Shown piece by piece: positions 1 through 64,000 of a DNA stretch of 64,000 nt; the first letter of the stretch is position 1; every line of letters starts with the position of its first letter. A program made the position numbers and the translations under genes. A model generated the notes under the pieces. It saw only the letters and a list, made by a program, of their open reading frames with translations, was not told the origin of the DNA and ran no database searches. Where the stretch lies: the NCBI GenBank assembly GCA_963920765.1, contig OY987245.1:5906727-5970726 (forward strand), given 5' to 3'. This DNA is from Ulota crispa (lineage: Eukaryota > Streptophyta > Bryopsida > Orthotrichales > Orthotrichaceae).

Positions 1-714
1 TCTCTGGATAACTTATTTTACTCTGATGGTTACATGAAGCTTTTCAAATGTTCTTATCGACTCCAACCTTTTGCATCTATTACTACTTTTATTTCGCATA
101 TAATTGAATCCGGTTTAATTTTTTCCAAAGCTGTAGTCTTCCACCCAATTGACTAAAGAAAATTTTTGTGTAAAAATAGGGTATAAAACTAGTTTAGTTA
201 AAGTCAAATTTGGATGTCCACATCAAATGAAGTAGAGTACAAGTTTAATGAAACCTTTTTTATTGCATGGGTGGTGGGGATGCATGAGGGGCACAATTTT
301 GTTGGTATGTATGGTAAAAAGACTTATAATTGAATGAAAGATTGAAAAAAATTTATAAATAAGGGCACAAAAACAAAAACTATGCCCTTTTATTAATTTT
401 TCCTTATTTAGGCTAGATTTGAAGAGGTCTCTAAGTTTTTTAGAAATTAGCTAACACTTAATGTGATGCATTTTAATCAACCAAAGTCTAAACCAAAAAT
501 TTGTGAGAATTTTAAAATTATTTTTTAAAAATGTGCCCTTTTTGAGATTATTTTGATGTTGTGCCTGTTGTGCCTCTATCTATAATATTTTATTTGTATG
601 CTCTTATTGGTAAATTCCTCAAGACTAAAATATTATTTTGGTGTAATTTGTTAGTATAGTTGCAAACGTGGGGCACTATTTGCACCTTTAAGCTTCTATT
701 TATTTAGTCCTATT
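1..714. other. AT-rich stretch, nothing recognised
   Basis: No coding signal, RNA gene or clear repeat is visible. The sequence is AT-rich with short A and T runs. Confidence 0.6.
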
Positions 715-975
715 TTGAGGAATGCTAAATTGTGAGGAGGGATCCACAAGATATGAACAATGAGCCTAGATTTTTGTCAAAATATTAAATTTCACATATA
801 AAAATATACATACTGTAGGACCTTATAAATATATATCATAAACAATTATCTCTTGAATAACTTGACGTTATTAATTTTTCCCATTGATTTTGAGCTCAAA
901 ATTGGTTACCGCTCACAAAATATTGGCTCACCACTCATGGGTTCACCGTTTTACGCTCACAAAATAGCGTTGTTC
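715..975. repeat. MITE-like repeat, family GD (copy 1)
   Basis: About 260 bp related to copies at 8902-9158 and 25655-25923. All three carry subterminal segments built on TTTGTGAGC, GTAAAATGGTGAGCC and their reverse complements. This copy runs in the opposite orientation to the others, ending in TTACGCTCACAAAATAGCGT. I could not define a clean target duplication. It is probably a small non-autonomous DNA transposon of unknown superfamily. Confidence 0.6.
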
Positions 976-1049
976 AGTGCGCTTGCGCTTGTTCTCAGGT
1001 TGGGCCAAAACTCCAAGACTCGAAGTCTCCATTTGAAGTTTAGGGTTTA

Positions 1050-1493
1050 GCCAGGTTTTGCAAGCTTCATTCAAGGCTTGGCCATAATCTGAAGCGGCCC
1101 GGTACCATACAGTTTTTGGAGGACCAGATGCAAAAGACAGATAATCTTAAGGATTGCAACCGCAGCCTCTTGAGAGAGGTTAACTTGATTCAGAGCTGAC
1201 CAGATGAAGATGGAAAAAGAATCGGTCGCTCCAACGGTGTGTATACGGGATGAAACATTGGAATCAAGGATAACATCGCTAACAAAGATCTGTTGAGCCA
1301 ATTCTCAGCAAAAGAGGGTTACCGATCAAACTGGTTTTTAATCAACTGGCTATGCTGTGTTCCTTTTGTGGTATACTGTATAACAACCCTCTCAGAAATC
1401 CCGTGCCCACTGCCAATGTATTGGAACAAACAACCCGAAGGTTATGCTGCACTTGCCAACAAAACAGCAGCACAAGATCAAAAAAAATGGAGG
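1050..1493 (-). other. Downstream region of the RAP gene with an unrecognised 76-codon ORF
   Basis: This follows the RAP-domain stop codon and is richer in G+C than the flanking DNA, so it is a candidate 3' UTR. A 76-codon minus-strand ORF at 1071-1301 starts MAQQIFVSDVILDS and has an exon-like hydrophobic/polar mix. I do not recognise it, and no splice sites or partners support it as a gene. Confidence 0.35.
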
Positions 1494-4388
1494 CTAAATG
1501 GAGCCATCTAAGAGCTGGCGCAGGTAGAGCTTTCGCTCCTGCTCCCCTTGTAGTTCCTCCCACTGATGACACCAAGCAAAACAATATATTAGAGATGATC
1601 ATTCTCGCATCAAAGCCTTGAAAAGCCTTCAAGGATTACAAAAGAAGATAAGCAAATGTAGTAAGTACCTCGTGGAAGGGGATGGGAATGACGGTCCATC
1701 CAGCGGCACGCAAGAGCCGGCGCTTCAAAACGGTGTGCCCTAAAAGAGTAATAGAGTTTCGAGAAAAATGAGAAGGACCGTCGATCTCCAAACCCACTCT
1801 AGCCTCGACCAAAGCCAAATCCAGTGAATACGGCGCTCCCAGGTACTCCGACACCCAAATTCGTCCCGTGGCTCCAACCAGGAGCCGGTCCACTTCTCTG
1901 TGATCACCAGAACCAAGCTTACAACTCGCTGCCTTCTCCTTCTCCCACGCGTCGTTGATCACGCCCTCCAGGGCCCTCTCGGTAGACAGGGCAGAATTTG
2001 CACATTCTAACCCAATTGCTAAATTGGCTTGATACAGCTGACATGAATGCTGAGCACCCCTGGGTCGTGCAGAGGTCCAATCCACAGAACGTGCGTTGAT
2101 ACAACCCCACAGAGCACTGAACCATGGGCGGTTCATTTGACCTAAAACTGCACTTGACCATGCCATACTCGCCAGTTGTTGTTGACTAAACCCCGTGAAG
2201 CTCGCTGGTTTCAACAACACATCGAGGCAGTCGAAAAGAGGATCAATGGAGTGGTTCATACAAGCAAAAGCCCATAAGAGTTGCACCAACTCTTGCGGCC
2301 GGAACGTTTCTGCCAAAGCTCCAGCTCGTGCAGCCACGGCGTCAAACAGGAGCGGTGCAGCGTGGAGCATGGACGAGAACGCGCCGGCGGTGTTTGCGAG
2401 GTTCTGTGCATTCAACTCCAGCAGCTTGTCGAAAGCAGCGTCTGCCAAAAGGTCCATCTCTTCAGTGAACAGTGCACTTCCTCCGATCTTCGAGAGTGCC
2501 CAGGCAATGTTTGCCAGCCCTTGCCCCGAGCACTCCGGAAATGCGCTCACAGCAGCGCCGACGAACGCCCTCATTTCGGCTCTTCTGGCGAACGTGAGCC
2601 TCGCTGACTTCCGCATGGATGCCTCGTCCATCCGCTTCGCAATCCGGTGGAGGGCCGTTGCGCAGTTCAACGGGCTCAGCGGGATTTTGCTAGGTTGTCC
2701 CCACTGAGGTCTGTGGAATGCTTCCATGACTACAGCGAGCACGTAGTCTGCGTCTGGCGCCTCGATGATGCGCCGGTTCAAGCTTCGCTCTTCCCGGTAT
2801 TGTCTCGGACTTGTCCACCCCATCTCCTTCGTTGTGTCCGTCTTGCCTTCGTTTCGCCCCGCGTAGCTTTGCGAACGCGTCTCTGTTCTGTACGCTGGAG
2901 CAGGCCCGCCATAGCTTGCAACCTTGGCTCGATGTGCCTCAAAACGGGATTGTAGCAATTCCTGCTCAGCCCTGACATTCCAAAACACACAAAAATTTGC
3001 GATATTCGTTAATTTGGGAAAATATATACATACTGGGACTTTTGGGTTTTATGGTTTGAAGAGATTTTTGGTGATTTAGAGTGAATTTCAGGACAATGTC
3101 TTCAAGACCTTAAGTACATCAATGATGAAATATCTTGAAGTAGCTATCAAAAACCTCACCTTAAATCATCAAATTACTCTCACAAATGCAAAATTCAATA
3201 TTCTCAAAGTGCATTTTGGGAAAGAATTTTTCCCAAATTAACAAATATCATGTTAATACTGTCAAGACATATTCTAGCAAAATGTAGTTACCAATGCAGC
3301 ACGGAGATGATGTAACCGCAACAAACTACAAACACAGCTTCTCATACAAAAACACGTAAAGAAGAAAGGGAGTTGCGTTACCTACATAGATTCGGCTTAA
3401 GAGTTATACTGAAATCAAGTGCAGCTCGAAGACCTAAAACAGTCTGATTGCGCTGCCATAGCCAAGCACGCAAGGTATCAGTGAACTAATCAGCAAGATT
3501 CCTCTCGAAAATCTCCAAAACGCCATCTTTGAAACTAATTTTCTTCAATAAACACATGCCCAAGAATTCTTAATACACTAAATCTTAAACCCTAAACCCT
3601 ACGCTTCCTAATTGAGCTCTCATCGAGCACAAGGGACGTGCAGTATGCAAAATTTCGAACTCAAAATCCTGTGGCATGTCATTCCACCAGTCGTGCATGG
3701 AATTTTTATTAAATACAGAATTATTAGCAAAGTCGCGGTGGCAGCCCACTGCTTTACTGACCTTCACAGACACCTTCTCGACAAACAGAGTGATTCCAAT
3801 CTATGACACCAGGCCAGTCAAGCAATGCAAGATGCACGTCTGAGTCCAACCGAGCGAAAAAAAGACCGGTCGAACATGCCGAGCCTCTACACAGAAAAAC
3901 CTCTCATTCACACATACATCAAATTCCAGGAAACAACATATAGAGAACATTATCCACCTATTCGCCAACAAGTTAACGTACTGGACGTGCATTGTTTGAA
4001 AAGTAGAAGCGAGTAGACAAACCTGCATCTGCTTGTGCCGAGACGGTAAATCCCACACAGACAAAGGACCTGCTTCGTCTTGAATTCCTCCAAGGTCATT
4101 TGGCAAATTGCTTGCATTTTCAGAAGCTGAACATCGACAGGCAAAGGCGCTCGGATGATGGAACCCAAGGCTATTATTCTGACGTTCTGCATCATCCAAG
4201 GGTTTCACGACCCTGTGAAAGCTGCTGCTGCAACGAGTGAGGGTTGCGGTCCCCCGCTGCTGTTGTGCCACGGGCTGTGTAGCGACGCATCCTGACGCAT
4301 TAGGAAAGTTTGTTCGACAAACTAGCTGAGTAGAAGAGAGAGTGTCCACACGAAGTGGAGCAGGCACTGCGGCACCAACCGCCCTCAT
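1494..4388 (-). CDS. RAP-domain organellar RNA-binding-type protein, 4 exons
   Basis: Exons (minus strand): 4388-4023, 3452-3382, 2971-1669 and 1562-1494, joined at GT/AG sites to give 602 residues. The reading frame holds across all three introns (phases 0, 2, 0). Residues 1-60 are Ser/Thr/Arg-rich, like an organellar transit peptide. Residues about 250-430 carry degenerate helical repeats of the OPR/FASTK sort, such as LANIAWALSKIG, LVQLLWAFACM and LASMAWSSAVLG. Residues about 525-585 form a RAP domain: VGLEIDGPSHF, then LKRRLLRAAGWTVIPIPF, then the HEWEEL tail. The last intron splits the domain after FHE, and a 69-bp final exon supplies WEELQGEQERKLYLRQLL. Known relatives act in chloroplast or mitochondrial RNA processing, for example Arabidopsis RAP in 16S rRNA maturation. 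An organellar RNA role here is inferred. The start ATG is the first in exon 1; an upstream exon cannot be excluded. Confidence 0.85.
3583..3600 (+). repeat. Telomere-like motif in RAP intron 1
   Basis: The run TTAAACCCTAAACCCTA holds two CCCTAAA units, the complement of the plant TTTAGGG telomere repeat. Such telo-boxes are common near plant gene 5' ends. No function is shown here. Confidence 0.6.
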
Positions 4389-4684
4389 TCTAAGCTTAGC
4401 AATCCTCTGCTGAGTTACCTCCTTGAAAGACTCAACACACCACTCTCCCGTTGACCGTCCGCTATAACAACATCCCGCAGCGCTGATAGAACTAGTTCCA
4501 GCACTCCTCGCACCACAGGCGACAAATCACCCTAACCGCATGCACCATCACAAAGGGCCACAAAAGCTCCACACAACCACAGGAACCTCAAAACCTACGA
4601 GAGTAAAGTAGAAAAAGAAACACTCCTGCGTTACTAAATCCTCGAAATTCAAATTGACGACGAAAGGAACACCAAGAAACGTAA
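4389..4684 (-). promoter_or_regulatory. 5' flank of the RAP gene
   Basis: This is the gap between the RAP start codon and a MITE. It is moderately GC-rich, with several CA-rich runs. A 5' UTR and promoter are expected here for a minus-strand gene, but I see no decisive TATA box or initiator. Confidence 0.35.
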
Positions 4685-5064
4685 CTTAGGGGCGGTTCAG
4701 GCGGTTCAGATTAAGCTTACGTCCCACGTCCCATCTGACGAAGACCCACTGGAGTGCAAAATTCCATCTTTCTGGGTTAGAGAAGATGGGAAAAGATGGG
4801 TCTTGGGCTAAAAGATGGGACTTGGGTTAAAAGATGGGTCTTTCAAAATGTTAAACTCAATTTTGCAATGAAGTCCCACTTTTTTGGCCAAAACTTGGAA
4901 AAGTGCTGTCATGTAGGCTCCATGTAAGCAAGTGGGATGTGGAACTTGGGACATAGTCTGAAACACAAAGTCCCATCTTTTGCCTCTCCGCCAATCATAT
5001 TCTCAGATTTCATCAAATTTTAGTGGGACTTGGGACGTGGGACGTAGTTTGAACCGCCCCTAAG
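4685..5064. repeat. MITE, family GG, copy 1
   Basis: The ends are perfect 15-bp inverted repeats: CTTAGGGGCGGTTCA on the left and its complement TGAACCGCCCCTAAG on the right. Subterminal blocks of CCCACGTCCCA and TGGGACGTGGGAC extend the inverted symmetry. The element is about 380 bp with no coding capacity. It is abutted by an inverted relative at 5065-5379, and further relatives lie at 19525-19790 and 38794-39155. Confidence 0.8.
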
Positions 5065-5379
5065 ACTGCGCCCCACGTCCCAAGTCCCATTGAAAACTGA
5101 TGATAATTTGATTGGCATCAAAGCAAAAGATGGGACATTTAATGTTTCACACTATGCTTCAAGTCCCACATCCCACTTGCTTACATGGCGCCTATATGGT
5201 AGCACTTTTGGAAGTTTTGGTGCCGAAAAAAAGTGGGACTTTGCTCAAGATTTGAGTCCACCAAAATGCTAGACCCATCTTTCAACCCAAGCCCCATCTT
5301 TTCTTGCCCACAAAGATGGGATTTCGCACTCCTGTGGGACTTTGCCACATGGGACGTGGGACATAGTCTGAACTGCCCG
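5065..5379. repeat. MITE, family GG, copy 2 (inverted)
   Basis: This copy matches the reverse complement of the neighbouring element through blocks such as AAGCAAAAGATGGGACA and TCCCACTTGCTTACATG. Its right end reads GACATAGTCTGAACTGCCCG. Its left terminal repeat is missing or merged with that of copy 1, so the two now form a head-to-head pair. Confidence 0.7.
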
Positions 5380-5905
5380 TTAACCCCTGAGCGCCCGAGA
5401 GGCAATATACTGTCTCTCCAAAAGCTGGGTCAACCCAAGTTTGATTGATGTAATCTCATTGCTCCTTTGGTGAAACCACCTCCAATCAAGCCAATTACAA
5501 TGAATATGCTTTCTACTAACAATTTCAATCCACAAGGGCACTTTGATTGCAAGTAGGTCAGACATTAGGAAAAATATGGGGCCCCAATAAGGCCTTGAGT
5601 TTGGGGGGGTCCTTAGCCATGGGAACCTAGTTCCCAATAAAATCATGCGCAGGCTGAGGTGGCATCATTGATGCCACCTTAGCTTTTTCAAATTTTTCAT
5701 TAAAAAAAAGTTTTTTTTTAAGATTTTTTTTTTTTTTTGATTTTTTGGATTTTTTTAATTCAAATTTTCCGGCCATCAGCAAGCTGGTTCCCCACATCGG
5801 GAACCAAAAGAATGGGGGCTGCACATTTGTTTTTAAAGGCCTTCTGAAGGCCCCATATTTTTCCTAATGCTTTTTTGATTTTAAGTCTAGGAGCTCAAGG
5901 GTTAA
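5380..5905. repeat. TTAA-flanked element, family H, copy 1
   Basis: The element begins TTAA-CCCCTGAGCGCCCGAG and ends CTAGGAGCTCAAGGG-TTAA, an imperfect inverted pair with a TTAA on each side. The interior has a poly-T/poly-A tract near 5700-5750 and no coding capacity. A relative lies at 22040-22770 and shares the start CCCCTGAGC and the phrase CAATATACT. TTAA duplication points to a piggyBac-like mobiliser. Confidence 0.65.
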
Positions 5906-5921
5906 GCCAAAGCGGTAACTA

Positions 5922-6269
5922 AGGTAGAAATACCATAAATGGTTGATAAGATATGGGGAGTTTCTTGAGAAATTAAGCTCAATCTGTGCAAAAATAAGGA
6001 TAAGGAAGAGTGCAACAAAAAAGAAGTACTCAAGAACAAATATCTTATGTAATATAAATGTGGATTCTTGGGACCCTATTCTCATTTCATAAATGTACCT
6101 TAGACGGTTACCTCTAAAACCTTGTTCCAAAATAAGTGTAAACTAATCAAATGCAAGAAAATAGCACCTCTTCAAAATCTTTTTCAAAACCAACTATACT
6201 TGGTTTCAGAACAGACTACTCTACTAGTAGAGGGGGAGATGGGGGTAACGGTTTATGATATTCCTACCT
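5922..6269. repeat. MITE, family TA2, copy 1
   Basis: The element is flanked by TA on each side, with ends AGGTAGAAATACCATAAA and TTTATGATATTCCTACCT. It is about 348 bp and non-coding. The family recurs at 10044-10356, 33612-33940 and 62236-62549. Confidence 0.75.
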
Positions 6270-6271
6270 TA

Positions 6272-7546
6272 GTGCCAATCTCCCATTCCTGGAACTCTAA
6301 GTTACTCCAGAAAGGCCGGCCTCAAAAAGTCACACTCAATCCGTAAAATAAAATGAGCAAATTTGAGCTATATAATTTTTAAAAAAGATCTCGCAACACC
6401 AGGAAAAACCACCACGACAAAAGAAATTCAAAACCTCCGCCAAATTGCCTAACAAATATCGAGTGTGATGTTTCTCGATTTTCGACTTGGTCAAGTGCAA
6501 TTTGGGTTGACAGTGTTTTATATAAATAGATGTTCTTTTTGGAATGTTTTTGAAACAAGTTGGCTATGAGTGTCATTTCTGTGAACAATGTTGAATTGTG
6601 TTTGTAGGGTGTGATTCCTACAAAAATTCTTTGAAATTGTCATACTTTTTTCTTTTCAACTGTATAGGAGCCAAAAGCATGATGAAATGCCCAAGTGCAA
6701 AAACAGCAAATTTGATATTGCCATCTCTTCATATATTGTTTTTGAACAACTCTTCCTACGTTTGAAGATAAACCAATTGAACTCTTTAAGTTATAACCTC
6801 TTAATCCCTCAATGTTTAGGATATCTGAAAATACATTGACAAAAGGCCAAATTTTAATATCCTTGGGCAGTGTAGAATTAATCGCTACATGATCCAAAGT
6901 GTCCAATTCCATATTGAATTAGCCAAATGAAAATATTTTTGTAGGTTTCTTTGAAGATTACATGAATGTTTTGGCAAGTGTAGAATCATCTGCTTCATAC
7001 CAAAATAAGCCTTGATTGTCAAAAAAAAAAAATAGAGGATTAGGTGCATTTATAAATTATTCAAGAAAGTAAGGGAAGTTTTGGCTTTTATAAAGGTGTC
7101 TTTGACATCTACCTTACATAATGTTGGAAAACTTTCAAACTTGTGCCTTGCATTTTGTTTCATTCTAAAAAAGTTTTCAAGCTCTTTTTTGAAACCTAAG
7201 TCACTTGGTATACTGAGTTACTAATTGAAACATAGGTACAATCTATTTCATACAATTTGAACCATTTTGTATGGTCAAAAATGTTAGGTTTATCCATGTT
7301 GTGCAAATTGGATCATTTTATGTGAAACGATTGAAACCATTCCATGTTATGTGACTTGCATGAATTCAAATGTGAGTGTCAAAAATTCAAATCTAGATGA
7401 AAGCTTGGGTAGATCTTTATAATATGCCAAATGAGTTTTAAAACATTTTATGTGGATATATTTTTAGGGCTCTCTTGAACTATACAATCTTTGGCCTCCT
7501 AGAGCACTTGAATGACTTAAAAATTTTATATCATTTCTTAACTTGT
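6272..7546. other. AT-rich stretch, nothing recognised
   Basis: No credible ORF, RNA gene or defined element is visible. The many short ORFs here lack codon structure or family similarity. Confidence 0.5.
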
Positions 7547-7931
7547 AAACGCCCGGCTGGTCATTGTGACTAGCTTGGCTACAATGATTTGACAGTGATC
7601 TCTAATGGTGTCATTGCCTTACTAGTGTGGCAAGTGCATAGCAATTATAATATTGTTTTCAAAAGCTGCAAAAGTCAACAATACATGCTGACCTCCTGAA
7701 AATTACAAAAAGGGCAATATGGGACCTAAGACCATGTTTGTGAATCTTCTTACACTTTGGATTACCTAAAAATATGAGTGCATTTGGTGAGGTTATTTTT
7801 GCCTTCCATGATGCACCTTGTGTTTACAATCACTTTTCGAAAAAAATTAGATGGAAAACTGCTTTTTTTTGTTGACAAAAAGTTCTTTTAAAGCCAAAGG
7901 ATTAAAAATTTCCTCCTCAGCATTTTAAGGG
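7547..7931. repeat. Short repeat, family G, copy 1
   Basis: About 385 bp shared with 18275-18624 and 26063-26397, recognised by GCTGGTCATTGTGACTAGC near the left end and GCCTTCCATGATG near the right. The right end reads TTTTAAGGG-TTAA; the left has decayed. It probably belongs with the TTAA-flanked elements. Confidence 0.65.
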
Positions 7932-7935
7932 TTAA

Positions 7936-8901
7936 ATATTCAGAACCTTTTGAAATGAAATTTAAGTCATAGTATATATAATAAGATAAAACTCAATTTT
8001 GCAACATAAGTATTGGAGAATTTAGGCTAAGATTGCCTTTGTACTTTCTTGTACTATTGCATGTATCTTTTAAAGGCCATTAGTTGAAATTTTGTATTCC
8101 TAATGTTTACAATATTGTTTTACTCTTGAATCTTGCAATTTTTTTGTCCTTGAATTTTGCAATCCTCTTGTTCTCAATTATTATTTTTTGGATTCAAGTT
8201 TTACTAAACTGAACATTATAACATAGTCCTTCACAACATATCTCAAACTTAATCAAAGATCACTAATTGAATGTGGTCACTACAAAATGCTTGCTTCAAC
8301 ACAATTTAGAAAGTCTAAAAGCCCCGACACTACATTGTCTTCACAAAAAAAAAAAACATTGTGTCTTCTATCTTTAAGATTTTGTTGGATATTTGAAGAT
8401 GTCATTCTTTCAAAAACCAAAAATCATTAAAAAAATCTCAAAAACTTTATCCAAAAGATAGTTTGAATACTTTTACCATAGAAAGCATTCCTTCTGTCAA
8501 GCACCTTTTAAAAAAATTGAATCAATTTTGACCATAATATAAGGATATTGAGTTTGTACAGATGGATCTTTTTAATGTCTTACAAATCGGTGTGAACTTA
8601 ATTATTTTATAGCTCAATAACAGTTATTTTGAATTTTTGGAGAGCAAAGAATTTTTGAATGTACTAGTATGCTGGATTTAACTTCATGACTAATTAAAGA
8701 TTATTTTGGAAGGAAATGACAAAATATGGATCATATTTCAACTCATGTTATTTCATAAACCTAATTAAATGTTTTTAACAATTTTTGGCACATCATTCCC
8801 AAAGTACTCCCTTTCTCCCTAGTAAAGAATCATGTGAGTTTTGAACTTCTACAAATTTCAGTATTAGAGTAAAGACATCTCATTCAAGTAGAAATAGGAC
8901 G
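7936..8901. other. AT-rich stretch, nothing recognised
   Basis: No gene or defined repeat is seen. Confidence 0.5.
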
Positions 8902-9158
8902 GATGACGCTACTTGGTGAGCGTAAAATGGTGAGCCATGAGCTGGGATTCAAGATTTTGTGAGCAAAAATAGATCCTCAACTCAAACTCAATGGAAGAAT
9001 TAAAAAAATACCAAGTTCTTCAAGAGATGATAGTTTAAAATGCACAATTATAAGGTCCTATGTACATAATTATAAGCGAAATTTATTATTTTGACAAAAA
9101 ATCCCTGCTCACCGCTCACTGCCCACAAATTCCTGCTCATGAAACAGCATTCCCCATC
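8902..9158. repeat. MITE-like repeat, family GD, copy 2
   Basis: The left end is GATGACGCTACTTGGTGAGC and the right end is GAAACAGCATTCCCCATC, imperfect inverted repeats. The copy is about 257 bp. It is closely similar to 25655-25923 in the same orientation. Confidence 0.7.
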
Positions 9159-9739
9159 ATTGGTGCAAAGGTGAGTCTGTACAAGAGGCCCTTAACCTAT
9201 GTAAAACTTTGCTTGAAATAAAATGCTACCACCTGTCCTTTATGTCAAGCCAAAGAGTGCCGTTATGCAACCTGACAACATTGTGTAGTTTCCATAATTA
9301 CGTTCACAAGTATAAGGACAACCAAAAATGCAAAGGATTATGTTCAAGCAACGTTTATTGATTTTCCAATTCCTCAAACCACATAACAATTTACACTGAG
9401 TAATCTGAAAACAAACAAACAAACAAAACAATTATACAAGTCAACACAAAATTCAAAATTCAAAAAACTGGAAATCAAAAAATCAAATCGAACAGCAGCA
9501 AAGCAAGCAGCTACACTACAAGTGGCTCTGTCACAGGGAGCAGCAAACGAGGCACGGAATGCCAGCTGCAGTGCCGAAAGTCCCTCCTCACCCTCATTTG
9601 GAAAGGGTTCCTGAGTCCTGACGCACTCTGTCCTTATGAATCAACTCCGAAAACTGGCGCCTCAGGTGAGACGACGGCGGGATTAAATTTCTTGCTGAAT
9701 TTTGGCCTAAATCTTACCTTCGAAAGCGTGTAGCTACTA
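9159..9739. other. Exon-like GC-rich island of unknown nature
   Basis: About 9480-9690 is clearly richer in G+C than its surroundings and non-repetitive by eye. On the plus strand an open frame runs through it to a donor-like CCTCAG|GTGAGA near 9665. The minus strand has no convincing frame. I recognise no protein family. It could be a gene fragment, an untranslated exon or a non-coding RNA. Confidence 0.3.
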
Positions 9740-10041
9740 AGGTAGGGCGCTCTAAAAGTGACCCGGTTCGAAAAGTGACCTCTAAACCAGAGGTACATTT
9801 TGTTTTTTTCAATGTACCCAGAATGTACATTCCAAGAGGGGGTTGCTTTAAGTGATTATTGGGTTTCAACTTCGAAAATTCATAACTCATTCCACAAAGG
9901 TTCAAAAAACATGAAACAACTTGGGTTAGATGCCAATTCCATCTTTCTTCCTACCAAAATTTACTGAAAATTGTTTCAAGGAATTTAGCTTCCCCTCTAA
10001 TGCAATCAACTCTTAAAAGGTTGCTTTAAGGGCACACTATT
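9740..10041. repeat. Truncated TA2-type element
   Basis: It begins TA-AGGTAGGGCGCTCTAAAAG and shares the interior phrase GAAACAACTTGGGTTAGATG with elements at 21012-22033 and 33612-33940. No right end is present. It runs into an intact TA2 copy at 10044. Confidence 0.6.
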
Positions 10042-10043
10042 TA

Positions 10044-10356
10044 AGGTAGGAACACCCATAAGCTTCAGTGTCCCCATAATCGTCACCTCTAAAATTTTGG
10101 AAAATTTGTGGAAGTGAATAAATGTAATGACAAGGATGTACAACATGTGAACATGAAATTTTAAAAGTGGTTATGGGTGCAATGGCAGTTTGCTCTTTAA
10201 AATTCACAACTTATTCTTAGAGTATTCAAATAATACATTCAAAAGTGCAAACTCATTTTTTTTCTGTTCCTAATAGGATCCTATGATTTGCTAGTTCTTT
10301 ATTGATAATCATCATGTTCAAAACCCTTAGTTTGACATTTATGGGTGCTCCTACCT
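10044..10356. repeat. MITE, family TA2, copy 2
   Basis: A 313-bp element with ends AGGTAGGAACACCCATAA and TTATGGGTGCTCCTACCT type, with TA on each side. It is nearly the same length as, and clearly similar to, the copy at 62236-62549 (314 bp), including GTGTCCCCATAA and TGAACATGAAAT. Confidence 0.85.
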
Positions 10357-10668
10357 TAGTACATTAAGAAACTTGCATAAAAATTTGGATGAAATTGCTA
10401 GATCCCACCTTGAGCAACAACCTAGTTCGCCAAATTTTGGATGAAAGTAGCTTATATTAGTAGCTATTTGCATGAACTTCCACACAGAATCCATTATTTT
10501 CAAAGTTAGCCAAATTTTTCTTACTTGTGTGCATTATGGGGGTGCGGGTTGCTCAACCCTGGCAAAAACAAAAATTAAACCATGTCACGTTGGCGACGGC
10601 GACGACAAAGACAAGAACGACAACAATGCGGGCATCACACAAGACAATGCCTACACCAGCATTGTAGC

Positions 10669-10690
10669 TGTTGTTGTTGTTGTTGTTGTT
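10669..10690 (+). repeat. (GTT)n microsatellite
   Basis: Seven GTT/TTG trinucleotides occur in a row. Confidence 0.9.
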
Positions 10691-10703
10691 AAGATAAGTA
10701 TTA

Positions 10704-11062
10704 CTCTCTCCATCCCAAAATGATCTTCCTATTACACAAAATTTTATAGACTAAGCTTGAAATGAACAATTTTTCAAAAAAAAATTACTTGTGAATGAAG
10801 TTTGATGTCCTCCTATTGTTCTAAAATTTTGAGTTTCAAATTAGTTTTCAAAGTGTGGTTTCAAAGTGCTTGAACATTGAATTTTTGAGTTGCTTTTGAA
10901 GAGTGCCGGTGGCCACTCACTTGATGACATGGGATTGGTTTGCATGCCCATGCTTTTGGACTGTGTGCAAGTGTTGCTAACTTCCTTCCTCCTGCAACAA
11001 GAAGATCATTTTGGGACACTAAAGAAAAGGCCAACATGAAGATCATTTTGAGACAAAGAGAG
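10704..11062. repeat. Stowaway-like MITE
   Basis: The ends CTCTCTCCATCCCAAAATGA and TCATTTTGAGACAAAGAGAG are inverted and flanked by TA. They match the plant Stowaway (Tc1/mariner) terminal consensus CTCCCTCCGTCCC with few changes. It is about 359 bp and non-coding. The left half is similar to the partial copy at 50477-50683. Confidence 0.85.
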
Positions 11063-11064
11063 TA

Positions 11065-11860
11065 TATTAATATACTCTTTTCACTATAAATAAATAGAGT
11101 TCATTAGAGTTTACTTTAATGTAGTAACTCATGAACCAATAATAGAGAAAAAATTTTACTTTATGTCCTCTCTCCTTAATATATAGTTAGATGGAATAAG
11201 AAATCTTCTTTCTTCTCGTATACTGTGGGTTATATATCACTTGTGTTTTTCTATTCCTAACAGCTGTACGGACGGACAAGTCCACTACTGTCAGGCTCAC
11301 TCAGAGCCACCTTGCAGTGCATTGCCAGCCCTTTTCTCTTGACGTACCATCCATGGCTCTTAACTGAACTGTCTCTCTTCCCCGTGCATGCGTCTTGTCC
11401 AAGTCTCACACACCGTGCCATGCCAGCCGTGCCATGCCATGCCAGCCGCTTCACGAATGGCTTTTCCTCCCGTAAGTCAGTCACCGGTCATCAGCATTGC
11501 ATGCTCATCATCAATCACTCGCCAATCGTGAATTCTTCGTGAGCACCTCGCTTCTAGCTTCCCCCCAGTTTGTCTTCCCTTAGGTCACAGCTGCAGCAAC
11601 TCTGCTGCTTTTGCAATTGTACATACATACAATCCCAAGGAGAGGGTCAAGACTCAAGAGAGCAAAAGATAGGACCTTCGCTCGAAACTTGCAGCTTTGT
11701 GAGCCAATGCCATGCATGTCCTGTTCGACGTGGGCTTTGATGTGAGCACGTGAATCATTGGACTTAGCTAGCTAGTCTGCGGGGGTTGAGCTTTCTTGAT
11801 GAAAATTGAGCGTGAAGTGAGAATTGGTAATTGAGGTGAGGAATTGGGAGGCGATCGACG
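11065..11860 (+). promoter_or_regulatory. Upstream region and 5' UTR of the KORRIGAN-like gene
   Basis: GC content rises from about 11260. A short tandem motif CGTGCCATGCCAGC repeats near 11410-11448. No other gene fits here, so it most likely holds the promoter and 5' leader. The transcription start is not identifiable by eye. Confidence 0.5.
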
Positions 11861-14800
11861 ATGTATAATAATACGTGGGGTGGGCCGATGGAGATGGCCA
11901 TGGACTCGGGCGCGGACGACGTCGACCACAATCGCAGCCGGAGCCTGGATTTCGACCGGGCGTCGGTGAAGAGCTTGGAGGAGACGCAGCAGAGCTGGTT
12001 GCTGGAGCCCGCGGCGCCGAAGAAGCCGAAGAAGATCGACTTGGGCTGCGTCGTTTGCAGCCGCGAGCTCTTCTTCATCTTATTCGGGACGTTCCTCGTT
12101 GCCAGCGCCATCGTGGGATTGTCTGTGCTCATCTGGAAGGTGGCGCCGCGGAAGCATGTTCATCCCCTGCCCCCCGACAACTACACCATCGCCTTGAAAC
12201 TGGCCTTGCGTTTCTTCGACGCTCAGAAATGTGAGTAGCTTCTCTCTCTCTCTCTCTCTCTTCTCCTCTCTCCATCAATCAAGGACCTCGGTAAGCAAGC
12301 ATGAGTTGCCTGAATTCGTCCATGACCTTGAATAGGAATAAGCTTTTTCTACAACATCTCATTCTGTATACCTCTTAAAAAATCATCCAAAACAAACTGA
12401 TATCAATGGAGATCGGCTGTACCTCAAGAGATCCCTTCAATATTGAAAAATCTCCCAATGAAAGCAGATTCTTACATAATTGTTGAAAAGTAAAAGCAAC
12501 GGAAGAGTATGCAGTAGTACCCTAACCCTTAAACGACCATAGGGCATGGTATATGTACAGTGCCGTATAATTGGCATTCACAATAACCTTTTGTTAATTT
12601 CCCTCTGTCAGTTTCAGGAATGCTTCACATTTTCCCTGTGAGCCGTTAGACATTTCTGACTATTTCTTCAGTGATTTTTCCCTCTGTTACATTTCCCTGG
12701 AATTCATATGCAAATCCCTACAAGAAAATTGACGAGAGATTGCTGTGATTTGCTACCCACAAGAAGTTTCAATTTGAGATCTCAAATAGCTCACTAGAAT
12801 TTGCATTGATCTATTCTCCAACTTCTTTGTTGATCTGAAATGTAGTAAAGGTGTGACTCCATTCCAAATACAAGAGAAATACCTTGTATTGTATCGGTCA
12901 CAGTGGCACGCTTAGACGTTTAAGGGTACACCAAGCTGGTGATACTTTCCGCCCATCGGATGTACTAGAGGTGTACATTTCACAGCCTTCTACCTTGTGG
13001 TCAAACCGAGGCTTTTGCAGCAAATATATATGCAGCAATAGCTTAGAACCTCGGGTGTAAAAGAGTTTTAAATGTTGCATGATCTTGTCTTGGCTCGTGT
13101 AATCCTGCATCCGGATAATGATTTTTCTGTAACTATTTATAAGTGGTAACTGCAGGGGGGTTTTGTTTATTTAGTTTTCCAAGTTTTGAAACAACAAGCA
13201 CGCTTCTTTTTTACGTATAGTTTTTGAAGTAGGTTTTGATGAGTTCTGGTCGTATCTGTTGCAGCTGGGCACTTGCCACCATCCAACAACATCACGTGGA
13301 GATCGCACTCTGGCCTGACCGACGGACGAGATGCAAATGTAAACCTCACTGGTGGTTACTACGACGCTGGAGATAACATCAAGTTTGGGTTTCCCGGAGC
13401 CTATGCCATGACCTTGTTGAGCTGGAGTGTGATTGAGTACAAGGCGAAATACCAAGCTGCCGGGGAGCTGGATCACATCAAGGACATCATCAAATGGGGC
13501 ACCGATTACATGCTGAAGACCTTCAATTATACCTCACCGCATGTCGACCATGTGTTTGCTCAGGTATGTCCCTACATCCTCAAATCCTTTATTTTGCCAT
13601 AAAAACAAGGTCCATTACACTCTTTCCATCACTATTACCCTTCAACATTCATACTCTTGGAGGTACAAAGGGCAACATTTCTGCTTTCCTGATTGGACAA
13701 CTTCAAGGTAGTGTCAAGCAAATTCTAAAATAGTGTTAAGAATTCCAACCGTATCAATGGATGCACTGAATTGGCCATTTTTGGGCATCAAATTTTGAGA
13801 CTCGTCTATTGTCTACTTTGATTTGCCAATCAGGCTTCTTGTAGCTAAGGTGTGTATAACTATACAGCGACTAAAATGTGGCGTACTGTTAAAAGGTTAA
13901 AGATGTTTACCAGTATGTAAGAGTGTGCTTTCATGGGAAAACCATTCAATAGAACTTAAGATGCTTTTTTTTGTTTTTTTGTTTTATCAGGTAGGAGATG
14001 CAAACACGTCCATTCCAAATGACCACTACTGCTGGGAAAGACCGGAGGACATGGACTACCCTCGTCCAGCTTACGCAGTCAGCTCGGCTCCGGACCTGGG
14101 CTCGGAAATGGCAGCGGCGCTTGCGGCTGCCTCCATCGTGTTCAAAGACTCTCCAGCGTACTCTCGCAAGCTGATCACGGGAGCGACCAATATCTGGACT
14201 TTTGCAAGAAGGCTGGGCAACAGAGCAAGTTACGTTTCTGGACTCCCCCCTGGCGAAGTCCCGTTCTACAATTCCAGTGGTTATTGGGACGAGTTCATGT
14301 GGGGTGGGGCTTGGATGTATTACGCCACCGGCAACGTCACCTACCTTCAGTTTGTTACAAACCCTGCGCTTGCTAAGCATGCTAATGCCAATGGAGGTGG
14401 TTTAGGGTATGGCGTCTTCAGCTGGGACAGCAAGCTCATTGGCGCCCAGGTATGACCATTTTGTTTAGCTCAAAAATCCTAGGTTTACCTTATATTATAT
14501 GGAACTCATTTCAACCGTTTTGAACAGTTTTCATTGTTAGAATACATCTCTTCTTTTGGTACTTATTGCCCACAATTTTGAGACGATTCCAACGCACTAT
14601 CACATGCATGTTTTGGGGTTTAGGGTTTAGAGTTTAGGGTGTCATAGCTTTCTGGTTGTGCTGCAGGTACTTATGTCGAGGCTTTTCATCATGCAAAGCC
14701 CAGGATATCCTTACGAAGAGCTACTCCGAGAGTACCACAACCAGACGGAGACTGTCATGTGCTCTTACCTCCCGCAAAACAAGAATTTTCAAGTTACGAA

Positions 14801-16355
14801 AGGTTTGTTTGCTGAAACCACAAAATAACTCTCCGAATGTTACTTCGGTGTGTTACCAGCAGTATTCCCAAATGTGATTCTCTTTATTAGCTCAAGCAGC
14901 GAAAAACACTGCTAAATATGCTTTTAAAATCTAAATTTTTAACAGTGTTTTGCAAAATACAACCAAAATCGCAACCAGCCTCTAACTCCTCACCGCACTG
15001 GGTATCTCAGAAAACACTAGGCCCAACTTCAGAAGCTTTTTTGCACCTTTCGAGAGGAGATTTTCTTTGGTCCTACTCGGTTTATTGTTTGACTTACACA
15101 TGCAATGTTGTGCGTTAGTCTAGTGATGTAAAATTTGAATCCTCGTGCTTCACATCCATTGGCCGAAACTAATATAGATTTTGGGGATATTGTCTACAGG
15201 GGGGTTAACAATGTTTTTGCCCGAGCGGTCACAGCAATTGCAGTATGCAATGGGTAACTCGATGTTGGCGTCTTTGTATGCGGAGTACTTGAAGGCCGTC
15301 GATGTTCCTGGGTGGGCCTGTAAAGGCATCTTCTACCCTGCAGAAACCTTGAATGACTATGCAAGGTCACAGGTGAGCCTTGAACTTGTTCTCTTGCCAC
15401 TAGGGCACCCACGTTCACAATGTTCCCTATTACAATTTGCTCGACTTGGAGTGTGCTTTCATTGGGAGCTCACTCAGTAGAGCTGTAAAAAGATCACTCT
15501 GATTACTCAAAAGCAAAACCTCTCTTTGTAATTAAATTTTCATCACCATGTAAAACCTGTAGATTATACACAATGCTAGGTCTTTGACTCTCATTAGATA
15601 GTTAGAGACATGAGGAACAGATGAGGGAACAGATTGCAAATTCGCCCACAGCAATTTCAGTATCACAATTTCCACAACAGACACTTTAAAATCTGGGCAG
15701 GGAAATGATCCGGTTTCTCTACTAAGTCACATAAAACAGCCCAGTATCAACTCAAGAATCAGTGGTCATAAACATGTAGCCAAGTCATGCTTACACCTAA
15801 CTTGCTTATTGAAGGCCACCTCAACAATCCTGAAAGTAGCAGAAGCCAGTCAATACAAAAACGGTTCAGGTCTCTATTGTTTTTTTGTTTCCTTTACCTG
15901 TGAGCATTATGTTTATGATACTTTTATGAATATTTTGTGGTGTGTAAAAACTTGTGCAGGTAAATTACGTGCTGGGGCACAACCCAATGAACATGAGCTA
16001 CGTGGTGGGCTACGGGGAGAACTATCCAAAGCAAGTGCACCACAGGGCGGCGTCCATCCCCACGAGTGACAAAAGAGTGGGGTGCAGCCAAGGCTGGAAG
16101 TTCAGGGATGCCAAATCTGCCAACCCGCATGTCATCGAGGGCGCCATGGTCGCTGGACCAAACAAGTTTGACAAATACGTGGACCGGCGTACAAACTACC
16201 AGCAAGCGGAGCCGACGTTGGCTGCCAACGCGGCGCTGGTGGGAGCTTTGGCATCGCTCTCCACGGCCACGACCACGGGCGTGGATGCCAACACCATTTT
16301 CAATGCCATTCCTCCCTTGTTCCAGTCGCCTCCCCCTGCACCCTCTCAGACTTAA
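11861..16355 (+). CDS. KOR: KORRIGAN-type membrane-anchored endo-1,4-beta-glucanase (GH9), 6 exons
   Basis: Exons 11861-12230, 13265-13563, 13991-14449, 14667-14802, 15200-15372 and 15960-16355 join in frame at GT/AG sites to give 610 residues, close to the roughly 620 of plant KORRIGANs. The cytosolic tail carries [13 protein letters not shown] (38-50), the family's di-leucine trafficking motif, then a basic stretch and one membrane segment (about 70-92). The GH9 catalytic domain follows, with GGYYDAGDN (catalytic-base region, D157 and D160), [21 protein letters not shown] (His506/507) and [16 protein letters not shown] (proton donor E563). The tail ends in a proline-rich [14 protein letters not shown], as in KORRIGAN. 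The family cleaves amorphous beta-1,4-glucan and works with cellulose synthase at the plasma membrane and cell plate. Nothing is missing, so it should be active. The start ATG follows an upstream GC-rich leader and gives the full cytosolic tail. Confidence 0.95.
12240..12262 (+). repeat. (CT)n microsatellite in KORRIGAN intron 1
   Basis: A CT run of about ten units starts a few bases after the intron 1 donor. Confidence 0.85.
14618..14641 (+). repeat. Telomere-like repeats in KORRIGAN intron 3
   Basis: Three degenerate TTTAGGG units (GGTTTAGGGTTTAGAGTTTA) lie about 30 bases before the exon 4 acceptor. They may help acceptor recognition as a pyrimidine/G mixture or be chance. They fit an Arabidopsis-type telomere repeat. 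Confidence 0.6.
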
Positions 16356-16439
16356 ACAACAAAGTACGTCTCTCTCGTAGCAACCACGCTTGCTTTAATT
16401 TTCCCCTTTGCTAGATCAGTTGCCAAGTCTTGATAAAAA

Positions 16440-16995
16440 GCAAAAACCTGTTGCAACAGTGTTTACTTTACTAGAGAGCTTGGACTGCTTTCCTTGATAT
16501 ACATTACGAACCCCTGGTTATGCTCACAGAAGGAAATGCAGGATTAAAACTAGTGTTCTCAACTTAGCAACATCCTCCTACTTTTTCCTTTTCTTTTCTT
16601 TTTTCTAGTTCTTTTGCTTTTTGTGAATTTAGTTGCCGCCAAAGCAAAGTACAGAAAAGGAGAAAACCAGTGCAAACCTTGTTTGCTTTGTGTGCATTAT
16701 TGAGATGCTTTCCTCGAGAAACATTACGAATCCCTAGGTGTGCTCCAGACGGAAATGCAGGATTAAAATTAGTCTTCTCAACGTAGCAACATCCTCCTGC
16801 TTTTTCTTTTTCTTCTAGTTTTTACTTTTTTTTGCTTTTTGTGAGTTCGGTTGCCGACAAAGCCAAGTACAGAGAAGGAGAAAACCAGTGCAGCTTTGTT
16901 TGCTTTGTTTGTGTTATTGAGATGCTTTTCCTCGACAAATATTTTGAACCCCTGGTTGTGCTCAGAGTAGAGTAGGATATGTAGGATTGGCACTG
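16440..16995 (+). repeat. Three-copy tandem repeat of about 220 bp downstream of KORRIGAN
   Basis: Imperfect direct copies have equivalent landmarks at 16501, 16721 and 16939 (ACATTACGAACCCCTGG and variants), giving periods of 220 and 218 bp. Each copy also has GAGAAAACCAGTGCA and a T-rich tract. It sits 85-640 bp after the stop codon, so it lies in or just beyond the 3' UTR. Confidence 0.85.
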
Positions 16996-16999
16996 TTTC

Positions 17000-17895
17000 T
17001 TATAATTTGAGCTTATTTGGAAAGCTTGTACGTGGATGAGAGAATTGTAAAGAAGCAAACTCGGTGATGTTGGTGAATGCTGACTCACTGTATGTAAATA
17101 GAGATTACAGGATCCGGTAATTGTTGAGGGCAAGAGTTTGTTGTGTTTGCAGAGTTGTGTCTGCTGAAAGATGTTTCGTTCTTACTGGGGCTCAAGTGGA
17201 TTGTGGCTCATGAACTCTTCTAGATCTATTTGTGATGTTTGATAGATCTGGAGAAGCTCCTGAATTTCTTTTTAGTTTGAAGTCAAAGTTGTGCTTGGGT
17301 GTATCGTATAGAACTGTTTTTATTGTACTTACTTCTGAACGAAACTTTGTGTTTTTTGTGGTGTTGGTTGTTTGGAATATGACGCGGTAGAAAAGAGTTT
17401 CAGTGGACTCATGTGGGGTAGTTAATTTTTGAATGCAACACTTGCGGTAGGCAATTGTGGGTGGATCTCAACCCTCATTTTGTGTTTGTTCTCAAATCAC
17501 GTTTGGTCGAAGAAATTTCATTGTAATAGGTGATTTGACCTGATAGGATTTGCTACAATAATGACAGCCTTCCGATGATTTCTATAAACCCTACTCTTTT
17601 CACCATAGTTTTCAAATATTTCACAAAATAAAAGGTAATGTGCTTTACTTATAACATTCTTGGAAGGAGAAGGAGCTCCCGATATCAATCTACTACACCA
17701 CCAGCAATGAGTGGGGGATCCGAAAAACAATAGAAAGTCAGTTGAATGAAATGTAAAAAAAACTGATTGGAATATGAATCAACCTGATAAAATTAGCTAG
17801 ATTTTTAAAATGTTTCGTGACAGTATAAGCTCTACAGGCAATATTTGGTGCTTGCACTAAAAAAACCGGTTGAAAATCAGAAATGTGGAATTTAT
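17000..17895. other. Downstream flank of KORRIGAN, nothing further recognised
   Basis: A T/G-rich stretch on the plus strand fits a 3' UTR or terminator region up to about 17350. No ORF or defined repeat is seen. Confidence 0.4.
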
Positions 17896-17899
17896 ATTA

Positions 17900-18270
17900 A
17901 GGTAGACACACTCATTCCCGATGGTTCCCCAATTTTGCACCTTATTTTTGATGTTTTCACCACACACTCTTGAACCCATATTGGACCAATGAACACTTTT
18001 TGCACAAGAAAATCTTGTCATATGTCAGTTGATGAGTTGCTTTGAGATGGTTGGAATTGGGACCATCAAGTGCCATTATATGAACATATCCAAGGAGTTT
18101 CAGGGTTAAAGTCACTAATGGGGACCCTATGAGCTGCAACTTTACCCTTTAATATAAAACAATTTACAATACTTTTTTCAACAAAATTACATTCCATGAT
18201 AGCTTGGTGAAAGGCCAACCCTAAGGATTTATTTCCTGAATTTTCTGAGACCTTGAGGCACCCCAAACCC
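17900..18270. repeat. Degraded TA2-like left end and unclassified sequence
   Basis: ATTAAGGTAGACACACTCAT near 17899 resembles the TA2 left terminus. No matching right end was found before the TTAA element at 18275. Confidence 0.35.
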
Positions 18271-18274
18271 TTAA

Positions 18275-18624
18275 CCCTTAATGGACGAATGAATCACTGT
18301 GGCTTGCCCTGCTTGTAGCATTCTACAGTGTTTTGCACATGGGCACTAGTAGTATTGCTTTAGAAAGTTGGAAAAGTCAAGAGTGCATGGTGCCCTCATG
18401 AAAATTGCAAGAAGGGCAGCTCGGGAGCTAACACCATGTATCACAATTTGAGTTACCAAATAAAATGAATACATCTCAAGAGGTAATTTTTTGTCTTCCA
18501 TGATGAACCATGTGTTTATGGTCACTTCTGAAAAAAAAAATCAAATGAAAAACTACTTTTTTCTGAATCCCAAAATCATTTTTCAGAGCCGGAGGACGTT
18601 TTTGTCCTCCTCCATGTTTAGGGG
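18275..18624. repeat. TTAA-flanked repeat, family G, copy 2
   Basis: TTAA stands at 18271-18274 and 18625-18628. The right terminus is CATGTTTAGGGG; the left is CCCTTAATGGACG. The interior matches 7547-7931 and 26063-26397, for example GTGCCCTCATGAAAATTGCA and AGAAGGGCAG. Confidence 0.7.
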
Positions 18625-18659
18625 TTAAACGGTGGGGTATGGGTGTCTAAACTCGAAGT

Positions 18660-19518
18660 CTCCTTGGACACTAACCAGCAGCTACGTTAGAGAGGACTTT
18701 GTGAGACGCTTTGTCCTTGCAGCATAGTTTGATTTTTGACTAAAGTTCCTACTCAAGCTTCCTCAAGATAATTTCTCTTGATGCAAAGGCTGTTATTGAC
18801 GTGCAACTTGTTTTATATTGAGTCGAGTATTGAGTTCACAAATTTTGGAGAAAAATATTAGTTGCTTCCAATTGGTTAATCACAATAATTCTTGGATGAT
18901 ACTTTTAATTCTTAAAAAATTACCTAACTTTAATTGTTTCTAATCCTTAGTAATAATTATTTCAGCTTCTTTGAGTTGTGTAGCACAAATCATTGAAGCA
19001 GTTTTTAGTCATTTACAAAACAAAAGGTTATTATATAGGAAATGTTTGATGTGATGCCATGTTCCAAAGCTCTCCTACAAGCCGTGATGTTTTGTTGTGC
19101 AATATTTTTTGAAGTTCCTTTACCTGTAGCGAAGGAAAATATCCATAGAAAGAGCTTTTTTTTGTACAGTGCATGACACTCTTAACCAACAACTCCCAAT
19201 TCAAGTGGTTAGCCTAAGGTTTTGTTAAAAAATAAGTTACCAAAAATTCAAGTTCACCAAGATGAATTTTAGGGTTTGTCTAGCTTGGAGGTGGAATTAC
19301 TTTTAAGCTAATAAGTATATGTGTTGTACCTTAGTATTTCTTGTTTGGCCAAGAGTTGTTGATTATAAGTGTCATGCACTATATGCTTAGAACAAAATTT
19401 AGTCTTCATTCACTTTGAAGAATCAAAACAAGAAATCTACCCAAGATTTAAATGAAGAAGTACAATGAAGCAACAACGAGTATATTGAGGATGTAAATTA
19501 AAAAGCTTAAGTGGGGAA
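18660..19518. other. AT-rich stretch, nothing recognised
   Basis: No gene or bounded repeat is seen. Confidence 0.5.
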
Positions 19519-19524
19519 TCAAGG

Positions 19525-19790
19525 GCAGTTCACACTATGTCTCACATCCCATCTCTACAAGTTCCACCTCAACTTGAGATCCCAACTTTCTTGGATTACT
19601 AAGGACAAAATGGAGTACTATAAAAAATTATGAATATTTTGTGCAAAAAATTGGTGGAACTTTGCGCTCAAAACTTGATCAATCAAAATGGATGACCCTA
19701 ATCTTGAGTGAAGTCCCACCTTCTTGACACCAAATTTCCCAAAAAATGCCACCATGCAAAAAATTATAATTAGGTGATATGGGCACACCA
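19525..19790. repeat. MITE family GG, truncated copy
   Basis: It begins GGGCAGTTCACACTATGTC followed by TCACATCCCATC, matching the terminal block of the GG copies at 4685-5379. The right end is missing where an M9-like element starts. Confidence 0.65.
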
Positions 19791-20166
19791 AGGATTGATC
19801 TATGCACCCCCCCCCCACCACGTGGGTTAAATTTTAGATGTCTATCATCAAAAAGCTAAATAAGAGAACTTTGAATTTAGATTTGGACTCAAAGACCTTG
19901 ATTTTGTCTAGAACCATAAAAAAAAGGTTGCAATTGAACAACACCCAATGAAAAAGTTTTATCTTTTTTACAAACAAAAGTAAAAGTAATATATTTCCTC
20001 CTAGCTAAGCTTTTTCATTAGATGTTGTTCAATTACAACATTTTTTACAGTTTCATACAAATCAAGGATTCTAAGTCCAAATCTAAATTCAAAATTCTCA
20101 AATTCAACTTTTTGATGATATAAATCTAAAATTTATTGTGCGAGGAGGTGTGCATATATCAACCCC
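19791..20166. repeat. M9-like palindromic element, diverged copy
   Basis: The left end is AGGATTGATCTATGCACC and the right end is GGTGTGCATATATCAACCCC, inverted. The core holds the same hairpin as other M9 copies (TTGAACAACACCCAATGAAA and complement). A run of C's sits at 19807-19817. No 9-bp duplication survives. Confidence 0.75.
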
Positions 20167-20169
20167 GGT

Positions 20170-21010
20170 GTGCATATATCAACTCTCAAAAATTAATGAA
20201 TCAAGACTTGTAATGTCAAAAGCAAAAAGGACTAATTTTGTTTTTCTGTTGTTTTTAAATAACAAAATTTGCAACAAGGACCAATTATGCTACTTTAAAA
20301 AAAGTCAACATTTTTGACACACTTGTAATCACCATTTTATACGTAGTATTTATAAGTCACTTTTGCTTTTAACTCTTTAAAGCATGCAGGTTACCACATG
20401 TTTTGGTCTAGAACGAGCTTATAGGTCTTACTTGGACTTAACTTACAATTGCTTGCGTGGAAAAATATGCAACTCTTAGCACGACCTTTGGTACATAAGG
20501 TAGGAGGCAGGGTTTTTTTTTTGTTTTGGATCGGCAGCTTCTCAGACCATATGGTAAATTTTAGTGGTGCAGATATTACCACACAAGAATTTTTTTTAGT
20601 GCAAAATTAGGTAGTAAGTGTTTACATTTTGAGCTTGTTGATTGTGATCAAATTTTTCTAAAATCAAATATTAGTGTTGCAAGAATGAATTTTTTAAAAA
20701 CATGGGTTACAAAACCCAAAAATTTATAACCAAAGAGACAATATTTCAAAGAAACTCCAGGGCAATTTGATTTTCAAATAATATGACTCCACACGGTGTG
20801 AAGATTGCCTTTTTTTTTTACCTAAGTTCCTAATTGATTGGCTACAAACAACAACATATTTGTTTTTTTAATGCTTAGCAAGCATCTAAAGTTGGAACGT
20901 TGAACAACATTTGGCACCAAGACGCTCTTTTTTCTTCATTTTTTTGTATAGGCTTGAAGCTTGAATTAAATTTTTGTAACTTTCTGGCTTTTTAAAGCCT
21001 AAAAAAAAAC
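20170..21010. other. AT-rich stretch, nothing recognised
   Basis: Only short homopolymer-rich sequence is present. No gene or bounded repeat is seen. Confidence 0.5.
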
Positions 21011-21011
21011 C

Positions 21012-22033
21012 CCTGGTAGGAGGCTCTAATTTGGAGCAGGCTCTAAAATGGAGCATCTCCTCAAATGCACTCTACTTGTACATGTTATTTTTCATAAGTT
21101 TCAAACAATATATAATACCTGTCCATAAATTTTTGTCACTTTTGTGTGTAGTTCAAGGGACTTTGCATTGCACAGAGTATAATTAGTATTTTGTTAATTT
21201 GAACCTTAGAAGTTGGATTCTTATGCAATCCCAATCAAGCATACCAAATTTCAATTCTCAAAAACCAAAATCCTATTTTTGGTGGATTATTTTGTATTAA
21301 ATTCATGTTTTTATATGATAATTGATTGAAAAATATTGATGATGAATTTTTGAGATGTAATTGCATGAGTATGTAGGAAACATCCAAATGCACATCTTCT
21401 ATGTTGAAAAGAACCCTCTCAAGTAACAAAATTTTGATCTACAAAGATTTCATTGAGACCTTAGGTATGCCAAAATTTTGTAAAATAGATATTTTTATTT
21501 TTCAACTAGATTTTCACCAAAGAAACGTAACATCTTGTTAAAAGGTACAAACTTAGTCACAATGTAGGAATCAAATAGCAAATTTTGATTTTTTCAAAGA
21601 AATATCTATTTTTGAACTACACAGGAAAGTGATGAAAATTTATAGGAGGGTACTATATAGCAATGTATATTTGAGGAGGTGCTCCATTTTAGAGCCCTAT
21701 GACCTTTGCACTTCAAAATTTCATAACTACTACTACAAAGTTCCAAAAATTATGAAACAACTTGGGTTAGATGTCAATTCTTCTTGTCTTCCAAGGAAAA
21801 TTTATTGAAAAATAGTTCAAGAAGTTTAACACTACAAAAAATTGTGTCCTAATTGACATGTCCAAATCAACTAAATGTGTCCAAAGTGACAAAAAAACTA
21901 TCAAATTGGACAATTTATGTAGATTAAGTCATGCTCATTTGGACATATTTTTGTCATTTTGGACGGTTTCCCTTGTAGTGTTTCACCTCCCCAAAATTCT
22001 ATTTTAGCCCTTAGATGGACGGTTTATGAGCAC
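21012..22033. repeat. Nested composite: TA2-related element carrying a foldback arm and a CACTA-like MITE
   Basis: It starts GGTAGGAGGCTCTAATTTGG and ends CTTAGATGGACGGTTTATGAGC, matching the two ends of the TA2 copy at 33612-33940. Unlike that 329-bp copy it is swollen by a single FB arm (about 21220-21480, similar to the arms at 37562-38437) and a small CACTA-like element at 21830-21980. Confidence 0.65.
21830..21980. repeat. CACTA-like miniature element
   Basis: The ends CACTACAAAAAATTGTG and TTTCCCTTGTAGTG are inverted, resembling En/Spm (CACTA) termini CACTACAAGAAA. It is about 150 bp. The interior has repeated TTGGACA/TGTCCAA phrases. A related element lacks the insert at the same spot (33870-33880, AAGTTTTGCCTCCCC). 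Confidence 0.6.
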
Positions 22034-22039
22034 ATGACC

Positions 22040-22770
22040 TTAACCCCTGAGCACCCCAAGACAATATACTACCTCTCGAGATTTCAAGAGCTTATTTGAG
22101 GAACCAGATCTAAGTTTTTAATCTTGCTATAAACTACAATTATGACGGTATTCAAGTTGCCCATGCCAATGGACTAATGGCAAGGAAAGTCAAATGTTGT
22201 ACAAGTGATGCAAGAGATTTGATTGGGTAAAACACTATACGAGGCGTGGTGGCAAACATTGTTTTATAAGCTGCAACCGGTCATTATCCCTTGCAAGCTT
22301 CCTTATGTGTGCTTTGTGGTAGGGGGAAAGTTGTTGGCAAGGGTTCAAGCATGTTCTAGACCCTTATTATGGCAACCATCACTGACAATGCTGGTCATCG
22401 TTTTCCGTGCAATAGAAATTTGAAGCCCTAAAACTTGACATAAAAAGAAGTGCAATCTTCAATGATTTACAAGTGTGTGCATTCACATCTAATCTTATTG
22501 CACACAAAATTTAAGATAAATTAGGGACTAATAGAATTTTGTAAAAACCATCAAGTATAAGATTTTGTCACCACATGTTGTTTGATCAAATGTCATAATC
22601 TCCCATCTCCCATGGCCAATTGTTCCTAAAATTTGCAAGCCATTTCTTGAGTAGGTGTTCCACTATTTTCAATGATCACTTTTTGTGAATCATCTGATTG
22701 TGATGCATCAAAGTTGTTGGTGTCCAAAAACCTGATTTTGGTGAAAACTGCCTGGGCCCTCAGAGGTTAA
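22040..22770. repeat. TTAA-flanked element, family H, copy 2
   Basis: It starts TTAA-CCCCTGAGCACCCC and ends GGGCCCTCAGAGG-TTAA, an imperfect inverted pair. The 723-bp interior is non-coding. It matches the copy at 5380-5905 at its left end. Confidence 0.65.
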
Positions 22771-26557
<3,787 letters not shown>

Positions 26558-27827
26558 ATGAAACGACCTGTTATTACTTTGTAAATGCACATTAATATGG
26601 GAAATTTCTTCGATTGTTTCGTTAACTTAGTATACCGGTAGTTTGATTTATGTGAAATTTTTTGTATCTGGATACCTTATAGTGTATACAACAGCTTTTG
26701 AGATCTTGTTGGCTGGCTCATGTTTACAGGCGTGCTCATCGGAATCAAATTGTAATTATAAGGCTTTTTCTCATATGTTTCTGTCTAGTTTTGTATTTTT
26801 AAGTCGTACACTTGACCCTCTCTATTGATACTCTGCAATTGCACATTTCTTAAATATCTTCAAAATCTATTGTCATAGTATTGGAGAATTTTCAAATACC
26901 AAATTGCAAAGTTTATTTACAAATAGAGAATTAGTTCATCTTTGAGGCAGTCCTTTCATCAGAGAAGATATTCATAATGATTAAGGGCAGCTTACAGCAA
27001 GCTTCCACGTTGGCCCCGAAATAGAAGGATCCAAAAACAACAAATAATTTAACAATTGATATTAGTCCCTAATGCCCAAGGGTGTTTTTCTTGTTTTTGG
27101 AAGGCAGTTTTGACGTTTTTGAATTGTCCCCGTAATATCATTATGAAATACCAAAATGAAATTGTAATTGTAAGATCTTGAACCTCAAGGTTTTTGGATG
27201 GTGTTGTCAAAAGGATTTATAAAGAGGTCAAGTGGATTTTAAGATATTTGTGATTGAATGTGGATGGGTATGGAATTTTTTGGTTTTTTTTTGTCGCACA
27301 AAACTTCTAATGCAAAAATGGTAATTTTTTTGTACAAAATTGGAAAACAATCACTTATGATGATTTAGTGTAAGTTGTTGTTCCTTCAAAATTAATGACA
27401 CTCCTTTAAAATTCATGACCTTAATTTCACAAACGAGTGTGCAATGCAACTGTCAAAGAGCTACCACCTAATACAAAGAAAGTTTTTAACTTCAATTATA
27501 GACCAAAAACAATTATGAATGATAAAAAATTCAATAGTGAAAGAGTTATAATATGCAAAACAAAGACATTCCAAGTGAAATTAGCACAAAATCACATTTA
27601 GATTTTTCTAGATGATGAATTTTCATTAATACAGCCCTACCTACCCAAAAGAAATTCTTGCCCAACTTGAATAATGGGTTGTGTGAGACCCATGATGTAC
27701 CCAACGTTCTCTATAAAGTTCCCAATACCCTATTGACTTAATTTAGACTCTGTAACTGCTACTAGTAAACCTAACGACCTGAAATTCTACCTAGGCTTTG
27801 GTAGCAAAATCTGTAGGCTAGATTTTA
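26558..27827. other. AKR downstream flank and AT-rich stretch
   Basis: The first 250 bases probably hold the AKR 3' UTR (AT-rich with TAAT and AATAT runs). After that no gene or bounded repeat is recognised. Confidence 0.45.
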
Positions 27828-27829
27828 CT

Positions 27830-28010
27830 ATTGTGCCTTGTAAGCAAAGTAATTTTGCTTGCTGGACTCATTACCTAAGATTGCTATGGTTGCTGTGCAT
27901 TGTAAGCAAATTAATTTACATGATGGATTCATTAGCTGTGGCTGCTATGCCATGTCATGTATGGAAACTAATTTTGCCTGTTGGATTAGTTATCTTTGCC
28001 TTCAAATTTT
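27830..28010 (+). repeat. Three-copy degenerate tandem repeat of about 61 bp
   Basis: Three successive imperfect copies are recognised by GTAAGCAAAGTAATTTTGC, GTAAGCAAATTAATTTACA and GGAAACTAATTTTGCCTG, each followed by TGGA(T/C)T(C/A)ATTA and a GCTATG-like close. Confidence 0.65.
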
Positions 28011-28064
28011 ATGTATTTCCCACTTACTATTTCCTTTTGATGTTCTTCTTTGTGTTTGATTTAT

Positions 28065-28477
28065 GGGGATTGATATGTCTACCACACCCTTTCAGCTATT
28101 CTACCACACCCCAGGGTAAATTTTAGATTTCTACCATAAAAAAGGAAAGATTTGAGAATTTGGAATTCAAATTTGGACTTAGAGACCACGATTTAGTCTA
28201 GAATCATAAAAATGTTTTAATTGAACAACACCCAATGAAAAAGCTTATCTTTTTTATGAAAAAAAGTAAAAGTAATACTTTTCCCCTGAGCTAAGCTTTT
28301 TCATTGGGTGTTGTTCAATTACAACTTCTTTTTTATGGTTCTAGACACAAACAAGGTCTCTGAGTCCAAATCTGAATTCCAAATTCTCAAATTCAGCTAT
28401 TTGATGGTAGAAATCTAAAATTTACCTTGGAAATATGGTAGAATAGCTGAAAGGGAGTGGTAGACATATCAATCCCC
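28065..28477. repeat. M9 palindromic MITE with exact 9-bp duplication
   Basis: A 413-bp near-complete palindrome starting GGGGATTGATATGTCTACC and ending GGTAGACATATCAATCCCC. It is flanked by perfect direct repeats TTGATTTAT (28056-28064 and 28478-28486). The central hairpin arms carry TTGAACAACACCCAATGAAA and its complement. A 9-bp duplication with long inverted repeats is typical of Mutator-like elements. Confidence 0.9.
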
Positions 28478-28486
28478 TTGATTTAT

Positions 28487-29041
28487 TTGCTTCTAATATG
28501 AGTGCTCTCTAATTTTAACAAGACACATCATATAGAATACACAAAAATATTCATCTTCACGTACTTTCCAAACTATTTCATACAATTACTTCAAAATAAT
28601 GTGGTTTTGGAATCACTGTACCTAATAATACATATTTGAACTACCTAATTTATATGAAACTTGTATTCATTAGCAACTTCATTGTTTATTCAGTCACTAT
28701 GTATGTTTTGATTTTCAACATATACAGAATCTGCAATCTAACATTACAAATGCAAGATAAACTTTCATCTGAAGTAAACAACATTTCAAATAAATATAAA
28801 ATCTGGTGACAATTCCTACAATTTTCTCACAAGTATTCTACGTCAACCACTTTTCATTTGTTTTACCACATAAATGATTCCAACAGGATATCCAAAACAT
28901 TCAAACTAAAAATCTTTGGGAATGCATTAAGAGTGACATATATTGACACAATAAATTTATAAACATCAACCACATAAATATTGCAATGTCAAAAATGATG
29001 ATTCTACTCCATAAACTAAAAATTAGCTTTTATAAATATTA
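28487..29041. other. AT-rich stretch, probably 3' part of the piggyBac-like element
   Basis: There is no ORF and no terminal repeat I can identify. It adjoins the stop codon of the transposase relic. Confidence 0.35.
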
Positions 29042-31039
29042 TCAACTTTCAAGGGCCTCATGAAATGCAAAATAGCAATCACCATGGCAGAGAAAAACTT
29101 CTCCACATACAGGGCATATTGTTCTGCATCTTTTACCACAATATTGACTCTTTCTCCTTCTATTGCTTTGTACTAACCCATGGATCGTGGAAACTGCAAG
29201 GATGCTACATGATATAGATTCTTTTATATGCATATACCCTATTTGCAGCATAGATGCTATTGCTAATTGGAATTCAAGATGTGTATTCCAAGAAACCCCC
29301 CTCCAACTACATTCCTGTTTATGCAATATCCACATGTTCACACAAGTGGTATCCAATAAAAAGAAAAAAAGACGATGCCACCACTTATGAGTACGAACCT
29401 GACATGTGTAACTACCACAAAGCTAATTTGCCACATCTACTCCACACATATAGATCATATATTCCAAATGCACAGGTGATGTCTCAATATCCACTCTCTC
29501 ATGACCTTGTCGTCAAGGAACGGTGGTTAAACTTCTAGTAGGAGACAATGGATGGGCATGGGTTGATAATAAAACTACAGGTTTTTTATCAATCCATACT
29601 ACGGAGCATATTTTTCTAGATGAGTGCATTTTCCAAAATATAGTACCTTGAGTACTTTTCATCAAAGTCTTTTTGTCAGTGTAGGAAGAAGGTAGACCAA
29701 TTCTATTTGACCTAACAATTCCAATTGCAATTAAACCTAAATCTCTCAATTCTATGAAGAACTCCACTGATGTAAAAAAGTTGTCCATAAGAATGGCATG
29801 TCCTCTCTTTTCTAAACCCTTATAGTTACTTCCTCCTCCGCAATAGACATCAAAGTTAGACACATATTTTGTTACTAAATCTGATAAACACCAAATCTTA
29901 ATTCCCCATTTTATAGGTTTAGAAGGTAAGTATTGGCAAATAGCACAGTACTTTCCCTTATACATGATCATCATTTCATCTACGGTTATAAATTCACCAC
30001 AATTCCAGAAAGACTTAAATCTATCTCTTAAGTTGTTTAGCAACCACCTAATTTTCCATAATTTATCATATCCTAGAATATGTGATGAACTTATTACATC
30101 TTCTGGGTTTGTAATGGGCAAACACCGGGTTATGCTTTCATATCGATTTCTACTCATAATAGAAGAGATAATAGGACAACAAAAGAATGTAGAGGATGTT
30201 TGCCAATATGCACTAATATTAAGTAAAGGTTTAATGCCCATATATAGATTAATTGCCATATATGCTTTCAACTCTAATATAGTAATATCATACCATTGTG
30301 CACCCCCTCTTACACCTTCTAATGACCTCTTCTTTTTAATATTTGTATCCCACTTAGTTTTTGCATACCTATTAGTTTCCTTAACTATTGTTTGCAAAGT
30401 TCAATCAGGCCAAAATTGTGACCACATCTGTTCAAGAGACAGAGCATGCCTTGAAAATTGAGTGGGTCCAAGACTAGGACCACAAAAACTTTTAGGAGGG
30501 GGATCATAAGTTGTATACTAATTCATCCATGTATCATTTTTATATAGCTCACAAATTCCAGGTTTTTTTCTTGACACAGTCTTTCGAACAGTTTGTTGAG
30601 GAATTTGATTAGGTAATTCATCCTCACTACTGCTTAACTCCTCATTGGAGTTACCCCCACAGTCACAGTTTTGATCATCAATTTCTTCTAACCTATCTCT
30701 AGTATGAATGCTCATATTGTCCAACTGTCTTGTTGAAGTGACTTGATCATCATGGTAATTATGAGGATTGACATTGTCTAAAGCTATCTTTGAAACGTCC
30801 CAATCAGCATAAGAATGACTTACATTGAAATAAGATTGGACGTCCTCCATAATACCGTTGTTAGGATTTAGAGTTGCAGCGCCGTATTGGCTTTCTCCAC
30901 CCGCAGCGTCGTATTGCCCTGCTCTATGCGCACCGTTGTCTTCACCTTCCCCACGCGCAACATTGTCTTCACCTTCCCCACGCGCAACATTGTCTTTGTC
31001 TTCTCCACACGTAGCGTTGTCTTTGTCTTTTCCACACAC
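29042..31039 (-). pseudogene. piggyBac-like transposase, inactivated by four in-frame stops
   Basis: Read on the minus strand in a single frame from 31039 to 29042. An acidic, repeat-containing N-terminus (with GDL-like acidic runs ELSSSEDELPNQ) is followed by the DDE domain (PFAM DDE_Tnp_1_7 type), with ITVDEMMIMYKGK (first Asp) and ILMDNFFTSVEF (second Asp). A CGVDVAN block (third Asp region) and RTHKWWHRLFFFLLDT come next, then a Cys/His-rich C-terminus (CGKRCRTICPVCGEVFLCHGDC) like the piggyBac zinc-binding domain. Stops interrupt it at 30518-30520 (TAG), 30401-30403 (TGA), 29513-29515 (TGA) and 29423-29425 (TAG). No frameshift was found. The gene would have coded for a cut-and-paste transposase acting at TTAA; it cannot make a full product now unless spliced around the stops. 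I could not identify its terminal repeats. Confidence 0.88.
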
Positions 31040-31069
31040 ATCATCGTTTTGGCCCTCTCCATGTGTAGT
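30881..31069 (-). repeat. 27-bp minisatellite inside the transposase N-terminus
   Basis: Seven 27-bp units (starts 30881, 30908, 30935, 30962, 30989, 31016 and 31043) read as nine-residue repeats such as GEGEDNVAR in the transposase frame. The two central copies are nearly identical, the outer ones diverged, and traces may continue upstream. Confidence 0.9.
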
Positions 31070-31096
31070 ATTGTTGCCGTGGTTCTCATTTCTCCC

Positions 31097-32340
31097 GCCA
31101 ACCTTGAATGCAAGTTCGTGTCTGCTCTCATATAGGTTGACTGCAGTGCCATGCGTGTTCTCTTGCAGGTCAATAGAATTATGATTTTCATCTCTCCCAA
31201 AGCTAGCTTTAGCAATGTTTTTTTTCTCTCATGCCTTCTCTGGATGCATCCTCAAGAGTGCGGTCAACTTCTAGATCAATAATGGCCTTGTGGTTTGTTT
31301 CTTCCAGCTCGCTCCCATCCGCATTGTGGTTGTTCTTGTTCATTGCTGCTACATTGTGGTCATCTTCTCTGCGCCGTTGCTTAGGAAATGCCGTCCTTAC
31401 TGATGTCCCACGCTTCTCTCTTTTCTTCAACGCCACCGTGTTTACTGTTTTCTGCCTCCTTGTCTCACCTCCATCCATTGTCATGTTACTAGCATTTTGC
31501 CTTACTTCTATGCTTCGGCCCTTCTCTATTGCCGCTTGGAACACACCCCTACAATGCTTCACTGCTCTACTTGGTTGCTGATGTTGGAAACTTTGTTTCT
31601 GTGCAGGCATCAAAATTGCTGGTGAAGCAGATTCCAGGCAATGGTTGCAGCAGCTGCGTCTTCAACAACACCTTTGAACAACACCTCTTCTCCAGCTATG
31701 CTTCAAGTACAAATTGTTGTTTCTCCATCAACGTTCTCTTGAGTGCACACAGGAAAACAATTGGTGCAGCAAGCTCTAATCTCCTTTGCATCATTTCACT
31801 CTCAAGCATTGTTGGAAGTGCTAGGCACCCTAATCCGCCTGTCCTCATGGTTGAATTCTGTCTAAGACTTGGTGCAATGTTTTCTTTCTGTTTACAAAAG
31901 AAATTGGAGCTCCTCTCTGCCATTGATAATAAGCTAAAACTTCAAAGTGTGTGTTTTGCAGGCTTGAAGAAGAATGACGGTTGACAACCCTAAATTTGAG
32001 TTAGGGTTTAGTGCTATAGAATCTAAACTAGCAACTAGACTATAGGCTTAGCAAGGATTACGAGAAGGATTCAAAGAGTTATCCCCATGCATTCATGACC
32101 ACTTTTCATTGGTGGAAATGGTTCACCTGTAGAAGTGTTTTTTTTTAGAATGTTGGGTGCCTTGATTCAAGTCCGTCACTTTCATTTCAACCCATTGCCC
32201 GTTTTTCAACGTGGCAGATTCTCACAGGCTCTTGTGTGGCACTTTTCAATGTACAATAGGTATACTTGTACTTCAAGTTCCACAAAAAAAAATGGGTATG
32301 TAATATGTTAAATATTCAAATTGAATGCCAAAGCTAACTT
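31097..32340. other. Region upstream of the piggyBac-like relic
   Basis: It is moderately GC-rich to about 31960, with overlapping ORFs in different frames and low-complexity composition on both strands. It is probably the 5' part of the element or degenerate minisatellite. I recognise no protein. Confidence 0.35.
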
Positions 32341-32351
32341 CAATATGCAGC

Positions 32352-32357
32352 TTTTGG

Positions 32358-32389
<32 letters not shown>
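32352..32389 (+). repeat. Poly-A tract
   Basis: More than 30 A's occur in a row. It could mark a retroposed 3' end or be simple slippage. No retroelement coding sequence is adjacent. Confidence 0.9.
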
Positions 32390-32395
32390 ATTCAA

Positions 32396-32466
32396 ATCTT
32401 TGTTTTTGGCAAGGTATTAAAATTTCCTCAGCGACCCAAATCTAGTCGCTTGGGCATTTAGGGGTT
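32396..32466. repeat. Remnant of a small TTAA-type element
   Basis: The right end CTTGGGCATTTAGGGGTTA matches the right end of the 71-bp element at 54363-54433 (CTTGGGCATTTAAAGGTTAA). The left end was lost at the poly-A tract. Confidence 0.5.
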
Positions 32467-32471
32467 AGGGA

Positions 32472-32852
32472 CAATCACACCTTTTTGATAACAAGGAACA
32501 TGTCTCTTTCTTCTTGCTTTGTAGGGACCCCATTTTTTGAAAATTGAAAAGTTTTCTTCTTCACCTTCAAAGGAGAGGAATGGGTGTGATGAAGTTTTAC
32601 ATGTGAAATTTTACCAATGCATGTCTCTTTTCATCCTACTCTTCTTGTTTTCACCCTCCTTGTTGAGTGTGTGAATGCAGTTTGCATTCTTACCATATGA
32701 CCATTTTCTAGGTAGATCCATTTTCCACTCTCCATTGCCCATGGAAAGGGAGTTATAAGGTCTTCATGAAGAAATGCTCCCATTGACTTCCTATTTCCAC
32801 TCCACAATCTCTCATTCTTCATAAAAGTTTCATTCTTGGAGAAAGTGTAACT
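32472..32852. repeat. Family I element, copy 1
   Basis: The left end ACAATCACACCTTTTTG and right end GGAGAAAGTGTAACT are imperfectly inverted. The interior matches 61268-62162 (CTTCACCTCTAAAAGAGAAT-like and CTCATTCTTCATAAAAG-like phrases). Confidence 0.6.
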
Positions 32853-32859
32853 ACCTCTA

Positions 32860-33365
32860 TTGTAAACTAGTTTGTTGTTTTTGGAGTTTCCTAATTAATA
32901 ATTAGTTTGAAATTTTGCCCTTAGCTTGAAGGTATGCTTGAATGTTGGGATTAGCCCTTTTTCTAGCAAAGCAATGTTAAATTGTATCAGTTATCATATT
33001 GTTGAAATACGATTGAGCCAAATATTGAAAATGAAATTTATACTACTTCAGAAAGCATTGAATGAAATTATTAGACTTAGATTTAGATGGAAATAGTATA
33101 ACATACAAATGAAGTCATGGTTTCTGTCCAAAATATACATAAAAATCCCTAAATGTGGCTTTGCCACAATATTTATTTTGTCATTCTAGTACTCTATGGA
33201 ACATGAAAATAATAAAGGGCTGAAGGAGACCCGCTGAAGCAAGGAAGTAGAGTCAAAGTGTTTGGTAAGTTGTCCAAATCCAGAATGCTTTACCTAAGTG
33301 AATGTCATTGGGGGCCCATAAGTTATGGTTCATAGTAGGGTATGATATGCCGTTGATCTTCACTT
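32860..33365. other. AT-rich stretch, nothing recognised
   Basis: No gene or bounded repeat is seen. Confidence 0.5.
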
Positions 33366-33386
33366 AATACTAAATAGTGCATTTAA

Positions 33387-33608
33387 CCCTTGAACGGTTT
33401 GGAGGCCCTTTTTGGCCGTATGGCGCAAGGTTGGGCGTACAGTATTCAAGCTACATAGCAATTTTTTAGGATTTTGTAAGTGTCTAAAGGGTTTGGACTT
33501 GTGGGTAATACACTAGGATTCTAGAGAACATTCAAAATACTTCTTTAGATGCAAAAATACAGGCCACATACGCTATAGTATCTCTTGAGCCCAAGGGCCA
33601 TTCAGGGA
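33387..33608. repeat. Short TTAA-flanked element
   Basis: TTAA lies at 33383-33386 and 33609-33612. The ends CCCTTGAACGGTTTGGAGGC and GGGCCATTCAGGGA are imperfectly inverted. It is 222 bp and sits in the TTAA created by the adjacent TA2 insertion. Confidence 0.75.
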
Positions 33609-33611
33609 TTA

Positions 33612-33940
33612 AGGTAGGTAGGAGGCTCTGAAACCGTCCGGGCATTGAAACCGTCCACTTTCTCAAATGTATATCCTTTGTACATGCTGTTTTTTATAGG
33701 CTTTAGAAATGTACAAGTGGAGTACATTTGAGGAGGTGGACAATTTTAGAGCCCTATGCACTTCAATTTCATAATTTCATAATTATGCCCATAAAGCTCC
33801 AAAAAATATGAAACAACTTGGGTTAGATGCCAACTCCTCTTGTCTTCCAAGAAAAATTTATTGAAAATTATTTCAAAAAGTTTTGCCTCCCCAAATTCCA
33901 ATTTCAGCCCTTAGATGGACAATTTATGAGCCTCCTACCT
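33612..33940. repeat. MITE, family TA2, copy 3
   Basis: TA-AGGTAGGTAGGAGGCTCTG on the left and ATGAGCCTCCTACCT-TA on the right. It is 329 bp. The interior resembles 21012-22033 without its inserts. Confidence 0.85.
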
Positions 33941-34226
33941 TAGGTTGCCCCAAACTAGTTTCTTGACATTTTACTCTATATAAACATTTATTGATACTAC
34001 AATAACTTTTATCAATAAGTATTGTAGTAAACAACTTTCAAAGGACTTAACAATAACAACAAAGATATGGAAAAATAAACTAATGGTGTCCAAATCATAA
34101 ATTATGTGAAATCTTGATATCTAGAGAGTTGCATGCACCTCCAAGTGAACAAATGACCAGTCATAAGATAACTTCTTAAAATATGGAAACCTAATTGTTA
34201 AGGCAACCTAAATGCACTTTTCAGTG

Positions 34227-34376
34227 TTGCTTTCATGAAAGCTGTTCATTTCCATTTCTTTTTTCATTCTTGCTGAATTGACTCCCAGAAATTTTGTTGA
34301 TACCATATGAGTTTTGGAAAATTTGGTACATTGCTTTGTGAACTTGACCGCGATTATAAAAGTACCACTAATTCTT

Positions 34377-34431
<55 letters not shown>

Positions 34432-35071
34432 TAAAATATCCTGGAGTTAGCCATATTACTCATTTTGGACTGTCAAAATTCTCAAATCAAAATTACTGTA
34501 AAGCAAAGAGAAATTGCAAGGTTTTGCTAATCTATGATTCTTGTGAATTACATGTGGAATAGATAATTTTGTAATTGGAGAATTACTTCTGAAAGACATA
34601 TATGACAACATCATATTTTCCCAATCACCGTGGCTCAATATAATTCAAACTTGCCATCGTTATGCACCCTTCTTAGTTAAATATGGCACGAGTCTTGTTT
34701 TATCTTATTTCTATACTAGGCTTGGTTCTATAAGTTGGGTAGTTGGGTAGTTGGGTAGCTAGGTGTCAAAATAATAAAATGTAAGGCTATTGAGGAACTA
34801 AGTAATAACCAAAAAAATTGTAATCGACTCTTTTACCTTATTAGTCGGCATTGGATGGGGGGCCATGGGCTTGGGATGGGACAAAAACTAAGAATGCAGA
34901 TCAAATTTCATGTTAATTTTTTTTGCATGGACTACCTTCGTTGATGGCCCTCCGCTAAAATGGTGGGTACACGGGCCCACTAGTATAGTTATAAAATCTT
35001 CCCTCAAAATTCCCATAAGTTTGCAATTAGACCAACAATTTATGTGAAAGCCTAAAAAGAACATCTTCTTC
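34227..35071. other. AT-rich stretch with an (AT)n microsatellite
   Basis: It contains (TA)n at about 34382-34427 and three units of AGTTGGGT at 34736-34759. Nothing coding is seen. Confidence 0.5.
34382..34427 (+). repeat. (TA)n microsatellite
   Basis: About 22 uninterrupted TA units. Confidence 0.95.
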
Positions 35072-35075
35072 TTAA

Positions 35076-35957
35076 CCCTTTAGGGGCCACGCTACCGTAT
35101 TTTGGTCGCTGGAAATGGTTTTTGGCATGTAGGTTGAAATTGCTCAATAATTTGGAATTTGGTCTTGAAGAACACATGTGATCACAAGAATTTTGCATCC
35201 ATCTAAAAAAATAACAACGCAATTGAGTATGTGAGTTGGCTTCAAAATATGTATCCATTTTTTTGTCAAAGATGGATCAAAGAAACAACACAATACATCA
35301 AACATCCAAGAAGAATGTCAAATTTCAATTGCACAATCCTAAAAAAATTCAAATTGCTTAAGAAATATGCTTGTATTGTTTTCCTATACGGTAGTAGTAT
35401 AATTGTAATATTTGAAGATCTACTAAAATGTGTTGTCATTTTGGCTTTAAAATATGTCATCATACATTTAATGCCAATTCTTGATTGTTTTCACCAATTG
35501 GATATTCCAAAATAATTATCAAATTTCTTGTAGAACCATTTTAGGGTAGCAAAGAAAGTGGATTTTTTGACCCTTTTTGTCCACTTAGCTACACCTTGTG
35601 ATTGCTATTTTTGTCTATTTTGTGTGAAATTAGTCTTGTTGGAAAGGTGGGAAACCCTGCTTTTTAGAAATGTAAGGCTCTTTTCAATCAAAGCGTGCAT
35701 GAAGCGTTAACATTCAAAACCACACAAGCATGAAAAACTAGAGATTTTCCGCATACGGCTCACTCAATCATTATAATGTTTCACCTCCAATGGTAGATCT
35801 AGCTAAAATTTTGGTGCTTTAAAGTGAACAAGGTATACTTCCCATTCATACAATTGGATTATTGAAAATGGGTCCATATTTAAGTTAATTGCACATCTAA
35901 GCTTACAGCCCCTATTTTTAGTGGATTTTGTGAAAATGGATGTGGTTCTTAAAGGGC
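35076..35957. repeat. Probable TTAA-type element, diverged
   Basis: The left is TTAA-CCCTTTAGGGGCCACGC. The right is GGTTCTTAAAGGG followed by CTAA rather than TTAA. The length (about 880 bp) fits the PB family, but the interior is poorly conserved. Confidence 0.45.
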
Positions 35958-36142
35958 TAAGGTGGTAGATATCATGCATATATACATAATCATATGCGTT
36001 TGTGCATGTAGCTTTTTTTTCATTTTCTTTTATTAGATGAGGTGGTTACAGTATTAAAAAACTGACCAAAAATATATATTTTGCTGAAATCTTGTTCAAT
36101 AATAGTAAGCTTTTCCTCAAGTTTCATATAGGCCTGTAGCTG

Positions 36143-37499
36143 CACCAAGAGCGCATTTAGGTTGCCCCATACTAATTTATTGACATTTTGTACTATATAA
36201 TTATTTATCAAGATTATAGTAATTTTTGTCAATAGTAATTGTGCTAAACAATGGAAGAAGCAAGCAGAGGTTGGACAGAGCAAAGAGCGCCAAAGCTAAA
36301 GAGAATGAAAGCTATAACTTTAAACAAAATCAAGAATTACTGTAGCATAAAGATAATTGCATGCATGCCCCTCCAAGTGGCCAAGGGTGAAGGCGTGTTC
36401 TCACCAAATTGTTAAACACATTTTGGTGAGGGAGATTTTGTCCTCTTCATTGACGTGGGTCTACAGAAATGGCCTTTAGATGCGTCTCTCAAACATTTGA
36501 GAGAATGCACTAGTGAAAAATGTTCTCTCAAATGCCGCATTTCCCCATTTTTAGCAACCAATGGGATGATGCTATGTGACCTCAAATGAAGGGAGTAAAC
36601 AAGTGGCCGGACCTTCTAAATGGTGGGGTTCTAAAACTTTTTTGTGCTTTTAGTTTTATTTATGGAATTTTATTCATGTTTATTCCTTTGAAGTTTATTG
36701 CCAATAAAAATGAGATTTCTGGTAACTCATCTGAAATTGTGTTCACATCGGACGGATCAATCAATGAATGTGCCAATAAGAATAGGACATAAGTCATGAG
36801 ATAACTTTGCTAAGATAAGGTAACCTAATTGTTAACCCCTAAAGGACCCTGAGGATAGAATGTGTCCTTGACCAATTTTTGAAGTTAAATAAAACCTTAT
36901 CAAGTTATTATTTTTAGTAGTCTATATTTTTGAATAAGTCTTTTTGAAGTTTAGTTTTAGCTTCAACAATCTGATTTTGCAAGTGATTGATTAAGATTTT
37001 TCTATTCAAGATTTTATGCACGGGTGTTCATTGCAATCATGACTTTATGTAGTGTTGAGGGCTCTTGGGAATGAGCCTCAAATATATTAGATCTTTGAGA
37101 AAAAATCACATTAGAAATTTATTTAAAGAAATTGTAGAGCAGATTTTGAGAAATCATCAATTGATTGAGGCTATGCATGTTAAGCCCTTAACCTCGTATT
37201 TTTTTGGTGACCAACCTTTTAAATTTGACATGTGAAAAGAAGATTGAAATATTTCAAATCACTTTCACAGTTTTAACACCCTTGTGATCAAACATTATAA
37301 TCTTTCAATCCATAAGAGATATTGTGGTGTTTTCTTTTCTAACACGTCTAGTTTGATTTTATACAGTTACAATTCAAAAAGAATTGATACAACTTATCAA
37401 AATGTTGGCTTTTTGTTCCAAATAGAGCAAATTCCTAGAAGCTCAAGAATTTCCAGGGTCCTTTACGGGGTTAAGGCAACCTAAATGCACTATTTGGTG
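36143..37499. repeat. TA1 element enlarged by two insertions
   Basis: The left end CACCAAGAGCGCATTTAGG and right end CCTAAATGCACTATTTGGTG are inverted, with TA at 37500-37501. It contains an unclassified insert (about 36387-36788) and a PB element at 36836-37470. Confidence 0.8.
36836..37470. repeat. PB element (TTAA) inserted in a TA1 element
   Basis: TTAA lies at 36832-36835 and 37471-37474. The ends CCCCTAAAGGACC and GGTCCTTTACGGGG are inverted. It is 635 bp, shorter than most PB copies, and non-coding. Confidence 0.85.
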
Positions 37500-37561
37500 T
37501 AGCTAAATTAAAAAAAGAATTGTTTAAATTAGGCAAAGTGTAGCCCCAAAAGAGAGTGGCT

Positions 37562-38437
37562 TGTACAATACCAGTTACTATTGATAGGTAAAACATGTTT
37601 TGGCATTCCAAAGAAGTTTGTATAACAAAAATTGTAAAGGTCATTTTAATCTCATATTTTTGGTATATGATTCTCATGCAATCTCGATTGACCATACCAA
37701 ACCTTGGCTACTAAAAACCAAAATCCTATTTTTGGTAAGTTGTTTTGTACCAAAATCACGGTTTTACAAGAAAGTTGATTAAAACACATTGGTGATGATT
37801 TTTTGAGATTTGATTGCATGGATAGGTAGGAGACATCCATACGCACATCTCTCCTTTTAACAAACATCTTCAAAAAGTTTAAAATTTTGTCAATAGGGAT
37901 TCAAATGCTCAAGTGATCATGACCAAATTTAGTAAAATAGATAATTTTTCATGGTAATTAAATTGTGTTATTTTACTCATATACTATTATTAAATCTATA
38001 CCTTTGAACATGATGATATGTTTATTTTGCCAAAAGCTAATTAAAAAATGGAGATATTTATCTTACTAAATTTGGTCACGATCACTTGAGCATTTGAACC
38101 TCTATTGACAAAATTTTAAACTTTTTGAAGATGTTTGTTAAAAGGAGAGATGTGCGTATGGATGTCTCCTACCTATCCATGCAATCAAATCTCAAAAAAT
38201 CATCACCAATGTGTTTTAATCAACTTTCTTGTAAAACCATGATTTTGGTACAAAACAACTTACCAAAAATAGGATTTTGGTTTTTAGTAGCTAAGATTTG
38301 ATATGGTCAATCGAGATTGCATGAGAATCATATACCAAAAATATGAGATTAAAATGACCTTTACAATTTTTGTTATACAAACTTCTTTGGAATGCCAAAA
38401 TAGGTTCTACTTATCAATACCAACTGGTATTATACAT
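37562..38437. repeat. FB foldback element with arms of about 390 bp
   Basis: The left arm (37562-37955) and right arm (38047-38437) are reverse complements with few mismatches, separated by a loop of about 90 bp. Landmarks include ACAATTTTTGTTATACAAAC and GGATAGGTAGGAGACATCC with their complements. It is non-coding. Arms are related to 50690-51650 and 21220-21480. Confidence 0.9.
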
Positions 38438-38700
38438 AGGGGGGTGGTGGAGAGCATCTAGAAACATATGATGGGGTTTTGTAAAGGGAGGGAGGGTAGG
38501 GGGCGCGGGGAAGTGGATTTTCCTCGAGAGTTGTAGCCTTCCAGTGCCCGCCCAGGCCTACATGACTTGCCAACCATTCCTGACTTGGGGACACGCCACC
38601 CTAGCCTTCCCCAGGGTTGAGGTAGATGGTGCTAGAAGCATCTCGATTAACCCACAAGGGTACATTAACACCAAACGGAGAAATATGAAATTTATGAGGT
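38438..38700. other. GC-rich patch of unknown origin
   Basis: GGGAGGGAGGGTAGGGGGCG and CCTTCCCCAGGGTTGAGG-type sequence stands out from the AT-rich flanks. The frame at 38544-38744 shows no family I know. It may be a fragment of an old element or gene. Confidence 0.35.
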
Positions 38701-38793
38701 TAAATTTCACAATTTTATTGAATGTTTGCCTTCTTCACTTTTAATCTCAAAGGAAATATTAAAACCGACTGGGATGATATGAAACCTGTTAAG

Positions 38794-39155
38794 AGGCAGT
38801 TCAAATTATGTTCAAAGACCCATCTCTACAAGTCACATTTACAAGTCTCATCTTAAGGTTAGATCTCATTTTTGTTGGATTATTAAAGGTAAGCTAAAGA
38901 AAGCTATAAATATGTTACGCAAAAATATTAGTGGGACTTGGATTACATACTGGGTATAGCAAAATGATTGATCTAAACCTTGAGTGAACCCTCGCTTTCT
39001 TTGACACCAAAATTTTCAAAAAGTGTTATCATGTAAAGTAAAACACAATAAATTGGATGTGGAATTTGGAACATAGTGTGACATGCTAAGTCCCAACTTT
39101 TGGCTTTACACCAATCAAATTCTCAAATCTTAGTGGGATGTGAGATATTTGTGAA
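38794..39155. repeat. MITE family GG, diverged copy
   Basis: GGCAGTTCAAATTATGTTC and CCCATCTCTACAAGT at the left and TAGTGGGATGTGAGAT at the right correspond to the GG copies at 4685-5379 and 19525. Confidence 0.6.
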
Positions 39156-39561
39156 AAGCTCCAAAGATTTCAAACTCTCATTGAGTCTTTGCACAAGGGG
39201 GTTTAATCTTGACCTTGATCCAATGTGGTATATGACACATCGGGCAATTTGTACCTTAAAAGTTGATTCCTAACTAAAGGACGTGAAGCATTTGTTAGGA
39301 AATCTACACTAAATAGTATGTTTAGGTTACTTTACCTTGGAAAGTTGCCTCATGCCTCATTGCTTGACCACTTGCAAAGTTGGAGGTGCATGCAACTTTC
39401 TAATTATTAGGGTTTCACATGATTTATGATGTCAACAACTTTAGTTTGTTTTTTGACAAAATTGTTGATGTTGCCAAGTCCCAATTGTTATTAAAAATAT
39501 GTTTATTGCATAAGTATTGATGAAAATTAGTGCAATATCAGTAAGTATTTCTATAGTTTAA

Positions 39562-39755
39562 CCCCTAAAGGACCAAGCCTGTTTTTTTTGTGAAAATCAC
39601 AGAAAATTGCCACTTTTGGGGGAATAAGTACAGAGGTAGGAAATTTTATTTTTGAAAATTCAACCATAGGATCTTGCCCTAGACTATGGAAGATTCTTGT
39701 GGGAAAAAAACCAACTCATTATAGAAATAGAGGAGTGAAATATTGACATTTGACG

Positions 39756-39837
<82 letters not shown>

Positions 39838-41311
39838 CTGCCCAAAATTTTCAAAAACCTTTGATGGCTCCAATATCAAAAAAATTGCTCTACGCAAAGT
39901 TGAGGTTTATTTCTTCCATGTAGAAGACCAAGTTAGGTAAGTGTGAGAGAATTTGCATATACACTAGGCAAGATTGGAGGATTTATGCAAAATTGAGAAA
40001 TATGAACTACTTTGATCCAAATGGTGTAAACCAAGGAATCTTAGTCTACTACAACTTGGAAAAAAAAAGTCAAAAACTCAACTAAAGCACCAAATTTTAC
40101 AAGGGGCAAAAGTAATGGAGGTTTGGGAGTCCCATACCTACCTGCAAACAAAAACTTCCCACTCATCAATCATAATTGAATGGTTCAAAGCTTTCCATGT
40201 AAATAAAAGTCTAAAGAATCAATTTCAGACTTCTTTTTTTTAAATGCAAATTTAAAAAAAAAAAAATTGGATTGCCTGGATTGCCTGCTCTCCTCCATTT
40301 TTCAAAAATTCATGCATAACTTCTTCAATAAATGTAGGAATGAAGAAAAGATTAGATGTGCACGTACATCTTTGAATTCCCCACCAACCTCAAAAGTATC
40401 AAATATTTATAAATGTTGGTTTAACCCCTAAATCCCTAGGGCCTTTATTTTCTCAAAAGACACTCAAAACTGCCATCCCTATTGCAAAGAGTAAAAAAGT
40501 TTGAAAATTAGTATTTTTTTGTATTTAGCCATATGATCTTGTACTAGATTAGTATAAGAATGTGGGGAAAATATTTAAAATCTTTGACCGCGCAGATTGC
40601 AAGATATTTGCATCTAAAGTGTAAAAACAAACTTTTTTGCACCTTGCATGACTAGATTCTTTGACTATGAACTTTTTTAAATGTTTGCACCATAGAGTTT
40701 TGAGGTTTATTTTTTATGGTGGGAAATTGAGTTGAAAATCTTTGGAAAAAAATCAAAACAAAAAATACTTGGTTTTCATTCTTTTAAAAAACACTAGGTG
40801 GAAGAAGGTATGAGATTGAACAAAAACTTAAATTGATAATAACCTTGCAATGGAATTGAAACGCAATAATCCCAATGGTGAGATTGTTCTAGAAAGCAAG
40901 CTTCACCCTCTCCAACAATTTTTTTGAAAAAATGTTATACTTGCATTCAAAAATGAAGTTTATAAGTTACTTTTTCAAGAAGATGCTTGAATTTCCCGAA
41001 AAACAAGATTGTCCATAACTTTCTCATAACTTGTCCAAATGGAATGAATCAAAGCTTCAGATGTAGACAAAACTATAACCTACAAGAAAAAAAATTGGAA
41101 AAAAATTAAAGTTTTTGTAAAATTTTGTTTGCTGCCCAATCTCCATAAATTTGTGCTTATCTAAGCATATCTTTTGCTTTTGGGCATAGATTGGAATAAA
41201 AATTATATTCCCCAAAAGCTAATGCATTTTCCTATCTTCAAAAAAAATTCAAGAAACCAGAACAAAAATTGAGGCTATAGGTACCTGCCCAAAATCTCAA
41301 GGATTTAGGGG
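39562..41311. repeat. Two adjoining PB elements, both reversed
   Basis: The first (39562-40420) starts TTAA-CCCCTAAAGGACCAAG but its other end is lost. The second (40425-41311, 887 bp) has TTAA at 40421-40424 and 41312-41315 with ends CCCCTAAATCCCTAGG and CAAGGATTTAGGGG. The second matches the reverse complement of the PB copy at 41935-42886. Confidence 0.8.
39758..39834 (+). repeat. (AT)n microsatellite inside a PB element
   Basis: About 38 AT units without interruption. Confidence 0.95.
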
Positions 41312-41425
41312 TTAATCATATGTATATACCTGAGGTTCATTTGTTCTCAAGGGGACAGTTGGTATTTTAAGGGTTTAAATGTTAAGAAATTAATGTGGAG
41401 CAACCTAAATGCACTATTTACTGTA

Positions 41426-41716
41426 CACCAAATAGTGCATTTAGGTTGCCTCAACAATTAGGTTGCCTTACCTTGGAAAGTTACCTCATGATCCACCACT
41501 TGCCTACTTGGAAATGCATGCAATTCTTTATATATTTAGATTTCACCTAATTTACAACTTAGATATTGCTAGTTTATCTTTCTACAGCTTTTAGTAGTTG
41601 CCAAGTCTTTAAAATAATATTATTACAATAATTTTAGCTAAAAATTACTGTAACAACAGAAATAGTGCAAAATGTGGAGAAATTAGTATGGGGCAACCTA
41701 AATGCACTATTTGGTG
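41426..41716. repeat. TA1 element no. 2, intact, array centre
   Basis: A 291-bp element with ends CACCAAATAGTGCATTTAGG and CCTAAATGCACTATTTGGTG. It is separated from its two neighbours only by TA (41424-41425 and 41717-41718). Confidence 0.9.
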
Positions 41717-41934
41717 TACACCAAATGGTGCATTTAGGTTGCCTTGTAAATTAGGTTGCCTTACTCTAGAAGCTACTTCATGACTCATGGTTTGGCCACT
41801 AGAAGACTCATGAAGCTCTTTAGATTTTAAGATTTCACATGATTTATCACATGAACATCACTAATTTGTCTTTCTACAATTGTATTCTTATTGCCTAGGC
41901 CTTTAAAAGTTGCTTATTGCATTACCCCGTAAAG

Positions 41935-42886
41935 GACCATTGTCCCTTTGGGGGACAAATGGAATTTCGGGCAGGTACCTACGGCCTCAATTTTTGTTTT
42001 AATTTTTTGAAACTTTTTTTGAAGATAGGAAAATGCATTAGCTTTTGGGGAATATAATTTTTATTCCAATTGACGCCAGGGAGCCAAAGTTATGCCCAAA
42101 TAAGCACAAATTTGGGGACTAGGGGCAGCAAAAAAAAATTTATAAAAACTTGAAAAAAAATTAATTTCTTTTTTCTCATAGATTATATCTTTATCTACTT
42201 CTGGAGCTTTGATTCATTCCATTTGGACTAGTTATGAGAAAGTTATGGACTAGTTATGAGAAAGATATGGACTAGTTATGAGAAAGTTATGGACAATCTT
42301 GTTTTTCGGGCAACTCAATCATCTTCTTGAAAAAATAACTTATAAACTTCACTTTTGAATGTAGATTTAACATTTTTTCAAAAAAAATTGTTGGAGAGGG
42401 TGAAGTTTGCTTTCTAGAACAATCTCACCATTGGGATTATTGCGTTTCAATTCTATTGCAGGGTTATTAGCAATTTAAGTTTTTCTTCAATCTCATACCT
42501 TCCTCTACCTAATGTTTTTTTAAAGAATGAAAATTAAGTATTCTTTTTTGAATTTTTTTCCCAAGATTCCCAACTCAACTTCCCACCATGCAAAAATAGA
42601 ATTCCAAACTCTGTGGTGCAAAAAATTTAAGTTAAAAATGTTCAAAGTTAAAATCTAGTCAAGCAAGGTGCAAAAAAAGTTGTTTTCTACTTTTTAAATG
42701 CAAATATCTTCCAATCTATGCAGTCAAAGTTCTTGAGTTTTGTATGACACATTCTTATAGTAGTCTAGCACAAGATCCTACGGTCAGATATGCAAAATGC
42801 CTGATTTTCAAACTTTTTTACTCTTTGCCATAGAGGTGGCAGTTTTGAGTGTCTTTTGACAAATGAAGGTCATGATCCTTTAGGGG
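41935..42886. repeat. PB element (TTAA) inserted in TA1 no. 3
   Basis: The left end CCCCGTAAAGGACCATTGTC is preceded by TTA (one A lost). The right end is GATCCTTTAGGGG-TTAA. It is 952 bp and non-coding. It includes a 22-bp triplication, GGACTAGTTATGAGAAAGTTAT, split over 42229-42296. Confidence 0.85.
42229..42296 (+). repeat. 22-bp tandem repeat, three copies
   Basis: Units begin GGACTAGTTATGAGAAAG and repeat with a single base change, inside a PB element whose relatives have one copy. Confidence 0.85.
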
Positions 42887-42989
42887 TTAATTATTATTGC
42901 TAAAATTTCCCGTAGCAGTAACAAATAGTTAAATAGTGTAAAATGTCAAGAAATTAGTGTGGGGCAACCTAAATGCACGATTTGGTGTA

Positions 42990-43345
42990 CTGTAGTTAAT
43001 TGAGGTTCTGGATGAACATGTATTGGGGATGGTACTATCCACTGTTTTTCCGTCGTTTTACGATATGCATAAGGGGCGTGTCGCCAGGCCACGAATAATA
43101 AGTTCTAAAAAATACCCCCAAATAACAAACCCAGCATCTAATATTAATGCCCGGTGTTGCTGCACACCCGGCCAGTCGGCCACCCAGCCAAGCCGCCAAG
43201 GGGGGCTGGTCGAGTACTCGAGTGGCGGGGCTAGCAGCAGTGAGCATTGTTGCCCGGCGTTTTGAGGGCTGATGACGTAGGCTAACCGCCGAAGCTGCGT
43301 CACTGGATGACCTGGATGAGCTTATATAATTCTGGCACATTTGTC
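42990..43345. other. GC-rich island of unknown nature
   Basis: Roughly 43070-43310 is strongly GC-rich (GCCAGTCGGCCACCCAGCC, GGCGGGGCTAGCAGCAGTG) amid AT-rich repeats. Overlapping ORFs exist on both strands, but none resembles a known family. It may be a gene fragment carried by, or left between, elements. Confidence 0.4.
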
Positions 43346-43704
43346 ATCCATCCATATCACTAATAACAAAAGGATATGGGCGCCACTTAACGATCTTGCA
43401 AGATCTGTTCAGGAGCCATTGACCCTCCTGAAAAAGGGCATGAGATCCCTCAATTTTCTTTAAATTTGTCATGACAACTTTACATTAAAATATTCATATC
43501 CTTTATTTGACCCTATCTAGTTTGGTAATCTCAAGTTTTTGCAATAAAGTAGTCCTTCGTTCCTTCTATAATTGTCATTTCCTAGAGCTTTTGGCTGAAT
43601 TAGCACAATCAAAACTTGCCGCTGCTACAATTTGCTGGGATTGTCCTGGTATTACGGAAGCCTGATTGAAGGCTCATACGTGTATCTCTTAGAACTCTTG
43701 GTAA
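43346..43704. other. Unclassified stretch
   Basis: No gene or bounded repeat is seen. Confidence 0.5.
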
Positions 43705-43713
43705 TAATTATTA

Positions 43714-44127
43714 AGGAATTGATATGCGTACCACACCTTCTTGACTATCTCACCACACCCCAGGGTAAGTTTTAGATTTCTACCATCAAAAAGTTGAATC
43801 TGAGAATTTGAAATTCAGATTTGGACTTAGAGACTTGGATTTTGTCTAGAACCATTAAAAAAAAAACTTTGTAATTGAACAACACCCACTGAAAAAGTTT
43901 AGCTCGAGGGAAAAGTATTATTTTTACTTTTGTTTATAAAAAAGATAAGCTCTTTCATTGGGTGTTGTTCAATTAGAACCTTTTTTGTGATTATAAACAA
44001 ATTACAATCTCTTAGTCCAAATTTGAATTCCAAATTCTCAAATTCAACTTTTTGATGGTAGAAATCTAAAATTTACCCCAAGGTGTGGTGGGATAGTTAA
44101 GAAGGTGTGGTGTGCATATCAATTCCC
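43714..44127. repeat. M9 palindromic MITE with exact 9-bp duplication, copy 2
   Basis: A 414-bp palindrome. The ends are AGGAATTGATATGCGTACC and GTGTGCATATCAATTCCC. Perfect direct repeats TAATTATTA lie at 43705-43713 and 44128-44136. The central hairpin carries TTGAACAACACCCACTGAAA and its complement. Confidence 0.9.
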
Positions 44128-44136
44128 TAATTATTA

Positions 44137-44437
44137 TGCCCCCTTATGTTTATGTATGGGTGATGGGTCTCAATAGGGAATTGCAAACGGAACAACCTAA
44201 ATTGCTAACAAAACACCCCCTTTGAGCATGAAATTTGATAACTCAATGCTGTTCTTGATTGGTCCGTCATTCATTCAACGAAGGCATTCCATCATTCATT
44301 CAATGAAGGCATTAGCACCTCCTTGAAAGAAAACATGATAAATATAAATTTTTGTTGAAATATTATTGCACTAATACTAATTTATAATGTATTTTTGCTC
44401 TAAGTAACTCAAAAGTTATATGTTTTTAGTTTCAAAT
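44137..44437. other. AT-rich stretch
   Basis: A short direct repeat CATTCATTCAACGAAGGCATT / CATTCATTCAATGAAGGCATT occurs near 44268-44311. Nothing else is seen. Confidence 0.5.
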
Positions 44438-44441
44438 TTAA

Positions 44442-46188
44442 CCCCTAAAGGACCAAGCCATTTTTTTGTGAAAAACATAGAAAATTGCCACTTTTGGGAA
44501 GCAAGTACAATGGTAAGAAAAAATAATTTTTTACAAAAATTCAACCGTAAGATACAATAAATTACAAGAGGTACACGCGGTAAAAAATTAGCTCAATCTA
44601 CACAAAAATGAGAGATATTTACATCTCAATTGTGGAAAAAAAAGAATTGTTGCTGCCCAAAAATTTTAGACGACTTTGACCACTCTTAGATTAAAAAAAT
44701 TACTCTACACAAACTTGAGGTTTATTTTTCCCATGTAGGAGATCAAGTTAGGTATGTGTGGGAGAGTTTTCAAATCAATTGGAACTATACAACACATGGG
44801 AAAAAATAGTAAGTAAAAAGAAGTAGAGAATGAGTCAAATCACTAAATTGTTAAGAATTTAATTATTAAAATGAAAAATGCAAATCCCAACGGTGATAAT
44901 GCTATGATAACCCCCTAGGATCTTGCCTTAGACTAGAAGAGTTACATGTGGGAAAAAAATCAGGTCATTCTAGATGGAGATGAGGGAGATGTTTACATCT
45001 AAAGTGAAAAAAATGGTTTTTTTTTGTGCTATCCAAAAAATTTAGAAGCCTTTGACCACTCTTATAACAAAAAAATTGCTCTACACAAAGTTGAGGTTTA
45101 TTTTTTCCACATAAAAGACCAAGTTAGGCATGAGTGGGAGAATTTTCAAATCAACTGGAACTATATATCACATGGAAATAAAACCGTAAGTAAAAAGAAG
45201 TAGAGAATGAGTCAAATAGCTGAATTGTTAAAAATTTAACTATTGAATTAAAAAATGAAAATCCCAAATGTTATAATGTTGTGATAAACAATCTACTTCC
45301 TTTGGTTTAATTTTTATTCCAAAATATTGAAAATTGTGGAAAAGAAAGGATTTCAAAGTTTATTTTAGAGTAGAGGATCCGTAACTATCCACAAACTAAA
45401 ACATCACATTACTTTCATCTCATTGATTGAAATAGAATTTTTCAAAGCTTCCCATATATTCAAAAATCTAAACAACCAATTTCTGAATTTTATTTCTAAA
45501 AAATACAAAATTTAAAAAAGTTTTTAGGCTGCCCGAATTGCCCTCTCTTCCTTGGGCAGCATAAATTATTGCATAACTTCTTTGTCAAATGTCAAAGTGA
45601 GGAAAAAATTTGATGCCCACATTAATTTTTTGAATTCCTCATCTTCCATAAACGTTTCAAAAAATTACACACATTAGTTTAGCCATAGGTGCATACCCAA
45701 AATCTAATTTGTTCCCCCCAAGGGACAACAGTCCTTTAGGGGATAAACAATCTACATCCTTTGGTTTTGTTTTTTTTCCAAAATAATGAAAATTGAGTAA
45801 AATAAAAGACTTCAAAGTTTATTTTAGAGTAGAGAATCTAGAATTGCCCGTAAACAAAAACTCCTCATAACTTTCATCTCATTTATCAAAATTGAATAAT
45901 TCAAAGCTCTCCACGTCTATATAAGTCTAAAGGACCTATTTCAAATTTTTATTTGAAAAAATGAAACTTTGAAAGAAGTTTTTGGTTACCCGGGGAGCAG
46001 CATTTTCTAGGTTTTCATGCATAACTTCTTCAATAGATGTCAGAATGAAGAAAAAATTACATTCCCACATAGATCTTTGAATTCGTCACCTTCCATAAAA
46101 GTTTCGAAAAATCACGCAAAGTAATTTAGCCATAGGTACATGCCCAAAATCCCATTTGTCCCTCAAAGAGACAATGATCCTTTAGGGG
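44442..46188. repeat. Composite PB element with internal duplications
   Basis: TTAA lies at 44438-44441 and 46189-46192. The ends CCCCTAAAGGACCAAGCC and AATGATCCTTTAGGGG are inverted. At 1747 bp it is twice the usual PB length because the left half (about 44460-44900 versus 44930-45300) and right half (about 45290-45740 versus 45755-46188) are each present twice, with a surviving inner terminus CAGTCCTTTAGGGG near 45731. Confidence 0.75.
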
Positions 46189-46192
46189 TTAA

Positions 46193-46587
46193 ACACACTT
46201 ATTTTTTTTAGTATAACTTTAGAATGATAATGGTGAAACAAATATTTTTTATCCAAATAAAGAAATTAGCATTAAAAACCACATTTCTTGCTCACATGAG
46301 TGTCCCATTAGCAATAAAGGGTGTCACGTTAGCAATTCCCTTAAAATAACGATAAATCCTTTCCTGCTTCTTAGGAAAGGGCTAACAATATTGTCAAAAA
46401 CCATTTTGAAAGTTTCTGCACACCCGAAAAAGTTTGCAAAAAAAAAGCCGTAAATTTCGAAAGCTTGGGCGTGTCTTTTATGAATTATGATGAGGTTCAT
46501 ATTTTAACTAATATCCTAGCCCAAATGACATTTTGAGCACACTGTATAATCATCTCCACTTCCACTTATACCTTGTGTGAATTAGTA
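46193..46587. other. AT-rich stretch, nothing recognised
   Basis: No gene or bounded repeat is seen. Confidence 0.5.
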
Positions 46588-46591
46588 TTAA

Positions 46592-47514
46592 CCCGTAAAG
46601 GACCATTGTCCCTTTGGGAGAGAGGTTGGATTTCGGCATGTACCTATAGCTAAACTACTTTGTGTAATTTTTTGAAATTTTTATTGCAGGTGTAGAATCC
46701 AAAAATGTATGTGGGCATCAAATTTTTTCTTCATTCCAACATTTGATGAAGAAGTATGCATGAATTTATGAAAATTTGGGGAAGACTGCTTGTCTGGGTA
46801 GCCAAATTTTTATTTTGAATTTGTATTTTAAAAAAATAAAAACTTGAAATTGGTTCTTTAGATTTTTTTAATATGTGAGAAGCTTTGAATCATTCAATTT
46901 TAATCAATGAGATGAAAGTTATGAGGAAGTTTTGTTTTTGGACAGTTATGGATTCTCTACTCTAAAATAAATTTTGAGGTCCTTTATTTTACTCAATTTT
47001 AAATATTTTGGAACAAAAAACCAAAGGAAATAGATTATTTATCACAATATTATAACCGTTGGGATATGCATTTTTCATTTCAATAATTTAATACTTAACA
47101 ATTTGGTGTTTTGACTCATCCTTTACTTTGTTTTACTTACTATTTTTTTCTCATGTGTTGTATAGATCCAATTGATTTGAAAATTCTCCCACACATACCT
47201 AACTTGATCTCCTACATGAAAAATTTAAAAAGCAACTTTGGTAGAGCAATTTTTTTGTTATAAGAGTGTTCAAAGGCTTTTGAAGTTTTTGGGCAGCATG
47301 GAAAAAACTTTTTTCTTCACTTTAGATGTAAATATCTCACTCCTCTTTATCTAGAATGAGCTTATTTTTTTTCCACAAATACCTCTTCTAGTTTGGAGCA
47401 AAATTCTTCTATTGAATTTACCAAAAACAAAACATAAAATATTTTTTACTAAACCTCCTAAAAGTGGCAGTTTTTAGTGATTTTCACATGAAAAGGGGCT
47501 TGGTCCTTTAGGGG
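46592..47514. repeat. PB element
   Basis: TTAA lies at 46588-46591 and 47515-47518. The ends CCCGTAAAGGACCATTGTCC and GCTTGGTCCTTTAGGGG are inverted. It is 923 bp and non-coding. Confidence 0.88.
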
Positions 47515-47518
47515 TTAA

Positions 47519-48269
47519 GTGGGCTTCATTAGGATAGTATGATTTTAGACCATGTACGTTTAGATGCTCAGATACTGAATTGAGTTTGGTCATTTTGCAC
47601 TTGGGCAAATATCATGGACTTGGCTCAAGTGTATTTGGAAATTTTAATAATAATAAAATATACAGAATTTTCAAGGAGTTTACTGTAGATGTTATGGGGT
47701 ATATAGGAAAGAATGATTAAAAATATACTTTAAAAAAAAATCAAATATGTTTTTGAAATCTATACTACTAAGTGGGAGGCACTTCACGCCCTTTTCTAGA
47801 ATCTTCTAGAATTTTTAAATTACAAAAGGTCAACAATCCTTGGGGAACCTCACATTAAGGTTGTTGAGCTTCTTTCATACAAATCCTTGAGCTTCCTTCA
47901 TACAAATCCTTGAGCTTCCTTCATACAAATCCTTGAGCTTCCTTCATAAAAATTGATTGATCTTTTTCTCAAGAGGAGAAGAAACACCAAAAACTATCTA
48001 TCTATCTATTTATACCACTAAGTGGGGGGATTTCCTTGAGTGCTCCCTTTTCTAAAACCTCCTAGAAGTTTTTTTTGTAAGCTGAAGCAACAAAGGACGC
48101 GCAAGATATAGAACACCAAGTGCCCTCCAATCATATCATTTTCCAAAATGTTCTAGAACTTTTTAGTGGAAGTTGAAACAATAAGCCATGCTCCAAATAG
48201 AAAACATCAAACCCCTTCCAACCATGTGCTAGAAATTTAATAAAATGTCAAACGCCTCCTAGCAAAGTA
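47519..48269. other. AT-rich stretch with a 23-bp tandem repeat
   Basis: At 47866-47952 a 23-bp unit CTTGAGCTTCCTTCATAC... recurs about four times. Two phrases CTAAGTGGG(A/G)GG occur at 47768 and 48020. Nothing coding is seen. Confidence 0.6.
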
Positions 48270-48273
48270 TTAA

Positions 48274-49216
48274 CCTCTAAAGGCCCATTGTCCCCTTAGG
48301 GAACAAATGGGATTTTGGGCAAGTACTTGTGGCTAAACTACTTTGCATGATTTATTGAAACTTTTGTTGAAGATGGGGAATTATAAGATATGTGTGGGAA
48401 TGTAATTTTTCCTTCATTTTGACAATTATTGAAGAAGTTATGCATGAATAACTGAAAAATGGGGAGAATCAGGCAGCAAAAAAAAAATTGCAACCTTTTT
48501 AAATAAAATTTCAAAATTGGTTCTTTAAATTTTTGTGTATTTGGGAAGCTTTGGATCATTCAATTCTGATAAATGAGATGAAAGTTATGAGAAGTCTTAG
48601 TTTGCAGGTAGGTATGGGACTCCCAAACCTCCATTCCTTTTCCCCCTTGTAAAACTTGTTGCTTTACTTTTTTGAGCTCTTTGTGTATTTGTTTTTTGAC
48701 TTTTTTTTTTTTGCAAGTTGTAGCAGAGTAAGATTCCTTGGTTTTCACCATTTGGATCAAAGTAATTTGGGCTTTTGAATTTTACATAAATCCTCCAATT
48801 TTGCCTAGTATATATGCAAATTTCATGACCTTACGACATTGCAGGATTTTACAAAGTATGATCCACACCTCCGTTTCATTTGAAAATTCTCCCACATTTA
48901 CCTAACTTGGTCTTCTACATGGGAAAAATAAAGCTCAACTTTGCATGGAGCAATTTTTTTGATATAGGAGCCGTCAAAGGCTTCTGAAATTTTTGGGCAG
49001 TATAGAAACTAATTTTTGTTTTCACTTCAGATGTCAATATCTCACTCCTCTACAACTAAAATGCGCTAAGTTTTTTCCCACAAGTACCTCCCATAGTCTA
49101 GGGCAAGATTTTCCGGTTGGATTTCCAAAGAAAAGAAAAAATTACATTTCTCCTCACTCCTCCAAAAGTGGCAGTTTTGAGTGATTTTCACAAAAAGGGG
49201 CTTGGGCCTTTAGGGG
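48274..49216. repeat. PB element
   Basis: TTAA lies at 48270-48273 and 49217-49220. The ends CCTCTAAAGGCCCATTGTCC and GCTTGGGCCTTTAGGGG are inverted. It is 943 bp and non-coding. Confidence 0.88.
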
Positions 49217-49397
49217 TTAACGAGTAGCATTGTGATGAAGCCATGCCATTGGTGTTTTTGGTCTCACCAAAATGATGGTATGTGAGGGTTAGATTCTAGA
49301 CCAATTGTGAGATTGATTTTTGTACAACACATCTAGATTGAATTCTAGACCAATTGAATTGAGATATCAATTTTTTGTAAAGTTGAATGTTGTATTA

Positions 49398-49783
49398 GAG
49401 CATCTCCACTGGCTGACTCTAGCCGGAGCGATGGCGAGGCCAGAAGGCGATTTTAAAATTTTTGATCTTCACTAGTGTCTCGCCCCGCTCAATAACTCGC
49501 CAACCTAGCCAAGCAAGGCTCCGGGGACGGGGAGCTCCCGGGCTGGAAGAACTATGTAGTGCGCTGATCTTCTGGTGATTACCTGAAAGTATGTGCTTGA
49601 CGACGCAATGTTGGGAAAAAGCGATTTGTCGAGACTCTCATTCTGGATCAGAACTCCCGCTCACGAGGTCTAGCGTGTTTGAACCGGTGGAGATCAAGAC
49701 ACGGGCTTGGCCACATTTGCCTTCCTGGGACCTGTCAACAAGCTTTGGCGAGTCTGTAATTGCCCAGTCAGGTAGAAATGCTC
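49398..49783. repeat. PIF/Harbinger-like MITE, TTA duplication
   Basis: The ends GAGCATCTCCACTGGCTGAC and GTCAGGTAGAAATGCTC are imperfectly inverted, with TTA at 49395-49397 and 49784-49786. It is 386 bp and GC-richer than its surroundings. GAGCATCTCCA ends with TWA duplications are widespread in plant MITEs of this superfamily. Confidence 0.75.
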
Positions 49784-49786
49784 TTA

Positions 49787-50470
49787 CCCATACATGTCCA
49801 ACTCATGCAAAACGTGTGCCTATATACTAGTCATATCTATTTGTGGGAAACGGATTAATGTAAAGAGCATTTTGGCCAAGAGCAAACTCAAGGAAATGTG
49901 TTATATTATAGTTTATCTGAACTATTTAATATATGTAAAATGCGGTAAGAGAAATAACACAAAATCAGTTCCTAAAGATTGCAATTTTCAGAATTTTCTT
50001 ATTGTACAAAGTCCTTGAAGTGATTCAGTAAGGCCACACCTTTATTATGCTATTTCTTCTTTCCAATTTTAGAAACCCTAATAGAGCATCAGGAGTCATT
50101 TTTTACTTATATTTATATACATATACACATCTTTGTTCTGGTTTTTATTTGAGTTTTGTATGTTCAAATTTAAGTAATTTTGATCATGGCGTTGTAGCAG
50201 CAAATACACTTTGTTATGATAAATAAGATTTAATTCATTTTTATATTTTCACATATTAAAATAAAAGTACGCATAGTGCAAATGCAATATCCTTTTGCTA
50301 AGAAATTAAAATATTGCTTTTTATTTGCAAGTTTTGTAAAGTTTAAGAAGTGCTTCCATGGACTAATCATTTAAAATGAATTCACTTCTTCATCTATTTT
50401 AAAAGAGAGTTTCATTTTTGCATAATATTTGAATCAATTGGAATGTGACCAACAAGAAGAATTATCATTT
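49787..50470. other. AT-rich stretch, nothing recognised
   Basis: No gene or bounded repeat is seen. Confidence 0.5.
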
Positions 50471-50476
50471 GTAGTA

Positions 50477-50685
50477 CTCCCTCCGTCCCAAAATGATCTG
50501 CATGTTACACAAAATGTTATAGATTAAGCTCAATAATAACCATTTTTCAAAATTTTTTGACCTATGAATAGAGTTTGATGTCCTATAGTTCTGAGATTTT
50601 GAGTTTCAAATCAACTTTCAAAATGTGGTTTCAAAGTGCTTGAAAATTGAATTAGTGAGGCATTTTTGAAGAGCACCGGTTGCAA
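50477..50685. repeat. Left half of a Stowaway-like MITE
   Basis: TA-CTCCCTCCGTCCCAAAATGA is the canonical Stowaway terminus. The body matches 10704-10910 to GAAGAGCACCGGT. No right end follows; an FB foldback begins where it stops. Confidence 0.8.
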
Positions 50686-50689
50686 CATA

Positions 50690-51650
50690 GTCAACTATAT
50701 ATCGGCCTCCAACAAAAATTGTCCGGCCAACTATTCCATTGAGAGGTCATGTCATTTTGACGTGAAAATGAGGTCAATTGGCCTTTTTTTTTTCTTCTAT
50801 TTTGTATATTTCATTCATACCCCAATTCCAACCAAGCATACCAAATTTCAACCCCAAAATATCAAAATCAAAATTTTGATAAATTGTTTTGTGTCACAAA
50901 TCATGGTTTTACATGGTTTTACAAGAAAATTGATTGAAAAACATTGATGATGAATTTTGGAGATTTGATTGCATGGGTATATAGGTAGCATCCATATGCA
51001 CATCCTTATGCAAATCTTCCTTGCTAAAAAGAAACCCCTTAAGTAAAACAATCTTGATCTTTGAAGGGTTTAGTGTGACCCATAATATGTCCAAATTTTG
51101 TAAAATAGATACTTTTAATTTTTAGTTAGCTTTTCACCAAAGAAACACAACAACGTGTTCAAAGGTACAAACTTAGTCACAATGTATGAGTCAAATAGCA
51201 AAATTTAATTATCACAAGAAAATATCTATTTTACAAAATTTGGACATATGACGGGTCACACTAAACCCTTCAAAGATCAAGTTTGTTTTACTTAAAGGGT
51301 TTTTTTTAGCATGGAATATTTGCATAAGGATGTGCATATGGATGCTACCTATATACCCATGCAATCAAATCTCCAAAATTCATCATCAATGTTTTTCAAT
51401 CAATTTTCTTGTAAAACCATGATTTGTGACACAAAACAATTTATCAAATTTTGATTTTGATATTTTGGGGTTGAAATTTGGTATGCTTGGTTGGAATTGG
51501 GGTATGAATGAAATATACAAAATAGAAGGAAAAAAAAAAAGGCCAATTGACCTCATTTTCATGTCAAAATGACATGACCTCTCAATGGAATATTAAGTTG
51601 GCCCGACAATCTTTGTTGGAGGCTGCTATACTTTGACTATTATATCTCCA
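50690..51650. repeat. FB foldback element with arms of more than 400 bp
   Basis: The left arm (about 50690-51115) and right arm (about 51225-51650) are near-perfect reverse complements around a loop of about 110 bp. Landmarks include AAATTGATTGAAAAACATTG and CATATGCACATCCTTATGCA with their complements. It is non-coding. Confidence 0.9.
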
Positions 51651-51852
51651 AAACAATGCGGTCAAAAGTTCTGTAAATTTCAAATCATGTGCATCAAACA
51701 CCCTTTTTACTATTTCAACAATGAATCCTCCCTGATCTAAGTTCCTAGCTTGGGGCGTACAATGTTTTTGAACACGGTCCCTCTTGACCTCATTTCCTTG
51801 ATTCAACTGTGGGCACTTAGGGGTTAAACACTGGAACCAACTTAATGATTGA

Positions 51853-52163
51853 ATTTCAAAAAAATTCAATGTATATCCTTCAAATTTCCAACATTTGTAT
51901 AGATGCCCTTGGCTTTTCAAAAATTGCACAAATACGTTTGACATACTCCTCATTTGATGCGCTTCCACCATGATCATTAGCCATGATGCCCAATTCTTGC
52001 AGCGCAGTAGGCTCAAAGCAAGTGACATGCACTTTTGATAATTGTGGAGAAGGGTATTTCTCCAATTATGAAAGAATGTCAAACGTGTTAGTGCAATTTC
52101 TGAAAAAGTAAGGGCATTTTTACAAATATAGCAAATTTTAGTTGTATCCATTAAAAATTTCCC
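51853..52163. repeat. Inverted-repeat element, family J, copy 2
   Basis: ATTCAATGTATATCCTTC on the left and GTTGTATCCATTAAAAATTT on the right. Inner blocks GGCTTTTCAAAAATTGCACA and complement correspond to 24452-24770. Confidence 0.6.
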
Positions 52164-52169
52164 TTGATT

Positions 52170-53238
52170 TGTTAGTGTATGTTTAGTCGTCTTTAAACCT
52201 TAAAGGTTAAGAGATTGTCATACAAAGTAATCAACATTTGAAAAGGTTAAGTTCATTGGATATTCTTCATACAAAAGCATTAATATGATGAAAGAATTAG
52301 GGAATTTCTAAATCCACCATAGTTCTTGCTAAATCCACCACATTGCACCATGTTTATGAGTTCCTTAATGAAAAAAAGAATAAATTTTGTTTTTATTGTA
52401 TAACCATTTAATGATGATGACAAGCATACTCCATTGTTCCTTTTCCTTATCCTCAATCTCTTCTTGTTCTTTTTTGTGTTTTTCTTGTCTACCCTTCCCT
52501 TTCTTTTTTCTTTTATTTGGCTTAACATCCATAACTTAGAGTATACATAATCCTAACATGAGATAATCATTAAATAAATGTAAAATTCCCCTTCATCTAT
52601 TTATGAAACTCCTAAACATGGTGCGATGTGGTCGATGTGGTGTATTTAGCAATTCTCAAGAATTAACCCATTATACATTTACTATACAGAGTAATGAACA
52701 TTGTAAAAGGATTCACTCATTAAATGATTGTCATTCAAGGTACTTTCATAGTGAAGAAGGGGAGAATTAAAACACTCATGCTTAGAAAAGCCTCCGTGGT
52801 CCCTTATCTCAAAGCCTTTCAGTCCTACTTAATTTTATGACATTATCATTACATACCTTCATGAGTGTTTAGTTAATGAGCACAACAATTAAAGAATGTT
52901 TCAATCTTGCCATAAAGAATCAATAAGTTGTTCTTATTAATTGGGCTTTGGATGCCTGCAGCCCTACACCAGACAAGCCTTAAAACTATAAATTGATCCT
53001 AAAATTAAACCGAGGTTGAATATGGCCCAGGCAGCGTCAGAATTAATGCCGGATGAGGACTTTACTCTTTGTTTTATTTAGTTAACGGTCTTAAAATATA
53101 AAGTTACAAAATTTTATTTACATTAATAGAAAATTAGATAAGTATTGACGCCATTATTACTGTAATTCTTTCAATGCTACTAATGGTTATTGCAGAAATA
53201 TGATTTCTATAAGAAATCGTCAATCAAAGGTAACTGCA
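52170..53238. other. AT-rich stretch, nothing recognised
   Basis: No gene or bounded repeat is seen. Confidence 0.5.
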
Positions 53239-53242
53239 TTAA

Positions 53243-54106
53243 CCCCTAGGGATAAAATGGATTTTGGGCAGACTTTTTCTATTGAATTTTTTTTATCGAG
53301 TTATTTGAATTTTATCTGTGAGATAAAGTTTTGCAAGGGCTACGTCACAGTACAATTTTTGTTGAAATTGGATTCACGGTTCAAAAGACATGAGTGCTTT
53401 ATGTGCTTTTTTTGTTCAAGGGCAAGCTAGGCATGCCAAATTTTGTTGACTTCTCTCAAGGGCCACCAATGAAGGCATGGCCCTTCATTAGAATTTACCA
53501 AAAGTAATATTGTATTAGACAAATTTATTTTTGTATTTGATAAATACATTAATTTTTGAATTGTAATAGCTATTAAAGGTTATCATTTTTATTCATTTTT
53601 TTGTGGTTATTAAAGAAGTCAAACTCTTTCAATCTACCATTTGGATTTTTTTATTTTCAAATTATTCCTCAGAACTTCAGTTTTTTAAAAATCCAAGTGT
53701 TATAGAAATTTCAAGCACATGCTTGTCATGCAAGGTCATGTAGGGTGTATTTATGCCTTTGATGACCTTGAAAATTGGTGGAGATATGCCTAACATGATT
53801 TAGAGCATGTTAGTGAACTCTTTACAACACCCATGTTGCAAAACATATCCACCACATGTGATCAAAGGGACTTGAAAATTTCAAGCAAAGATCAAAAAAA
53901 CTATTTACCCCAACTTCAAACGTTCACACCTCTCAATCCGTAGAGTCAAACCTCATGAAAATTTCACTTTGGCTCCTTGCATAAGTCCTATGCAATATTG
54001 TATAATTAGACTTGTAAACATTTGAAAAAACATCTTCTTAAGATCAAAACACTAAAAATGGCAGTTTTTTGTGTTTCCAGAAAAATCGGACTTGGGCCTT
54101 GAGGTG
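53243..54106. repeat. PB-like element, diverged
   Basis: TTAA lies at 53239-53242 and 54107-54110. The left end CCCCTAGGGATAAAATGG and right end CTTGGGCCTTGAGGTG are partly inverted. The right subterminal GGCAGTTTTTTGTG matches other PB copies. It is 864 bp. Confidence 0.65.
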
Positions 54107-54362
54107 TTAAAGAAAAACAGTTTTATTTTAGGATTCACTATTTTGTATAGATCATTTACAAGTTTTATTTAAAACTTTTCTATGTTTTGAATTATTATAA
54201 AGGAGAACAACAACAATTTTGTAATAGCAAGTTTACTGATCAAGGTCTTATTTGTAAGTATCTTATGACTTCATCAAAGAATTATTTGTTGTACATTAAT
54301 TTTTAGCTTGACCCATTGAAGAGTACATTGTGACATGCTTTTAGAAGAATGAAGTACTTTAA

Positions 54363-54433
54363 CCCCTAAATGTGTAAGGCATTAAATTTTGGTGTAAAAA
54401 CCACCAAATTTTGGTGCCTTGGGCATTTAAAGG
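54363..54433. repeat. Very small TTAA-flanked palindrome
   Basis: TTAA lies at 54359-54362 and 54434-54437. It is 71 bp. The ends CCCCTAAATGTGTAAGGC and CTTGGGCATTTAAAGG are inverted, with an inner hairpin CCAAATTTTGGTG. Confidence 0.7.
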
Positions 54434-54453
54434 TTAATGTTGCTTGCTCTTAA

Positions 54454-55100
54454 GAGCATTTCCACCATGGGCTTCCCTATCCCTATCCCTATTTGGATGA
54501 AAAGAGAGCAAAGATGTGAACAGGGAAAGGCAAGCCCCACTAGTTCTTCCCCATAAAGGAGTTTTTTTCTTCATAATTACTAAAATAAGTTGGGACTTGG
54601 GAGAGGTGGGCCAAGAGAGAAGCTAGGGTCAATTTCCATGGGGACCGGAACTGGAGGGGGCCTCCAGGCTGACCCGTCACAGTCAAGGAAAAACCCTGAA
54701 ATCTTTATCGGACATAGAATTTAGAAAAGAACCTCCAAACAAGGGTTCAGGCCTCTAGGATTGCAAGTCAACTTTTGCAGAATCGGAGGCTAGAGGTCTA
54801 GCCCGGATCCCTCCAGCCCCCCTATGGAAATTGGCTCTTAGGAATGAAAAGGAGAGGAAAAGTGGGCCAAGAGAAGAAATAGGAGTGAAAGGGATAATAA
54901 ATTGCACTTTTTTGAGAAAAAAGAGAATACACTTTATTATAACTGAGTTCCTTATATGACCTCTTGCTTAGGGAATTGGGGCTCACTCTCATCCAAATTC
55001 TTTGAATATTTGGGAATAAAGGCTTTTAGTGGGGGTATCCTTCCAAATGCAGATGATTTTCATCCAAATACAGATAGGGAAGCCCCTGGTGGAGATGCTC
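54454..55100. repeat. PIF/Harbinger-like MITE, TAA duplication
   Basis: The ends GAGCATTTCCACCATGGGC and CCCCTGGTGGAGATGCTC are inverted, with TAA at 54451-54453 and 55101-55103. It is 647 bp because another element is nested at 54624-54838. Confidence 0.8.
54624..54838. repeat. MITE nested in the PIF/Harbinger-like element
   Basis: AGGGTCAATTTCCATGGGG on the left and CCCCTATGGAAATTGGCTC on the right form inverted ends around about 215 bp of GC-rich sequence. Confidence 0.6.
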
Positions 55101-55103
55101 TAA

Positions 55104-57312
55104 TCCCAAGGTATCGTGTATTTCAAGAAGTCTGTTGTTCATAATGCATCTTTACAAAACATTGAATTAAGAAATGTCACGTCATAGAAGTTCAAAGGCT
55201 AAAGGAATTAGGCAATTATGCCCCCTTTCTACTTATTTCCAACAAATTTCTTTACCAAATCTCCAAAATAAATAATACTTCGTTCATTTGTGGTTGTCAT
55301 TGTGAGCAATAAAAAGTGATTTAATTAAAGTCTATAAATCAGTATATTACAGAGTTTAGAATCACTATTTTTATTCAATTGGATGAAGCCACTCACTCAA
55401 TATTGCCTTATATTTTATAATATTGATTATGAATTTAAACTTCTATTCTTTAGAACTCTGTTTTTACTTTGAGATCTCCAGCATAATTCATGGTCTTTGA
55501 CCCCAATAAATATAGTCCAAAGGTTTTTCTAAAACCCTTACACGTGATATTCAAAATTCTCCATTAAAAACATAAGTTTGAAACTATTAACACCATAAGT
55601 TTGAAATTCTCTACTAACACAATAAGTTTAAAATTCTCTGTTGTAAAGCATTGAGGGTGTTTATCTGTCACCCAAATTTCAAAATGGGGGAGGAGAGGGA
55701 GAAGAAAAGATGGGGGAGAGGAAGGTGAAAAATCATTGGAAAGTAAGAGAAACCCCGCAAAGAGTATGCAAGGCCTACTTGTTTTAATTGGATGTGGACT
55801 GTCGCAAAGTTCAAACTAACAATAATAAAAAAAAATGGCAAATCCCTAGTTGGATTTACAAAAGCATTGGAAAATTTCTTATTATTTTGCCTAAACACTT
55901 GGAGACCTCATGATATGATGTTTTGCCTTACCTTGTCCAAACATTGAGAGATTTTCCAATGTTATGCATAATCCGATACACATAGCCCATAAATACATGA
56001 ATAATCTATACTCATGACATCTTTGCCACGCCTTTTCAAATGAAGTAACAACTCAACTTACAATCTATTTGCAATGCAAAAAGGAATATTTAGCACGTAG
56101 GACAAAATAAAATGCCTTGAGTCCAAAGACAATTATTTTGTTTGAGGCCTTCTAATTTGACATGTAATAGATAAAAATGCGTTTCAAATTTTTGTTTCAC
56201 ATAATATATTCCTTGTTTTGAATCGAACAAGTATGCTTTGCATAGGCTTTGCGCCATGTCTCTATTAATTTCTTGTAACTTTTTAGATGACTTTTGACCC
56301 TCTCTTGTCCTATATTTTCCTCTCCTTCCCCTCTTCACTTTCCTTTTACTTTTCACCCTCCCTTAGATTTCAAATTTTGGGTGACGCATACACACCCACT
56401 GCTTAACACTCAATTCTTTATAATATATTATCTCAAACTTATAAAAATATCATTCCAATGACTTTTTGCTACCTCAGGTGCATTTTCCTCTATCTTCCCC
56501 CTCTCTATTAAAACTGGTGATATTAGTAAAAAAACATATCATGAGACAAACGGGCAACCCACTCTCTCTCTATATATATACTAGTACGTCTTGTGTGTCA
56601 TATGGACACACTTTGGAAAACAACCCATTAAATGCAATAAATTATTTATTTATTTTTAACGAACATTTCCTTGCATTAAAGCGTTATTTGTTTTGTACCC
56701 ACAAAAAAAATATAACCACATAGTAAAAGGAACAATATTTGTTGTTTTTTACCCAAGAAATTTTTTACACATGCCATTTTTTACCCATGCAGCAAGTTTT
56801 TCCATATGCAAGTTTTTTTACCCATAAGTTTCCATTATGTTGCAACTAATATAAACCGACCAACAACCTAATCTATTACATGTATACATAAAAATATTAT
56901 GTGTTGTTTACCTACACAAACATTTTACTCTTTGAGTTTTACCCACATAGTAATCATTCACATTATTATTTTATATTTTATATTTATTACCCACGCATTA
57001 AACCCAACTCATGCAGTTGGTTTTGCATTTTTACCATCACATCAGGTTTTTAATAATAAAAACCCGGGCATTGCTGGAGTGCCACGTACCCCTATCAAAC
57101 CAACAGATAAAATTGATACCACGTTTATAATAAACAAATGCAGATCTATTATTAGTTTTTATTTGTATTTTTATTTTTATATAGCACGTTGCAATGAGGT
57201 CAAAGACTCTTGAGTGCAACACTAAATTAAGGCTTTTGAACTAAAGTATTTGATGTAAGAAGTAAGAAATACATTCTCTTCCCTTTGGAGCACTAAGCGA
57301 ATTAAGAGCTAA
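55104..57312. other. AT-rich stretch, nothing coding
   Basis: It contains a three-fold degenerate repeat of AACA(C)ATAAGTTTGAAAtTCT near 55568-55640 and scattered TTTTTTACCCA(C/T)(G/A) phrases at 56740-57000. No gene was recognised. Confidence 0.5.
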
Positions 57313-57316
57313 TTAA

Positions 57317-58245
57317 CCCCTAAAGGACCAACTGTCCCCTCGAGGACCAAATGGACCTCAAGCACGTATCTTTGACTAAACCGATTTTTATGAATTTTTG
57401 AAACTTTTGAGGTTAGTGAGGAATTCAAAGATGTACGTGCACATCTAATTTTTTCTTCATTCCAACATATCTTGAAGAAGTTATGCATGAATTTTTGCAA
57501 AATAGGGGAGGGTGAGCACTCCGGGCATCCCAAATACCTTTTTAAAAATTGCAATTTTTAAAAATAAAAATCTGAAATTGATTCTTTAGACTTTTATTCA
57601 CATGGAAAGATTTGAACCATTCAATTCTAACTGATGAGTGAGAAATTTTCGTTGGCGGGTAGGTATGGGACACTCAAACCTCCATTCCTACTGCCCCTTG
57701 TAAAATTTGGTGCTTTAGTTTTTAATTTTTAATTCTTTTTCCAAGTTATAGTAGACTAAGATTCCTTGGTTTTCACTATTTGGATAAAAGTAACTCATAT
57801 TTATCAATTTTACATAAATCCTCCAATCTTGCCTAGTGTATATGCAAATTTCATGACCTTTTGGCACTGCAGGATTTTACAAAGTATGATTCACCCCTCC
57901 AATTCATTTGAAAATTCTCCCACACATACCTAACTTGGTCTTTTATATGGAAGAAGTAAACCTCAACTTTGAGTAGAGCAATTTTTTTGATATAGGAGGG
58001 GTCAAAGGCTTCTAAAATTTTGGACAGCACAGAAAAAAACTTTTTGTTTCATGTCAGATGTCAATATCTCACTCTTGTATATCTGAAATGAGCTGATTTT
58101 TTTCCCACACGTACCTCCCATAGTCTAGGGCAAGATTCTATGATTGAATTTTCAAAAAACCTTTTTCCCTACCATTGTACTTGACCCTCCAAAAGTGGCA
58201 AATTTCATTGATTTTCATGGAAAAAAGGGCTTGATCCTTTAGAGG
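57317..58245. repeat. PB element
   Basis: TTAA lies at 57313-57316 and 58246-58249. The ends CCCCTAAAGGACCAACTGTC and GCTTGATCCTTTAGAGG are inverted. It is 929 bp and non-coding. Confidence 0.88.
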
Positions 58246-58249
58246 TTAA

Positions 58250-60278
58250 AAGCTTGCTATTATGTCTTTTAGGTTTTTTCTTTTTATTATGTAAAGGCAC
58301 AGCAATTGGCTATTTAGAAATCGAATGAGGGATAGTGCTTGCATTTGCTTCTACTTGAAAAAGAAAAAAACCAACTTCTGCTCATGTGAACATAAGATCA
58401 TAGGAGTTGCTATAACAACCTAAGGTCCTCAATTTGATCTCTAATGAGGGTTTTTAACGAAATATTTGATTCCATGATGTGTTCAATTTCATCTACTAAA
58501 TATATCCAGTTTTATCAATGATGATATGCTCTATTTTAATTTCAAAAGGAAAGTTATAATTTATTACGTTTGGCATTCAAATAAAACTAAAAGGAGTGAT
58601 AGTAACGAACCCAATGTTATTTCTTTTTATGTTTAGTTTAAAGTTGAAAGTCGTATGTTTATTCTACACAAGTAAGTCTACAAGCATAAAAACAACAACA
58701 CATAAAAAAAATTCATACATTCGAAATATTTGATTTGTTAAGATAAAAATTCCTTAAAAAAAGCTTCAAAAAAGTTATGGTAATCCTTAAGTGACTCCTC
58801 GTATCTTAAGTATGCCCCTAGATATAATCCCTTTTCATTATTAAAATTTATTACGTCAATAGTTATTGTTAAAATTGAGTTGTGGCAATATTATGGAAGT
58901 TTGAGATCGTGAAAAATCACAATAATTTTACTTACAACCTCTAATTTGAAAAGAATATAAAACAGGTATGGAGATTGTTTGCTATCAAAAATTCAAATTG
59001 ACACAAAGCAAGCATGAAAGTCCATTTAATTTAAGAAATATATGTTGAAGGTAAGAGCTAGAAAGTACATGATATGTCACTTACCTAGCACAACACACTA
59101 TACAAGGGCATACCACATATAATTTATTGGATCCACTTAAAATAATACCTTTTTACAATTATTTAGTTAAAGTATAAAAAAGTTCCATTCAATAATAAAT
59201 GTCAATGCCCTTGTTACTATTGTTTTCAAAAATACAAAATAACTTGAAAACTTTGAACTCATTTGAGGACTTGATGTAATTATTGTTACTTTAGCCAAAA
59301 CTCAAGATGAGGCTATCTCTTTGCATAGAGGTTTTTTGCATAAATTTCTTTAGTCATATATCAAATGAAACAAGATCATAGATTTAAATAACTTATGCCC
59401 AAATATGAATTAAAGCAAATGCAAAAAAAAGCTATTTCTTGACAAGAAAAAGTTCATGAGAAAGTAAGTCATGGATCCATTTTTCAAGTTGTCTAAGCTG
59501 CCAAGAAATAGTTCCAAAACACAAACAAGAAATTGATGTATATTCATAAACTGTCCTCGTTTAAATTTTAAGTTATTTTGTTTGTGTCTACTTTAGATTC
59601 CCTAAATTAGCATCTAATTCTTTTACTAAGCATAAAAAAAAGTATGTTGAAGATCTATGGAATAATGATTAGCTTGGTAGTATAAAATGCAACAAATAAT
59701 ATTTTTGTCTGATTTTGTTTTATTTTTGTGTGTTTGAGGACTAAAATTTGTTGCATGCAACATTGTGCACTATTTGATTTTTGAATAAACCAGACATGTG
59801 TGTCATGTGGCTACTCTTTGTATAGGTTGGTGTGCAAGTTGACGGCGTGAAACAAATTTATAGCTAGATTTCTACAAGGTTTGGATTACATTAAATGCCA
59901 TCTTTATTGGCTATAAAAATTGAGCAAGGTCGGAAATTACACAACATCCTTGAATGAGCTTAGCAAGAGCACTTGCCTCTGCTAATTTTGCTTAGAGATC
60001 CTTTACAAAGAATATAGTAATTTGTATCTATAGATCACCATTCAGTAATTTATTTTTTATTAACACTAGTTCTACTAGCTAGACAAATAAACGTAGTGGT
60101 TTAATGGTATTTCTTTAGGAGCTGTGATTCTAAGAGGATTCAAAATTCCTACTTTTGTTCCAATAAATTTCATATTCTGTTAGTATCAATACATATTTTT
60201 GGTACATCCAATCTACATTTTTGAAATGTCATAAAGAAATTTTTGTTTCTTTCCTAATACTAATGATATTTATTTATA
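58250..60278. other. AT-rich stretch, nothing recognised
   Basis: No gene or bounded repeat is seen in about 2 kb. Confidence 0.5.
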
Positions 60279-60752
60279 GGGAACTAATACATGTACCACA
60301 CCCTTTTGATTATTCTACCACATTTACTATATATGGCCTATATTTATGATATTATAGTAGGTGTGGATGGATACAACCTGACATATAAGTTGTAACTTTA
60401 GCTCTATTTTTCAACCTAAGATCCCACTCATAGTATTGATTAAAACAAGGTCTGGGAAATATTTGAGTTTTTTTGGTTGATTTCCTTCAACTCCAATATT
60501 GATCTGGTTTATTAAGAAACTATTTTGGTTATTTTTGCTATTTCATACTATAATTTTTAAAATATTCTTAACCAATTTTTAGCCCACTTTTACAAATAAA
60601 AAAAAGTCTTTTTCTCATTTCAATAGGCTAGTTTTGAATTGAGTGGTCGGTTCTTCCCGGACCTTGGATTAAAACATCTAATTAGCAATATGTGCCATAT
60701 ATAGTAAGTGTGATATAATAGTTAAAATGGTGTGGTACATATGTCAATTCCC
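60279..60752. repeat. M9-like palindromic element, diverged copy
   Basis: The ends GGGAACTAATACATGTACC and GGTACATATGTCAATTCCC are imperfectly inverted, with ATATGGCC(T)ATAT / TGTGCCATATATAG blocks inside. It differs in the interior from the other M9 copies, and no 9-bp duplication survives. Confidence 0.65.
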
Positions 60753-60754
60753 TT

Positions 60755-61265
60755 TGTCTAATCATCAATTGAATCAAAGTTTTAATTGGGCTGAAAGTTA
60801 AAGTTCTTGGACCAAATTGATGGCCCTCTTTCAAATCAACATATTAAACTCGTGTTTTAGAATTTGATTTAATACATTGTGGTGATTCAATTTGTTTTTG
60901 GCTTAGACCTAATTTTGATGCCAAAAAATTGTCACATTAACAGCCACATGATCAACAAGATCAATTGGGCCAAATCTCAAGAATAAAGCTTTAAAGTCTA
61001 ATAGATGACTCAATTCAAGAATCCCAACAACCAGGTTGGTTCATTTTGATAATTCTTATATGGAATTAAGACTGAATGGGGCCCTCCAAAAAGCAGTGCC
61101 ACATGGGCATTGGAAAATGATCCAAAAACATCATACGGAGTTATACGTCCCAATATCCTACCTCTCATCCAATCATGTTTATGAGGATTGGGTGAGATAT
61201 GGGACTTGGACTCTCAAGCATTGAGGGGTTAAATCTAGTACTTGAGAAGGAAGCAAAACAATACG
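60755..61265. other. Unclassified stretch
   Basis: No gene is seen. A TTGAGGGGTTAA end near 61203-61214 may be a lone TTAA-element terminus. Confidence 0.4.
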
Positions 61266-61267
61266 GG

Positions 61268-62162
61268 TAGTCACACCTTCTTCATCCCATTATAATTCTT
61301 TAGAGAAAAGGGAGGTGACAGTCTCTCATTGCTTTTTGAAGACCCCATCCTTTAAATGAGTTTTTAAATATTGAGAATATTTTTTCTTCACCTCTAAAAG
61401 AGAATAATGGGGTGAAAAAAAACTTTACAAGCATACTTTTCACCTTCATTTGCCTCTTTTTCACCCTTGTGTGTTTTTTGTTTAATCATTGCTTTTTCAT
61501 TTTTAGTTGTCATTCCTCCTCCTGTCACCTCCACTCTTGCTGCTGTCAACCTTGCTACATTCCTTATTCTCCACCCCCTCAAAAGGAAATTTGAAGTCAT
61601 TCCTTCTTCAAGATGTCACGTGTTGTGGCATTGTGGGCTATGCCACATCAAAAGTAGTTCATCTTGTCGATGCTTTTTAAGTATAGTTGCATTAGAAAAA
61701 TCTAAGACCACTAGTACCTCACTCAAGTTCACACCTTCTTTGGACAAACTAGGGTTTGTTATATATGGTAGGCATTTTCCTTGGCTTGGTATTTTTTGCC
61801 AAGTCAAGTCTTGTGAGATTTTGAAAAAGGGAGGTTTTGTTATAGCTTTTGTAATTTCTAGACTAATATAAACTCTCTTTTATGTTTTTCCTTATACTCT
61901 TGGATTCTCACGTGAGCAAAGCAAGAGATAAGCTTGATTGTTAGAGTGCCTTGATCTTGTATTATATCATAGGGAGCATATTTTTTATATATTTTATGAG
62001 CTATACTTTTCTTTTTATTTAATTCTATTATTAGTTACACAAAGTGTTATGTGTAGCAATCTTTGTTTACACAACAATGAAGATGTACTCCCATCAACTC
62101 CTATTCCCCCTCCATAGCTTCTCATTCTTCATAAGAGTCCCATGGTTGGAGAAGGTGTGACT
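61268..62162. repeat. Family I element, copy 2, TAGTCACACC ends
   Basis: TAGTCACACCTTCTTC on the left and GGAGAAGGTGTGACTAA on the right are inverted. It is 895 bp. The last 70 bp recur in tandem at about 62170-62235, and a TA2 element sits in that second copy. Confidence 0.7.
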
Positions 62163-62235
62163 AACCTATGATATTTAAGGGGTCCACGACTTCTTATTCT
62201 TCATAGAAGTTCCATTGTTGGAGAAGGTGTGACTA

Positions 62236-62549
62236 AGGTAGGAACACCCATAATCGTTAGTGTCCCCATAACTGTCACCTCTAAAGTCTTGGAAAATCTC
62301 TAAAAGTAAATAGATGTAGTTACAAGAATGTACAACATGTGAACATGAAATCTTAATGTTGACTATGGGTGCAATGGCAGTTTTCTCTTTAAAAATTCAC
62401 AACTTATTCTCACAATATCCGAATAATACATTTGAAAGTGCAAAACTCATTTTTTTCTGTTCCTAATAGGATCCTATAATTTGATTGATGATTATTAATA
62501 GCCATCATGTTCAAAACACTTAGTTTGACGCTTACGGGTGCTCCTACCT
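62236..62549. repeat. MITE, family TA2, copy 4
   Basis: A 314-bp element, TA-AGGTAGGAACACCCATAA on the left and ACGGGTGCTCCTACCT-TA on the right. It is a close relative of 10044-10356. Confidence 0.88.
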
Positions 62550-62551
62550 TA

Positions 62552-63828
62552 CACCTAATGATATTCAGGGGGGGGAGTAAAATAATAATAGAAGGGCCCC
62601 AATAGAATAAGAGAAAAAAACGGTACCAAAGTGGGGGGCGTGGTAAGAAAGAGAATGCGTGGAAGAAGCAACGTGGAGTCGGGGTGGGCGGCTGCCAAAG
62701 GTTGACTGGATCCTCCTCCTCGCTCCTCCGCCCGGTTCTCCGCTCCCCGCTCCCCGCTCCCCTCCCCACTCCCCGCCTTCCTCTCTCCTCTCTCTCTCTC
62801 TCTCTCTCGCTCTCTCGCTTCCCCTTGTCTTGTCTGTTTTCTCCAGACCAACAAAACTCCTACTCCAACGCCCCGGGTTGCCACAGAAATCACACACACA
62901 CCAACACAACGCCACCATCTCACCCACCTCCTCCTTCAACCCCCTCTCAACCCCCCACAAATTCCTCCTTTCCTCCAAAACCTGCCATTGTGTCGGCGGC
63001 GTTTGCTGTTGATGTCGAGGTTGCGTGGATGGAGTGGAGGTGGCGCAGCGCCTTGTTGAGGTTTCATGTTCATGATTGATTCACCGTTGCGGTACAAGTG
63101 GTGGCGGAAAGTGATCAACGTTGGACTTTGCCCATAGATTGCTAGCCGCGGAGTAATTTTGTCTTTTCCCCCCTTCTCCCAGCAAGGTACAATTTTTCTA
63201 ATCTCTCGTTTTGTCGGTGCGTGTCTGCGTGCGCGCGCGTGTGTGTTTTTGTGCCACTAGCAGTGGAATTTCAGGGATGAGGAGAAAGGGAAAAGCGAGT
63301 CGCAATGAGTAACAGGAGGCGTCTCGAAAAGGACGCTTATGGGTTTTGAGTTTTAGGATCCGTTGGTGCAAGTTAGAGAGGGCTAAGTACGAAACACAAC
63401 GCGATTTCTGTTTTTGTAAATTTTAGTAAATATTATGCTTGTTTTGTGACCATCTCCTTCTTTGAATAATTCGAGCCACTGGAGGGAGGGAGGGGGTGCT
63501 CACCACGGAATTTCTGAATCTCTAGATGGGCAGGAAATGAATAGGCAAATGGGGTTATGTTTGGTGAACGGTGAACCAATTCGTTTGATGAATTGGCTGC
63601 GTGGTTGAATTCATGGAGGATTACTGGCGGGAGAGAATCTTGCTTATGTAGGGCAGTGTTTGCGTGATCACTGTGGGCCATCGATGCTTGCGTGAGTTCA
63701 AACTGTAGTGACACCGTGGTGTCGTTCTGGTGTAATAGGGATTGCGGAGCTGTCCATGAAAGACGGGGGGCACCGAGAAGACGAAGAAGAAGAAGCAGAA
63801 GCGTGAGGCAGCGTCGTCGTCGTTGTCT
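62552..63828 (+). promoter_or_regulatory. Probable promoter and 5' leader of the WRKY gene
   Basis: GC content and pyrimidine content rise sharply at 62690. A CT-rich tract with (CT)n at 62785-62820 is typical of plant 5' leaders. A donor-like CAGCAAG|GTACAATTTTT near 63186 suggests a 5' UTR intron. An alternating GTGCGCGCGCGTGTGTG tract at 63226-63246 could form Z-DNA. The ORFs across 62659-63079 are low-complexity Ser/Pro reads of the CT tract. Confidence 0.5.
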
Positions 63829-64000
63829 ATGACCACCCACCACGTCAACAAGGCGGACAGTCCCATGAACATAGCCTCGAGTTTCCTCAACGACCAAGAT
63901 TCGGAGAATGATACGAAGTCGTTCTCGCACCTGCTCGCAGGTGCCATGTCCCCGTCCGACGCCGCGACAGCCGTGACGCCCCCGACGACCTCGGGGGAGC
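63829..64000 (+). CDS. Group I WRKY transcription factor, N-terminal fragment
   Basis: The open frame from ATG 63829 runs off the window (57 codons seen). It contains NIASSFLNDQDSEND followed by TKSFSHLLAGAMSP, the conserved N-terminal block of group I WRKY factors (compare KSFSQLLAGAM in Arabidopsis WRKY3/WRKY4). The two WRKY domains should lie to the right and are not visible. An in-frame stop (TGA, about 63757) limits the start: the frame upstream reads into a Lys-rich stretch, and the ATG at 63829 is the first. An earlier spliced start is possible. Such factors bind W-boxes in defence and stress control. Confidence 0.72.
   Translation, partial: MTTHHVNKADSPMNIASSFLNDQDSENDTKSFSHLLAGAMSPSDAATAVTPPTTSGE

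Follow-up and report, generated by a model that had tools for sequence, protein, structure and literature searches.

Ten elements with CCC..GGG tips at TTAA, two of them nested inside others, lie in the 64-kb stretch of moss DNA analysed here (the window), and they raise the question of which transposon they derive from and which transposase moved them. On the plus strand, copies with TTAA on each side occupy 36836–37470 (635 bp), 46592–47514 (923 bp), 48274–49216 (943 bp), 53243–54106 (864 bp) and 57317–58245 (929 bp). The plus-strand copy at 41926–42886 (961 bp) has TTAA on its right and TTAC on its left; an earlier note on this DNA had started it at 41935 and had placed TTAA on both sides of all eight full elements that it listed. 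All eight are present with their CCC../..GGG tips, and the paired TTAA holds for seven. On the minus strand, what had been taken for a truncated copy at 39562 proves to extend from 39562 to 41374 (~922 bp minus the insert, TTAA on each side, right tip GGGT) and not to be truncated; it is split by an 887-bp element on the same strand (40425–41311) that has TTAA on each side. Past 41311 the outer copy continues for another ~60 bp, the final base of its tip being set by eye. Similarly, 44442–46188 (minus strand, TTAA on each side) had been read as one element; it is a copy (~911 bp), but a second copy of 832 bp lies in its middle (44911–45742, minus strand), with its target ATAA duplicated on each side.

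The exact 17-base tip TTAACCCCTAAAGGACC is found at 5 of the 20 ends of these ten elements, the other ends being variants of it. A strict scan for TTAA-CCC..GGG-TTAA pairs returned 24 in the window and none in any of 10 first-order Markov resamplings; it lists six of the ten elements (those at 36836, 39562, 44911 and 53243 fall under its threshold), and the remaining 18 pairs either combine ends from different copies or represent other inverted repeats. Two main size classes are seen among the moss copies, ~0.92 and ~0.64 kb, plus 64–71-bp copies in the swarm of a sister family described below. A coding function was ruled out for the short elements, as the longest ATG frame in 14 of them spans 73 aa.

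A decayed transposase-bearing element at C7:11814408–11822432 bears tips near-identical, though not identical, to those of the short elements, and these tips (TTAA-CCCCTAAAAGCCC and CCCCTAAAGGCCC-TTAA) enclose a DDE_Tnp_1_7 transposase domain (PF13843). Its protein matches insect piggyBac (PDB 6x67, 2e-21) and piggyBat (5.5e-17), and its IDE, DNFF and GVDxxDQ motifs align with solved piggyBac; we take the residues in question to be the catalytic aspartates of the DDD triad. Because an element with near-identical tips thus encodes a piggyBac-matching protein, we conclude with high confidence that in this moss the short elements represent non-autonomous piggyBac transposons; it is almost certain that piggyBac enzymes mobilised them. 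The earlier note had named an autonomous partner from another superfamily as evidence that would tell against piggyBac; the transposase-bearing element with matching tips belongs to piggyBac itself. The tips also agree with the form stated for this superfamily, CC[C/T]T with 12–19-bp inverted repeats (PMC2872659), some copies having mutated tips. Decay of the C7 partner comprises two in-frame TGA codons, a nested insert and a microsatellite; the 20 of 120 transposase matches examined with wider flanks yielded no intact autonomous copy.

The short elements lack a transposase ORF and keep the ends of the transposase-bearing element, while most of their interiors are unmatched to it. In 48274–49216, the first 48 bp match the C7 element end at 82% and the last 52 bp at 85%; positions 7–91 and 290–862 of 53243–54106 match the two C7 ends at 72–73%; and the other short copies match only over ~40–60 bp per end, plus scattered short stretches. 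Searches with the C7 3′ half placed 38 of 41 scored matches wholly inside the last 807 bp (40 of 1,328 candidates scored), most of which start either ~588 or ~650 bp from the tip. A second transposase locus, on C10, is similar to the C7 3′ end up to the tip, preceded by an unread gap of 0.95 kb. The long 3′ end common to the 53243 subfamily and the C7 element fits an origin by internal deletion. Of the earlier description as a plant piggyBac MITE system, the piggyBac, plant and non-autonomous parts stand, and the plant host is supported by TTTAGGG telomere repeats and an AUX/IAA gene; however, these non-coding elements, mostly ~0.9 kb long with inverted tips of 13–16 bp, are not classical short fold-back MITEs.

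In insect piggyBac, the C-terminal domain is bound at a palindrome near bp 25 of the end (PMC7351741). A palindrome at the transposase-upstream end, centred at 24.5–25, is the best hairpin in six of nine piggyBac families of the moss (F41, L039, L043, L046, L052 and L056); the centred hairpin has p ≤ 0.05 in five of the six and 0.185 in L052, which is related to, and hence not independent of, L043. The best hairpin of L042 lies elsewhere (23–40), L044 and L047 have none, and p is 0.215 for L048, the second copy from the L039 family. When the nine families are pooled, complementarity averages 0.556 at centre 25.0 vs. 0.248 averaged over centres, a value that none of 1,000 shuffles and none of 2,000 internal-stretch sets reaches at any centre. 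This pooled peak falls within the bp 17–33 interval of the piggyBac left-end palindrome, and by analogy the moss C-terminal domains may bind there. Palindrome letters vary between families, and the 3′ ends of the nine families show no peak of the kind on the insect piggyBac right end. Most short elements carry the palindrome at bp 24–25 as well; their pooled 5′ value is 0.468 at bp 25 (0.444 at bp 24), barely above the best 3′ value of 0.452 at bp 33, in a profile made without a shuffle control, for which resemblance to the C7 ends, judged partly by eye, set the orientation. A Cys/His cluster near the C-terminus was seen by eye in several frames; none of five pieces scored over the Pfam cut-off, and one gave weak C1 and B-box matches.

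Genome-wide, the 13-base tip occurs 9,597 times vs. 3 for its reversed control. The earlier note would have counted copies lacking the TTAA duplication against its reading; of the 9,597 exact tips, 8,154 (85%) directly abut TTAA, and 9,270 (97%) abut TTAA or a tetramer that departs from it by one base. Single-base departures from TTAA number 325, 319, 186 and 286 at positions 1–4, and therefore all four positions are similarly kept. Three off-consensus tetramers that we find duplicated, TTAG, CTAA and TTAT, are among the insect piggyBac off-target sites in human cells (Table 1 of PMC3499496). In the moss, they make up the ten of 17 non-TTAA end pairs on C1 and C2 that have an identical tetramer on both sides (TTAG in five, CTAA in three, TTAT in two), vs. 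a permuted mean of 3.9, with 6 of 20,000 permutations reaching 10; the seven disagreeing pairs probably reflect later mutation. Two nested insertions compared with unfilled relatives likewise have the same four bases on both sides, as expected of the four-base target duplication of piggyBac. PIF/Harbinger (Tourist-like) elements, whose MITEs are common in plants, would instead duplicate three bases, TWA, that fell within TTAA by chance. TTA and TAA are indeed contained in TTAA, but the similar conservation of four positions, the duplicated outer base in the TTAG, CTAA and TTAT pairs and the PF13843 domain of the partner leave this extremely improbable. Equally hard to credit are Tc1/mariner (Stowaway-like) elements with a TA duplication and tips ACCCC..GGGGT: TTAA can formally be read as T-TA-A, and inner position 3 departs least (186), yet departures at position 2 (319) are as common as at position 1 (325), the two outer bases are conserved to about the same degree as the inner TA and take part in the duplication, and the partner is piggyBac. 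The position-wise departures and duplicated tetramers thus reject both the TWA and the TA duplication.

Kolobok and Sola3 also use TTAA, and it could be argued that such a superfamily made the copies and that their tips resemble piggyBac by chance. We consider this very unlikely, since the tips, ~50 bp per end and the ~580-bp 3′ end of one subfamily match an element enclosing a piggyBac transposase, and the palindrome at bp 24–25 is common to most short elements. Another candidate source lies in the window itself, where the earlier note had pointed to a transposase relic 6 kb away. The relic is a decayed piggyBac element of 5,399 bp (27066–32464, minus strand; tips CCCCTAAATGCCC and TCCCTAATGCCC) with an identical tetramer on both sides, TTAG on the plus strand and CTAA when read along the element, and its transposase domain (29330–30427, minus strand; PF13843, E 3.8e-60) contains three in-frame stops. 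It does encode a piggyBac transposase, but one of a sister family with tips CCCCTAAATGCC, whose member L012 has a protein 47% identical to the cognate C7 type. That this sister family, and not the C7-type family, moved the copies is unlikely: both tips have CCCCTAAA in common, the relic is the nearest transposase and cross-mobilisation is possible, but the sister tips recur as 4,241 exact ends in a separate swarm with other length classes (including 64–71-bp copies), and the short elements resemble the C7 element at their ends, relic likeness being limited to a run within one copy. The relic is rejected as the direct partner on account of its own tips and swarm, together with the likeness of the short elements' ends to C7.

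In the favoured reading, that of non-autonomous piggyBac transposons, full-length elements with near-identical tips, of which the C7 locus is a decayed copy, would have supplied the cognate transposase, and the short elements would keep both ends that it needs while carrying no gene. As in insect piggyBac, a transposase dimer would bind the tips, with its C-terminal domain on the palindrome that, at the transposase-upstream end, is centred near bp 25; the element would be excised and joined into TTAA or, rarely, CTAA, TTAG, ATAA or TTAT, and the four target bases would become duplicated. Cross-mobilisation, domain binding, cut-and-paste movement and past activity are what we infer for these elements. 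From the share of exact 17-mers among the window ends and the 8,154 exact ends abutting TTAA genome-wide, we roughly estimate that ~10^4 such elements make up a few per cent of the genome; the window may hold more than the average. The copies look old: for 46592–47514, the 39 other long genome matches (40 of 8,816 candidates scored) are only 83–87% identical, which argues for old transposition activity.

The superfamily, best known from and mostly studied in insects and other animals and used as a gene tool, is already known; the moss host, the scale and the palindrome pattern are the points of interest. Wuneng and Microuli are hosted by rice. By description only, these two resemble the moss elements, being MITE-like with TTAA duplications, and the text available from PMC2872659 ties no piggyBac transposase to them. 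The same source describes the CMITEs of Acropora corals, several families of short piggyBac MITEs that have TTAA and tips of the form CC[C/T]T, one family being linked to a piggyBac element; they are ~100 bp long with one conserved interior, whereas the moss has its ~0.92- and ~0.64-kb classes and the 64–71-bp copies. Of similar build is Pokey of Daphnia (PMC3849761), a full-length piggyBac element of ~5.1 kb with ~750-bp deletion derivatives (mPok) that have only the ends in common, a TTAA target in 88% with TTAT, ATAA and CTAA as minor sites, and copies inserted in TTAA beside another copy; it differs in its animal host, its 90–110 mPok copies against thousands of exact ends in the moss, and the rDNA site of Pokey. 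Trichoplusia ni piggyBac shares the TTAA target, the DDD transposase (6x67) and a left-end palindrome at bp 17–33 with a groove centred near bp 25, but this insect element has a palindrome on its right end too (PMC7351741), unlike the moss 3′ ends. In piggyBat of Myotis the palindrome is on the left end only, three bases past a motif at bp 11–16 (PMC11707139); we reckon its first copy (P1) at ~19–32 from P3 at 107–120 and a period of 44, and it has three motif/palindrome repeats where one is seen in the moss.

Our survey of literature on piggyBac in plants, mosses and bryophytes found no description of piggyBac in a moss, a weak negative as most subscription papers lie outside its coverage. 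In the accessible parts of the sources, a moss paper has 'piggybacking' as a word only (PMC10619864), a plant paper lists piggyBac or treats it as a tool (PMC10794571), a fern repeat table gives it a trace row (PMC6890710), and PMC10813416 states without detail that piggyBac has been isolated from plants. A considerable part of the DNA transposons of mosses may escape repeat annotation.

At least nine piggyBac families are present, with domains 30–55% identical to the C7 type. Somewhat short of an even chance, in our judgement, is a broader proposal: that these represent a deep, home-grown moss piggyBac radiation of at least nine families, each with its own tip and most with their own palindrome letters, in which the palindrome was held at ~bp 25 while it and the transposase co-diverged as lock and key, and at least two families gave rise to swarms numbering thousands of ends, whose shortest elements (64–71 bp) keep little beyond two ends and would set the lower limit on the DNA required. 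With piggyBac ends in the thousands, spread over many families, a moss such as this offers a natural series of end-plus-transposase pairs, making testable both the joint change of end palindrome and C-terminal domain and the minimum length of a piggyBac element.

Apart from the transposons, neither a tRNA scan nor an Rfam scan (gathering threshold) returned a hit in the window, and Pfam searches of ten more window ORFs matched GH9 in two, with no other match. A pattern search also located a TTTAGGG array at the far end of C1, of which positions 1–400 are N.

The family of short piggyBac-like elements that the earlier note described from this window is present: ten elements can be told apart, with tips that are variants around CCCCTAAAGGACC, and two are nested inside others, at 40425-41311 within an outer element spanning 39562-41374 and at 44911-45742 within another at 44442-46188. 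The copy at 39562, previously taken to be truncated, is an element split by another, and the start placed at 41935 moves to 41926. When the window was resampled ten times by a Markov model, a strict scan for such tip pairs returned nothing. Within the element at 39562-41374, positions 39759-39834 form a perfect (AT)38 repeat, and two further right-hand tips adjoining TTAA, with no clear left partner, lie at 51812-51823 and 54433 (GGCACTTAGGGG, reverse complement CCTTTAAATGCCC).

The same note proposed a genome-wide check of copy number and TTAA flanks, and this covered 274.8 Mb in 157 contigs, with the window at C4:5906727-5970726. CCCCTAAAGGACC occurs 9,597 times (reversed control, 3), with TTAA directly before 8,154 of these tips and one-position departures at 325, 319, 186 and 286 tips for positions 1, 2, 3 and 4, so that 9,270 carry TTAA or a tetramer one base off. 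Among 17 non-TTAA end pairs, defined as facing ends 250-1,300 bases apart on C1 and C2, where the listings are complete, the tetramer is identical on both sides in 10 (TTAG 5, CTAA 3, TTAT 2) and differs in 7; permutation predicts 3.9 agreements, and 10 were attained in 6 of 20,000 permutations. The inner element at 44911-45742 has ATAA on each side and its unfilled relatives a single ATAA, while 40425-41311 lies between two TTAA and the sister copy at 57317 has a single TTAG at the same place. This target choice is of the same kind as reported for insect piggyBac in human cells, with TTAA at 23,026 of 23,417 sites and minor sites CTAA (110), TTAG (100), ATAA (30), TCAA (29), TTGA (28), GTTA (25) and TTAT (18) (PMC3499496), and for Pokey (TTAA 88%, TTAT 5.9%, ATAA 5.1%, CTAA 0.85%; PMC3849761). 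In the moss, 88 places of the CCCCTAAAGGACC swarm gave 17 pairs, 13 of which span 895-955 bp.

Searches for the transposase domain PF13843 gave at least 120 matches in the genome (best 1.3e-73; 116 of 528 candidates scored) and none in 14 control genomes. Of the 120, 20 were examined with 3-kb flanks, and at nine of these the transposase is enclosed by a TTAA-CCC type tip pair. These nine elements are 5.0 to 6.3 kb long and represent eight families, L039 and L048 belonging to the same one; three of the nine (L047, L048, L052) depart from TTAA on one side, and L056 has an additional, weaker tip pair. At a tenth locus, on C7, the left tip was located after 3 kb of further sequence; no tip pair was resolved within 3-kb flanks at the other ten. 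The decayed C7 element is a longer, transposase-bearing copy with like ends, of the sort that the earlier note had proposed to look for: it spans 8,025 bp (C7:11814408-11822432), has ends TTAA-CCCCTAAAAGCCC and CCCCTAAAGGCCC-TTAA, and contains an inserted 918-bp element. The short element at 48274 resembles it over the first 48 bp (82%) and last about 53 bp (85%), and that at 53243 over positions 7-91 and 290-862; interiors of the common ~0.92-kb copies resemble this partner in scattered short stretches only.

Used as a genome query, the 3′ half of the C7 element gave 41 matches (40 of 1,328 candidates scored). Of these, 38 fall inside the last 807 bp, and the other three are the element itself, a short inverted self-match and a transposase relative on C10. 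The C10 locus resembles the C7 element over the transposase and then over the last 0.8 kb to the tip (CTTCTAAAGGACC, adjoining TTAT), the intervening 0.95 kb being unread. Because transposase and 3′ end are shared by both loci, the 3′ end is most likely part of the transposase-bearing element and not a stray insertion. In L052, positions 5861-6825 are a short element that occupies the target-site tetramer itself (TCAA / TTAA), right next to one end of a piggyBac element with a transposase. At L061 (1329-1435) a C7-type tip is followed by TTAT and then by 73% similarity to an L042-type end, so that a single target site may be common to both families there.

Compared with solved structures, the moss domain finds insect piggyBac (6x67, 2e-21) and piggyBat (5.5e-17), and the motifs IDE, DNFF and GVDxxDQ align. 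By eye, a Cys/His cluster is visible at the C-terminal end of several of the moss transposases; Pfam gives it no name. In a tree of 31 domains (the 30 best PF13843 matches plus the window relic, a decayed sister-family element), one group joins the C7 type to L025, L026, L034 and L038 and another joins the window type to L012 and L022, both with support 100/100. In-frame stops occur in 30 of the 31; ten of the 120 listed matches have none, several being partial. Stop-free frames of 389 and 476 aa are present at L049 and L050. Neither is enclosed by a tip pair, although a possible right tip was seen at L050, and the frames may be either remnants or co-opted genes, which look alike here.

Reading inward from the transposase-upstream tip, a palindrome follows directly after the inverted repeat in most families (TTGTCCCTTTGGGGACAA in the C7 element, TGAGGACACATTGTGTCCTCA in L056, CGCCATTTTATGGCG in L046). 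The palindrome played no part in selecting tips: TTAA and the 14 outermost bases were used, and for the left tip of the C7 element its resemblance to the short elements. Mean complementarity pooled over nine families peaks at 0.556 at centre 25.0 (mean 0.248); no shuffle among 1,000, and no set among 2,000 drawn from internal stretches, attained this value at any centre; eight of the nine reach at least 0.56 at 24.5 or 25.0, L047 falling below. The pattern is less even one by one than pooled: six of the nine families have their best hairpin centred at 24.5-25, five of them with p of at most 0.05 and L052 with p 0.185; in L042 it lies at 23-40, and L044 and L047 show no hairpin at the upstream end in this test. 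The L048 hairpin has p 0.215 and that of the window relic, at 15-35, p 0.025. Ten of 14 short elements score at least 0.56 at 24-25 (below: 40425, 46592, 53243, L001). The 3′ ends of the nine families show no peak like that upstream. Insect piggyBac is described as having a palindrome in bp 17-33, whose groove is centred near bp 25 and to which two C-terminal domains bind as a dimer (PMC7351741), and piggyBat as having one on the left end only (PMC11707139).

The window relic (27066-32464, minus strand) has CTAA on each side when read in its own orientation, and contains a 413-bp fold-back repeat (28065-28477) with nested arms of 63, 48, 42 and 34 nt, 87-98% complementary. Its family tips, TTAACCCCTAAATGCC, occur 4,241 times genome-wide (reversed control, 0). 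Among the first 100 places, 21 pairs are shorter than 2 kb: 13 of 629-656 bp, four of 64-71 bp and four of other lengths. All four 64-71 bp copies have two tips and TTAA on each side; by eye, bp 18-32 of one end read perfect CACC..GGTG in three and CATC..GGTG in the fourth.

Scored relatives of one short copy (46592) comprise 39 long matches 83-87% identical and two fragments at 78 and 84%, and in another family a pair of full-length copies shows 90% identity; this divergence suggests past rather than present movement.

Searches of largely open-access literature on plants, mosses and bryophytes found no moss case of piggyBac. One plant paper mentions piggyBac as a list entry or a tool (PMC10794571), a fern repeat table has a trace row (1,230 copies, 122 kb; PMC6890710), and PMC10813416 states in passing that piggyBac was isolated from insects, fungi and plants. 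Wuneng and Microuli are described as TTAA-duplicating MITE-like elements (PMC2872659). The Ulota crispa genome note gives 275.00 Mb, 408 scaffolds and 11 chromosomes, and neither "repeat" nor "transpos" occurs in its main text (PMC11803377). TTTAGGG telomere repeats lie at the end of C1, and an AUX/IAA match falls at one locus in two pieces. In the window, three stretches at 13273-16355 (plus strand) match glycosyl hydrolase family 9 and are probably exons of one gene, and the minus strand has a GC-rich ORF (55% GC) at 1636-2988 in which a RAP domain is recognised.
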